A DNA stretch of 64,000 nucleotides from Luidia sarsii (taxonomy: Eukaryota; Echinodermata; Asteroidea; Paxillosida; Luidiidae). Positions 1 through 64,000 of the stretch are shown piece by piece; the first letter of the stretch is position 1; each line of letters starts with the position of its first letter. The stretch spans positions 7,503,772 through 7,567,771 of the forward strand of contig OX465107.1 of the NCBI GenBank assembly GCA_949987565.1, given 5' to 3'. Made by a program: the position numbers and the translations under genes. Under the pieces are notes generated by a model, which had not been told where the DNA came from, made no database searches, and saw only the letters and a program-made list of their open reading frames with translations.

Positions 1-783
1 GGGCCCTACACATAAGACAGAACTTTGATTCTGACATGCACTCTGAATGGAAGTCCCTTATGTGGCACTGCCGAAGCACACCCGGAGGTACACCACCGAG
101 AAGTTGCTTGGCAAACTGTAAATAAATAAAAAAAAATTGACAGAACATTTGAACGAACAGTGATTAGAGGAAGAAGATATATTGAACAATATTTTGTGAG
201 GATATATATCATGGTTGCATTGAAGAAATACAGAATAATGAAATTTGGCAGCGTCACTGTTGAGTTAATAGTAATATAAATGTATATAAAGTATAAATCA
301 AGAAACCACCGTCTTACCCAGACTAGAGATTGAGCTTTCAGAAATGATGTTCTTACTGACCTCACCGAGTACGTAATTCTTTGCTTTGCGAGGACGTACC
401 CCCTTCTCGGTGTCCGTCGCACCAGATTCATACCTCCCGCTTCAGATAAAACTTGAAAGTAACCACCTTCGAAAACTCGAAATTGTCTCGCGATGCTCTC
501 TGTACAGGCCTGTGGGCGCCGCCATGACAGTTGTAGCACAGGCTGCTTGGCCGGACAGCTCAGTTCAGTCGAAAACATGCACTGAATTCCATCGCTGTGT
601 GCAGGCATGGGATGACGTCATACTACCATATTTGGTCATCCGGACAGTTGAGTCGGGCGGACATCTGAGTCCACCACACCGGTGCTATTCCATTATCTGG
701 CCTATAATTATAGCTTCGTACCTTGGCTACACACACACACACACACATACAAACACACAGACCTGTTCTTTCTTGCATTGCAG
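1..783. other. Intronic sequence at left edge (SLC16-like gene)
   Basis: No exon could be supported here. The next coding exon begins at 784 with an intron phase that needs an upstream exon, so this stretch is most simply intron of the transporter gene. It holds AT-rich sequence at 120-300 and a short (CA)n run at about 729-760 that directly precedes the 784 acceptor. A minus-strand open frame across 6-608 has no recognisable domain or splice context. Confidence 0.55.
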
Positions 784-927
784 GTCCATTCGCAAGCCCC
801 CTGGGAAGGAGGTTCGGCGCGGTGTGGGTGGCCATGGCCAGTGGGGCCATGGTGGGCCTTGCCTTCATCGCTGCCTCCCTCGTTCCCGACGTCTGGCTCT
901 TTGCCATGGTCCTCACCCCTCTGGCCG
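784..927 (+). CDS. SLC16-like gene, internal exon
   Basis: Acceptor ttgcattgcag before 784 and donor gtaggt after 927. It encodes GPFASPLGRRFGAVWVAMAS and a hydrophobic helix ending at LTPLAG. The first two bases complete a codon and the last base starts one (phase 1 at both ends). The GRRFG turn followed by a helix matches the loop 2-3 region of MFS transporters. Confidence 0.8.
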
Positions 928-2925
928 GTAGGTCCCCCCAGTCCAGCAATGGCGTCCGAGTCCCAGACACAGAATGATAAATGAGTCCGACTCTCAGGCC
1001 GTTTTCGAAATGAAGGCTTAGGCTCGGGCTATAGGCTTCGGTCACATTCATCTTACCCGTTGTAATATCACAGACATCTAAAAAAAAAAAACCAAGCGTT
1101 TGGTCCCTGTTTCTTGGTGAATACTCTGTATTTGTCAAGCCAACAAATCTTCAAATTCGGAAACAAACCACAACCTGGATTTCCAGGTTTTGCCAGACGG
1201 AGACGAAGCCTCAGGTTGAGCCTAAGCCTTCATTTCGTAAACGGCCTATGTCACGGGATACCGAGTCCCAAACACATTCACTGAATCCCAGTTCGAGCCC
1301 CGAGTCATTATACAGGTCGACTCTTGAGTATAGGAGTCACGGCGACATCTTTGATTCCAGTAATGCTGTGTTAGACACACGTATAGCTGCACTGTTCGAC
1401 AGTATAACTCAATTCGCATTAACTAGAACTAGGCGCACAATACGTCAAATGAAATGGTCAAGTGAACCGCCGAGAGAGCCCAATACCAAAACACGAGTCA
1501 AGGAAGTCCAGTCCGAGTCAAGTTCCCAATCAGTAAAATTGATTGTAACCATGAATTGTTTTGCATAGTACATTTTTATGCGTTTCCGGTGATTGTTCAT
1601 GCATATGCCTAATGCATAATAGCACTCGAGCTATGCGGACTGTACTACGTCATCGCGGTATAATGAATAGTCAAGACCCCTTATGTACACTGTTATTTTG
1701 CTTGCAGGGTTTGGTCTAGGCACCGCCCTTGTCTTGACGCGGGAGGCCACGGCTGTGCGCTTCACGTCCAACTTCGGTCTGGCCACGGCCATCGGGCAGA
1801 CCGGCACCTCGATCTCCATGATCCTGTTCGCTCCCCTGACCCAACTCCTATTGGACACGTACGGCTGGCGCGGCACCATGCTAATCGTCGGCGCCATGAG
1901 TCTGCACCTGGTCGCTAGTGGCGCCCTGCTCTACAAGGCGCCCACGGTAGCACAGGCGCACACGGAGAGCGGCTACAAATCCCTGCCGTCGACCGGGAAC
2001 TCCGCCTCGAGCTCCCCGGCGATCGCCGGCGATCGCGGCTCCGGGAGGGCTGCCCTCCTTCGGTCAGTGGCCGACCAGTTCGGCCTGCACCTGCTGGGTA
2101 GCCACACCTTCTGGCTGGTGGACACCGTGGTCGTGTCCCTGATGTACCCCTTCGAGCAGTGGTTCGTCTACTTCGTCTGGAGCTGCCGCGCCAAGGGGTT
2201 CCGACTGGCCGAGGCCGGGTTCTTCGTGATGGCGGCCGGCGGCTGCAACCTCCTGGGCAAGGTGGCGGGCGGCGGCGCCCACCTGTACCGGGGCACGGCC
2301 GCCTTCAACCTGGCCGTGCTGGCCGCCTCGGCGCTCCTGGCCTGCGCCTCCATGCTCCTGACGCCGTTCGCCTCCTCGTACGGCGCCGTCATGGTCGCCG
2401 CCGTCGCCTACGCCTGCGCAAGCGGCACCTGCCAGGCGCTGAGCGAGGTGCTGATCCGGGACGCCTTAGGCCCGGACCGGCTGTCCGCCGCAATCGGCCT
2501 GATGGGCCTACAGGTCGGGCTCCTCCGGTTCACCCTAGGATTTGTCCCTGGTGAGATTAGATTTATAGCTTAGGCATTACTTTGTCCATTAAGACTGAAA
2601 TAAGTGGTTGCTCACATGGCATTGGTTTCTCAAACGTGGGCCTGTGGTTTCGATCCTAGCAAGACCTTTCTCTGTCTCTGAGAAAGGTCGTGCTAGGATC
2701 AAAAGTCACGAATGCTCTCTTACTTTTAAAAATAGCATAACATTACAATACATAATATGTATTATACTACGGGTGTTTTTACTCTCCTTTTTGCTCTTTT
2801 CAGGTTGGATCTTCGATCACAGTGGCAGCTACGACCTGGCCTTTGTCATACTGGGCTGTGTACACATCGTAGGTCTGGGACCCTTAGTGTGGCTAATGCG
2901 GCGGGAACACAAACGCTCCAAGTAA
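784..2925 (+). CDS. SLC16/monocarboxylate-transporter-like MFS protein (3' three exons, partial)
   Basis: Exons 784-927, 1708-2550 and 2804-2925 (stop) join in one frame; both introns are phase 1 with GT/AG ends. The joined part encodes about 369 residues of a multi-pass transporter. Family-like features are the glycine-rich membrane segment GFGLGTALVL, the motif YGWRGTML, a polar central loop of about 50 residues (TVAQAH to GSGRAALL) where SLC16 proteins have their TM6-TM7 loop, then a second hydrophobic half with GGCNLLGKVAGGG, and a C-terminal GWIFDHSGSYD before the last helix. SLC16 proteins carry monocarboxylates, aromatic amino acids or thyroid hormone across the plasma membrane; substrate cannot be read here. 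The N-terminal exon expected to carry the PDGGWGW-type signature lies left of the window. The C-terminal tail is very short (RREHKRSK). Family call fairly secure, subfamily unknown. Confidence 0.82.
997..1246. mobile_element. 250-bp MITE with 30-bp terminal inverted repeats (family A)
   Basis: The left end GGCCGTTTTCGAAATGAAGG is matched inverted by the right end, with continuing similarity through CTTAGGCTC. The interior carries 'ttcttggtgaatactctgt' and 'cagacggagacgaagcc', which recur in copies at 4309-4545, 36598-36855 and 47118-47507. There is no coding capacity, so it looks like a non-autonomous DNA transposon in the intron between the first two visible SLC16-like exons. No clear target duplication could be assigned. 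Confidence 0.75.
1708..2550 (+). CDS. SLC16-like gene, large central exon
   Basis: Acceptor tattttgcttgcag before 1708 and donor gtgaga after 2550. This 843-bp GC-rich exon holds most of the visible transmembrane helices, the YGWRG motif and the central loop. Its GC content contrasts sharply with the flanking introns and third positions are strongly G/C. Phase 1 at both ends. Confidence 0.85.
2645..2705. repeat. Hairpin repeat family H, both arms, in SLC16-like intron
   Basis: The sequence around 'gatcctagcaagacctttct' is followed within a few bases by its inverse 'agaaaggtcgtgctaggatc'. The same hairpin core occurs about ten times in the window (see 15555, 26535, 27930, 29020, 33190, 37940, 42485, 47185 and 55885). 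Confidence 0.75.
2804..2925 (+). CDS. SLC16-like gene, last coding exon
   Basis: Acceptor ttgctcttttcag before 2804. It encodes GWIFDHSGSYD, one helix (AFVILGCVHIVGLGPLVWLM) and a basic tail, stop TAA ending at 2925. The G-W-x-x-D-x-x-x-S-Y-D pattern before the final helix is typical of SLC16 proteins. An AATAAA at about 3655 could be a polyadenylation signal, but this is unproven. Confidence 0.85.
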
Positions 2926-3236
2926 CTTCGCGAGAGGACGTCAGAAGCCGGTTGGCGTCATATCGGTACTATGTAAGCGTGACGCCACCGGTAACCGGAA
3001 ACACAGCGCATTGTAATATAGACGAGGGGAACTTCGGCTCGGGATTTGTCATCCAAACTCTCTCGTATGTGGAATGTGAAATCCGACGAAAACTGATGAT
3101 AACTTACACTGTTCAATAATAACAATAATAGGCCCTACACTGTACTTGCAATTGGTTCTTTGCATCTTAATGGAAACGGAGGTGTGACTCCTGGAGATAG
3201 GGCCTACATATACAGCAGTTAATGGTCAAATATTTC

Positions 3237-3400
3237 TGACTGGCGCCCCCACCCCGGCAAAGATAAGTTGACTTTTTGGGTTGGCCGTTAGCTATAAGGG
3301 GTCGGTAGCTCAGATGTTAAGAGCGCTGGTATACAAAACCAGATGTCTCGGGCTCAAGACCCGGTCCAGTCAAAGATTTCTTTGCCATTTAAAAAAAAAA
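3237..3400 (+). repeat. tRNA-derived SINE copy
   Basis: A leader 'ctgactggcgcccccacccc' is followed by an A-box-like TAGCTCAGATGTTAAGAGCG, a CTGGT/ACCAG anticodon-type stem, a B-box-like GGCTCAAGACCC and an A-rich tail. Acceptor-stem pairing is poor, so this is a SINE and not a working tRNA gene. Relatives are at 5965-6075, 6215-6285, 6655-6760, 8200-8310 and inverted near 47521. Confidence 0.7.
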
Positions 3401-3689
3401 ATAATACATTAACATAATGATTATTGATAATACAATAGTACCGGGGTAGTAAATTTTAATTGATCAAAGGCAAGCAGAGTGGCTACTTTATCCAAGAACA
3501 AGCCTGGTTTATTTTATTGCTGTGTGCTAATGAATTTTGATGCAATGTAATATTATTATTCATAGAGGCCACACTTAGTTTTGACCTCGACTTCGTTTAG
3601 ACTCGCATAAATCACTTCAGCTCAGTAAAACTGGATTCCGTTGTTTTTCTTTCAAAATAAAACTAGATTATTTCCCGTTAACGTCTGGC

Positions 3690-4075
3690 CTATATTACTT
3701 ATTAGTATTCTTATTTTATGCATTGGGCCCAAAACAAGGCCAAGGGTGCTAAATTTCAAAGATTGCGGTTTTGTTGAAGAATGTGTCAAGAAAAGATCAA
3801 AAAGCAGCGGGGAACAACAATTAATCTTGGAAATCTAGCGCCCATAGACTCGCTTTCAGTTCCGTTGCATGAATATTAAGAAAGACCTATAACTAGGCCT
3901 GTAACTGCAACTTTGTGGAAGCACATTTGACTATGCTGATGACATGCACAGAATGCATTGGGAAGTCAACTAATGTCACTTAGCATCACATTCAACTTTT
4001 ATTCTTTCTTTTTTCAAAAGAAAGAGAACACTGGCTAAATTAGTACTCGCTATAATCTACGACCAAACGAATCAT
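3690..4075. repeat. Direct duplication, unit 1
   Basis: This segment (for example 'tgcattgggcccaaaacaag' and 'gaacaacaattaatcttgga') recurs at 5098-5503 about 1.42 kb further on in the same orientation, with scattered substitutions and small insertions such as an extra TAGGCCTA in the second unit. It is non-coding. Confidence 0.85.
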
Positions 4076-4308
4076 GTATGGATGATAAAGCTGGTTATTA
4101 TTTCTATTTGGTCAAGTACTTTAAGGGGAGATCGTTAACGAAAGGGGAGCTTGTACTACTAGACAAGCCAAACTTCTTATTAATCTCTTTAATTTACTCA
4201 GTAAATACTATAGGCCTACCTTAATGTAATGTATGTAATTGTATATATGTATATTTAACTTTATATTGATTTACATGTATATTGAAAGTCAATTAAGAAA
4301 AAGTCAAA

Positions 4309-4545
4309 TGAAGTCTTAGGCTCGGTCATAGCCTATTGATATTCATCTTATCCGTTTTAATGTTAATGTTAGCATACGTTCGACCGCAGCCTCTTGTTGA
4401 ATAGGCTGTACTCTGTGCTTAACAGGCCAACAGACGTTCAATTTTGGCTACAAACCACAACTATAGGCCCTATTTCTAGGGATTTTTTTTTCAGATGGAA
4501 ACGAAACCTATATTATAAGCCCGAGCCCGATCCACGGATTCGTAT
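4309..4545. mobile_element. Diverged MITE family A copy
   Basis: It shares 'gaagtcttaggctcggtca', 'attcatcttatccgtttta', 'acaaaccacaactataggcc' and a degraded right end with the intact copy at 997-1246. The inverted termini are eroded, so this looks like an old copy. Confidence 0.6.
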
Positions 4546-4954
4546 AGGGCCCGTAGCGTAGCTTTGGTTGTCGACTGTCCCGCAGGGAATAAAAACAACA
4601 CGCCGTGGACTAGGGCAAGTCTACTGGTTAACGCGTTTGCGCGGCAGGAAGATGGTTTCGGATTTGAGCAAATTGGGTGCGTCTTGTTGGGGAAAATGAA
4701 AAGCACTTTCGAAGGCCAAGGAGCAACCTCTGAGACAGGGTAGGTCTGCCTGGAGTGTTTACCTAATGAATTTACATGTTTTCTCGTGAATATGAAAGTA
4801 TCCTCATGAATATGCATGTTTTAAGCTCCACTGTTCACGAGTCGGGACTAGGGCATGGTAAGATGCACTGCACGTATTTCGTGAAAAAAAATATCATTTG
4901 ACGTATTCGGTGAATTACAATGACAGTTTGTGTCCCACACGCTCGCAATTACAG

Positions 4955-5028
4955 CTGTGACGGTGCCCAGGGCGCCTTGCGTTGCCTTCATGGTGGACTG
5001 CATGGTGACGGTGCTCTTGCAGAGCTAG
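4955..5028 (+). other. Orphan GC-rich exon-like segment
   Basis: This 74-bp GC-rich island in AT-rich surroundings is preceded by a plausible acceptor (gctcgcaattacag) and followed by a plausible donor (gtgcgt). One plus frame stays open (TGT GAC GGT GCC and on) with codon use like the neighbouring genes. The protein fragment is not recognised and no partner exon was found. It could be an exon of an unseen gene, a processed fragment, or chance. Confidence 0.2.
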
Positions 5029-5097
5029 GTGCGTTTCTAGCGTGATTTTGGGATCCGATTGTATACCATACATTGCATGTGCAACGCGTTAGTATAG

Positions 5098-5503
5098 GCC
5101 TATTGGTATTAGTAGGCCTATTCTTATTCAATTTTATGCATTGGGCCCAAAACAAGGATATGGGCGCTACATTTCCAAGATGGTAGTTTTGTTGAAGAAT
5201 AGGCCTATGTCAAGCGGGGAACAACAATTAATCTTGGAAATCTAGCGTCCATAGCATCACTTTCAGTTCCATTGCATATTATTATTTGCATGAATATTAA
5301 CAAAGGCCTATAACTAGGCCTATAAGAAACTTTGTGGAAACACATTTGACTAAAGATGCAGATGACATGCACAGAATGCATTGGGAAGTAAACTAAGAAT
5401 GCATTGGAAAGTCACTCAGTATCACCTTCAACTTTTATTTTTTTGCACAAGAAAGAGAACACTGGCTAAATAGTAGTACTCGCTATAATCTACGACCAAA
5501 CAG
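5098..5503. repeat. Direct duplication, unit 2
   Basis: Second copy of the segment at 3690-4075. Long shared runs include 'agaacactggctaaat' and 'actcgctataatctacgacc'. The two copies bracket a family A MITE and the GC-rich segment at 4955, consistent with a local duplication or two copies of an uncharacterised interspersed repeat. Confidence 0.85.
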
Positions 5504-5964
5504 AAATCGCTAATTTAGTAATGAACATGTTTTGTTTCTAGACATAATGTGGTCACCGCAGTCTGTGTACATGATTCATCAGAATTCGAGTTCTCAAAGT
5601 TATGATTGTCTCACAAAATAGTGTAAAGTGTTTTTGTAAAATTAAACATACTTTAACAAAAGAAGAAGTAAAAGTAAATGGATGTTTTTTTTCACCTTAT
5701 CGTACTAATATTATCCTTGGCCCTGATTGGATTGGATGTCGAATATAGTGAAATGCTGTCGAGGTACCTAATATCTAAATCCAAACATACTCTCTCATCT
5801 ATAGAGCTAAAATTTAAAAAGAAGTCTTGAACTTTCTAAATATTCCCACTGCACTCTATTTGCCTTTCCTTTGTTTGTTGAATATAATTGTTTCAGACAG
5901 GCTTTGACAGGCTTTCAACTAATTGTTGTCTACATATGAATGGTAATGATGATAATGATCCAAT

Positions 5965-6075
5965 GCTTCTGACTGGCAACCCAACCCCCTAGGCCAAAGG
6001 TAGCCGAATATTTGGGAAGGCTGCCAACCAAAGGGCTGTATAGTCCAGCCTTCCCGGCGGCTAATAGTTCGCCGG
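5965..6075 (+). repeat. SINE leader fragment
   Basis: 'cttctgactggcaacccaac' resembles the leader of the 3237 copy. It continues with 'aaagggctgtatag', shared with 6655-6760, but no tRNA-like box pair follows, so it is a truncated or rearranged copy. Confidence 0.5.
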
Positions 6076-6214
6076 CACGTTAAAGGTATACTGAAATCAA
6101 AATTAACATATAGGATTTAAAAACAAATCGGTATTGTTATAAACCCATCGTGTGTATCCTTTTTGGGGGGACTTGAAATTCTTAATTTAGCTCTTTTTCT
6201 GTAGCCTAGGCTTA

Positions 6215-6285
6215 TATTTAAGGCATGGGCGTAGGTCTCGGGTTCAAGTCTCAGTCAGGTCGAAATTTCTTTGCCATTATCACAA
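6215..6285 (+). repeat. SINE 3' fragment (B-box region)
   Basis: 'aggtctcgggttcaagtctc' followed by 'aaatttctttgccatt' matches the B-box and tail of the 3237 copy. The A-box half is missing. Confidence 0.5.
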
Positions 6286-6654
6286 ATTGTTTAAAGTTTC
6301 CAGTCAATTTGCCTCTCCTTGGTTTGTTTGAGCTCTACTTTCAAAACGCATTATTCTTTGATGGGAGCACACGCACACTATGTAAGGGGGAGGTGCGCTT
6401 TTATACAAGACTCAACACGCGAGGGCGCTGTGCATTTACTCCTGCGGGCAGCGAAGTGTTGATTTCACGATATCCTTTTGGGGCAGTCGTTTCTAGTCTG
6501 TGGAGAGTAAAGTGTATTCCAAACGCACAGTTATTTGACGGTTCACGTCGATAAAACAATAGTTTGGCTGTAGGATGACAGGAATCAAAGATAAAAAATT
6601 AAGATTGCCAACTCTTTTTAAATCAAATATTTTGGCAAATATCGTTGACAATTT

Positions 6655-6760
6655 TTAAGAAGACCGCCATCTAAGGGCTGTATACCTCTGGTGGTAAGAT
6701 CGCTGGTACGTTAAGCCAGATATCACGGGTTGAAGTCCAGTCCAATTTTTATTTTTATTT
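6655..6760 (+). repeat. tRNA-derived SINE copy, degraded
   Basis: Contains 'aagggctgtata', a degraded A-box (ggtggtaagatcgctggta), a B-box-like gggttgaagtcc and a T-rich tail, in the same order as the copy at 3237. Confidence 0.5.
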
Positions 6761-7248
6761 TTTGCAAATTAATTGTTTAAACTTTCCCGTAAATCTTTTG
6801 GTAAAGATGATGATCGTCTAATACTCTTCGGTAAGAAATAGGCTTAGATATACTATTTTGAAAAACATATTATTTTGAATGCCCTCTTCCCCTTCATCCC
6901 CATTCATCTCGATTATAAAAAGTGAAAAATATGCATTCACACCAAGTGTTTTTCTCAGTGTAAAAGTGTAATCCGACAAGGCCCCAAAGGGCACCATAGA
7001 AGGGGGCCATGTTGTGCAGCATTGCTTTGGTTAACCCTGTGACCGTGTGATCAATACTATACAGACACACTGCGTAGCTATAATTATGTGCATAAGGAAA
7101 CCGAGTATGTTTTGTGGAGAGAAATAATACTGCGATGCACATAGAATGGCCCCCAGACATGTCTGCGCCTGTTAAGGCCCCGTCGGATCGGCCTTTCGAT
7201 AAATAAACTCCCCTTGGTCCCTCCCAGGATTGCCCTCTCGTGGCTTAC

Positions 7249-7377
7249 CGTTCCCGCATCCCAGTTCGTCGCTGCCGTCCCTGCAGTCGTAGGTCGAGTC
7301 ACACAGCGCACTCCTGGGCAGACACAGGCCGTCGCAAGCGAACATTTCCAGGTCCAGGCAGTCGCTTGATGTACGAT
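7249..7377 (-). CDS. LDLa gene exon 6: LDLa module 5
   Basis: Acceptor ctccgtgaag before 7377 and donor gtaagc after 7249. The module has six cysteines (DC..FAC..GLC..ALC..DC..GC) and ends DCRDGSDELGC, the calcium-cage signature of LDLa. Phase 1 at both ends, so at least one more exon is required. Confidence 0.85.
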
Positions 7378-10300
7378 CTTCACGGAGAATAATCACAAAG
7401 GTGTGAATTCCATTTTTTTTTTAAATACCATTTGATTTCTAGTTATAGGTGGACATGTAGTTTGAGTTATATTTAGGATGCGAGGCAAGAGGTCTTGTCG
7501 AATCTCTCTCACGATTAAATAGCATTATGTTCATGTGACATTAGCAAGGATTTATGCGAAGACATTTCTTTCATAAATTCAAGCATGGGCTATGAATAAT
7601 GATATAGGCCTATATGTATAGGCCTACATGTGTTTTTAGAACGAATTGATATATAGAACATTTTAAGAAGTGTCATTGCTGTAACATGGTTTAGAGCTAA
7701 TGACACAGAAGGTGTCTCGATGATGCAACGCGGTAACCGTATAATAGCTCTAGATTCGAATCCGCCACACGACCTCCATCAGCTCGGTGGCCAAGCGGTT
7801 AAGACGTCTGCCAGTCTGCACTCGAAAGCGGGAGGCGTGGGTTCAAATCCCCGGCCCTAGCTGCCTGTATTATTCGGGCAAAGCACTGAGCACGCACTGT
7901 AAAGTTACACATCGGGGTGGGGGTGGGGGGCAAGGCGCTCATCGGATTGCGTTCTCTTCGACGCCGAATCAGATTCTGTCTACGATTCCCCGGGTGCGAG
8001 ATGCACTCCGTCTGGGTCTTACCGCATGCCGTCTCGTCAGATTTGTCCCGACAGTTGTGAATCCCGTTGCAGAACAGTTCCTCCTTGACGCACTGCAGAC
8101 CGTCCTGGCATTTGCGATGTCCACTCGGACAAGGAAACCGGCATCTATACAAGAATGCATCGAACAGTTCAAACAAAACACCATGCACTCTTGCTGACTA
8201 TTATTTTGGAAGGGCCGCCACCCATATTAGGGGCGGGCAGCTCAAGTGCTAAAGAGCGGTGACACTTTAAAGCAGAGGTCTCGAATCTCAAGTCCCACCT
8301 CAGTGAAATGATCTTGGTCGTGTTTCACATTGTTCCACATAGTTGGAAACAAAGCCTTGTTTGGGGAACAAAAATGTTTCGTCATCAGTTTTTTTGTCCG
8401 GATTGGTTGAAGCATCCGACGGAAGCCGAATTTGGGTTAAGAGTGGACCGAGAGGGTTGCTTGTTTCTCGTGGCATGCCCTGATATCCGCCCCGGAATTC
8501 GTGCACGGAAGCACGTAATCCCTATAATAGGCCTAATCCTAGACGTATACCTTTGCTTGTTTTCGTCCGATCCGTCCTGGCAATCTTTCACGCCGTCGCA
8601 AATATCTTCAACCGTCAGCTGCCGCTGTCTGCCTCTGGGGTCCTGGCACGATCCCGGAACTTGAGAAACCGAACACGAAAGAACCACAGGGGATGAACAA
8701 ACATCTAAATAAAAACTTCTTTCCCCCCCCCCCCCAATCCAGGTCGGGGAGCTAACATCATGGAGCTGCTTCAGCATCAAAGTTGCTGAAGCTCAGAAAT
8801 TCTTTGCTTGAAAAAGTCGGGATACCATCCGAATTTTTCATTGCGAAGAAGTGAAAATCTAACCAAATGTCGAAAGCAAGAATCTCACCAACGTGACGAT
8901 CACTTGCTTAGAATCGTATAGTATACGCCACAGTTACACGGAAGACGGTAAAGGCTATGAAGCACGGTGTTCTGTAGACCTCTTATTGTGGTTATAATCG
9001 ATGATACGTATAGCCTATGGCGAATGAGTTGGCAATTCCAAATGACTTTGAGCGCAGCTTCAAATTACCTCAAATTCCCTACGGCTTCCACCATCACCAT
9101 TCGCCCCTGGCGGATGGTTTTAGTGGTACGTACTACATATACCTCTTGGGGTGTAGAGCAGATGATAATTGTCATGTGTATTCCTATATTAGCTGTCTAG
9201 ACTTACTGCAGTCCTTTTCGTCCTCTCCGTTGTGACATTGGTAGATGCCATCACATCGAGCCTCTTGGCTGACACACTGGGCACTGGGGCCGCACTTGAA
9301 GAACCCGGGCTGGCACTTCCTCGATGGGTCTAGAGAGAGAAAGAGACGGTGAAAGAAAGAACGTGGTTGGTGTCAGTTGCTGAGAAATCCGAATCAATAT
9401 CGCCAAGCATATGGCAACTTTACAGCAAACGGTGCAGGGAAGGCCATCCTATGAGTTGCGACTGGGATCCAACAAGTTTGACATAATACGACGGGTCGGA
9501 ATGGTTTCAGAAAATAATTCGACCCTGACATGTTTCCTTGTGGAAAACCATTGCTCATAATTATGCTCATCGTAAAATCACGAGGTTGGTGTCTGACTCG
9601 TGGTCAGTGCTTATGTCGGAGATGCTGCTACTGGTGATGTGGTCGACGTTGTTTTGTTACCATCCAATGCCGAGTACCTGTGAGCAACCACACGTTTGAC
9701 GTTGGGCCTCCAGTGATCGAGAATTTTAATCTTGCCTGGCCACTCAGTCCACCGTCTTATAGTGGCCTGTGTTCACCAGAGAGCATTTAGTCACATCAAT
9801 TAAGGGAGGCCGCTGCACAAGGCCGATGAAACTGCATTGAGCAGGGACCCACCGGGGACTGTGAGTTTTCTGAGCCACTGCCAAATGAGATGCTCCAGCC
9901 ACCATTTCGTCCTGTTGGCTGTTTATTGTTCCCATTTGCATAAAGCTTCATTGCATTTAAACAAAGTACTTGTTACTACGAAAGCTAATGAACTCCTCCC
10001 AACTTGAGTCTTTAAGTGTCGTCCTTAAGTTATTATTGTTCATCAGTTAGACAGACACTGCCATCTTTATTCATTAGTCATTACACACATGTATTGCATT
10101 GTTGCTAGTTTACTCATTAGAAAGCTTTCAGTGAGGAAGTGTGTGCTTTTTCTGTCAGCCAGTAATAATGTATCTGCCATTAAGTTTTCAATGTTGAGTT
10201 ATGGAAAAGACAGCAGTATGGCGATGTTAGTAGAGAAGACCCAAAACCGACACGGAGCGAGTCAAATAAGTTGCCCGTGGTTGAAATGACACCCAAACAT

Positions 10301-10655
10301 CTGAGATTGAACCGCTTTTTTTTTTTTGTGGCACGAGATTGTCATGGGATCCCGCCGACTCACCGCACAACTCGGCCGCCTCGTCCGACCCGTCGCTGCA
10401 GTCCGCCACCAGGTCGCAGGCGCTCTCCGCCGGCACGCACTGCAGGCCGCTGCCGCACGACATCTCGTCTCCACGGCAACGGCTGCCTAGCGACGGCTGA
10501 CCGACGGGCTGCACTTTCGTCATCGGCGTCGACAAGAAGTTGTCTGATTGTCAGAAACGGTCAACATTACCAACAGATTTGGTGCGATGCAGTTAAAATG
10601 TAGCCCTAATCTCTCCCTCCCTTCATCTTTCTCTCTCCCCACCCACCCTCTCTCT

Positions 10656-10690
<35 letters not shown>

Positions 10691-12528
10691 ATCCTCAAGT
10701 CATTGGACATAATCATCGTATCAGTCAGACTGAACAGCTCTCACGTCATCGCGTTTCTACGAAGAATATTCGATTGCATTTAAATACCGGAGATTGTAAG
10801 CATTTTAAGAACAAATATCACATTTTGTTTAAAGAATAGTCTGCATTTTCATTATGTTGACGTACCTTCGAAGAGCTGGGTGGAAGAAGCCAGTTGGCCA
10901 TCACCATCTCCTCCGCCCGCCGTCTTGGACACCACGACACTCAGCTCATCCAACTCCAGCTCGAGTCGCTCCTCGACCGAGACGACTTGCGTCCCCTGCT
11001 CCTCCGCCTGTCCCGCCCGGCTGGCCTTCCCGTGCCGCACCTCCAGTACCGCGAGCGGCACTGGACCCGGGGCGCCGGGCTTCAGCTTCGGGCTGTCCCC
11101 GGCGTCTTCTCCGGCCGGAGGAGGCTTGTCCGCTGGGGCTCCGAAGCCGTCCCGAGGAATGCTGCTGAGCGTGATCCCCCTGTGCCCTCCCTCGGCCGAG
11201 AGCCCAGCGTCCGCCGAATCCCCGGAGCTGAGGCCGGATCCACTCAACCACGGACCCCCGTCACCCGAGAGAGAGCCACTCCCAGACCCATCAGGGAGTC
11301 TGGAACCGTCGGACTTAAGGAAGCCTCCGAACACCCACAAACCAGAGAGGTCGCCGTCTCCGGATCCACCGGAACCACTGCCTTCAACTTCACCGGACCA
11401 GGACTCCCGTGCGATTCCCGAACCCTCGGACTCAAGAAACTCGACAATCAACTCCGCCTGTTCACCGTCACCGGATCCTGCAGAACCACTGCCTTCAACC
11501 TGACCAAATTCGGTGGAGCTATACTTGATGGGCGAGGGATTCAGGAAATCGTTAAGGGGACTTCCGGATGACTCCAATTGAGCGAGCTGATCCTCCAACT
11601 CTAGGACACCAGGTCTGCTACCATCCCCGGACCAGGAAGGATCCTGGGAATCTTGGACAGGCACCTTCGCCGAGTCCAGGAGACGAAGTTCGTCGAAGAG
11701 ACCCGAGGACTTCCGAGCGATTCCCGAACCCTCAGACTCAAGAAACTCGACGATCAACTCCTCGGGTTCATCGTCACCGGATTCACCGGCACCACTGCCC
11801 TCTACTAGAACGTTTTCAACGGAGCTATACTTGATGGGAAATGGCCTCAGGGAATCATCGAGAGTTCCTCCAGATGATTCCAGATGAGCGAGCTGGTCTT
11901 CCAACGCCTGGCGAGGCATCCCAACCGAGTCCGGGAGCCGAGGTTCGTCGACCCGAAGACCCGAAGACCCCGAGCCCAAATCGGGCTCCGATGGAAAGCG
12001 CACGGTGGTGTCTAGATGAGGTGATTCCGTGAGCTTCGTGATGTATTCGTCCAAGACGAGCAGATCCAGGGCCAGATCACTGGGCTCCGTCTCCTCGCCC
12101 GGAGAGCCACCGAGTTCCCCGAGTTCGCCCGCCAGCTTCGCGGCACCCACGCCCTGCAGATCCTCCTCCAGGCCGGCCAGCTCGGAGGCGACCCCGGGCG
12201 CCGGCGGACGGCTCGTCCCGCCGACCCTCGGCTCATCTCGTACCGAAGACCGGCTGCCCGAAGGCCGACTGTCCGCGCCGCCGTCCCCGTCGGGACGACC
12301 CTGTCCGGCGCCCGCTCCCTCGGGGCCTTCGACAGCCGCGTCGTTCTTCCTCAGGTGCATCTTGTGGATCTCCAGGCCGACGTCGACGCCGAAGAGCCGG
12401 GGATGAGGCCGGTCCGGGCCGCCCAGACCGGTACCGCCCCCGGGGGACGCGGCAGGGAGCGGCGTGGCCGAGGCGGAGGTCACCGCCAAGACCACGAGGA
12501 GAGCGATCGTCGGTCCGAATCCTTTCAT
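7249..12528 (-). CDS. Secreted Ser-Gly-rich (proteoglycan-like) protein with LDL-receptor class A repeats; 3' end not found
   Basis: Exons in transcript order are 12528-10866, 10543-10364, 9329-9207, 8659-8551, 8144-8023 and 7377-7249. All junctions have GT/AG and matching phases (1,1,1,2,1), giving about 775 residues so far. The first 22-25 residues are a signal peptide (MKGFGPTIALLVVLAVTSAS). Residues about 25-554 are acidic and low-complexity, with many Ser-Gly pairs beside Glu/Asp (EGSGAGESGDDE, VEGSGSAGSGDGE), the classical context for xylose-linked glycosaminoglycan chains. Five LDLa modules follow, four with all six cysteines. SGD-type sites ahead of LDLa modules recall perlecan, but no SEA, Ig or laminin module is visible, so a perlecan-like matrix proteoglycan is an inference only. 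The last exon ends in a good donor with no stop: either further exons hide in 2926-7248, or the gene runs past the window edge with the SLC16-like gene nested on the other strand. Confidence 0.82.
7716..7865 (+). repeat. tRNA-Ser/Leu-like SINE or pseudogene in LDLa intron
   Basis: GGTGGCCAAGCGGTTAAGAC (A box) and GGGTTCAAATCCCCGG (B box) lie about 50 bp apart in 7785-7855, with a long variable-arm-like segment between. A second B-box-like GATTCGAATCCGCC lies just upstream at about 7752-7765. The acceptor stem is not complementary, so a functional tRNA gene is not supported. Confidence 0.6.
8023..8144 (-). CDS. LDLa gene exon 5: LDLa module 4
   Basis: Acceptor attcttgtatag before 8144 (phase 2) and donor gtaaga after 8023 (phase 1). 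Its first cysteine (RC) probably closes the previous module. Then follow PC, KC, QC, FC, NC and AC with RDKSDETAC; Asp-Lys replaces the usual Asp-Gly but SDE is kept. Confidence 0.85.
8200..8310 (+). repeat. tRNA-derived SINE copy, degraded
   Basis: 'gggcgggcagctcaagtgct' (A-box-like) and 'ggtctcgaatctcaagtccc' (B-box-like) are in the same order as the 3237 copy. It lies in the intron between LDLa modules 3 and 4. Confidence 0.5.
8551..8659 (-). CDS. LDLa gene exon 4: atypical LDLa module 3
   Basis: Acceptor ttcggtttctcaag before 8659 (phase 1) and donor gtatac after 8551 (phase 2); this phase change is matched by the next exon. The module keeps SC, DIC DGVKDC and QDGSDE, and its last cysteine comes from the next exon. 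The second and third cysteines are missing (QDPRGRQRQLTVEDI sits where they belong), so one disulfide is lost. Confidence 0.75.
9207..9329 (-). CDS. LDLa gene exon 3: LDLa module 2
   Basis: Acceptor tctctctctag before 9329 and donor gtaagt after 9207, phase 1 at both ends. It reads KCQPGFFKCGPSAQC, then VSQEARCDGIYQC and HNGEDEKDC: six cysteines, with NGEDE in place of the usual DGSDE. It has no internal Met and is easily missed by ATG-based gene finding. Confidence 0.85.
9330..10363. other. Intron between LDLa modules 1 and 2
   Basis: About 1.03 kb, bounded by a good donor (gtgagt) and acceptor on the minus strand. No repeat family was recognised and no exon-like segment is evident. Confidence 0.6.
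10364..10543 (-). CDS. LDLa gene exon 2: linker plus LDLa module 1
   Basis: Acceptor tttctgacaatcag before 10543 and donor gtgagt after 10364, phase 1 at both ends. A 20-residue linker precedes RCRGDEMSCGSGLQC, VPAESACDLVADC and SDGSDEAAELC: a complete six-cysteine LDLa with the DGSDE calcium site. Confidence 0.88.
10650..10687. repeat. (CT)n microsatellite
   Basis: A short CT run in the intron between the Ser-Gly exon and LDLa module 1. Confidence 0.9.
10866..12528 (-). CDS. LDLa gene exon 1: signal peptide and Ser-Gly-rich region
   Basis: The ATG at 12528-12526 opens MKGFGPTIALLVVLAVTSAS, a clear signal peptide, which fixes the start. Donor gtacgt follows 10866 (phase 1). The 1.66-kb GC-rich exon encodes 554 residues with no predicted fold. 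Two copies of a 102-residue unit, conserved over about residues 207-273 and 309-375, share LEDQLA, FPIKYSS / SPIKYSS, EGSG..ESGDDE / EGSGSAGSGDGE and LIVEFLESEGSGIAR. A third short Ser-Gly block (EGSGSGGSGDGD) follows. The 5' UTR may start after a possible acceptor (acatcacag) about 18 bases upstream of the ATG. Confidence 0.85.
11395..12006 (-). repeat. 306-bp in-frame tandem duplication inside the Ser-Gly exon
   Basis: For example, 'gcgattcccgaaccctc' occurs at 11411 and 11717, and 'agcgagctg' at 11581 and 11887, a constant offset of 306 bp (102 codons). The units differ by many substitutions but no frameshift, so the duplication is old and under coding constraint. Confidence 0.85.
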
Positions 12529-14257
12529 GTTGCCGGGCGTTACCTGTGATGTGCATCAGAAAAAGGTAAAATTGGTCGTGATGAGTTTTCCTCAGGAAAT
12601 TGGGAAAAGGGTGCAGCCACTATACACAGCTATCTGTGGCCTAGGGAACGACGGAATAGTGTCTTTCCCTCAACTGTATTCTTACTGAAACTTCGCCGAG
12701 TCCGCCGTCAAACTTTTTGGGTAACTCTGACCAACAACCTTGGTGTCACCAAGGGTCACATGGTGTCACCACAAACCCTCCTATAATGGTTCACCCACCA
12801 TGCAAAGCCTTAAGGTGTACCGATCGATTTGCCAGTGAGAGCCTCCACAGGTATTGCAGGGAATTACCGATGGCAATTTTGTTTACAGATGTCCTTCCTC
12901 AGGGGCAGGCAAACGCCATTGTGCTGTGAATATAACGGGGCCGATCGTCACTGGGACGAGCAAGCTGCAGATCGATGAGTTGGGTGGGCGATTGGCGCAT
13001 CTTCAACTCCCATGATAATGAGGAAAGATTCGGTTCACGTGTAGCTCGCCAATGTTGCAGGAAAACAAAAAGTGACCCCAATTCATTGAGACAACGACCT
13101 CTGGTCCTCTACATACCGTGTAAGAGCTTTGTCAACTGAGACACTGTTCGACATTCGACAGGAATCGGTGACTTTGGTACAGTCTAATATACCAGACAGT
13201 CAGACCGATGGATGTGAGAGACACAATTAATTGGTACAGATGAAGTTTGTCTTTGACATGTCACACGGTGTGGTACCGGTAAGGATTATTTGTCACTGGC
13301 TCCCCAATGCTTTTATGTCCCCTGGAACTCTTACAGTCGTTCCTTATAACATCTGAACATTTCCTTCACACATCATTATCTTGCAAGACTGCAGGGAACC
13401 ATTATATACCGGTGGTCAATTTATCCAGAACATGGAATTGTTGTTATCTTTGTGTAAAAGGTTCTCGGTCCATATCGGTTGCCCCACCTCCTGGTCTGAT
13501 TTCATTCACAAAAGTATTTGAATTCGGAGAGTTTATTATTGCCTTTTTATCATCATTTCGACAGTTGGGCTATTATTGACCAACAATTTATATTTTTTAT
13601 GTTCAGATCTGCCCAACCTTTTCTTTTCGGACAGAAAATGATGTGTTGATGTGTTGATGTGTTGAAACGTATATTCCAAAAGTACATCTCATGATACGAA
13701 AGTACGTCTCGTGATACGAAGATGCTCTCTCTTCGGCACCTCGCGCGCAAGAGGCGCCCGAGAATGTGTTCGCTCTTTCGTCTCATTGAAGGCAACAAAG
13801 AACCTTAATCACGCCATCGCATCCAACGAAGCCTACCTTCATCAAACTGTGCGCATCAGTCGTTCATCACCGCCATTCCGAAAGTTGCCAATGCCAAGTT
13901 GTGACCGGTCGGTAGACGCTGTGCGAAACGCTCCGCGGAGACCGAGAGAAAATGGTGTCTGAGTCCCTCCTTGACGGACGGGGAAAGAGCTGGAAACTCT
14001 CTGGACCCTTTCTCTGGTGGAGACAGTCTTCCCCTCACCCGTTTTGCGTGGTGTCTTCTGCCCTGCCCCCTCTCTCTCTCTATCTGGGTTCTTGGTCTAT
14101 AACGGTGCCGATCGGTGCATGCAGGAATCGATTGGATCGATCAAGAGCGGGAACCATCGGGCATTAAAAATTCAGCCGGACCGCCGAATAGCCATTTAAG
14201 AGAGGGACCGCAGCAGCCACGGTAACCATAACAAAGGACGCTTAGCCCCAAGGCTAT

Positions 14258-14259
14258 GA

Positions 14260-14339
<80 letters not shown>

Positions 14340-14340
14340 A
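14258..14340. repeat. (GAAA)n microsatellite
   Basis: About 20 near-perfect tetranucleotide units. Confidence 0.97.
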
Positions 14341-15129
14341 CTGATGATATCATCTTATTGTGGACTAGTGAGCTGCCAAGATGGCGGCATTGTTTCTCAT
14401 AATGTCTTTGATAATACACGCTGGGATCGGGCAAGGAAATGTCGAGTAAAACCCTTTGCATATCACTTCGACCGTCTCCAGTTTTGTGAGAAAAGTCTGT
14501 GATCGATTTTGACCTATGCCGTCCAACTGTTGGACCAATGTATGTTCACCAGTTGATGTTCTCACCGACTTTGGTCCAAGGGGTCGGTTAATATATCGCC
14601 CGACTTACTTTTGCACTGTGGGCCGATCTCTTGTTTGTTTCTTTGTCGTATATAAGACGATTTTGTTTGTTTAAGTGTTACCAGATTGCTTGGCTGTTGG
14701 TAGCTGGGGTTTGGGGGAGTTGGCAAATTATAGTTTGTGAAATGGATTGGGCGTTTGTTTGTTAGCCATGCAGTGTCGGGCTGTTGTGGGGCCCGAAGGG
14801 GTCTATATCATTTACACTACTCCCGGGCTCAGGCTTCGTCCCTGTCATACGAAACCTAAAAACGTAGGTCGCGGTTTGTCGCTGAATATTGGGCTGCTTT
14901 GTCATGTTTGGTGCGGAGTATCAACTTAGAATTTGAATTTTGCAAAAACAATATTGACCAAAAAAAAGGAAACAAAAGTCAGTGCAAAAAAGAGTAGGCC
15001 TACATGTATACGGATACTATAAAGTGTGGCCAAAAGCTGGTCAAGCCTGTTTTTAATTTATGGCGGGTAAGTAAGAGAAATGATACCAAAGGCCTCAAAT
15101 TCGTACACGGCCCGTAGTTTTTGTTTATC

Positions 15130-15305
15130 TGTTTTGTTTGTGTCTGTCTGTCTGTCCGTTTACCGGTATTTGTTTGACTGTTTGCCTTCTGTTTGCCTTC
15201 TGTTTTACTGTTTGTCTGTTTGTTTGTACGTATGCTTGTCTGTTTGCCTATTCGACTGTTTGTTTGTCTGTCTGTCTGCCGGTTTGTTTGTCGGAAAGTC
15301 TGTTT
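15130..15305. repeat. Degenerate (TGTC/TGTT)n tract
   Basis: A run of tgtctgtttgtttgtc-type tetranucleotides with interruptions. Confidence 0.85.
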
Positions 15306-15554
15306 GACGTGCTGTGTGTTATGTCTCTTCCTGTTCAGTTGCCATGCAGGGGGTGAATAGGCCCAAGTATGTCAGATGTTGCCTGAGTCAGGCCTCCAAC
15401 GGTTGGTTACTTTTGTCGGATGTTATTCCCATAGAATATTCTGGAAATTGAATTGGCCAAAATTGCACCGTATTTGCAGTGTTTGCGATCGGATCTTTTC
15501 TTACAGCGAGGCGAGGATGTAGCTAACTGCTAACTGACTTGGTGGATCATTTGC

Positions 15555-15668
15555 AACGGAGGGCCGGACGTTTCGATCGTAGCAGGAGCTTCCTCAAAGG
15601 GCTACCCGTACCGTATTCTGCCTTTGAGGAAGGTCCTGCTATATGTATAGGATCGAGAAGTCAGGCCC
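15555..15668. repeat. Hairpin repeat family H, both arms
   Basis: 'ggagggccggacgtttcgat' is matched at the other end by the inverse of 'gatcgagaagtcaggccctc', with a loop of about 40 bases. Arms are imperfect. Confidence 0.75.
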
Positions 15669-17954
15669 TCCAAATTGGCCGAGATGATCTTCTCTTCTGA
15701 AACTGGCTCTTTTTAATATTTTCCTTATCCAGTGTCCAAACACAACACCAAAGACTCACTTGTAAGACCGCAAGGAACTTCAGACAACTACAGGGACAGG
15801 TACAGTTATATCGCATATCTTTTATCATTCTCAAACCTTCTGATCACAATATTTAAAACTTAATTCATTCGCAATTAATTCTTCATTATCAATTGATTCA
15901 ATTCCATAATGTCACAATACTTAGAGTACTTTTTACCATTTAAGTTATGGGAGACAGTAAAACCACGCGTGTGATATTATAGATAGCCGTGACAACCTTT
16001 TCCTCGATCTGAAACGATGGCGTTCTGAAAGTTGAACAGGGTCCACTCCCATGTCCTTGCGTTACGGTATGTATTTCAATTGGCTGACAGTGCGTCTCTC
16101 CAGTGTACTACCTGTCAGTAGGTTTCCTATCTGGTACTCAACTCCAACCAGGGTCTCGTGGGTCTGAGTTGGGGGGGCCGATAATTCGCTCCACTCATCG
16201 TCGCAAACCGTTGCCATGGTGTTCGGTCTTGCAGAATTCCTCAAAGATATATAAATGCATAGGACTGCCACAATGGAAGTAAGCCCGCATGTACATAATA
16301 CTCTGCTTTTTGGCTGAAGAAAACAAAATCGTTTATAAAATCCACAAAAGTAGCGTGGGCCCGCGTTTTAAACGGAACTACTGTAATCAGATTACTGGTT
16401 GTTTCGGAATTTACGGATTGTCCCTTTTTTCTTTCTTTTTTACAAATTGATTTCGGTGAAATATCAAGAGTCGGGACCCATCTTCCGAAGGCTTTACCGT
16501 TTCGGGAACATCTGAAATGTTACCGGTACCTCGGATAAACGAAAAAAAAAACAGCTGCCGTAATTACTTGCTTGGACAGTCCCAACATCCAACGTGTGTT
16601 CCTTTTTTTTTTTTATTTTTTTTTTTTTACCGCAGGGGCATTATAACCAAGACTGTTGGCTATAGTTAAAACCTGGCTGATGCCAAGGAGACAGATAAAA
16701 ACCTCGATCGATCGGAGAGTGAAATCGTGTAGTATAGTGCGTAGTATAATTATTTCCCCTACTGAAATAACCACACGAGCTGAGACAATCGAAGAACGCA
16801 TGACATGACGACACTCGTTGGTGCATACTTCAACGTCTGGACAAGTTGCTGATATTGATTCGTCACATTATTCTTATTTTTTTTTATATAAGACGTGGTT
16901 TAATTGGGCTATTCTGCTCTATCCCTGCCTTCCTCCTCTCTGCACGGTGAGGGCGGGCATCATGGGGACTATGCCTATATCAAAAGTCTTGTACCGTGGC
17001 GTGACCGACGCAGTTAAACAGAGAGCGCTTCACCTTCGACATCAGTCAATTCTCGTCTGTGGGAAACTCCTGGTCGCAGAACAAAGTTAATGACAGTTGC
17101 AAGCGTACAAATGTCATTCGAAGACCGACTCGAAGGTTCCCGAGGACCATCGGAAAGTCGATTTTTTTTTATCTCGGTAGTCTCCCTCTCCTTTCATTAG
17201 AGGTCATGCGACTTCGTTGTAATTAATTTCATCATGAATATCCATAGTTTGACAATAGATTTTTTTCCCACTGATGATCTACGACAAAGTAATGCTATTA
17301 ATGTGTCCATGTACAAGTGATAGAAAACCTGGTTAATATTACACTCTTTAAGTAAATAATATTGTACATTATCATATTTACATCATAAAATTACATAGTG
17401 CATCTTTGGAGCGATGATTTGAACAGTGACCTCACACGTGTAAAAGAAATAGCAGGCCCTTGTTAAAGCCTGATACTAGACTGGTACTCAGTCCTTCGGA
17501 GGTTCCTGTGTGGCTGGACGACGCAATGGCAAGAATCGGTTAGACGACGCGTCAGGTGCGATCCGTGGACAGTCACGTGCTTACAAAAACATCGAGTGCG
17601 CAGGCGTGTGTTGCTGAAAAGTGCTGCGTGGCCCCCCAGGTACCCGGATGTTCAGGTGCCCGGATGTCGTAAGGTCACTTGGGGGCCTTCTGCAGACAGT
17701 TTATAGAGCGTTTGTGTAGGCTTCGCAGTGCAGTATAATGAATAACTGGATGCGGAACGGACTCATTGCCGAGTGCACGAAATACTCGGCCCTCTTCAGA
17801 GATCTCACACAGGAGTCGGGGTACCAGACAACACCATCGAAGCCCGGTAGTGCATTGCTGCAGGACCCGTCTATTCCAAGACATTTTCTCGTGGCCTCGC
17901 GCTCAGTGCGCAGGCCCAGTGTTTGCCCCCAAGGGGGGGGGGGGTCCTCGGGTC

Positions 17955-18240
17955 TCACGCGGTGAGGGGCAGCTTCTGCAGCACGTCCTGCCGGTTCAGT
18001 CTCTGCAGGGCGGCCACCAGGAGGCCGACAACGGCGCCCTCACCGTCCGACCAGACGGTGAGGATCCGGTGCACGGGCAGGTCGTGCTCCGAGGTCTTGA
18101 TGAAGTGCACGATGTCCTTGTCCGTGAAGCCCAGCTCCTTGGCCACGCCGCGCCAGTCGCGCCGGTCCAGCCGCGAGATGCCCAGCAGCGACTCCACCTG
18201 GGACCGCGTAGCCGTCGGCAGGTCCCGGTACAAAGTCGTG
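17955..18240 (-). CDS. NGFR: NGFR exon 5: death domain and stop
   Basis: The acceptor actccagtttccag before 18240 is chosen over the ccag seven bases upstream because only it gives the required phase 2. The exon encodes a death domain (SQVESLLG, WRGVAKELGF, DIVHFIKTSEHDLPVHRIL, VGLLVAALQRLNRQDVLQKL) and ends PLTA with TGA at 17955-17957. The pattern DWRGVAKELGF then a Trp in VWSDG matches the p75NTR death domain. Confidence 0.93.
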
Positions 18241-21200
18241 CTGGAAACTGGAGTGCGGAGGGGAGAAAAGCACACACAACTGGGTTAAAGAAAAAAAACA
18301 TTGGCGGCGACCGTGCACGGTGTGGGATTACCCGTCCGTAAGTTGCGCACCAGTGAGTCCGGAAGTACCCGCGGGGAGGGATTATTTCCGTCGCCTTGGC
18401 GGCGAGCCTTTAGCATGAAGTGGAGTCGCTCGAGTTAATAGCGTTACACATGATCCCTAGCCTAAGGGATGTGCATCGGGATGTCTGATGTATCGGAGAC
18501 GGAATCCCATGAGAAGTGGCCAACATTTTTGTCTGCCTTTTCTTTCCCGTTTTTTTTCGGTGAAAGACACCCAGTGTCTTTGTCCATGCCGCCAAAAGAT
18601 GTAGGCCCATACATGGCGCGTTTACTATCAGCAGATCTCCTTCAGGCAGGAAGCTTTTTTTTTCAAGCAGAAACACAATTTCAGGTTCGTCATTCCTCAC
18701 CGAATCGATGTCTTATAAAGCTGTCATTAAACAAGCAAGGATCAGTGCTATTCTGTAAGCCTATATCGGGCATCTGACGTCATTTGAAAAAAGCGTCCCC
18801 AACGGAAGATCCAGAGAAGAGGTCTCATTCGCCCATTCTCATTCGAAGTCTGATCATCGCTTTTCTAACTTGATGGCGTCCGGTTGTGTCTGCATCGAAT
18901 CCTCATTTGCCAGGCACGATCGTGCCAGATGAGATTGGGCATTATACAAAATTGAAGCGGCGACATTGTGTGATATGGTTGTTGATGTTACAGAGGCCCA
19001 AGACGCGTCTGCTGCCCGCACCGGACCTCCAGGCAACCGCGTTTACCCAAATCCACAGCCGTAGCCGTAGCCTTATTCATACCAGCCCGACCCCCCCCCC
19101 CCACCACCACTGCAGACCTGGGCCGCTCGTCCACCGAGGCCATGCTGGTGAAGAGAGCGGACGACTTCTTCTGCGGGTGGGCCGAGCTCTTCTCTGCGCA
19201 GTCCACTTGGGACGGAGGCCCAGACGGCGACCTATACGAGAGAGAACGAGTCCGCAATTCCCTTTGATATCTCAGTTTGAACTCAGATCTTTCAACAGAA
19301 ACCACTGCTGTAAACAAAAGGATATCGAAAGGCTGAGAAAATCTGCAGTAAAACGACTGGGACCGAGAGATGGCGGGAATGCAAGATAGACTGAATACCG
19401 AGTCCACTTTGGTTAATCTGTCCACGGTGGGATCTGAACCCGACACTCACAAGACGAAAGTTGGCGAAGCAACCACTTGAGGGCCTGGCCATCCAAGTTG
19501 ATGTTTCGCTTCCCTATACCCACCCTCTGCATTACCCTCCTCTGAACAAGACTGCACCTTTAAGCTTCTACCGTCGACCTTGTCTCGCTACCATCTAAGA
19601 GATCTCTCTGCAAGGATCGAAGTGCCAGCATCGCCAACTTTTTTTTGGAGGATGATTTGGTTTGAGTATCGAAGCCGTTCACTGTGAACCCCGTTGGGCC
19701 GTACAGTGTTGGACAAAATCGTCTGCACAACAGTTAGTCCGGGGACGTCATGAAGGCTGCAAGCTTGCTTGTGACAGTTTTTTTTTACCAACACGGGTCA
19801 ACAGTAATTGGACCTTTATTGCCTTACAATTCTTGATGTTCGGGCCGACGTTAGTTAGAATGATGGTTCAGTCACAAATAAGTCTGTGCATGCTGGAATC
19901 ACAACGTGGACAGTTTGCAGTGACACCGTGGATTCATCATGTAAGCCATCTACTTTGAGGAGTATGGCTCTGAGAAGAGCCGGCGACTTAACGTTTCTGA
20001 CAATGTGTGCTATGCCCCTCGTCACTATAGAGACTGCTCTGTGCCAACTAATAAATTATAATGGTGTTTACACTGTATTTCGTAGATCGCTGACGCTTTA
20101 TACAAAGCTTGAAGATTCACATGCACTGGACCACGTCGTAGCATTAAGGTCTGAGTGCGTACATATTTTACATACCTGTTAGCTTTGGAGTGAGCTCGCA
20201 GCTTGATCTTCCTGAAGGACCATCTCTTGAACACCACGTAGGCAAGCAGTCCGATGACGACGAAGGCCAGTATGGCGCAGTAGATGGGCACGATGCTAGG
20301 GGACCGCCCGTCTATGGTCTCCGCTATAGGGTCGGGGCTCAGACTACCCATGCGCGTGGTGCCGGTCGTGGGCACCAGTTTACCTGCGGGACCAGCGACA
20401 GAAAAAAAAATAGCATTCATTGCTGATTCAGTAGAAATGACTTTGATCACCATTTCTACTTAGCATTCATTGCTGTGAGAATGAATCCGTGAAGGCCGGG
20501 TATAAGGTGACTATGGTATAACTTGTAGGCGTCGGCATAGTACGGTATAGGTTGTGAACCTACCTTCGGCTAACTCTTGGTAGACCAATGCATAATTCGC
20601 CTAAACTGTCCAGCTGTGTGATCAGACTTCAAGGGCTGCATGCCGGGAATCACAATGTGGAAGGGTTTCGGCGAAACCGTCTGAGTCATCTCTTTCGAGA
20701 AGGAGTTTGGCCCTGAGGAGAACATATACGGGCATGACACACACTGTCCGAAACTCCCAAACTCCTTTTCGAAAGAGACGACTCACATTGTGTCAGCACA
20801 AACTGTTCCATATTCCATCCGTGTGGTGGTAACTCTGTGATTCGTATGGCCCGTGAACCTTTCTTTAATAACCAGTCAACAAATCGAAAACTTTCCCTAT
20901 TGATAATTTATTCAATAGAGCAAAGACTAAGGCTTGAACACGCACATCTTCTTCAACGTGGTAGCGCTCTACCGCCTGAGCTATCTATCCGATAGACGGA
21001 GGCCTGCCCAATAGTCAACTATCTTTGCTTGGTCTAGACAAATCATCTCTTGTTCAAGCCTTCATATAGTTTGAATCACAGTGCATCAATCTCAGTACAA
21101 TGAGGAAGAGAGGGTTATGGTACAGTTTGTTTGTCCGCCTGAGGAATTTGATCCATTTAGTGAGCGATGCATAGCCTAAACGGCAGTCTACAAGCTATCA

Positions 21201-24200
21201 CGAAAGATGGAAGGATTGTCTGCTTCAGATTCAGGGACTGAGCGGCGACCGGCTTCGCAGCTTTACCTGAGCAGACGGTGTCTGAGAAGCTGGTGCAGGC
21301 TTTGAGCACCACAGAGCCTTGGGTACATCGGCTGCACGGCTCGCAGCTATCGGTGGCGCTCGTCACGTACGAGAAGGTACCGTTGGCGCAGGGCTGGCAC
21401 TGGGAATTCGTCCGCGCGGTGCAGCCCACCGCCGCGCCGAAGCCCGGCGGGCAGGGGTCGCACTGGCTGCAGGAGCCGTCCGCCGTGCGGAAGTAGTTCC
21501 GCCGGCACTCGCACACGGCGTCGTGGGTGGCGTTGCAGGGATGCCGGACGAGCTGGTTGCGGGCGCAGCGGGTGCAGGGCCGGCAGCCGGCCGTGTGGCT
21601 GGGCTTGGCCGAGTACGTGATGTCGGCGTAGCAGCGGGCGCAGACCGTGTTGTTGGCGGCCGAGCAGCGGGTCTGCACGCCCCAGCCGGCCGGGCACTGG
21701 AGGCAGCACTCCCCGGTCGGAGTCAGCTCCCCGCTGGGACATTCTGGCTCGACAAGGGGAACGCACTCAACCTGCATGGTCACAAAAGTGTGGAAGGACA
21801 ACATTCAGTGTTATTCCTTTGCATTGGATTATACATTGCTGTTCTGCTGAACTCTGCCGACGGCATTACACATGATTAACTATTAGTATTACCATGGAGG
21901 AATAAGCCTCCATGGTATTACTAGCTTAGTAGCTTCATGCCAAGTATCCCTTAAATAATCAAGATCAAATTATCATAAATAATGCACGGTATTCGAAAAA
22001 AAAAAAACTATCAGCAAGAATGCACCAGAAAGTATGTTCTATATTAAAAACGTCAGCCTGAATTTCGGCTCATTATTTTTCTTATTAATTAAGCATCTTT
22101 CAACAGTGCCAATGAGGGTTTATGGGGTTCCTACTGCATGCACAATTCGTCTTGGACATCACAGACAGAGAAAACGACAGTCGGCATACTTTTGCCCCGA
22201 TCCCTGAAGGATATCAGATGGCCTGATAAATTTGTTAAATCCCCTAATCCACTCTAAACCGATTGGAGGGTGCGTGACTGACTCCGAGTTGGCACGCTTG
22301 ACACACATCTGCGGCAACCTCTCAGAGCGACACCACATGTGCACACCACACCGCGATGATCGGTGCAGCGTGCGGAAAGGGCGCCCTCTGCCGCCGCGAA
22401 TTGGAGAGCAGCGTGGGGGTGAATAACCTTTCGCAGTTGTCAAGGTTCTCGAATCAGGGGCTTGCCATTTCGATTACATTGCGATCGAAGCCCAGATAGG
22501 ATACACAGATGACAAACAATCTGGGTAACAACTTTTACTTACAACCCCCCCCCATCCCTCTCCTTCCACAGAAGGTCGACTGTAATAAGCACACAGGGTA
22601 CCAGTAAGCGATCGAATCGACTTGATGTCATTACAAAATATCGTCTCAAACACTGTGAACAGAGCCTCTGAAGTTGTGATGGCGTTCTGGCAGTCCTATA
22701 ACGACATGGCTTCAGAGTAAACCATCCCCGTTTGTTTGTCACGGCAACAAAACACTTTGGTTATTACCTTTTAAAAGTCAGCGTCCAAAGCACTTTACGA
22801 TTCGAAAAGAAGAAAGTCCGTAAAAAAGTGATAAAAGTAATTGGGATTTACAGTGCGGATTACATAACCAATATCAACAGAGTGGACGAGCGAAATAACA
22901 ATTTCTTCTTTCTTTCTTTCTTTCTTTCTTTTTTACTTGGAAACTGAGGGGGAGGGGGAGGGGTCGGACTTGGATGAGTTGGCCTCCGGGCGACTTCGTT
23001 TACGAGAATCTGTCAGAGCGAGTCAGTACCCGTTTACGAGCTAGCGGCCCATCCATGCACTGCACTCCAGCGAGCCTCGCGACTCTTGGCACCGATGGAG
23101 GGAAGCGCGCTGCGCTGCCGGCCCCGCCGGCCCGGCCAGCTCGGCGCAGCGGATTACCCTTGTAAGGCAAGAATGTCGAGGGGGGGGGAGCTCGCTCGTA
23201 AATCACGACCGCCAGACATTTTGACAAACCCCCCTTTTTTCGGCTTCTGAGCTCCCCTTCGTATAAAACCAAAGCCCGCCATCTTCCACGCTCGCGCAAG
23301 ATGGCCCCGCAAAGAGACCCGAGGCGCATATCGTATAGGCCTAGCTGTGTCAGCTTCGCACACAACCCCCGTTAAAAAAACACGCAGAAAAGAAGTACGG
23401 TGTCCGCTAAGTGACACATGGAGGGGCACGCCCGAAGCAGCAGAAATGCGGCCATCACGGCGAGAGCGGGCGAGCAGTTCAGAATACTGAAGACCGCGGT
23501 AATCCTAATTCCCCGTGCATTCACGGGTGGAGTCGACCAGGTGCGAGCAGTTTGCATCCGCAGATGAACAGAACGTAATGTCCATTCAGTCCCTGCCTCT
23601 TCGATCTATCACGCGACCTTGTGTATACGGATGGGGCTTTTTTTTTATTGGTCGGCAGTTAAGCTCAATTCGGAGCGCGATTAAAGAAAAAGGGATAGGA
23701 CCTATATACTGTTCCTACTTTTTTTTGACGTCTGGTTTTGTAGCCAAGGATGCCGCTAAGTACGCGCGTATGGCTGATCCCTTTAAAGGAAAAAACAAAA
23801 CAAATCTCGCCCGAACCAGAAAGGGAAGGGGGGAGTCGTTGAATAAACAGCGTCACGGATTGGCTGGAACAAGATGAAACATTCCCCTCAATCTTATTAG
23901 AGCGAGGGCCTATAGCCTTCGGATCTTATAGCAGCACTGTACCTCTCTCACCAGAGGCGGAACAAGATGTATGCAACATTTCTGCATCGGATCAGACATC
24001 GGATCAGAAAGTTGTTGAAAGTTTGCGGTGAACACCATCGTATTGACAATCTCGATCGAGAAGGAGTGTATTACGGTATCTGGCTCTGAGAAGAGCCAGT
24101 GACAGCCCCTCCCGGAAAAGAGATGACGGACACGGTGTCAAACCTTTCTCATTCCCGCGTCATTTTTTTAGTCAAATAATCCTCCGGTCCGACTTTCCTT

Positions 24201-25070
24201 GGCGATCTTGTGTTTTGTCTATACGGGCGATGTTATTAATCCCTTCGACTGTATAGGGCGACCTTGCCCCGTATACAACCGCACCCGACGTCGGCAACAC
24301 GGGATCGGTCGCCATCACCCCCACGGAGATGGGTCCCTCTCTGTTCTTTAATTCGCGACAATGGGAAGATTAAGGATGACCTCAGCTCCGCCAGGGTGTG
24401 AACCCGTTTCTGTATAATAATGTCGGCTCCGGTCCCAACGAATGGCATCGCTTTTGTTAACCGCAGTTTAGCCGGGCACAATGCAAACACGTACACACAA
24501 CGGTGTTTCCGAATCGTCATATTATATGTCCCAATAATATGACTGCAATGAAACCCATGACCAGCGTATACGGGTAAGCACCTGCCTTTTCCACTTCCCC
24601 CCCCCAAAAAAAAACATAATAAAAAAAAAATCTACCAAGTAAACACTGGGGTTCAGAAGCAAACAAACAAACAAACATCTCGAAAACAAGTGCCGGTACA
24701 GGATTAGGGTATCCGTTGCAGGGAGACATTAAAATCCCGCCATTAGCGATGGGGAATCGCTATCATCCCATCCCGCTGAATAGCCCATGCAGGCTGCGGG
24801 TTGTTTTTTTTGTTTTTTTATTGGCGACAGTCAAATCAATTGGAAGCCCTTTTTGTTCAGCTTTACTAGTGGCTTATACGACCGGCGGTTGGAGACCACT
24901 GTCCGCGACCAGGTTTATGACCTCCACCGGGGGATGAATGGGGTGGGTCTCTCTCTCTCTCTGTCACTCCCTCTTCCCCCTCTCTCACCCTCTCTCTCCT
25001 TCTTCTCTCTCTCTCTCTCTCTCTCCCACTCTCTCTCTCTCTCCCACTCTCCCCTTCTCTCTCTCCCTCT

Positions 25071-25119
<49 letters not shown>

Positions 25120-27210
25120 ACTCTCTCTCTCTCTCCCACTCTCCCCTTCTCTCTCTCCCTCTCCCACTCTCTCTCTCTCTCTCCCACTCTCTCTCTCTCT
25201 CCCACTCTCCCCTTCTCTCTCTCCCTCCATATATCTCTTTCTCTCTCCATCTCTCTATCTGTCTCACCCTCTTTCCCTCTCTCCCCTTCTCTCTCTCTCC
25301 CTCCCTATCTCTCCTCCATATATCTCTTTCTCTCTCCATCTCTCTGTCTTACTCTCTTTCCATCTCTCCCCCTCTATCTCTCCCTCCCACTCTTCCCCTC
25401 TCTCTCTCCCTCCCCATATGTCTCCTCCATATATCTCTTTCTCTCTCCATCTCTCTATCTGTCTCACCCTCTTTCTTTCCCTCTCTCCCCTTCTCTCTCT
25501 CTCCCTCCCTATCTCTCCTCCATATATCTCTTTCTCTCTCCATCTCTCTGTCTTACTCTCTTTCCATCTCTCCCCCTCTATCTCTCCCTCCCACTCTTCC
25601 CCTCTCTCTCTCCCTCCCCATATGTCTCCTCCATATATCTCTTTCTCTCTCCATCTCTGTCTTATCCTCTTTCCATCTCTCCCCCTCTATCTCTCTCCCT
25701 CCCACTCTTCCCCTCTCTCTCTCCCTCCACATATGTCTCCTCCATATATCTCTTTCCCTCTCCATCTCTCTAACCCTCTCACTCTCTTTCCCCTCTCTCT
25801 CTCACTCTCCAATATTTCTCTCTCCCTCCCTATCTCTCCTCCATAATATCTCTTCCTCTTTCCATCTCTCTCCCCCTCTTTCTCTCTCCCCCTCTTTCTC
25901 TCTCTCTCCCTCCTCTCTCCCCCTCTCTCTCTCTCCCTCCCCACTCTATATCCCACCCCCTCTCTTTCCCTCCCCCCTCTCTCTCTCTCTCTGTCTCCCC
26001 ACTCTATATCTCCACCCCTCTCTCTCCATCCTCACTCTCTCTCTCTCTGCCTCCCCCTTTCCTTCTCCCCCTCTCTATACTCTCCCTCACCTGCTAACCA
26101 CCACCATCGCTCTCGTGGTTTTTCAGAGAGGGATAAATAGAGCAAAGAAGGGGGTAGGCTATGACCGGGGGTTGGTGGAAACTGGGCTTGCTTTGGGAGG
26201 AAACGCAAGAAAAGCCCACGATGCGAGCATCAGCGACGGAACCCCGGTGAACGCCTTGAAAAGAACAGCGGTGCGAAGCGATCAACAAAGAGACTTGCGC
26301 CGACCCGCACAACACGAAGACGCTATAATTCTGGAGCGGATGGATATGGGCGGAGCCTATATTATAGGGGTCACTGAGGCAACTGCGATGGCCGAATGCA
26401 CGGCCAGTGAATAAACCCATTTCAACCTATTCGGAATCAGCAACGCACCGTTTTATCGCTCTCGAAATAATGGTCTCTGTTGTAATGATCACAAGAATAT
26501 GCTTTTCTAAAATTAAAAAAAATATATAAACAAAACAGGGCCTGACGTTTCGATCCCGGCAGGACCATTCTCAAAAGGCCGAATGTCTGATATTTTTTTT
26601 TTATCGATTTGCATTTTGGTCATTTGCAAATTTCATGGAAATGTGCGACCAATTGCGTTGAACGAGCGGAACTTAACTAAACTTACTTAGCTTAATTGAA
26701 TTTATAAAGGGGTAATAAGACAGTTTCAGAGCGCTAGTACAGTAAAAAAAAAAAAAAAACACGATGTACAGTGTACATCGCTGTAAAAGATCACACGATG
26801 AGTGCGTGATCGCGGGTCGTGATCACACGACGGTACTAGTCTATCGTAGGTCGAGCAGCGACGGATCGTAATGGCCTATAACTATATAAGTCCTCGCGCA
26901 ATCGACCTCCATGTGCAGTCATTTCCACGAAGATGCAGCACCCATTGCTCCCACATTATTCACCGAGACAAAACAGCACGGCCCGCCCGCTCTGCATTGA
27001 GGATTTCACCATCAGCCGGATTTAAAGTTGTCTTCCTGATCCGTGCATATATAGGCCTATATATGACCAATGACCCAAACCACGAAGGACATCCGGTGCG
27101 GGCAGCACGTCCAGTATAATACTTTTTTGTGTTCTTCAAAGAGCCCACAGCAAACCAAGCGAGCAAACAAGACAAACGAACACTACACAACACCCAGATT
27201 ATACGCGAGC

Positions 27211-27249
<39 letters not shown>

Positions 27250-30200
27250 TAGACAGAAAGACAGATGTCATTACAAGGAGAAGGACATGACATTTTTTCG
27301 GTCCTGCACCGTGGATGCTACCCCTGATAAAGAAAAAAAAACGAAGGAGCGAAAATCCCTTGCCAAACACTTGGACTGGTTGAACCAGAAATGATGAGTT
27401 ACTTCATGTATAGTTGATGCTTTGACCAACACTTGCTTTTGACAGTCTACACCACTGAAGCAGGTTCTCCTTCAAACATGTAGAGAGAGAAAAAGCTCAC
27501 TGGAAGTTATTATTAGAGACATACTCGGGCATGTATTTACATCACGCCCGTGAGGCAACGTCGTGCGGTCTGAAAAAGTGCATGCATCAAGGCCTATATA
27601 CCGTTGGATTCAACACGCCGGGGTTCAACTTCAAGTTGCCAATGCGCCGAGACTACACCCGGTCACCCGCACACTGCACATTCCGACATCGTAATGAGGT
27701 GGTGGTAGGGGCTGACTGCTCGGGAACCAATTCAGTTCAGACCCGACTTTTGATCCCTGGAAATCCCCTCCAGAATCCCTCGCTAACTCCCAAATCCAAA
27801 TGCCAGCGCCATGTTTGTTATGAAGACTTAGAGCTGCATGCCCCCTACTCCTATATACAATAACATACTGTTCGCGATTTTGTTTTTCCTCATACGTTAG
27901 GTAGGTCTAATAACATGAAGTAATGGTGATATACAAAAATGTTGCAAACTGCTGACTGACTGAAATTACCAAAATGCAAATCTCAAAATTTAGTGGGCCT
28001 GACGTTTCGATCCTAGCAGGACCTTTCCCTGCCTTTGAGAAAGGTCCTGCTAGGATCGAAACGTCAGGCCCTCTATATTCTATTCAGAAAAAAAACCCCA
28101 TAAATTAAACAACATTTGGGGTAAAGATGACCAACAAAAAAGGGGGACAAGGATTTGAAACAAAATCTGCGTCTGGTTAAAAAAGAAGAAGAAGTGACAC
28201 TGGCGTATTATTAATCGGACTCGACGGGATAAGAATAAGGTTTGTTTTCTCAACGGGGATCATTCCATTTCTAAAACAAACTCGGCGCTATACCGTATAC
28301 GCTACAGCCGTGGATATGTTATTATATTATAGAGCACGCCACTCTGGTAACGGCGGTAAGCCTCCGAGGTCGAATGAAAACAACTAGCGATTTAGCCGCC
28401 AAAAGCCCCCACTATTCTCTCCTCCAGTGCGCCGGTCGTAATTCCCGTGCGTGATGCACCCCCTTCTCCCCCCCCCCCTCCCCCTTCCCCCACAAAAGAC
28501 CACCTTTATTTTCTCGTTCACCGACCGTGTCTGGCCGGTTATTCTTCCGCGCTAACGCACCGTTCGTTCGGCGGCGCTGCCGAATCGCGGGCCATATCTT
28601 TCTTTCTTTCTTTCTTTTCCCCCCACTTCTTTTAACCCCCCCCCCCCGACTCGCTCCTTCCCGTAAACCTATCAGTTACTGAACCGGCTACGTTTCGATA
28701 CACGCGCGACAATCGATTTCATACGCTCAGTGGAGAAGTGGAAAACAAGGTAATCCCCATTGAACGGGTCACGGGCGATTGACTGCCCCGTACAAAGCTC
28801 AGGGGGAAAAAAAAGAGAGAGAGAGAGAGATCCTTGCTACAATTTGGGGCTGTTCCCCAACTAGGCTACGGTAGCTATTAAGGGAAAAAGTGTGCTGAAT
28901 TACATTGGTTTTTAACAAAAAACCAAAACACCACACACACACACTCAGGCTTACCGCGCACTTTCTATGTCATGTATTGCATTTTTTTGGGTGCCGTCAA
29001 AAACAAACAAACAGGTCTCAAAAATTAGTGGACCTAACGTTTCGATCCTAGCAGGACCTTTCTCAAAGGCAGAGACCTTCGAGAAAGGTCCTGCTAGGAT
29101 CAAAACGTCAGGCCCACTAAATTTGAGATTTGCATTTTGGTAATTTTAGTCAGTAAGCAGTTTGCAACATTTGTGTACATCACTTTAAATAAGCAGACTG
29201 AGCAAACCCGCGACTGACAATCCAACTCGGTAAAGGTTCCGGTGGAACAGTTCGAAAACCAAAAATGGCTGCCACGCTATAAAAAAACCCCACTGGGCCT
29301 ATAATATGCGATGCGTGCCGACGTGCCGAAACTTTAAGCAGAATCGTTTTCATGCCACCCCACGTGTATATTAAGCAGTCGGCCTGCGTATATAGTTGAA
29401 GCATTGCAAAGTGAGCAACTCAAACATCAGCTATTCAGATTCTGTGCTGCATGTAGGCCAGACGGTTTAATGATGCAGGCCTGATAATCAATCCAACCTT
29501 GCCCATCTTGAGCTCATTCTTTCATCCTTTGATACGACCCTCTCCCTTTGATGTTTATCCAGCCTCATTCGTTCGCCTCTTTCACCTTCGCCTTTTCCTC
29601 TCCTAGTCGTCCCTCGATAGCTTCTTTCAAAGAGTCCACCGTGTCCAAGGATAATCATGTCCTGTCCACTCCTTTTTTTGCCTCTCTTAAAAATTAGATT
29701 CGATTGACTCACCACCTCAACCATTTTCGAATACATATACACGCACAGTATTGTAACACGTATTTACACGCACTGTATTGTAACACGTAATATACACGCA
29801 CTGTATTGTAACTGTAACTGTATACTCAGATTAAAATACAGTCACGCCTAAAAATGCCTTTTTTGGTAATGGTCGAAGCGAGACTGCTCGGCCACGTTCT
29901 GGTCTAGTCGTCATTAAATATTTCATCATCCTCTGTAATGTCGTCTCCCCCCCCCCAAATTTTTTTTTAAAAACAATTAAAAATTAAAAATCATCATGAA
30001 CGACGACACGTCACCTCGTTATTCTCCCGAGGAAGGCGCGGTAACCTCAATCCAATCACGGGGCTGACGCCCGTTCCTTTTGTCACCGCGGCCGCCGTAT
30101 TTTTTTTTTTTTGGGGGGGGGGGTTGGTAAAAATAATCATGTTCTCTTGGCATGCCAAAGAATGATAAAATTGATGGCGGAGCTCGCCTTTGTGTTTGCC

Positions 30201-33200
30201 TTGTTAATGGGGCACCCGAGTGGGATTGGGAGTGTCAATCATTGCTTGATTACTGCAGGGGGGGGGGTCTGCCAAAAATGCTGTTTTGACCCTACCACGC
30301 ACATAACCAGCCTTTTCGAGTTGTTGCAACGTGCTTTTCTCTTCCCAGCTAGACAGTGTGTGTGGGTGAGTGGGTCCATTTCGATTTTTTTTTTTTTTTT
30401 GGTTTTCACTAGCGTCTCCTTCCATCTGCTCCTGCCACTCAATGCATGGAGCCAACTTCGAGCCCCGGTCGTGTCTTGTATTAAAATAACACACCAACGA
30501 TCTTCAGCAGTTAAAAGAAGAAGAGAGAGGAGGAAGAGGAGGATGAGGAGGAGGAGAAGGAAGAGCAGAAGGGGATGGAGAAGAAAGAGAAGGTGCAGGA
30601 GGAGGAGGAGAAGGATGAGAAGGAGGAGGAGGAGAAGGAGGAGGAGGAGAAGGAGAAGGAGGAGGAGGAGAAGGAGGGGGAGGAGGATGAGAAGGAGGAG
30701 GAGGAGAAGGGGGAGAAGGAGGAGAAGAAGGTGGAGAAGAAGGAGGAGAAGAAGGAGGAGGAGAAGGTTGAGAAGGAGGAGGAGGAGAAGGAGGAAAAAG
30801 AGGAGGAGGAGGAGACGGAGAGGAGAAGAAAGGGGAGGAGAAGAGAGCAGGCAGCAGCAGCAGGAAGAGAAGGAGAAGAAAGAAAAGGAGCAGGAGGAGG
30901 GAGGAGGAGGAGGAGGAGGAATAAGAATAAGGAGAAGGGGAGAAGGAGGAGGAAGAGAAGGAGGAAGAGAAGGAGAAGAAAGAGAAAGAGGAGGAGAAGA
31001 CATACACGCCACTGGGCCTCCCTGCCTACCAGCTGCTGGCATAATTTAGTCTTGAAATTCACGATAAAGTTAATTAGCATCGGTTAATGAGGTCATCCCT
31101 CTTCCGGCGTCCGATCGCAGCCGGGAATAATCTTCAAGAGTCGCCGGTGACGCGGAGACCCGCCATTAAACGAATGCCCACCGACCCACTAAAGCATTGT
31201 CCACAAATATGTCCATCTGATAAACATGTCTTTGCTGAAAACCAAATCAACAACACATGCAGCCTGGCGTAGATTGCGGATACTGACTCGGGAGCTTTGA
31301 TAATATGAACCATCCTATCTTAATCATTAAACCCCACGCGAAAATGAAAGAAAATCAGATGAAAACAAAAACAAAAGTCTTCTTCTCGTAAAGTAAGACT
31401 GACCTGTAAATTCTGACTGAATTGTAGCCGATATGAACTACCCGAGTATCCTTTACTGTAATTGCCGTATAGCCGAGAGATACGGTAGCCAGTATAATGG
31501 TAATCGATTCTGTGCGTGCCCACTATGAAAAGGGGTAGTCTCCCTCGTCTTTCATTTAATTCCATTCCATTTGTGCGGTTTTTTTTATATTGCATACAGG
31601 AGAGGGGAGGGGGTTGGTTATCCCCCAACCAACCGTAATATTCCCTCATCTCATCTCAGCCCGTCCAGTTTGTGTGGGAGTACACTGGGTTTTTTTCTCT
31701 TCCTCTGCACTGGTCAGGTGAAAATGAGAAACTCGTTCTGACGGGGTTATACACGGGAGGGGGGGGATCCCAACACGAATGTACCCGACACAATTTATTT
31801 CCAATTAAACTTGATTTACAGACTTATATACACTATATCGAGAGGGGTGCACTTTTGTTTCGCCTGTCGTCTAGGCCTATATGGATGGAGGCTTACCACG
31901 CCAGTCGGTTCAACCACCTCCTCCCTTGAACGAGGTGATAACGATTGCCATGGCAACGTTGGTCACATCCTTGAACAGGTCCTGCAATTTTTTTTCCTGG
32001 GGGTGTATATTGCGAAATATCCACCGCGAAGTTGCAGCATTGTGGAGTTATTTCGGATTTGGGGTTTTTATTTGGTACGAGGGTATAAAACTCGAAGGTT
32101 TCCAAGGTCCTGCATAATTTAGACCTTTTGGGGGGTCAATGATGTGACATTATAGGTACTACTAGATATATTCATAATGAGGTCTTATATTTGGGCTGAA
32201 TACTAGAATACTATCACTGGATATCAGGCATTCGTGCTATTACATTTTGACCCCACTATTATATAACCGATGTTATGTTAGCTTTCACTGTAAAGACGGT
32301 GGCGTTTTCTTTCTCATGAGAGGAAAGTATTTCAAGGGACTGTTATGCTTTTCACTCGGATTCTACGGTACTGCATTGACTTTGACGAAGACATTGTATC
32401 AGTGTTCGCTAATAGTATAGGAGTGAATTTTTAGGGTAATAGAAACGATGTTCCTCTCTAGTCTCTCCCATTGTGCAAAAACTTCATTATACTTAAATCA
32501 CGGCATATAATATTGTAATGTTAGATGTTATTGTACTCGGAAGATGTTGACCTGTATATTATACTATCGTTTGTCGACTCTCAGTATCACCCAAATATAA
32601 TGAGCGCAAGTTATCAATCGCCGACACACACGGTCGATCGTGCTCACTGTCACTGTCGACTATCAGCTACATTATACCACTGTCGATCGTCAACTGTGTA
32701 TCCCACCACTGTGTCGACTTCCACCCCCCTGCGAAGTTTGTTCGACTCCCAGCTGTCGACCTTTGATTCCGACTGTCGATTGTATAGCACTTCCCATGCA
32801 GCTTTGGATAGTATCGACTCCAGGGCTCGCGACTATATAAATAATTATCGACTCTCACTTTCGACTATCGATTTGCCGGGTTCGTCGGCGAGCCACACAG
32901 AGCACAGCTGCCGCGGCAATTACCCACGGCACGGCGAGCCGCGTAAACACGTCGCCCGCGCCGACTACGGAGGCGCGGACCGGATTCATTAGCTGATTGG
33001 CCGTCTTCTAACTCGATAAAATGACGTTCAAATTAAGGTGCGAAGGAGGTTCATGGCTTGTCCTTTCTGCGTGTGCGTGTTTTTTTGTACCCCAATTCAT
33101 GATCTCACCCACGGTGTTCGGTATCGGAGCGAGCCAAGGGAAGGGCATACGCCGCGTACCGCATACTAAACGCTCCCTATAGATGGTTGAACAGGGCCAA

Positions 33201-36200
33201 TTTCAGAAAAATAGCATTCAAAAATTGCTGTAAACTGCTTTCTGATTTAAATGACTGAAATGCAAATGAGATTGGAGATTTGTTTGTTTGCTTTTTTCTT
33301 ACCTGTTGTTTGCTTGATATACAAAAAATAATGTTGCTAGGATCCTGCTAGGATCGGAACGTCAGGCCCACTCAATTTGAGACTGTTTGTTTACTTATTA
33401 GGATGTTTTGATGGTGAACCCGCTGGTCATATTACAGCGACGTACAATACGTGTATGTGCTGTTGGGAAATACTGTCTGTCTGGCTGTACTGTACGTTTT
33501 GTATTGCGTTGTGTGTGTACTGCAGCAACAAAACGCGATGTCAACGGATTCCCGCCCTGACGCATCTCAGGCCATCCTGCATCTTCCCATAGTCACGAAT
33601 TTAAGAACTCGAGAGAGTGCACTAACTCGGTACCGTTTATAGCGACCGATTCAACGTGCCTATTTTGTGGGCTACACGAAAATAGAAGAAGATCGGCACA
33701 TCCTGTGTAAAAAAATCCTTTATCAAAGGTTCTTCAATGAGGGTTGCTCTACTCGACGCACAGTGCGCACTGCATGCTCAGTGCTTTGCCCGATTGCCTG
33801 CTGAAAACGAGAACAAGTCGGGAAAGGTCTTGCTACATTGTATACAAGATGGAAATGCCATGCAGACCCGCTGATTTTTTTTGAGAGGACCCATTTCACT
33901 CACGTGCAAACACACGTCCGACTATAGACTGCACGCATTCGATATGCTGTACATTTTCAAACCAATGCATTATCTGTGCCCTGCCGATGAGACACGGGCG
34001 TCACTGCGTTACGGGGATGAATTTTTTTTTTCACCCCGCGCGCTTTGCGCTCGACCGCGGCATCTGCGCTCGCTGAAAATTGCAAGACTTGTATTTACAT
34101 TTTGCGGATGCCGGCATCAATTATTCAGCGCTCATTCTGTCGGGGCGCTACATCCAATTTGAAAACCCCCATTACCCCCGCATCCCCACAGATGAAGGAC
34201 GCTCCCTTGGCGGGCAGTGCGTGTAGTACAGTCACACAAGATGGCATCGTTTATCCTTCAAGAGGATTTCGGCTTCACATAAAAGAAATGTTGCACAAAA
34301 CGAACACGGAGTTTTGGCTTCAATACGATATTGTCTTCCTCTCTTCTTTTTTTCTCTCTCTCCTTTTTTTTGGTGGCCATCGTTCGAATGAAACGAGTAA
34401 AAAATAAATAATGACCACTTCGCGGTTGCGTGATTCAGAATTTAATGTCTCTGACTCAATTTTTTTGTTTTTACTTAAGGAGGGCCATTTCTCTTTTTTC
34501 GGGCGAACGAAGCCACAGAAGATATACGGGCAAAGCGTAAGCACCGGAGCGAGTGAATATTAGGGACATAATTCAATCTAGCGTTGAATTCATATCTTTT
34601 CCCCAGCATAATGGAGGTCATTCTGCTATTGTTGGGGAAAATAAGAAACTGCAATGACTCACTGCATGGTATAAAGAGAGACCGCATTTCTTCTCAGAAA
34701 AAAAAAATCATTAAAAAATTATATTAGCAGCCAGGAGATAAAAAAAAAATTGCCGGCGCGGTGTCCTTGTGAATATTTTGTTTATCGGCCGGTAAGGAGG
34801 AGAGGGACGGAGAGAGAGAGAGACAGAGAGAGACGGGGAGAGACAGATAGAAGGGAGAGAGACAGAGAGGCAGAGAGAGAGACAGACAGAGAGACAGAAA
34901 GTTTCCTCGTCAACGAGTGATTAAAAAACACCGCCATCTTTTTACGGGGAGAAAGCCGCGACCCGGATTTGATTACTGCGTCGGCCCACTGAGCGGCGAG
35001 CCCCCCCCCTCCCGTTAGCCTTTGAAGATGCCGCTATCTTGCCAACGCATTCATTTTTCATCGAGGCGACCGGGGCGCGCCAAATGAAATTGGCGGGAGA
35101 GAGCATGGCCCTAGTGCTCAGACCGCGCACTCAGAGAGAGAGAGAGAGAGCTAGCGAAAAAAAACCCCACACACACCCGAAAACGAGTACCGTACAGAAA
35201 GAAAGATGACGGTACTGTCATAAATACATGTATATCGGGTCCAAACGGAAACCAGACGGACGGACAAGCCGCAGACCGAGAGGGAAGGGAATATTATAGG
35301 CCACAGAATGGGAGTTTTAGAGAACAAGGAGAGAGCGATGGAGAGAGAGAGAGCGAGGTGGAGAGAAAGAGAGACAGAGAGCCGAGATAGATGGGGAGAA
35401 AGAGCGATGTGGACAGAGACCAAAAGAGAGAAAGCGAGAGGGGGGAGAGAGAGGGGAAAGAGCGAGCGAGAGAGGGGATAGAGGAAAAGGGAGAGAGGGA
35501 TGGAGGTGGGGGGGGGAGTAGAATAGGAAAATAAAACGGTGGAGAAATGAGTGCAGACCGGCGGAAATGGGGACCGTACAGTATAATTGCCGGCGCGCAA
35601 AACATCTTTTATAAGGCGGACAGACGGGTCTGGGAATACTAAGCTGATCTCGCTGGAAGACCACGCAGCAAGCGCTCGGCCCATTCGGTCGGCTCCTTTG
35701 CAGACAGCTCCCCCCCCCGTTCTTCCTCTCTCCACTCCCCCCTTTTCCCCGTCATAATCGTCTGGGTTTATCTCGAACATAGGGTGGGGGAAAGCTATTT
35801 GCATGCAATTTTAATGACGGAGCGAGATTGCTTTTAAACGGATTCGCTTATTCATGTAGAACGCTCAAGTAACACATAAAAAAACCTCTGAAGATAACAA
35901 AACCCTTACTGGTTTTAGTTGTTTTATTATTTTGTTTTAAATTTGATTAAGGCCTTTTTTCATTAATCTGTTTACAATATATATTTTTAGCCATTTTATC
36001 TATTTATCTATGTGCACTTGAGTGCATGGCATTGGTTTCGTGCATGCGTTGCCATGGCAATGTCCGCTCCGTCGCCGATATCGTGGCAACTGCAGACTAA
36101 CAATATCGGGAAAGCAATCGTTATTTAATTGGCCCTGACTGCCAAGCGTTTACCCAAAGTGAACCGTTTTTGACCCACTTTGAAAAGCGAGACGCTCGCC

Positions 36201-39200
36201 CGAAGCTTTTCCTGCAGGTGCGAATTTACAACACGGCGCCGGGCACTTTGCCAGCCAACCCATCGGTTATTCCCTGTTGTGTTGTGGGATCGCAACAGAG
36301 CATTACTCATCCAAAACAAATCAGTACACACACATTTCTAATCTCAACATTACTCAATTTCTAATACTCAACATTATACTCATTCGCCTGTTTACTCATT
36401 CTATAAATACACGTGCGAGTCACTTCATTCATACTCTTCTCAAGAGGGCGCGGCCGAATATTTTGCTTTCGTCACGATGCGAAACTTTAATTTACCTCGT
36501 AGGCCTATAAACAAAAACCGGGCAAACACAACAGCCTCAAACGCCAGCCGAACCCCTCTTCAGGAAAATTGCTTCTCCGAAGCCGGAAAAATAGTCGATT
36601 CACGTAGACATACCTAGGACGTCTACGACATGAACTCGGCTTCGGTCATATTTCTCTAATGTATCCGTTATAATGTCAAGGGCATCTAGAAACAAGCGTT
36701 TGGCCCCAGTTTCCTGGTGAATATTCTGTGGGCCTATTATACTTATCAGGCTATTAAACAAACCTTCACATTCGGGGACAAACCGCAACCTGGATTTTCA
36801 GGATTTTGTCAGACGGAGTCCCAGCCCGACCCACGGATTTGTAAAAAGCTGGCCATGGTCAATTCCATTGATTCCACGCGCCCCATTTTTGTTTGGTTCC
36901 ATCCACGCCTGACTCGGAGCCGTATCGAATTGTGTGCGTTCAGCGGGTGAACCGCCTATAGTATAACCACCGACAGCGCCCAGCGTTTGTTCCAATGCAC
37001 TGCATGGCCTGACCCTTTTGCAAATCGCATTCGGCGAGAGGAAAGGGTAGTTGGGGGTGGGGATACGGGAGGACAGCGATCGGGTATTGACAGTCAAAAA
37101 AAAAAAAACCACCTCGCCGTGCACTTGGACTTGTATATGAGCCAGGATTGGGTTTACTCTGCCCTAGCCTGTGTTTTCCTTCACTGAGGGGACCGAAGGC
37201 TGAACACAGTCTCCACCGTCTACAGCTGTACTGGGGAGGCCAGATATGGGCAGGTGCGCAGGACTGACTGGGGCAGTTTTCCGATCAATCTCCCTCCGTC
37301 TCTGCATCTGTTCTTTTTAAAGAACTGCAGATTCGTCCTATCCTATCCTGTGCCTTCGTCAATATTTAGTTAAGAAGGAAGAGGGTATAAGGCCTCTCTC
37401 GAGAATCATGCATATAAACATGTATATTATGGGGGGTTGGTACTGGCATTATAGTAGTTGGATATGTTATTATTGATGCGGGCGGTGGATGGGGGGGAGG
37501 GGGGTTCACAGGCATTATTATGGATACGGGGTTGCCCCTGCAGTCTGATGCGACAGAGGGTCGAGGGGGCGGTGCGCTCTCTTTGTGCGCGTCGCCCGGC
37601 AGTACAGTGTTCACCGCCGAAACTCGGCTCTTTCTCATCAGATCGGGACTGCGTGGGGACGATCCGAGGCTGAATGCGATGCTAATCGCAGATATCATTT
37701 GGCGTACGTGTTTGTGTGTGTGTGCGGGGGGGGGGGGGCAAGGATTGGGGGAAATAAACAGGCATCTCTCATTGCGATTGTCTCATCTTTTCGATACGAA
37801 TTCCCAAATGCCCCCCCCCCCCCGCGGCCCAAGTTAACTCGGTATCTCTAACTTCATTTCGTCTTATTTTCACAATCCAGAATCAATCTTCCATTGTAGG
37901 TCTAGTTTTACGACCCCCACCCCAAATAAAGAAAAATGTCGCCAACTGCTTACTGACATAATGACAACTAAATCTCAAATCTCGAAATGATGTGGAGAAC
38001 CGGACGTTTCCATGAAAACGGCAGCTTTCGCCAATTTACAGAGACGAATAATTCTGCCGGAATCGAAACGTCTGACCCTCTAGCTTCTTTTCAGGTTTTG
38101 GTCAATAAGGTCAGTTGGCGGTTCTTGACGTTTCTGAAAGAAAGAAAAAGTACGACACATTTTTTTTTTTTTTTTATACATCGCTTGGTATCTAATTATA
38201 GCCATAGCAGACAAACAAAATGAAACCTTGACCGTGTGTCAGCTGGTTCAGTAATTAAATACACAAAGTTGTGGATTACGTCAATTTGCGTTAATTCGAT
38301 TACAGCCTACGGCAGGCAACTCCTCCATTTTCACGGACTGCAGGCCAAATGAAGAAAATTATATTAATAAATTGAGGGGGGGAAAACCATAAACAAGACT
38401 GCATTTGATTTCCCAATGGGGAAAGGATTACCCAGTGGTTGACAATGTGCGTTTTGAGTCCCTGGATGAAAAAAAACACCCTTCCGTGTGAAATACCGAC
38501 TGGGCTCCCGAGGCTTCCACTTGAATTAACGATCGCCAGAATGTAAAGGAGATTTTTTAATCGGGCGTGAGGACGAAAAAGACACTAAGTCAACACGATG
38601 GTATAATATCGATGGCAAAAAAAACCACTTCTAACTTGGGAGGCAATTATTGCATATTACTCCGGAAACTGTGTAAATATTGACACTCTCGTCATTCCCG
38701 CAACGGCCCACAATAATGTACTTTCATCACAAGCGATAGAGAGACAGACAATGGGAGACAAACAGAAGGGGGGGGTAAACAGAGGATGGAGAGGAGAACA
38801 AGAGACACACAGAGAGACAGACGCACCGAACGAGAGAGTCGAAGGGACACAGAGACAAACACAGACAGACACACACGGGTAGCGACGAGAGACACACAGA
38901 CAGTGAGAGGGGAAAGCCGGGAGACACCTTGGTGGTACTTTGGAGAGAGCACTTTTTGACTAAGGCGATAGTAGAGAGATACGGACAGTTTGGGACAGAG
39001 AGAAATAGAAAGAGGGGAGACAGATACAGAGGAGGGAAAGAGTCAAATTTCAAAGAGAAACGAACAAATAGACACGGAGACGGGGAGATGCAACACAGAC
39101 ATAGAGATGGGAGAGGGAGGGGAAGAGAGAGAGAAAGAGGGAGGGACAGGGAGACAGACAGACAGACAAGAGACAATCTGAGAAACGAACAGATAGACAC

Positions 39201-42200
39201 GGAGACGGGGAGATGCAGAGACAAACACACAGACACATAGAGGAGAGAGAGGGGAAGAGAGAGGGGAAGAGAGAGAGAAAGAGGGAGGGACAGGGAGACA
39301 GAGAGACAGACAGACAAGTAAGAGACAATCTGAGAAACAAACAGATAGACACGGAGACGGGGAGATGCAGAGACAAACACACAGACACAGAGATGGGAGA
39401 GAGAGGGGAAGAGAGAGAGAAAGAGGGAGGGACAGGGAGACAGACAGACAGGTGAGAGACAATCTGAGAAACGAACAGATAGACACGGAGACGGGGAGAT
39501 GCAGAGACAAACACACAGACACAGAGATGGGAGAGAGAGGGAAAGAGAGAGAGAAAGAGGGAGGGACAGGGAGACAGACAGACAGACAGACAAGTAAGAG
39601 ACAATCTGAGAAACGAACAGATAGACACGGAGACGGGGAGATGCAGAGACAAACACACGGACACAGAGATGGGAGAGGCAGGGGAAGAGAGAGAGGGAGG
39701 GACAGGGAGACAGACAGACAAGTAAGAGACAATCTGAGAAACGAACAGATAGACACGGAGACGGGGATATGCAGAGACAAACACACAGACACAGAGATGG
39801 GAGAGGGAGGGGAAGAGAGAGAGAAAGAGGGAGGGACAGGGAGACAGAGAGACAGGTGAGAGACAATCTTAGAAACGAACAGATAGACATGGAGACGGAA
39901 AGATGCAGAGACAAACACACAGACACAGAGATGGGAGAGGGAGGGGAAGAGAGAGAGAAAGAGGGAGGGACAGGGAGACAGAGAGACAGACAGACAAGTA
40001 AGAGACAATCTGAGAAACGAAAAGATAAACATGAAGACGGAGAGATACATAGACAAACGCACAGACACAGAGAGAGATAGGGGGAAGAGAGAGAGAGGAG
40101 AGAGGGGGGACAGGGAGACAGACAAACAGGTGAGAGACAATCTGAGAAACTATACAGATACACACAGAGACGGTGAGAGAGAGCGAGAGAGAGAGTTGAG
40201 AGAGAGAGAGAGAAAGAGAGAAAGAGGGAGAGAAAGAGAGAGAGAAAGAGAGACAGAGGAGATGCCTACTATAGGATGCAGTCGGTAAATAAACCATTTC
40301 GGGCGCTCCGATTGGCTGAGAGCGTCGGTATCCCGGGGAGACGGGCTCGATCTCTCCACTGCTCCTAATTTGCTCTCTGGCGCGTCCCCCACCTGCGTTT
40401 TCCATATTGCGAGTCAATAAGAGGGGGGTAAACAATATCGCTGCCACTTATGCACGCCGCCAGGCGAGCCCCCCTCCCCACCCTCCTGGACCAAAATCTC
40501 AGGACCCCCCTCCCTGAGTCCCACTCACCCCAGCCCCACCTCCCCCCTCCCCGTCGGCCACACAATACCCACTATGTCAAACAACAAATTTAGTCTGGTA
40601 GAAGGTCACTGCCGAGTCACAGTCGGCATGATGGAAAAACCGTGCCCAGACTGGCGGGGTCCATTTTCTCTCTTCATCATAATGCACGTGTTATATACAC
40701 ATAACATCTTTTTTTTTCTTCTTCTCCGATCGGGCTTCTTTCTCCAGCGCAAACCCCCACAAGCGCTGGTTCATCTACCGGGCTCCGAGGCAAATGGGCC
40801 CGGACAGGTCTCCGCTGGGCGCGCGGTGCTGAGAGCATTCCGGGAGACTGCGGCGTCAGTTCGGGCAAATGGCTACAGTTTCACATTGAACTCGGCATGG
40901 TGCCGACAAAATACACCGATCACAAATTTCTCTCTACCGTCTCACCCCCACCCCCAGCTCAGCTCCAACATGCAGGCACCACCCCTCCCCTATACCAGCG
41001 GCTTGTTTCTTCTGCTTGTTCTTCCTCCTTGGAGACCAGACATCGAGAGGAAGGGAGGGGGAAGGAGGGGGGGGGGAGAGAGTTAACGACACCAACCTCA
41101 GGAATTTCATTTTCGTCCTTGCAAAGCTTAACGAGGTGTCGGCCACGCTGACGGCCCTATAATCCGAACTGACTCATACAGCAGAATTTGACCGTGGCTC
41201 ATGGATCGGTATTTTAAATGAGTTAAGTGCCGGAGCTAGCCACGGGAAAATCCCATTAAACCCACAAACAGACCAACGTGAACGACGGCGAGCCTTGAAG
41301 TCATTCTAAAACGAAATCGAATTTCACCGTTTTTATTTTGTTAGTGGTTTTTTTTAAATGTTTGTTTTGAATTTTCCTTTAATATTTTGTTTTGATTTTT
41401 TCCTAATCTGTTATTGTTCCCGTTTCATCAAATTCAGCGAAGAACACCTATAATCGTAATCCTCCTAGTAAAAGGGCAGATTGCCCACACAAAGGTTCAT
41501 TCCTGTCCTCAAGTAGTCTCCTCTCAAGTCATCGCCATCTTCTCCAAACCGATCCGCACCCCAATTCCCTAGTCCCGCCAACCCCCCTCAATGCCCGTCC
41601 AATGTCCGCTTCAAAGAAAAGAGACGAGAGGGCGAGCGAGAGAGAAAGGGAAGAGGATGAAGGGGTGGGAGGGAAAAAGCAAAGCCCCACAAGAATTAAG
41701 AAAAAAGCGATGCCAAAAATCGAGTTTTCAATTTGGTTAATTAAAATCTGGCCCCGGCGGCACTGTAAGCTGGCTAACCAGTTTGGATTCGAGAGCAGGG
41801 AGGCCGATTGGACGTGACAGGCGGCGCACACAGTGCGTCTGTGCGGTTCCGCGCCGAGCGAAGAAAATGATCGGCCCAAGATATTTCCCTTCCCACCCCC
41901 AACCCACCCAACCGACCCCACCCCCACCCTAGCCCCGACGACCGGCAGCTAGGGCTGTCGGGACGGCACAATCGAGAAATTTATCACAAACCGGTGTGTG
42001 GAAACGAACACCCCCCCCAAAAAAAAAAAGCCTTTAAAACCAGTCTCCGGAACGGCAGATTATTCGGCAATCAGGTATAGGCCTACGCCCGTGGAGAAAA
42101 AGACCCCAAACACTCCATGCAAGTTTACAATCCGACTGTGTAATATAGCAGACGTCATGCACACTGCAAATGGGGAGCTTATTTCCATGCAGAAGACCAT

Positions 42201-45200
42201 AGTATCCCATAAGCTCAGAAAGGACACAGTTCTCCACTTCATCCCGAAAGCAATGCCGTTATGATTATACACTATAAACGGGAAAGTCGTCGTTCCAATG
42301 ATTGTAATGGTTGGTAGATTTGATAAGATTTCAAACAGAATACTACAGATTGAATTGGCTGAAACACTATGGGTGCTCGACTGAAAACAAAGAAGAATTG
42401 TTAATTTAATGTTTGTCAACAGCACAACTTGTACCCTATTGCCTCTCCCCCTTCCCGTTTGTGATATTACCGTATCATCCTGCATTTGAGAAAGGCACTG
42501 CAAGAATCGCTTTCAACGTCAGGCACTCTAAAATGGTCGAGATTCGCACTTTTGGGTCTTTTCAAGTAGTACATCACTTAGGCCTAAAGTCATTTTGGGC
42601 TAACTCTTCAAACCTTTTCTTATTCTTCAATATTTCATAAGTAGATTAGGAAATAGTTTCAAGAAACACGAAATTCTCCATAGCTAGGCTATCATTACCC
42701 CCCCCCCCCCACAAAAAATAAAAAATAAAAATTAGCTCCAAGCTGGGGTCGGGCAAGTTTCTCCCTGGATTACGGAGCGAGCGTAAAAGTTCAAAACGTC
42801 AGCCCATGCAGTTCGGTTTTCTTTGGCGGAAAACCCCCGCACAAAACACACAAAAGGGAAATTTCGCGACTCGGCATTGCCGCTTGCATTGACGGCATTG
42901 TTCCCGCAGCCGGCAAACCCTTCCCTATCTTTCTAATCTAACCGCGCGCCATTGTTGTCCCAAGCCCCCCCCCCCCTTCTCTCTCTCTCCCAATAGAATT
43001 GAGAAATACACACCTAACTCTATGCCCGAGCACGAGGCCTGCGTGTGTGTGTGTGTTTTGTCATAGCCTGAGCTCAGTTTTCCCCATTTCGCCCAGCCCA
43101 TAATTCCCAAGCTTATAAAGATTATGATTCATAGTGTTTCTCAGCGCAGAAGCCGCCCCATTCGTTGTTCAAAGCGGAGCAGAAATGTATTGGACCGAAT
43201 CGAATGGCCAACAATGGCTTCATCATCTGAAACGGTCGACGTTTGCGGTTAATGTTGACCAGCGCCATTTTAAGTCTTTAACTGATAATCTTCATATTCT
43301 GTAAAAAGGTTGGTTTAACCATGGTTTACTGAGTACAACTGTCGTCATATCGCCAGTAATTTTTAACCAGTGCCGCGTTTCCTGTTCGGGACAACCATTA
43401 ATCGGTTTTGTTTTCCCAAACACTTCACTATCTTCAATATAACATACACACTGTACACGGTGTACACACATAGATGCGATCCGGTTTCACTGTGAGATGT
43501 CCACAAATGATTTTCGGAGGAAAGTCCCCCCCCCCCTGCTCGAAACGTCGAAGTGAACTCGCCCGCACTTCGGCGGAATTAGATCCCCCCAACACAGTTA
43601 TACCGGCGAGATACCGCTATCACTTCTCTCCGGGATTCCGAGTCTTAATTATGTTCAGCCAAGTCTGAAAATTAATCACTTGGACTGACCGACCCCCACC
43701 CCTACCCCCCCCCCCCCCACCCACACCATCCTCGGCTGTCACCCGTATCAGCTCGAGCTCCAATTAACCTATCCGAAGCGAACCGCAGCCTTCCTATTGG
43801 ATTACGTGTCGGGGACGAGAGTGCGGGTCGGGACGAGATTTGAAACGAGATCTGGTCGGTGAAGTCGGGCCGCCGAAATTGTCCGTGCCGGCCGAGAGAA
43901 AAAAAAACCCAACGTACCCTTTAATACAACAACCCAACGACCCGATGACGTTTATCTTGTTCAGCACTTTATGGTGGGTAAACAATGTACCGCGATAGCG
44001 CCACTTTGAGGCTATCGTTCGCAGACCAATCAAGACATAAGGCTTAAAATTCCAGTTGAAAGGAGGGGGAAAATCAATAGGGTCCGACACCAATCATTGC
44101 ACAGGAAATCTTTAAATGAGTCTACATTATTTGTAGGGGGTTCAATGAAGGTCTATATAATGCTTATGCACAGCAGGCCTCCATATACCATAGACCGTTT
44201 TTAAGCCGACGAAATGCAGGACTCGATGAACCATGTTAAGCTGTACTCTTGGCGAATAAGCTGTATATTATGTGTGACGTCGTTTCAAGCACACCCACCC
44301 CTTGCAGAGTTTTGTTTTATCGTTTGGTCCAGGAACCTTTTTTTTCTCGGTGCTTGTGCGTGTACACGTCGTGTAGACTGTAGTGTAGGATACGCCGACC
44401 ATGCACGGAGGCATGCATGGTTTGTTCCGGGGGGGACCTGACCGACCGAGAATGCAGCAGAGAAGAGCGTTGGGGAGACCGGCAGCGCGGCTGGGGTTAA
44501 TGCGTCAACTAGCCGTAATCCTCCCCATCCTATTGATCGTGTTGCGCTCCACATCAAAGCGCTGAAATGGATACCGCCTGCCCTTCTGCCCCCCCCCCTC
44601 TCCCCCCCCCCACCCCACCCACCCTCGGGCCCGGTCCTAAAACGTCTTCTGCTTTTGTGAAGCGACTTGCCTTAAAATAAAGGGATGAAAGGAAGAAAGA
44701 GAAAGAGAAAAGCCGCCGACACAAAAGCACGGATACACTCGTCCGTATACGACCGTGTTGATTTAGTTCCGTGGCCAAGTCGAGTCAGTGTCGGGGGATC
44801 GGATTGAAGGGGACGGGGGCCGAGGGTGGAAGGCCACGGTAGGACCTCATTCACTCCCGCCGCTGTCGCTGGCACATCAATGGGACAATTTACTCGATAA
44901 TTCGGTTTACTTTGGACGTTTTCCCCATCCAGATGAGTCATAATTTGGGAGATAGGAAGGTGGGGAGGGGGAGAGGGGATGCGGCATGACGGTCACTGTT
45001 GGAAACCAATTCACCCCCCCCCCGGTGCCAGATCGGACCGACTGATAAAAAAAAAGGATTCTTCTCCCGAAGCTCGTCTATATATCTCTGAGGTTCACTC
45101 CTAAAGTGCCGAGTCAATATTTGCGAGTGCTCCGTCAACACTGCTCTCCGCGTGTGTACAAATACAACGCGATGTCCTACAACTCGCGCGCGGAGAAGAC

Positions 45201-46126
45201 AGTTATGGATTAACACAACACGGTTCTAAGATGTGATACGATGAGGAGGGGGGGATGAACCATGGATATCGTCCAGCACCTCATAAGACACAGTCCTGGG
45301 GTTACTCAAGGCCTGGGGTTGATCGAAGTGAAGATTGCCACATGCCAATGAGACAATCCCTCGGGTATTGTAATCAATGCTACATTCTACTATTCAGTAT
45401 TCACTGTTTCGTAAATAATTATTATAAACAATATCAAAAGATTTACTTCTATTCTATTGTCACGAGGTTTTCATTTCCCTTGTTTGACTTTTCACACTGA
45501 TTTTGTCATGGTTCATGTTGAATACAATGCAATCAAAGGCCATTTCCCACTGTTGAAATGTCTTCTAGTTCTACTAAATCAAATGGTGGTAACAATAACA
45601 GTAGCCGTTAATAAAGGCATAACTCGCATCTTCAGCCGTGCAAAATGATGACAACTCATGAACACAAACTCGCTGGATGGTATTTGGCAGCTTTGGGTGG
45701 TGTGAAAAGTTAGCCGAGGTTGAATAAAGTGGGGTTTGACTGAGAATTCCGCTGAATATTACAATCGAACAACACAAATTGCACACACAACTTCCACAAG
45801 TGCCACACAAGAACAAGATCGTTTCAATTCGTTCAGTGTTCAAACTCTGGTCGACCAAAGGTTACGTTTCTGGCTACCATATAACCCCCCCCAAAAAAAT
45901 GACATATAAAAGCCACGCCCCCAGGCACGACCCCCCTCCTCCCTTGAGGGAAAAAAAGTGCAGTTATTGGTACACCGACCCTAATTACACCATTTTTTTT
46001 TAATCCAGGCGAGTCCAGAATGTACACATAAAGGGGTTTGCTTACCGTCATCGATAGGCACGTTAACAGCATCATCAGGATCACCGCGAGGCAGCGACAT
46101 GCCAGCGTCTCGCTCGGCCGACCCAT
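17955..46126 (-). CDS. NGFR: p75 neurotrophin receptor (NGFR / TNFRSF16) orthologue, complete
   Basis: Exons in transcript order are 46126-46046, 21771-21267, 20383-20176, 19231-19118 and 18240-17955, with phases 0,1,2,2 all consistent, giving 397 residues (human p75NTR is 427). Order: signal peptide 1-27; four TNFR cysteine-rich domains about 30-195; short stalk 196-225; transmembrane helix about 226-247; cytoplasmic linker; death domain about 305-395. Four CRDs with the death domain, plus the near-identical membrane block (PIYCAIL, AYVVFKRW), separate p75NTR from other TNFR family members. The family binds neurotrophins and proneurotrophins at the plasma membrane and signals survival or death through adaptors recruited to the cytoplasmic part. 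The membrane cysteine (residue 231) used for covalent dimers in vertebrates is kept. The first intron is 24 kb. Identity very secure; the assignment of the distant first exon is strong but inferred. Confidence 0.93.
19118..19231 (-). CDS. NGFR: NGFR exon 4: cytoplasmic linker
   Basis: Acceptor tctctctcgtatag before 19231 and donor gtctgc after 19118. It is 114 bp, phase 2 at both ends, and encodes SPSGPPSQVDCAEKSSAHP and a Ser/Lys-rich tail ending SVDERP. It fills the linker between membrane and death domain with exact phase fit. The donor gtctgc is weak; position and phase make the exon convincing. Confidence 0.78.
19410..19500 (-). repeat. tRNA-derived SINE copy, minus strand
   Basis: Read on the minus strand, CTCAAGTGGTTGCTTCGCC is A-box-like and CGGGTTCAGATCCCACCG is B-box-like, at tRNA spacing. 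No matching acceptor stem. Confidence 0.55.
19886..19985. repeat. Repeat with 'GGCTCTGAGAAGAGCC' hairpin, copy 1
   Basis: 'catgctggaatcacaacgtg' leads to 'tggctctgagaagagccg'. Related to 20637-20784 (shares 'ggaatcacaa.gtgga') and to 24030-24120 (shares the hairpin). Confidence 0.6.
20176..20383 (-). CDS. NGFR: NGFR exon 3: stalk, transmembrane helix and juxtamembrane
   Basis: Acceptor ctggtcccgcag before 20383 (phase 1) and donor gtatgt after 20176 (phase 2). It encodes a Thr/Ser/Pro stalk, then PIYCAILAFVVIGLLAYVVF and KRW followed by a basic stretch. The membrane block is nearly the same as in vertebrate p75NTR, including the cysteine, but the alanine of the vertebrate AxxxG contact appears to be Phe (residue 236). 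Confidence 0.94.
20637..20784. repeat. Foldback repeat with about 28-bp arms in NGFR intron 2
   Basis: Left arm 20683-20710 (ctctttcgagaaggagtttg) pairs with right arm 20754-20784 (caaactccttttcgaaagag) with few mismatches. The leader 'ggaatcacaatgtggaaggg' resembles 19886-19985. Confidence 0.7.
20940..21010 (-). repeat. tRNA-derived SINE copy, minus strand
   Basis: On the minus strand, TAGCTCAGGCGGTAGAGCGC (A box) and GTGCGTGTTCAAGCC (B-box-like) are about 30 bp apart. The T-arm is not well formed, so it is a SINE relic and not a tRNA gene. Confidence 0.6.
21267..21771 (-). CDS. NGFR: NGFR exon 2: four TNFR cysteine-rich domains
   Basis: Acceptor gaccatgcag before 21771 (phase 0) and donor gtaaag after 21267 (phase 1). 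Four CRDs: ECPSGELTPTGECCLQC..TVC, ARCYADITYS..DAVC, ECRRNYFRTADGSCSQC..SQC and QPCANGTFSYV..DTVC. The 'SGECC' and 'DAVC' landmarks are those of p75NTR CRD1 and CRD2. Candidate N-glycosylation sites are NNT, NAT and NGT. All four CRDs in one 505-bp exon is compact; vertebrates split them. Confidence 0.95.
21885..21922. repeat. 16-bp-arm hairpin ACCATGGAGG
   Basis: Left arm agtattaccatggagg (21885-21900), loop aataag, right arm cctccatggtattact (21907-21922), one mismatch. Similar in design to the hairpin at 48083-48118. Confidence 0.85.
24030..24120. repeat. Repeat with 'GGCTCTGAGAAGAGCC' hairpin, copy 2
   Basis: 'ctcgatcgagaaggagtgt' then 'tggctctgagaagagccag' matches the core at 19960-19985. 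Confidence 0.55.
24948..26090. repeat. 1.1-kb (TC)n-derived pyrimidine tract with higher-order repeats
   Basis: Almost pure C/T on the plus strand. After the simple (TC)n part, larger blocks repeat: 'ccatatatctctttctctct' recurs at about 25227, 25317, 25429, 25520, 25632 and 25739, and 'tctatctgtctcaccctctt' at about 25253 and 25455. The long open frames here (Ser/Leu/Pro on plus, Arg/Glu on minus) are by-products. Confidence 0.95.
26535..26585. repeat. Hairpin repeat family H, single arm
   Basis: 'gcctgacgtttcgatcccgg' and 'caggaccattctcaaaagg' match one arm of the family. Confidence 0.7.
27208..27265. repeat. (CAGA)n microsatellite
   Basis: About 12 units of cagacaga with one or two changes near the end. 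Confidence 0.95.
27930..28080. repeat. Hairpin repeat family H, full copy
   Basis: Leader 'tgatatacaaaaatgttgca' and 'aaattaccaaaatgcaaatc' precede 'gacgtttcgatcctagcagg', which is followed within 10 bases by its near-perfect inverse. Confidence 0.85.
29020..29165. repeat. Hairpin repeat family H, full inverted copy
   Basis: 'acgtttcgatcctagcagga' through 'tctcaaaggcagag' and then the inverse arm, ending with the inverted leader ('gatttgcattttggtaattt', 'gcagtttgcaacatttgtgt'). Its leader is on the right side while the 27930 copy has it on the left, so the arms are symmetrical. Confidence 0.85.
30511..31000. repeat. 0.49-kb purine tract (GGA/GAA)n
   Basis: Nearly uninterrupted purines on the plus strand (ggaggaggagaaggaggagg-type). 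Open in several frames (Glu/Lys, Arg or Leu/Ser on the complement); none has splice or start context. Such tracts can form triplex DNA. Confidence 0.95.
32565..32880. repeat. Cluster of TCGAC/GTCGA motifs
   Basis: About 15 occurrences of gtcgac, gtcgat or tcgact within 0.3 kb ('cactgtcgactatcagc', 'ccagctgtcgacctttga', 'attatcgactctcacttt'), irregularly spaced 15-40 bp apart. It looks like a decayed minisatellite or a clustered binding site. Confidence 0.65.
33190..33385. repeat. Hairpin repeat family H, rearranged copy
   Basis: Contains 'gctgtaaactgctttctga', 'cttgatatacaaaaaa' and the inverse arm 'gctaggatcggaacgtcagg' with a short duplication 'gctaggatcctgctaggatc'. Confidence 0.65.
34798..34905. 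repeat. GA-rich (GAGAGACA)n tract
   Basis: Purine-rich, with agagacagagag-type units; no coding sense. Confidence 0.9.
35280..35520. repeat. GA-rich tract
   Basis: Interrupted gagaga/gggaga units on the plus strand. Minus-strand Ser/Leu/Pro open frames here are artefacts. Confidence 0.9.
36598..36855. mobile_element. Diverged MITE family A copy
   Basis: Shares 'gcgtttggccccagtttcct', 'ggtgaatattctgtggg', 'gggacaaaccgcaacctgga' and 'ttttgtcagacgga' with 997-1246. Its ends are degraded. Confidence 0.7.
37940..38090. repeat. Hairpin repeat family H, diverged copy
   Basis: 'cgccaactgcttactgacat', 'ggacgtttccatgaaaacgg' and 'gaatcgaaacgtctgaccct' preserve the layout with a longer loop. Confidence 0.6.
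38715..40265. repeat. Purine-rich minisatellite, unit about 130-155 bp
   Basis: From about 39040 to 40150 a unit starting 'gagacaatctgagaaacgaa' and containing 'acggagacggggagatgcag' and 'gagggagggacagggagaca' recurs about eight times (near 39168, 39323, 39457, 39598, 39727, 39857, 40000 and 40133). Flanks are simple GACA/GAGA repeats. Open frames up to 478 codons on the minus strand are repeat artefacts with Ser/Leu/Cys-only composition. Confidence 0.93.
42485..42535. repeat. Hairpin repeat family H, fragment
   Basis: 'tttgagaaaggcactgcaag' and 'aatcgctttcaacgtcagg' match one arm with several substitutions. Confidence 0.55.
46046..46126 (-). CDS. NGFR: NGFR exon 1: start codon and signal peptide
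   Basis: The exon encodes MGRPSETLACRC followed by LAVILMMLLTCLSMT, then donor gtaagc after 46046 in phase 0, exactly the phase needed by the TNFR exon at 21771. The ATG sits in a strong context (gccgagATGG). The 27 residues form a clear signal peptide. The frame is also open upstream to a Met at 46201, but that start would add a basic, proline-rich extension ahead of the hydrophobic core, so 46126 is preferred. The link over 24 kb rests on strand, phase, signal peptide and absence of any better candidate. Confidence 0.75.
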
Positions 46127-46450
46127 CTCGGCGGGCCCACGGCGTCGTTGTGAGCGTGGTGACGGCCTCGGTGGCTCACCCATCTCACTCGGTGGCAACA
46201 CAGCGGCGGGCCGACCCCGAGCTAGCTATAGCTGCCTGCCGCGACTCTCCGATAGAGAGAGAACGGGGAGCTGAGAGTGAGAAGAGGGGAGAGGGAAACT
46301 CGGCCAGGCGGGTGCGATGGGTGAAATAACCGGCGGCAGTCCAATTTGCTGTTTTGGGGGGTGCGCCTGTGTTCGTGTGTGTGTGTGTGGGTGGGGCGGA
46401 CTTGGAAGTTTTTCTCTGGGCCCCCAGGCATAGACACGGAGGATCAACAG
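46127..46450 (-). promoter_or_regulatory. Putative NGFR promoter / 5' UTR region
   Basis: A CG-rich, CpG-containing stretch directly upstream of the NGFR start codon, in contrast to the AT-rich intron. No TATA box was seen. It is part of the bidirectional interval shared with eIF1. Confidence 0.35.
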
Positions 46451-47117
46451 GATTTCACAGGCCCCCACAAGAGCCTCGGGTTAGTCCCAGATCGTCCGTA
46501 CTGAGTAGTGGGAGAAAAACAAGCCAGCGATTCGCCGCTGTAATTGGCCGATCTCAGAGAGCGGGGCACCGCAGCGGACGCAGTTTGTTTAGTTTTTTCT
46601 GTTTCCCCACCACACACACACGTACGTACGTACGTACACAGACCAAACTCGAATTTGGAGTTGGAGCTGGAGATGGCGAATGACTGAGAAAGGAGTAACA
46701 ATTTCTACGCGGACTCTACGCCTGCACCCTTCTGCACTCCACTCGTTTATGACCGTCCGGCAGCACCGAGCTGACTGGTAACCCAAGCATTGCTATTTCG
46801 GGTTGGAAGGATTTAGGGTCGTAAAACCGTGGCTGGCAGTCGTAAAAAAAAAAAAATCGACCGCTGCTATGCCGTGTGCCCCTGTGGCGAGTGCGCACGT
46901 GAACAGTTGTTGCGTAGTCTTCGTTCGAGACTCACTGTCGGTATTTATGCGATCGCAACGCCGGCGGCGAACTCTCGTTGGTTGTAGTCCGCCAATAGAT
47001 GGCGCTTTATCGTCGATAGCTGCGCAAGCACTTTGACTACGAGTATTTCAGCAGTAGAAGCGTACCATGTACACTAGTGCTCTTATCATTGCCTTAGTAA
47101 GGCAATAAAAGTCTGAT

Positions 47118-47507
47118 GGCGGTTCAAAATGAAGGCTTAGTCTCGTGCTTAGGCTTCGGTCATAGGCTTATTTATTTTTATCTTCATATGAATTATGATA
47201 TACAAAAATGTTGCAAACTGTTTACTGACTAAAGTTACCAAAATGCGAACCTCAAAATTTAGTGGGCCTGACGTTTCGATCCTATTCCTAGCAGGAACTT
47301 TCTCAAAGGCAGAGTAATTTTTATCTTACTCGTAAATATCACAGGCATCTAAAACCGTTTGGCCCCAGCTTCTTGGGGAATACCCCGTAGCTATGAAGCC
47401 AACCAACCTTCAAATTCGGAAACAAACCACAACCAGGATTTGCAGGTTTTGTCAGACGGAGACGAAGCCTGAGCCCAAGCCTATTAGCCTTCATTTCGAA
47501 AACAGCC
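47118..47507. mobile_element. MITE family A copy split by a nested insertion
   Basis: The left end ggcggttcaaaatgaagg and right end ccttcatttcgaaaacagcc are the family's inverted termini. The interior is interrupted at 47185-47316 by a hairpin family H element; removing it and one target copy restores about 247 bp, close to the intact 250-bp copy at 997-1246. Confidence 0.85.
47185..47316. mobile_element. Hairpin family H element with 11-bp target duplication
   Basis: A 132-bp single-arm copy ('gatatacaaaaatgttgca' to 'tttctcaaaggcagagta') flanked by the direct repeat atttttatctt at 47174-47184 and 47317-47327. The target duplication defines the element's ends and shows it moves as a unit. 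Confidence 0.85.
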
Positions 47508-48082
47508 ATAGTCAACTAGTCTTTGTCCGGTGGGGTGCCAGTCAGAATCATTAAATCACTACTTTGGGGTAAATCTCCAAGGCCAGGATCACCCCCCCCC
47601 CCCATTTCATTCAAATACAAATAACAGTATGTCTGTATTGATGTAAACCTGGCTAAAGCAGTTCGGGGATTACACAAAGTGGACGCAGCTTTTTCAATTA
47701 ATTTTTAAGTAAAACAAAATGAAGGTCCATTCAAATTTCCATTGCCGTTTTTCGCATGTTTTTCAATTACTTTGGTTCGGATTCAGTCGGTCACACACGA
47801 ACAATGTTTCACTCGTTACTTGGGCTGTGTCTGAATTCGAATTCATTGGCTACGACAGGGGGGGACGCATTTCGTTCATGGGGATTGCACTATTATTAGC
47901 TCCAAACTTGTGGCTTCCATGGACTCATGTGTAAACTGAAGTCAGGTTTGCATGATGGAAGTACCAAGCGGAAGGTTTGCGTTGACAACATGTAAAGCAT
48001 CTCTTTTGAGACGGAATGTGGCTGCTGAAAAGAGCTGGTAACTCGACGCTGACATGCAATCAGACCACTATCTGTAGCTATA

Positions 48083-48152
48083 CCAAGGAGGTATTAGGCT
48101 CGCCTAATACCTCCTTGGCTATACCAAAGATACCCCTCTCTAGTATCTTTGG
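48083..48152. repeat. Two adjacent perfect hairpins
   Basis: CCAAGGAGGTATTAGGC (48083-48099) and its exact inverse (48102-48118) with a 2-base loop, then CCAAAGATAC (48124-48133) and its exact inverse (48143-48152). They lie about 300 bp upstream of the eIF1 ATG. Confidence 0.9.
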
Positions 48153-48454
48153 CTATACTAGCTCATGCTAGCTCTACACACCGTTAAGCGTTATTTAGAC
48201 GGTTGGACACGGCCTTGCATTAAATTTGCACGCGTTGATCAAAAGAGGGCGCCCTACTTAATAATATCCCATAATACAGCGCGTTTCCTTCTCGCTATTT
48301 CTTCGACGTACGTAAATAGAGTATTTCATAATACCGTGAACCAAATACCGGTCGAAAGATCCAAGAAATAATCCGTAATCATCAACTGTTTCACATTGAA
48401 TTTAACGAAAAATAATTTCCGTACATATAAAGGAGAACCTAAATAACAGTCGCC

Positions 48455-48497
48455 ATGAGTGCTGAGGGAGCTATTGAAAATTTGAAGAAGGCAAATG
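48455..48497 (+). CDS. EIF1: eIF1 exon 1
   Basis: ATG in good context (gtcgccATGAG); encodes MSAEGAIENLKKAN plus one base; donor gtgaga. Chosen because its phase 1 joins the acidic exon 2 and because the human protein also begins MSA. Confidence 0.8.
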
Positions 48498-51400
48498 GTG
48501 AGAAATATTGTCGATCTTTTTGCATGGCTACATTTATTTCTGCAAGCTGTTTATTATTAATTGATGCACTAAACATGGCACCCGAAAGTCTCACAGATTA
48601 AAAATGTCGCTTTACTTCATGGCCCATAATCAGTTAAACGTAAAAAGTCATTAAATCTTACAGCAATTTTGTAAAGTTTGAATTAGAAATAGAGTATGCC
48701 AAGTAAGATTAGAATGACCCCTTTATTTGAGTATTTTTACTATTTTCTCTCATTCCAATCTGATCCAATCGTAAACCTGCATTACGTACGTGAAACATGT
48801 TGTTTTCGTAGACGGAATCAACCCTCTAACTAGTCCGAGTAACTTGGACCCTTACAATTCAATTGCCCTTTTTAAAAACGCAGTGGCTATTGTTACGGCA
48901 GTCGTCTGTGTGGTTCCCTCACTTGAAAGTATTCATTAAAACAATAAAAGTCTGGTTCGAAGAGCTAAACATCCTGACAAATAATGTTAAGTACGTCCAT
49001 GGTACATCAGGGAACCACGTGGATGACTGTCGTGAACACAGCCGCTACGTTTTAAAAAAGATTGAGGGTGTCGTGCAATCACGGTCTGTTAACGTTTTTT
49101 TTACTATTCCTGACTGAAATCCCCAGATTTTACCCACAAAACACCAGTGAAACGGTTCCATGCAACCCACTTCTGGATGAAGTTAGACTCATCGATTTCA
49201 ATACTGGTCATTTGTTGTACTCACGTTTTGGGATAAAGGAGAAATTTCCCCTCAGTTGAGGCGAAAGATTCTCTCCCGTCAGACGAACCAAAAGGCGGCC
49301 ATCTTTTTTTTAAATTGAACCGATACACACAGATCGATGACGTTCTGATAGGTTTGTGTGTGCAGTGGGTGTGTGCGAGTGTGCGTGTGTGCGCACAAAT
49401 GTGTTGACCCCCATGACTGTTTCCTGATGTCTGGACGTTGCTTTGCGCTGTTCAAAATGGCCGCCTTTTGGCTCATCAGACGGGAGAGAATCTTCTAGAT
49501 CAACTGAGGGGAATTTTCTCCTTCTTTTACCAAACTTGAGTAAACCATTGAGCAAGGAACTTGCTCTATGGTGATACATATGACCAGTATTGAAATCTGT
49601 GATTCTCACTTAATTCAAAAGTGGGCTTGTGGGACGGTTTCCCAGGTTTTTTGGGTAAAAACCGTGTTATCCTGCTGGAATACTTAGACCCTACTAATAA
49701 TATTGACCGACCCCGAATTTTTGAGAAAAAAAGGGCGATTGTAAGGTCCAAGTTACTCGGACTTATACCTGTCCAGGTTCAAGGAAAGTGACCTGGGAGT
49801 GGGACCATTGTGTTTGCACTGGATAGGTGTTGCTAGCCATTTTGCACCCATTATCACAGAGCTAAGTCTTCCAGCAGAAAATCAGCCTAGTATGAAAATT
49901 CATTCTCTGTCAAATTGGAGAAGCAACCGTGTACTACAGATATTTATTGCTTTTGACAATAATTCAATTGTCGCCAGATTTACTTGTTTAGCCCTGCTAA
50001 TAGTACTGAATGCCTGTGGATCTCTTGCCTACAACCCTGTTTTTTTGTGTGCTTTAAATGCTGTTCTTGTGAGGATTGGCTTCGGCTAGCAACCATGTTG
50101 TAAGTGTTGAATTTGTATGAGTAATCGCTAATCAGCTGATCGACGATTTTTTTGTTTTCCGTGTCTTTTCTCTCCTGGCAGATGATTTTGAGGACAATGC
50201 GGAAGAGGGTTCTATGAATTTGATCCACGTCAGGTGAGACAGGGAGATGATTCATTTGCCCTGGCCAAGCTGGAGAGTTGTCAAGTGCCTACAAGGGTTA
50301 TGCCGGTTTTTAAATTTAGATAGTCGTATACCGTGGGGGAAAAAACACGTGGTTTTGGTATACCATGAACTGTAGCTATGACATTGTCACTTGTTTGGCC
50401 ACGCCCACCAAGGCTCGGGAAGTATTTTGGTTTTTCGGTAAAGGCTTCGGATCAGTTTTTCTTTTAAACCGCAGGTTTTTTGTTTTGTAGAACCGAAAAC
50501 CGGCACAACCCTAGTGCCTACTACCCCTCTGTGCTCTTTTTCTTCCTGGGCTGGTCAGCCAGGATACCTCCGCAATTTCACATGCGTCAACACTGGTCTT
50601 TTGAAGAGTCATCATCATCATGGCTCCCATCACTAAGTGATGATCAGATTCTCTGCCCCACGTTGTCGCTGTCTGGTGACGTGTTGCCCCCATCGTAATG
50701 CCTGGTAAATCTCAGTGGAGCACTTGACACCAGCATGGATCGATGGCCAGGGGGTGGTTGGGATAGCAAAGTCTTTTAGGTCACGCTTGATGACGGCTTT
50801 GAACTGCAGTTGAAGACGTCCAATAGGACGTTTGCTTTACCCCTAACTGGCATTGAAACCGTAATTAACCAGGCATGGTTTTTCCTGTGGTATGTTGTGG
50901 TATACAGTCCTCTACACACACACACACAAATTCTTGTGGTGATGTGTGGTATTTGGACCTGCACCCATGAGTGCATGGTAGTTTCCTGTGGCGCCTACAC
51001 CAGGACATACCAGAATGGGGTTTGTGGTTTGTTGTGGTATACAGGGCAGGAACTCCGGGTTAAAAAGGGCACGGCAATTTTTGCCTTGAAATTTCGGCAA
51101 ATTAAGGGCATCACGGCAATTTCTGCATTTTTTGAAGGGCATCAAGGCAATCGCAAAAAAAATCCAGGGCATCAAGGCAATTTAACGACTTTTTATTAGT
51201 ACCGATGCAAACACGCTGTAAGCACCTTAAAAAACTTTCAAAATAGGCGCTGAAGGCACCGAATCGTTGTTTTAGGTCTCCTACTAATATATCATCGTTT
51301 CTGTGGGACCACAATGCCTGAAAAAGATTATTTTCCAACATAAAAATGACGTCTAAAATAGGTTTCAGTCAGCCACCAACACGCATTCTCACGGAACATG

Positions 51401-54400
51401 AACTGTACCATTCAGGTATGGCCGGGGTGCTACTGCTATAGTAAGCGGGACGACAAAAATATCTGACAATAGATCGTCACAAAAGAATCAAAATAAAAAG
51501 GATTCTAAAAAGCCTACATGTTTTGTAAAGATGGATTTTTAAGCAGCTAGGTCCAACCTAAACGAGAATATTATCGGAGCTTATAATTGTATAAAGTCGC
51601 ACCCCTCTCATTCCTAATAGAATAGTCCATGCTGTTGAGATATCATGATGTGGGCTCGGTGTGCCAAAACCTTCTCATCAGTTCTCGTCCAAAAAATTGA
51701 GAATAACTTGAAAAACATTCACGTTCGTAGGCCTACCTGAAAAAAGGAATAAAGTTTGCGACATTTTTGTGCTGTATCGTGAAGTAGTAGCTCATTTTGC
51801 TGTTAAGCTTTCTCCTTTCGGGGCATGGTTACGACTTTGAAAAGGCACCCGCGAACACGAAAACCTTTGACAGCTCTATGATTCTACTTTCGCACGCAAC
51901 CCAAGTTACCCAACCACGTGCTGCATGCTGCGCAATCTATCTATTGTGCAACGCAAATCGCTCCCAACTACCATTGGTACCCGTTGTTTGGTACAGCCAG
52001 CGATGTCCAAGATTACTGGTACCCGCAGACTAAAAGTTCGTTGACATGAAACTGTCCCGATCGAACGCGCTGGACATGTACATGGACATGTACATGTACA
52101 TGTACAGTACATGTACAGTACATGTGTACGTGTACATGTACACCCATACACAGTACGTACAGTTGTGCACAGAATGCGCAATGTTTAGCTGACAGTGCGC
52201 ACGGTACATGTTAACAGTGAAGCTTCCGTGTGTGCTGAATTATATTTCATGCGCGCTGTGCTTACGGCCGTGCGGCGGCCGGCAGTCCGATCTGCCCAAC
52301 TATCCATCGGCCAAAAGGGCATGACGGCAATGTGCTAAAAGGGCACGGCAATTTGTTGCCGTGAAAATCCTCCAAATTTTAGGGCACCGCGGCAATTGGT
52401 GAGGGCACGACGGCAATTGCCGTCGTTGCCGTCGTGAATTTCCTGCCCTGGGTATATAGCCTGTCAGGTACTGTCTGTGCAGTGCTGTGTTTGGGAGGAT
52501 AAGGGCCATACACCACGACATACCACAGTGTGGTTTTTGTGGTATCCTGTGGTGTGGTATGTGAGCCTGCACCCCTGGGGGCTCTGTGGTAAACTGTGGT
52601 ATACAGTACGTGTCCTGTGCGGGAGGCGAAAAAAGCGTTAGGGTTAAGACAGTTCACTAAAGAGAACCAGTTTGGGGGTCCTGCCCTCTGCACATGACCA
52701 GTGCATTTTCAATGAGAACCACTTGAGCCACTCAGACAGAGCCCTGGATGCCGAGCAGGGGGGATAAGGCTCTATGCAGCTCTGTTGTATGGCGGTACAT
52801 AGGGATCTACAAGGGTCTAGAACATTCCAAAAAAGCAATCCTGTGAAGGTTTTAGCTCTAATGGTAATCTGAGAAAGTAGAAAAATGGCCTAAAAAAACA
52901 TCACGGTTAACGCACCATTCTGTAGTGTAAGAAATAGTTATTACTCACGAGGAATAAACTAATTGTTGATGTTTGAGTGAAGATCTCTCAAAAAGTACAG
53001 CATCCCAGACCGGAAGATTTTAACATGGGGATTCTTTCATGACAATCTATAAACTGTGTGAATTGAGCCGCGTCCGCACTGGACTTAAAATGGGTAAACT
53101 AACCGAGCAAATGGGTAAATTGACCATTTTAAGTCCAGTGCGGACAGCCAGAAAGTTTTCCTCCCAGGTAACTTACCCGACTCCAGTGGGTAGTTTAACC
53201 GACCAACTTCTGCCCGGTTAAATTGACCAGGTCAGTTTAACCGAGCCGAAAAGTCCAATCCGGACACGACGTCTCGGTAAACGACTCGGTAAAAAACCAC
53301 ATCCGGCGCCCCGCATTGCCAGAGGCCCTAAATACCACGTGACGTGCCATGGTCCCAATACAACAATGTTGTTTACTTTTCGAGCAGGGTCGACGTGTCG
53401 TAGTTTTATGGTATTTACATCCGGTGAAAGGTCACCACCATAGCGCCCTCTTGCGTTTATACGCGCCAGTCGGTTAGTTTTACTGCGTCGTCTCGGTTAG
53501 TTTACCCGAGTCGAAAGTCCAAGTGCGGACGCCGGGAAGATTTACCCATTGGAATGTTACCCACGGGCTCGGTAAAAAATAAGTCCAGTGCGGACGCGGC
53601 TTTAGAAGGAAATCTGTGGACATCGATGTTTCCCGATCTTCCCAATGTTGTATTGGGCCTTTTTTAAGCATCGTCGATATTGGGATTTTCAAATATCGAT
53701 ATATCAGCGAAAAATATCGATAATATCGATATGTCGATTTTTTTCACGCGTACTAATTGGATTATGAAATAAAACTCGTAGTGTTACTTTCAAAGGGGGG
53801 ATGCGTGATAACTCTTGAAAAACTATACATAAGTTTTGATGTTCACAACCACAACGAGCTCATTATTTAGCGTTCCTTTCTTGCTGGGGGACGTTCGTAG
53901 TCGTGAACCCCAAACACGACGGGTGTGTAAGCAGCGACCAGTGTAAGAGGAACAAAGTGCGTAATACAATGAGGTTGGTTCTTGACCCAATTGAATGCAG
54001 TTAACGTTTCAGTCATGGTTATCAATGTGAAAATAAAAAACACATTATTTGCGCCTAAAATACTCCTCAAGTAATGCAACTAGTAAGATTGTATTTTGTT
54101 TTGACTAATCAACCCTAAAAATCCAGATTTGAACTTTCACACGTGGTTTATAATGGCAATCTTTATTTTAGCCAAATTTATGCTAATGAATGCGCAGTCC
54201 CGAGGTGATCTGTACGTTGTGCGCAGGCATGAAAAAGGTCACCTGCTCAGAGATTCTCTGAAAGAAAAATAAGCATTTTTGCTTTATCGGGGTTAAGTTT
54301 GCTCCGGTGCGATGTTACGATGGAGCCAGCAACAACGTTCGACTTCTTATTTATTTACGAAACGGACAGCGCGCGGCGCTTGCTGTTGCACTCACAATAA

Positions 54401-56285
54401 AAAAAAAACGCACGCTCCGCAGCGTGTGCAGTGCACTGCACACTACACTGCACTGCTGTACGCAGTGTACGGTACAAATACTGTACAACGATTCCACGGA
54501 GCTCTACACTGTACATCGGAGCTGTTACGAGGTTGCAAGGTTGCGTGCACGAGGTTGCGTGCAGAAGGTTGCGTGCACGAGGTTGCCGGTATGGCGCCCG
54601 TCTAACCTATTAAGTGTAGCCAACTGGGGGAACCAGTCTACAACTCAGATCCACGCGCTGTATAAATCTAGCACGCTCTGCTGTAGTGAGCGTTTCATCA
54701 CGTACATGTATAGTATCCTGAATTCTAACGGCATCGATATATCGAAAATTTCGATATTTTCGATATATCGAAAATTTTGATATTTTCGATATATCGAGAA
54801 TTTCGATATTTTCGATATATCGAAATGAGTAAAAAATAAATATCGGCGATATCGATATCAAAATGATATCGATATATCGAAAATATCAATATATCGACGG
54901 TGCTTAGCCTTTTTAAGTGGGTGCTGGACTGAGCCCCTTGGACATTGGGCAAACAGAAACCATGGGGGTCTATGGTCTGACTATCTGCCTGCATATTAAT
55001 ACCAGACAGTGATAACTTGCATTGTGCCACCTGAATTCAAAGCCTGTTTTTACTTGACTAAGGGTGACCCAAAGCTCCGAGATCCGTTTGGCAACCTATG
55101 ACGATAATATACATAGTGGCCACGCTATTCTGGCAAATTCAAAGGAAAAAATGGCTTGTAGCACTAGCACTATAAGATTGTGCTTTCATAGTAGGAACTA
55201 TCATATGCCTGCTATGAAAGCTCATGTAATCTTTCATCTGGTGGTCGACTGGTCGTTTTTTTTCCCCCTTGGCATGCATTTAAGAGCAACTACTGCTGAA
55301 GCAACAGCCACAGTCTGAAGACCTAGCCATTAAAATCTATCTGATGTTATTGATGTCAGTGAATGGTTGGGACTCATTAGTTTGGGTCTAACTTGATTCA
55401 GGGCACGAATGTCAGTGAGACACTCCCAACCATGGCTAGGTTGTCTTTGGGCGTAGTTTGTGTGCCAGCGCATCAAGTGCACCGCATCTTTATTTTGAAG
55501 AACAGGAAGAGTCACGCTCTGATCTCTCATCTTTCAGATGCCAGCAGCGAAGTGGACGCAAAATGATCACGACAGTCGAGGGCATCTCGGCTCTGTATTC
55601 CAAGCACCGCATCGTCAAGAAAATGAAAAAGGTGGGTGCCTCGAGTCCAGTCATGGTGGCTATGGTCTCGTGCCATGCACCTCGTTTCCCTGCATGGAAT
55701 CGGAGATATGGAGGCTTTCGGGGCTGTCCTTTGTGTCGAGACTGTATTTCAGCACTCACAGGCTCAACCTGGACTGGAAGAAGGTTACTTTATACGGCCA
55801 AAAGCGATGTTGAGACGGCACTTTTTACTCCCCCTACTGGCAAGCAGGGCCATTTGGGAATGGCTATACATTTCTTCTGAAACAATAGAGGGCTTGACAT
55901 TTTGATCCCAGCTCTTTCCTTAAAGGGCATTCTGCCTCGGATGAAAGGTCTTGCCAAGCTGGAAGTATCAGGTGGTCCTAAGTTTCGAGATCTGTAGAAT
56001 TTGCGATCATCTGCTTTGTTTTATCGCCATAGTTATTGAGAAAGTATCATTTGTGGCTTGACTCTTGTTCTAGGCATGAGCTGAGAGGTTTTGCCTATGG
56101 TGAATGTATTTTCTCTCTCTCTCTTGGGTCCTGTACAGTTTTTCAATTGCAACGGAAACGTCAACTGCGAGAAGGAGTACGGCGAGGTCATCCAGCTGCA
56201 AGGAGACCAAAGGGCCAACGTCAAACAGTTCCTTATCGGCTGCTCCCTGGCCAAAGAGTACCAGATCAAGCTCCACGGCTACTGA
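48455..56285 (+). CDS. EIF1: Translation initiation factor eIF1 (SUI1), complete four-exon gene
   Basis: Exons 48455-48497, 50182-50233, 55538-55631 and 56139-56285 (TGA) join with phases 1, 2 and 0, giving 111 residues (human eIF1 is 113). eIF1 binds the 40S subunit near the P site and enforces start-codon selection. The SUI1 fold is evident: LIHVR then QQRSGRK (loop 1, the 18S-contacting loop), ITTVEGI, the Lys-rich helix IVKKMKK, NCNGNV, YGEVIQLQGDQR, and C-terminal IKLHGY. The YGEVIQLQGDQR block is the strongest family signature. The N-terminal 30 residues (MSAEGAIENLKKAN then an acidic stretch) lack the NLxxFDPFAD-type motif seen in most animal eIF1 proteins, and the middle is more diverged than usual, so a paralogue is possible. 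Divergent from NGFR. Confidence 0.93.
48832..49763. mobile_element. 0.93-kb foldback element in eIF1 intron 1
   Basis: Termini AGTCCGAGTAACTTGGAC and its inverse GTCCAAGTTACTCGGACT. Imperfect arms of about 430 bp pair along their whole length: 'gatttcaatactggtcat', 'attctctcccgtc', 'ccaaaaggcggccat' and 'cccctcagttga' all occur in both arms in inverted order. A (TG)n-rich centre lies at 49355-49400. No transposase frame. No clear target duplication. Confidence 0.88.
50182..50233 (+). CDS. EIF1: eIF1 exon 2
   Basis: Acceptor tctctcctggcag before 50182 and donor gtgaga after 50233. It encodes an acidic segment DDFEDNAEEGSMNLIHVR (with shared boundary codons); LIHVR starts the first SUI1 beta strand. 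Confidence 0.85.
51042..52450. mobile_element. 1.4-kb non-autonomous TIR DNA transposon (hAT-like termini)
   Basis: Left end CAGGGCAGGAA and right end TTCCTGCCCTG are perfect 11-bp inverted termini. Flanks are GGTATA at 51036-51041 and 52451-52456. Subterminal motifs 'gggcac(g)acggcaat' recur on both sides ('agggcatcacggcaattt', 'gggcacgacggcaattgc'). No transposase frame. CAGGG termini with dense subterminal repeats suggest hAT, but the visible direct repeat is 6 bp, not 8, so the superfamily is uncertain. A TACATG tract lies inside (52075-52145). Confidence 0.85.
52075..52145. repeat. TACATG hexamer tract
   Basis: Alternating 'tgtacatg' palindromic hexamers inside the 51042-52450 element. 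Same motif family as 62250-62625. Confidence 0.9.
53066..53604. mobile_element. 0.54-kb MITE with GCCGCGTCCGCACTGGACTT termini
   Basis: Left terminus GCCGCGTCCGCACTGGACTT is matched by right terminus AAGTCCAGTGCGGACGCGGC. Internally 'taagtccagtgcggacagcc' and repeated 'ctcggtaaa' / 'gggtaaac' blocks form further inverted repeats. No coding capacity. Confidence 0.85.
53690..53745. repeat. ATCGATAT repeat patch
   Basis: 'aaatatcgatatatcagcg' and 'atatcgataatatcgatat' units, related to the larger tract at 54725-54900. Confidence 0.8.
54528..54592. repeat. 15-bp tandem 'gaggttgcgtgcac'
   Basis: Four near-identical units: gaggttgcaaggttgcgtgc, acgaggttgcgtgcagaagg, ttgcgtgcacgaggttgcc. Confidence 0.85.
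54725..54900. repeat. CGATATATCGAAAA palindromic tandem tract
   Basis: About 8 units of 'atatcgaaaatttcgatatt' type, self-complementary at several scales, so able to form cruciforms. Confidence 0.9.
55538..55631 (+). CDS. EIF1: eIF1 exon 3
   Basis: Acceptor gatctctcatctttcag before 55538 (phase 2) and donor gtgggt after 55631 (phase 0). It encodes CQQRSGRKMITTVEGI and the helix ending IVKKMKK. Confidence 0.92.
55885..55960. repeat. Hairpin repeat family H, diverged copy in eIF1 intron 3
   Basis: 'gggcttgacattttgatccc' and 'tgcctcggatgaaaggtctt' follow the family order with many substitutions. Confidence 0.5.
56139..56285 (+). CDS. EIF1: eIF1 exon 4 with stop
   Basis: Acceptor cttgggtcctgtacag before 56139. 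It encodes FFNCNGNVNCEKEYGEVIQL, then QGDQRANVKQFLIG and IKLHGY-stop. This is the invariant C-terminal half of eIF1. Confidence 0.96.
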   Translation, partial: FFNCNGNVNCEKEYGEVIQLQGDQRANVKQFLIGCSLAKEYQIKLHGY

Positions 56286-56750
56286 TGTGCCCGGTCCGGT
56301 CCGGGCTCGTCCAGTCTGCCAAGGTGGGTCGTCCATGCCATGGTCACACCAAGGCTGTACCGCCTCTGCCCAGCCCGAGGGAGGGGGGGCCGGGGGTGGG
56401 GTGGGGAGCGGGTTGGAGTCCAGAATGGGGACAGTTTTTTGCGGTGACACCATGCGAGTCGTCGTCTCTTTGGAGGAGGAGGAGGAGTGTGGCTCCGAGG
56501 AGGAACCGGTAACTCGACGGTTCGGGACAATGTGCGCTCTGCCCTGTCGTCAGGAGCCTGCTGTAGTCCAAAAGGTTTAAGGCGACAAGCCAAAGAGACT
56601 GGCATGGAGGAATTGGCAAGTGACTCCGAGGGCAGGCTCCTTCCTTGTACAGATATCCGGAAACCCTCCGTTTTTCTGTTCTGGTTTAGTAAATGTACAA
56701 TTTGTAAGTGTCGCAGAGAGTGTGCATCAATAAAGCCAAAGCCATGGTAT
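56286..56750 (+). other. EIF1: eIF1 3' UTR
   Basis: GC-rich non-coding sequence between the stop and the AATAAA at 56729. Open frames in it have no family match. Confidence 0.7.
56729..56734 (+). terminator. EIF1: Polyadenylation signal AATAAA for eIF1
   Basis: Canonical hexamer 444 bases after the stop codon, followed by GT/T-rich sequence (gtatggatgttcccacttgt). Further AATAAA hexamers at about 57269 and 58152 could serve longer transcripts. Confidence 0.65.
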
Positions 56751-56899
56751 GGATGTTCCCACTTGTCAACCTTTTTTTGGGGTCATACTCTGTAGAATAT
56801 GTAAAAAAAAAAAGGACATAAAGGTAATTCAAACAAGGCATTCATTTTATTGTAGATGGTTTGTAGTAATGCACTAAGCTATAAAAGCTGCATATGCTT

Positions 56900-57075
56900 C
56901 AATACGGGTGATTCACAATAGTGCGCTCGCAAGAGTTTGCAATGCGTTGGCCAATCACTATGTGCGGAATCTGTCAACTCAATGCATGTCTGGAAAGGGT
57001 CGACATATTCCGCGCGTTGCGGTTGGCCAATGCGTTGCAAACTTGAGGTCACACTATTGTGAATCGCCCGTATTG
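56900..57075. mobile_element. 176-bp palindromic MITE CAATACGGGTGATTCACAAT
   Basis: Left end CAATACGGGTGATTCACAAT pairs with right end ATTGTGAATCGCCCGTATTG. Arms of about 70 bp continue with 'gtttgcaatgcgttggccaa' against 'ttggccaatgcgttgcaaac'. The loop holds 'tcaactcaatgcatgtctgg'. No coding capacity. Confidence 0.85.
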
Positions 57076-59820
57076 TATTTTGACTTATATACAGTGCTGG
57101 GGTGGGGTAAGATAAGATTTATTCTGTGCACAAATCTTGTCATCTCTTTTCCAGTCATGTTAACTGTGTCTTCGGGAGGTTATGTGCTTTTGTGATCTGA
57201 ATTTAGATCTTTGGTAGTACAAATGCAATTTGATGATCCCTATCTTTTTGGGGAAGTCCTAGTCCTAGAATAAACCATGTATTACTCTCTGTGCTGGGAG
57301 TTCATATTTTGAAAAGATTTTTTGTGCACTAAAACGAAGAAATGTGTAATTTCAGTTTTGCTTTTGTTTCGTTTTTCTTTTTTGGTTTGTTTCCCCTGAG
57401 ACGTGTGTATGATATATCATGTTTCAATACCAAATCTGATCAGGTGTGGATTTCACAAAGCCTTATGATGTATCGTAACTCGACTTACTATGGATAACCC
57501 ATTGTAAGTTGTGATAGGTTGTGTGCATCCTTAATCGTCTTGCGAGTGGTCGTATGTGATGATGAGTTTGATGAAATCCACCACAGGCCTATGGGGATGC
57601 CATTGCTGGGGGCCATTGCACACCGACCCTTTGCCTTTGGGTTTGTACACATCGGTGGCCCCCAGCCATGGCCATTTTCCATAGAGGCCTGGGGCCAATT
57701 TCATATGCTGATGAAACCCCAAAGTTTGCTTCGGCACGATTCATAGAGTCACCTTGCCAACCCAAACTTGAGGAATAGTGAAGTGCAAGTCAGAATCACG
57801 TGGCATGACTCTGCAATGTGGGTTGTAGTCCAGTTTACACGAGGAGGACTTTTGTGAGTGGATTTTCAGCGGCTAGATGAAATTGGGCCCTAGTCAGTTT
57901 TGTCACTGGACTCAAAAGTATTGTTCTTTCTTTGGGGGAAGCCTTGTGTTTATCTTCAGCGTTTGTTGGTTTTGCGATGCCCATGTGCACTCTACAAATT
58001 CACATCAACTCAAATCTTGTTTCTTTAAGAGTGAAGCTCACCAAACAGCTTGGATGAATTGATATTATATACTAACCTCGCTGTGGTAACCAAGACCAGT
58101 CATGGTGTGCATGCTGAATAGTCTACCTGGGTCAGCAGCCGTTTGTTTTCCAATAAACGTATTATGTTATCATATTAAGCCATAAGTTTCTCTGGAGATA
58201 CATGTACGTGACTGTTCATAAAATGGCAAAAGCAAAATCCAAAACTTTAATTGATTAATTACGAACTAGGGCTCTTTCAAAAAGGGAAAGACAGGGGACA
58301 TTTACCTAGTTCATGCCCATGGTTGCTGAATTGAAAACAGCTGCCATGGTTGGTGTTAATTTAATGGTAAAACAAGAACTGGAAGATATTTTATTGAAGC
58401 ACGGTACATCTGCAAACGTGCACTGCACCGTCTCACAAGTTCACGATGTCCACAAGAGGGCGCCCTTTAAGGTAACCGTTGGACCGACAGAATGAGACGC
58501 TGGCTACAGATTCTGATACGGAATTTCGCATTATATGCGCCCATGCTTCCTGACAAGCAGACCAAGTCTTAGCATCGTGATTTTTTTTCACCGTTTCAGT
58601 CAACAAGTTTGTTTAAACAGGTATACCAGTGTCCCGTTAAACAGGCAACCCGTCCATACAGGCCGCCTAGTAAGTTATGGACAAACGTGCGGCCCGAGCG
58701 TTCCATTGATGAGAATTAATGTGCCGTGATAATGTTGCTTCCCGCTTCCACTCATGTCAGAATCGGGAGGATTTTAGCAGTCCCCCCCCCTCCTCCCCCC
58801 CCCCACTGGCCTGCGCCTTTTTCGACGTCTGACACCACCTAGTGTGTCCGATACCATATCAGGCCCGGAGCTTATCATTCACCTACTGTTTAAACCAGGC
58901 CTATGCCTCATAATTTATGTGTTCTGTCACCACCGAGGAACGCCTGTCAGAAAGGAAAAAAGAGGACAATATTCTTGACCATATTGTACTGATCGCACAG
59001 CGTATTTCGTCCCTAGAGTGGTATTAATTTATTAAACATCTCGCCGACAATGCTAAGTGCAGCTGGCGACGGTATATCCCAGCCTGAATAGCCTGGCCCA
59101 TCTTGCCGTCAAAATGGAATTCTCCCTCCCACTTTGGGGCCAGCCTTACGCCAACGTACAGTGATTGATGCGTCCGATAATGCGGTGTGCCACTTCATGC
59201 TATGAGCACTTCCATGCAAAGAAAGTTAAATGCATTACGTGTACGTGTACCAGGACTCGCCGCACATTGTTGGAGCAGTAATTTAATCATCATGGTCGCT
59301 TTACGTGAATAATGTGTTTGATTTTAAGCTTAGAAGACTACAGAAAAATAATGATAGGCCAAGGGTTCGTAATTATATGTTTATAAACATGGAAAAACAT
59401 GTGGTTGAGTATAGAACTTCGTAGATTCCGTCGACGAGAGTCTGAAATGTATTTGGCAGATAGGTGTAATTTCCAATTACCACTCCGTCAACGTCATACC
59501 AAAACAACATGAATGGATGGGCCGACCTTTTAAGTCAGATATGAAGCTATGCCTAAATCCGTCTGTTTAAAGATGTGTTGCGGTATTGATCCTACAGCTT
59601 TAGATGGGAACACAGCGAAAACTAGCGGACGCAAAATTAATCCACAAAAGGCATGGGGAGTATGCTTTATAGAACGACAGGAACTTGGGGCATAGCTCAC
59701 GCGACGTTCGCCAGACACGTTCAGAATCGTCACTTGTCCACTTAGGCCTATCACTTATCCATGTCACGTATCGATCGGTTGCTTCTATAAGAGCATGGTC
59801 TCCATTTTTGTAATTATTTT
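57076..59820. other. Non-coding region downstream of eIF1
   Basis: No exon, RNA gene or named repeat was recognised. Poly-C runs at 58782-58805. Nothing further is supported. Confidence 0.5.
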
Positions 59821-59826
59821 GGAAAT

Positions 59827-60665
59827 AACTGGTGTCCGCCAGTAGGCTCCGTGTCAAAATGACTGGTGTTCACTATGTTTGAAATAATAGAGATTCACTG
59901 GTGCCCATCATTCCTCACTATGTTTGAAATAGTAGTGATCACTGGTGCCCACCATTCCTCGCTGTAAGGTTTAAAATAGTACGGTGAACACTGGTGCCCA
60001 TCATTTCTCACTATGTTTGAAATAGTAGTTATCACTGGTGCCCACCATTCCTCGCTATAATGTTTGAAATAGTACGGTGAACACTGGTGCCCATCATTTC
60101 TCACTATGTTTGAAATAGTAGTGATCACTGGTGCCCATCATTCCTCGCTATAATGTTTGAAATATTACGGTGAACACTGGTGCCCATCATTTCTCACTAT
60201 GTTTGAAATAGTAGTGATCACTGGTGCCCACCATTCCTCGCTATAATGTTTGAAATAGTATGGTGAATACTGGTGCCCATCATTTCTCACTATGTTTGAA
60301 ATAGTAGTGATCACTGGTGCCCACCATTCCTCGCTATAATGTTTGAAATAGTACGGTGAATACTGGTGCCCATCATTTATCACTATGTTTGAAATAGTAG
60401 TGATCACTAGTGCCCATCATTCCTCGCTATAATGTTTGAAATAGTACGGTGAACACTGGTGCCCATCATTTCTCACTGTTTGAAGTAGTAGTGATCACTG
60501 GTGCCCATCATTCCAGCCAATTAATGGAGAAAGTCTAGTCTCCCCTCCCCATAATTATTGGAAACAGTAGAGATCACTGGTGTCCACCATTCCTCCCCAT
60601 TATCGTAAACTGGTAAATCGCTGGTGTCTATAACCTCTCTCCCAGTGTTTTAACGGAGGTCACTG
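59827..60665. repeat. Satellite-like array with 93-94-bp dimeric unit
   Basis: Two related half-units of about 44 and 49 bp alternate: one with 'ctatgtttgaaatagtagtg', the other with 'ctataatgtttgaaatagta' then 'cggtgaa'; both carry 'cactggtgcccatcattcct'. The 'cggtgaa' landmark falls near 59981, 60074, 60167, 60261, 60353 and 60446. Edges decay into single half-units. Because 93 is a multiple of 3, minus-strand open frames persist, but they are repeat artefacts. Confidence 0.93.
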
Positions 60666-61500
60666 GTACCTCGCAGGGAGACCAGACGAGACGGGCGCGT
60701 GCGAACGGGCGGCGCGTGAGAACGCAGGCCCGTGACGCACGGCGCGATTATACTTATAGCAGGGATCGGGAGGATCCGAAGCCGCGCCTCAGTGACGTCA
60801 TTTCACAGTCACCGGATTCGACTGTGTATTGACGGCCGGGCGCCCATACGCCGGCACCCGATAATAGCGTGGCACGTTAGTAACCCGATTCCGAGTCTCT
60901 TCAGTCGAAAATAGACCCCATCCCCTGCACCAGACAATTTTGAGAGGAAAACCCCCCAACGATAGCCAATTTGTGATGATTTACATGCAATCTCACGTAA
61001 CCCGGGGGGGGGGGGTGGCCACGAACGCCCACGTAATCCCTATTGAACACCCCCTCCCTCTAAGGATAGAGCGGACATTGAATGCAAAACGATTTTTTTA
61101 GGGACAATTAAGGAGGGAAAATAAACGGACCAAAAAAAAAACACATCTCGGACAGGCCGTGTTGCCTTTTGTGGCGGGGTGCATGTTCTTTCTAATTGGA
61201 GCTATCGTGGGCCCGTGGCACGCCGTGGTCGGGCGTTATCTGTCGCTTCACCAAGTCAGTCCCGATCACATTTCTAGTTCCCGTTACCGCAATGATCGAG
61301 AGACCCAGAATGTCATAGCTCGATTGACGGAGATCACCGCCCCGACCCCTGTCCGCGATCCCCTCTATCCAGTGCCTGGTTTAAGAGGGATACAATAATC
61401 CCACGGTGATGCCGTCCAAGAAATTGCCTCTACAACGCACAACGGATGACACCCAACAGTAACATTAAAACCAAATAATTTAATGACAGACACTGACAAG
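60666..61500. other. GC-rich non-coding stretch with a small hydrophobic open frame
   Basis: 60690-60780 is CpG-rich. At 61150-61250 a frame after 'catctcggacag' reads LPFVAGCMFFLIGAIVGPWH, a possible transmembrane segment preceded by an acceptor-like AG. No family is recognised and no partner exon was found. Confidence 0.3.
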
Positions 61501-61502
61501 GT

Positions 61503-61640
61503 TAGTATCACCATCATGTTCGTCATCAACTCCATTACCACCACCACATCATCACTACCGTCACCACCATCACCAACATCACCATCACTGTCATCCCCAC
61601 CACCACCATCACCACCATCACCACCGCCATCATCGCCTAT
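61503..61640. repeat. (CAC/CAT)n trinucleotide tract
   Basis: Runs of 'accaccatcaccaacatcac' type. The Asp/Gly-rich minus-strand frame over it is an artefact. Confidence 0.92.
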
Positions 61641-62249
61641 CAAACATGTACAATGGTACAGTACATAAAATTCCGCTTGCATTCGAACAACATTCTCGGA
61701 AGTTAACGGGATATGGACCCAGCCTGCCCACCCACACTGAAACAAAAATAGGTGTGACACTGAACAGGGCCTAATTCATTACAAATAATACGCAATGCCA
61801 GCACAAATTTCCTGCCTGTAGCTTTCTACCATATGTGACGTTGACCCTACATGGAGCCACACCATTTTGGACTGTTCCGGTACTACCGCTGGTGGCGCTG
61901 TAACCGAACTTGTTGCTTTGTCGAACGTAATGATTATTGTGATGGTACCTCTATACGTACGTACCTCCGAGCTCCATATGCTCAGGCTGTTCGATTGAAT
62001 AAATGATTTGCAAGTGAAATGTCAGCAGTGACACTGTATCAGTACTGGTGTATTGTCCAAATCCACTATTCTACTGATAACAATTTCTGAAATTCCAGGT
62101 GTATTGTATTGAATGAAAATGACGATGAACGAAGCTTTATCTTTTGTCAAAATTAATGGACGGGCTGTCAAACATTAGTCTCGGCCAACAAATGTTTTGA
62201 TCTTCTGGACGTTTTGAAGAACTTCCATATTGCCATAAAAATATTCAGT

Positions 62250-62625
62250 ATGTACATGTATATGTACATGCACATGTACATGTGCATGTACATGTACATG
62301 CACATGTACATGTGCATGTACATGTACATGTACATCATACATGTACACTGTGCATGTACATGTACAGTACTATATAATTATATACATGTACATGTACATG
62401 TACTGTATGTGGTGTACTACGTACAGTACATGTACTGTACATAATTACACATTTTATTGTGCATGTACATGTACAGTACATGTACATACGTACTGTACAT
62501 GTACATGTACATGTATGTACATGTACGTGTACACGTACACGTACTGTACACGTACATGTACGTGTACAAAATGTACATGTATGTACGTGTACATGTACAT
62601 GTACACAATGTACATGTACAGTGTT
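62250..62625. repeat. TACATG/GTACAT palindromic hexamer tract
   Basis: About 375 bp of 'acatgtacatgtgcatgtac' type, self-complementary throughout. Same motif as at 52075-52145. Confidence 0.95.
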
Positions 62626-63199
62626 TAGCTGATCCACAGCGCAAGCCAATCGTGTATCAGTGACCGGCTACCAACATAGCGGTTCCATCATTCTGCATAA
62701 GCGGTATTACTGGCATCGAAGTGGCTCTCATGCATATGCATGACACGGGTATTTAAATCGACGGGTTTCTTTAATTGTATTCAGGGGCACTGAGCCGCAT
62801 TGCGCACTTTCAACAAACCGCATCACGCGCTCTTGTCTAGCGCTGACGTATAAGGTCAATGAAACATGCAAAATAGTCCCCTCGCGCTGAAGCTGATTTC
62901 AATTGGATTCAAATGGAAATGGGAGTTAGGTGAAAAAAAACACCGAATATTGTGTTTCTGAGTCGAGGAGGATCGGGATGGATTTCTGTAGGTGGAATAT
63001 GCTCGATTCGAAGGGTATTCGAGTAAATATAACTTGAGCGCAATAATTCTGCGCAAATTAGAAATCCCAACCCGAGGCCGAGGCTGCACTGCGCATGTCC
63101 GGTTATCGTCCCTGCGCAAATGTCGTACGTTCCAAGAGGAAGGGAGTCCGAAATCACGGGTTTTTTCACGCAATTTTTGACCTAAACGACGAGGCTCCT

Positions 63200-63300
63200 T
63201 GCGACCAAGTTATTCCTGCGTATCGATAATATTTCCATCTCTCTCCCAGCCGTTTTTGTGCGCTGTCTGCGGCCTCTAAGTTCCCTGCTCAGCTGAAAAA
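63200..63300 (+). promoter_or_regulatory. Possible promoter and first non-coding exon of a gene to the right
   Basis: The AT-rich landscape gives way to a CpG-containing stretch (about 62760-63900). 'ctgctcagctgaaaaa' at 63285-63300 is followed by a strong donor gtgagt at 63301. No ATG frame with a recognisable product is present, so a 5'-UTR exon is the best reading, weakly supported. Confidence 0.25.
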
Positions 63301-64000
63301 GTGAGTACATTCGGGTCCCGGTTGATTCGGCGTGTTTCGTGCACTGTGCGCCGCCATGTCTAAGTGAATCACGTGGGGGCTGTTGAATCTCGGGGAATAG
63401 GGGAAGGCCAGAAACGACTGAAATAATGGCGGAATTCTAATAAATTAATGACTCGCCTCCCGGCTCGGTGATTGAATATGATCAAGTCTCACTTCTTGCG
63501 GAAATGACGGGTCGCTCGCGGGAAGGAGGGGTGAAAAAAAAGCCGGCGTGACCCAGGCCCGTCTCTCTGTGTGTGCATGGCAGTGTGGCTCCATTACTAA
63601 GTTACGTGGTCGTTACGTCGGCCACACGCAAGTGCAGAGCGGCTGGCGTAGGCGTAGCCACAGTTTTTCCCCTCCGATCCCGTTTCTTGTTTGGCTTTTG
63701 GAATAAACTGACATAATAATGACGCGTCGACGAATGAATTTTGAATAGCATCATATGATCTAAATATAACCTGGTCACTTCAATCAACATTTTCACATAT
63801 ATCGGACGGTGGCCGCTGGAGGAGTAGAGTTTTTTTTTGTCCTTCCCCCGTGACTGGGTCGGCCACCGTGAACCACGGGCTGACTGTCGTGTGCACAGTC
63901 ACCATGTAGCCAAAGGCTTGGACCGCTTTTCCCTTCCATATGTCTGCTTGTTTTTGTGTGGATGTTGAGTGTGGGGGTGAGTGAGTGTGTGTGTGTGCTT

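Follow-up and report, generated by a model that had tools for sequence, protein, structure and literature searches.

An apparently intact orthologue of p75NTR (TNFRSF16) in the sea star Luidia sarsii, with a probable correction of its last exon

The locus studied here raises the question of whether a minus-strand gene of the sea star Luidia sarsii is an orthologue of the receptor p75NTR (TNFRSF16), and of where its coding exons lie. We analyzed a stretch of 64,000 nucleotides (contig OX465107.1), hereafter called the window. The gene is almost certainly an apparently intact sea star orthologue of p75NTR/TNFRSF16 and an ordinary protein-coding gene. There is likewise very little doubt about the predicted product, a type I membrane receptor in which a predicted signal peptide precedes four cysteine-rich domains (CRDs) and a p75-type transmembrane helix with a cysteine leads, through a short cytoplasmic linker, to a death domain at the C terminus. 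The family is already known from many animals, and the gene is a further p75NTR member that leaves the picture of the family unchanged. It adds the p75NTR gene structure from one more sea star, plus a usable correction of the exon model.

The sequence-only reading had proposed five exons (46126-46046, 81 bp; 21771-21267, 505 bp; 20383-20176, 208 bp; 19231-19118, 114 bp; and 18240-17955, 286 bp), all of which are present on the minus strand. The phases were said to be consistent, and they are (0/0, 0/1, 1/2, 2/2, and 2/stop), with GT..AG introns and a stop-free frame of 397 aa. The outline of that model stands, but its last-exon acceptor is probably 39 bases too late. The revised model is given in Table 1.

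Table 1. Features of the p75NTR gene model; positions are counted from the first base of the window
Feature	Position	Strand	Details
Coding exons, revised model	46183 or 46126 to 46046, 21771-21267, 20383-20176, 19231-19118, 18279-17955	minus	410 aa from 46126
Exon 1 (likely), coding part, predicted signal peptide	46046..46183	minus	donor ACG/GTAAGC; in-frame ATGs 46183 and 46126
Intron 1 (likely), 24,274 bp	21772..46045	minus	contains 3,129 bp of tandem repeats; length conditional on exon 1
Exon 2, all four TNFR CRDs	21267..21771	minus	505 bp, phase 0 to 1; Pfam TNFR_c6 5.9e-24; tblastn 2e-75 with Patiria
Exon 3, stalk, transmembrane segment SIVPIYCAILAFVVIGLLAYVVFKRW, juxtamembrane start	20176..20383	minus	208 bp; tblastn 9e-26 with Patiria
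Exon 4, cytoplasmic linker	19118..19231	minus	114 bp, phase 2 to 2; can be skipped in frame; tblastn 3/5 relatives
Exon 5, revised (most likely), linker end, death domain, stop codon	17955..18279	minus	acceptor 18279 instead of 18240

The closest database proteins were the TNFRSF16-like proteins of three sea stars, Patiria (67% identity), Acanthaster (65%), and Asterias (58%), followed by those of two sea urchins (43 and 40%); the Luidia protein itself did not turn up in the protein database searched. By themselves, these matches mark the window as most likely sea star DNA. The proteins of Patiria miniata (P0001), Acanthaster planci (P0002), and Asterias rubens (P0003) agree with that of Luidia in domain order, membrane helix, and death domain, and are 400-404 aa long against 410 in Luidia. 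When the five relatives were compared with the whole window by tblastn, exons 2, 3, and 5 were matched by all five (E down to 9e-77), a similarity far beyond chance; outside 17.9-21.8 kb, the best match had an E of only 0.48. The Pfam domains TNFR_c6 (5.9e-24), TNFR_16_TM (2.3e-11), and Death (3.8e-9) all exceeded their curated cut-offs. A profile search (34 proteins) added a brittle star, molluscs, and vertebrate p75/NRH1/NRADD, and every protein in it with all three Pfam domains was TNFRSF16-like, NRADD-like, or unnamed/hypothetical. In a PDB sequence search with the whole protein, the crystallized p75NTR ectodomain was the best of 54 matches (5.8e-24). The claim that the gene is the p75NTR orthologue thus agrees with the Pfam domains, the closest proteins, the PDB sequence matches, the tree, and Foldseek, and as judged from sequence comparisons and predicted structures the orthology is well supported.

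The gene might instead resemble p75 while belonging to another kind of death-domain TNF receptor, such as the TNFR1, DR6, or Fas kind, since its CRDs also align with chains of DcR3, OPG, TNFR2, and DR6 in the PDB sequence search (E 4e-17 to 2e-12). However, p75 chains rank first when the CRDs and the death domain are taken separately, both in sequence and in fold; no death-domain chain of TNFR1, Fas, DR3, or DR6 was found among the 16 PDB matches of the death-domain exon at E <=10; and TNFR_16_TM exceeds its Pfam cut-off. The placement of the protein among echinoderms and sea stars in the tree also disfavours this possibility, which we regard as extremely improbable.

The maximum-likelihood tree had 24 rows, namely 23 selected of 35 proteins and the Luidia protein; three rows were outgroups, and no other death-domain TNFR was included. 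The Luidia protein fell in the echinoderm clade (100/100) and in the sea star clade (98/96), nearer to Patiria and Acanthaster than to Asterias (93/85). One of the three outgroup rows, TNFR1B (branch length 5.02), fell among the vertebrates. A single clade of p75 and NRADD rows against the three outgroup rows was absent from the best tree, yet it was not rejected (AU p 0.318). We also considered a grouping of the Luidia protein with vertebrate NRADD/NRH1, and rejected it because the protein sits in the echinoderm clade instead (100/100). More precisely, vertebrate p75NTR and its vertebrate paralogues NRH1/NRADD jointly appear to have this gene as their counterpart in echinoderms.

We then examined each part of the protein. 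Four TNFR repeats had been claimed for exon 2. Only three TNFR_c6 stretches individually exceeded the Pfam threshold; nevertheless, four CRDs is the correct number, because 24 aligned cysteines form four sets of six, 18 of them invariant and 6 at least 90% conserved among 14 sequences. The sequence alignment covers the crystallized p75 ectodomain, and the AlphaFold model of the exon (mean pLDDT 93.0) gave p75NTR (1sg1) as the best Foldseek match (TM 0.87/0.91). The net charge of the CRD block is slightly basic in Luidia (+3), compared with 0 to -5 in the other sea stars (Patiria -5, Acanthaster -3, Asterias 0); the brittle star has -5, the urchins -3 and -7, a marsupial TNFRSF16-like protein +2, and two fish p75s -19 and -28, the -28 protein having duplicated CRDs. 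The Luidia protein thus does not keep the acidic surface seen in the fish p75s.

For exon 3, the p75-type membrane block proposed earlier was recovered: TNFR_16_TM scored 44.2 bits against a cut-off of 25.6, and the VPIYC motif is present. This membrane motif with its cysteine occurred in all 20 of the p75/NRADD-type relatives examined and was absent from a non-p75 outgroup (P0007).

The tblastn matches to exon 4 came from the three sea stars among the five relatives (E 4e-6, 0.04, and 0.042); the two urchin proteins, whose linker is too divergent, gave no match to it. Its donor (CAG/GTCTGC) had been called weak and indeed scores 4.47, the 93rd percentile of all GT. When exon 4 was skipped, the scores on two profiles dropped by 46 to 58 bits, and when the alternative in-frame donor at 19022 (score 6.11) was used, profile scores dropped by 12 to 24 bits; both variants were rejected.

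The death domain claimed for exon 5 was confirmed by Pfam, and the PDB sequence search with this exon alone gave p75 at 1.7e-9 against 7.2e-5 for MyD88, the next family; p75 death domains were the top four of 16 matches. The AlphaFold model of the exon (pLDDT 84.5) had 4f42, 4f44, and 7csq as the best Foldseek matches (TM 0.65/0.82), and just two matches reached an E of 0.001, both of them p75NTR.

The start of this exon is where we depart from the earlier model. With the acceptor at 18240, the protein is devoid of about ten residues between the linker and the death domain that are present in all six echinoderm relatives (the five above and the brittle star). A micro-exon between exons 4 and 5 that would encode the PLMAVP segment was sought by an ungapped scan with 11 residues and was rejected, as the best score in 19260-18200 was 19 against 29 elsewhere in the window. 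The best local match in that scan (18275-18243) lay just upstream of 18240; therefore, we propose the acceptor TTTTTTCTTTAACCCAG/T, by which exon 5 most likely begins at 18279, 39 bases upstream, as judged from splice signals and alignments. This acceptor scores 10.46 (99.5th percentile) and keeps the phase and an open frame, whereas that at 18240 scores 5.22 (94th percentile). It adds 13 residues, CVCFSPLRTPVS plus one further S, in which PL..V.STT aligns with the PLMAVPSTT of relatives, although CVCFSPLRTPVS resembles the latter only in part. The pre-death-domain linker, PLMAVP, PLMTVP, and PLLTIS in Patiria, Acanthaster, and Asterias, respectively, is PLRTPVS in Luidia, one residue longer.

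If 18240 were nevertheless the true acceptor, the linker segment of the relatives would have been lost in Luidia. The AG at 18240 is in phase and ranks in the 94th percentile among acceptors, and the death domain itself is untouched by the choice. On the other hand, with each of the five relatives the tblastn alignment begins 5' of 18240, at 18248 to 18275, so that similarity reaches beyond that acceptor. On the five-relative profile, the score rose from 605.3 without the insert to 621.3 with the real insert. Random in-frame inserts also raised it, to 613.2 on average, so that about half of the gain is gap filling; however, among 1000 random inserts only 3, and among 500 shuffled ones only 4, equalled or beat the real insert. 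On the sea-star-only profile, the score rose from 647.6 to 661.4 (random average, 655.9), which was equalled or beaten by 23 of 1000 random inserts and 20 of 500 shuffles. We conclude that 18240 was probably chosen wrongly, since 18279 is stronger, has the same phase, and restores the segment of the relatives; retention of 18240 has a small chance of being right.

Exon 1 is assigned on other grounds. None of the five relatives matched 46183-46046 by tblastn, and the exon rests on its splice signal, phase, and hydrophobicity; from these, exon 1 and the intron that follows it are likely. The donor scores 9.03 (99.7th percentile) and the predicted hydrophobic core 3.2. The start had been placed at 46126, which is the second in-frame ATG; the first is further 5', at 46183 (46 codons), and both stand in a GAGATGG context. 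Provided that exon 1 is correct, the claim that the signal exon is 24 kb from the TNFR exon holds, with an intron of 24,274 bp.

The true exon 1 could be elsewhere, either within the 24-kb intron or outside the window, and the exon at 46 kb would then be a chance signal-peptide-like ORF or part of another transcript. Besides the failure of any relative to match it, the CpG value over 46001-46500 is not raised (50th percentile); just upstream of the exon it is raised, reaching 1.25 in the 500 bases that start at 46501 and 1.32 in those that start at 46751, against a mean of 0.88 for the whole window. We scanned for phase-0 ATG..GT candidates of 12-80 codons with a donor of at least 4 between 64000 and exon 2, and obtained 58, among which exon 1 had the best combination of donor and hydrophobic core. 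Eleven had a core of at least 2.2. This exon accounts for two of them through its two ATGs (donor 9.03); seven belong to a repeat at 61.6 kb, with donors of 4.36 to 5.0; and the remaining two have donors of 7.54 and 5.99, only the latter (30379-30296) lying inside the intron. Six nested first-exon variants in the low-complexity repeat at 61.6 kb scored 663.6 to 666.3 on the sea-star profile, against 661.4 for our model and 653.4 for the model without any exon 1; we read this advantage of 2 to 5 bits as an effect of valine and methionine runs. Moreover, the N-terminus spliced from the exon at 46 kb resembles those of Patiria and Acanthaster in length and at the junction (VECVPL compared with VDCTPL and AECTPL). 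We consider a different exon 1 unlikely, with a modest but appreciable chance, and retain the exon at 46 kb. An unspliced start directly before exon 2 (MLSFHTFVTMQ) was rejected as too short for a signal peptide. As for a nested gene in intron 1, none of 10 selected stop-free ORFs (a selection rather than a complete scan) had a Pfam match.

The suggestion that exons 1 and 4 are overlooked in automated annotation was partly borne out at most: it fits two of six echinoderm models for exon 1 and none of the six for exon 4, where all six have aligned linker sequence. Within the first 45 residues, the highest mean hydrophobicity over 10 residues is 1.88 to 2.63 in the sea stars (three) and the brittle star, whose N-termini are thus hydrophobic, but 0.27 and 1.01 in the two sea urchin models, whose N-termini are not; therefore, only for the urchin models is it plausible that a signal exon was missed. 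Within the window, neither Rfam (at its gathering threshold) nor ARAGORN gave a match, and no repeats of at least 20 bases were found within 17500-22500. Among the titles listed by searches of open-access literature, none concerned this gene or a p75NTR of sea stars. For echinoderms, a published p75NTR exists from the sea urchin (PMC2772990), p75ntr of Lytechinus was screened and showed no discernible pattern from 10 to 32 h (PMC6371548), and an annelid p75 is also described (PMC4812194).

The Luidia protein is tied to vertebrate p75 by its sequence anatomy, predicted folds, and phylogenetic place. In vertebrate p75, a neurotrophin-type dimer is bound by the CRDs; this ligand shifts the arrangement of the receptor dimer via the transmembrane helix, and adaptors recruited by the death domain lead to neuronal survival, growth, or death. 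Membrane and juxtamembrane cysteines have roles in p75 signalling and palmitoylation. By homology, Luidia p75NTR may be a neurotrophin receptor whose CRDs would bind a neurotrophin-type dimer; binding would shift the receptor-dimer arrangement through the transmembrane helix, and adaptors recruited by its death domain would produce neuronal survival, growth, or death. Neurotrophin binding is not assured, because the charge of the CRDs departs from that of the fish p75s.

Vertebrate p75NTR (NGFR) and NRH1/NRADD share the CRDs, the membrane helix with a cysteine, and the death domain with the Luidia gene, and the predicted folds of the latter match solved p75NTR structures. The juxtamembrane cysteine of two fish p75s (KRWNSCK) is absent in Luidia (KRWSFRK). 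The exon layout of the ectodomain also differs. According to PMC2772990, chicken, mouse, and human have CRD1 in exon 2 and CRD2-4 in the next exon, exon 3, and skipping of the latter yields s-p75NTR, whereas one exon holds all four CRDs in Luidia. The Luidia CRD exon has 505 bp and phases 0 and 1; therefore, its skipping would break the frame. If it occurs, skipping of the linker exon 4 (114 bp, weak donor, phase 2/2) would give an isoform with a shortened linker. The same paper describes Dappu-p75NTR of Daphnia, which is like the Luidia gene in its single CRD exon, death domain, and p75-type membrane domain, and differs in having three CRDs rather than four. We tentatively suggest, at somewhat less than even confidence, that Luidia has one CRD exon as Daphnia does, that the intron between CRD1 and CRD2-4, which enables vertebrate s-p75NTR, is a chordate or vertebrate addition, and that in Luidia only the linker exon can be skipped in frame. 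The Luidia gene thus gives a small clue to how the exon layout of the p75NTR ectodomain changed in animal evolution.

On its downstream side, the minus-strand sea star p75NTR gene is neighboured by another gene or genes on the same strand, in which LDL-receptor class A domains were found in separate ORFs (8.8e-9 and 2.2e-7), together with a third match below the cut-off (6e-4). The same region contains an acidic, repetitive ORF of 567 amino acid residues, which starts close to a signal-peptide-like stretch and for which no match was found in Pfam. On the plus strand, the ORF with the weak SUI1 match is perhaps a pseudogene piece or a chance match.

Features around and within the p75NTR gene
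Feature	Position	Strand	Detail
MFS_1 (major facilitator superfamily transporter) ORF	1671-2570	plus	MFS_1, 1.6e-13
Downstream neighbouring gene or genes	7802-12555	minus	
tRNA-like A-box stretch, intron 2	20965-20983	minus	TAGCTCAGGCGGTAGAGCG
CT/GA-rich and GAG low-complexity arrays (long), intron 1	24948-26088, 30527-30996, 39055-40262		
ORF with SUI1 (translation initiation factor) match	55440-55877	plus	2e-4, 22.2 bits; below cut-off (25.5)
Tandem repeat	59896-60514		93-bp unit, 6.7 copies, 95% matching

The third of the intron 1 arrays has higher-order units of 134 and 404 bp. The A-box stretch in intron 2 occurs once in the window, against 0.09 copies expected; ARAGORN and Rfam reported nothing at its position, and the stretch is perhaps a tRNA-derived SINE.
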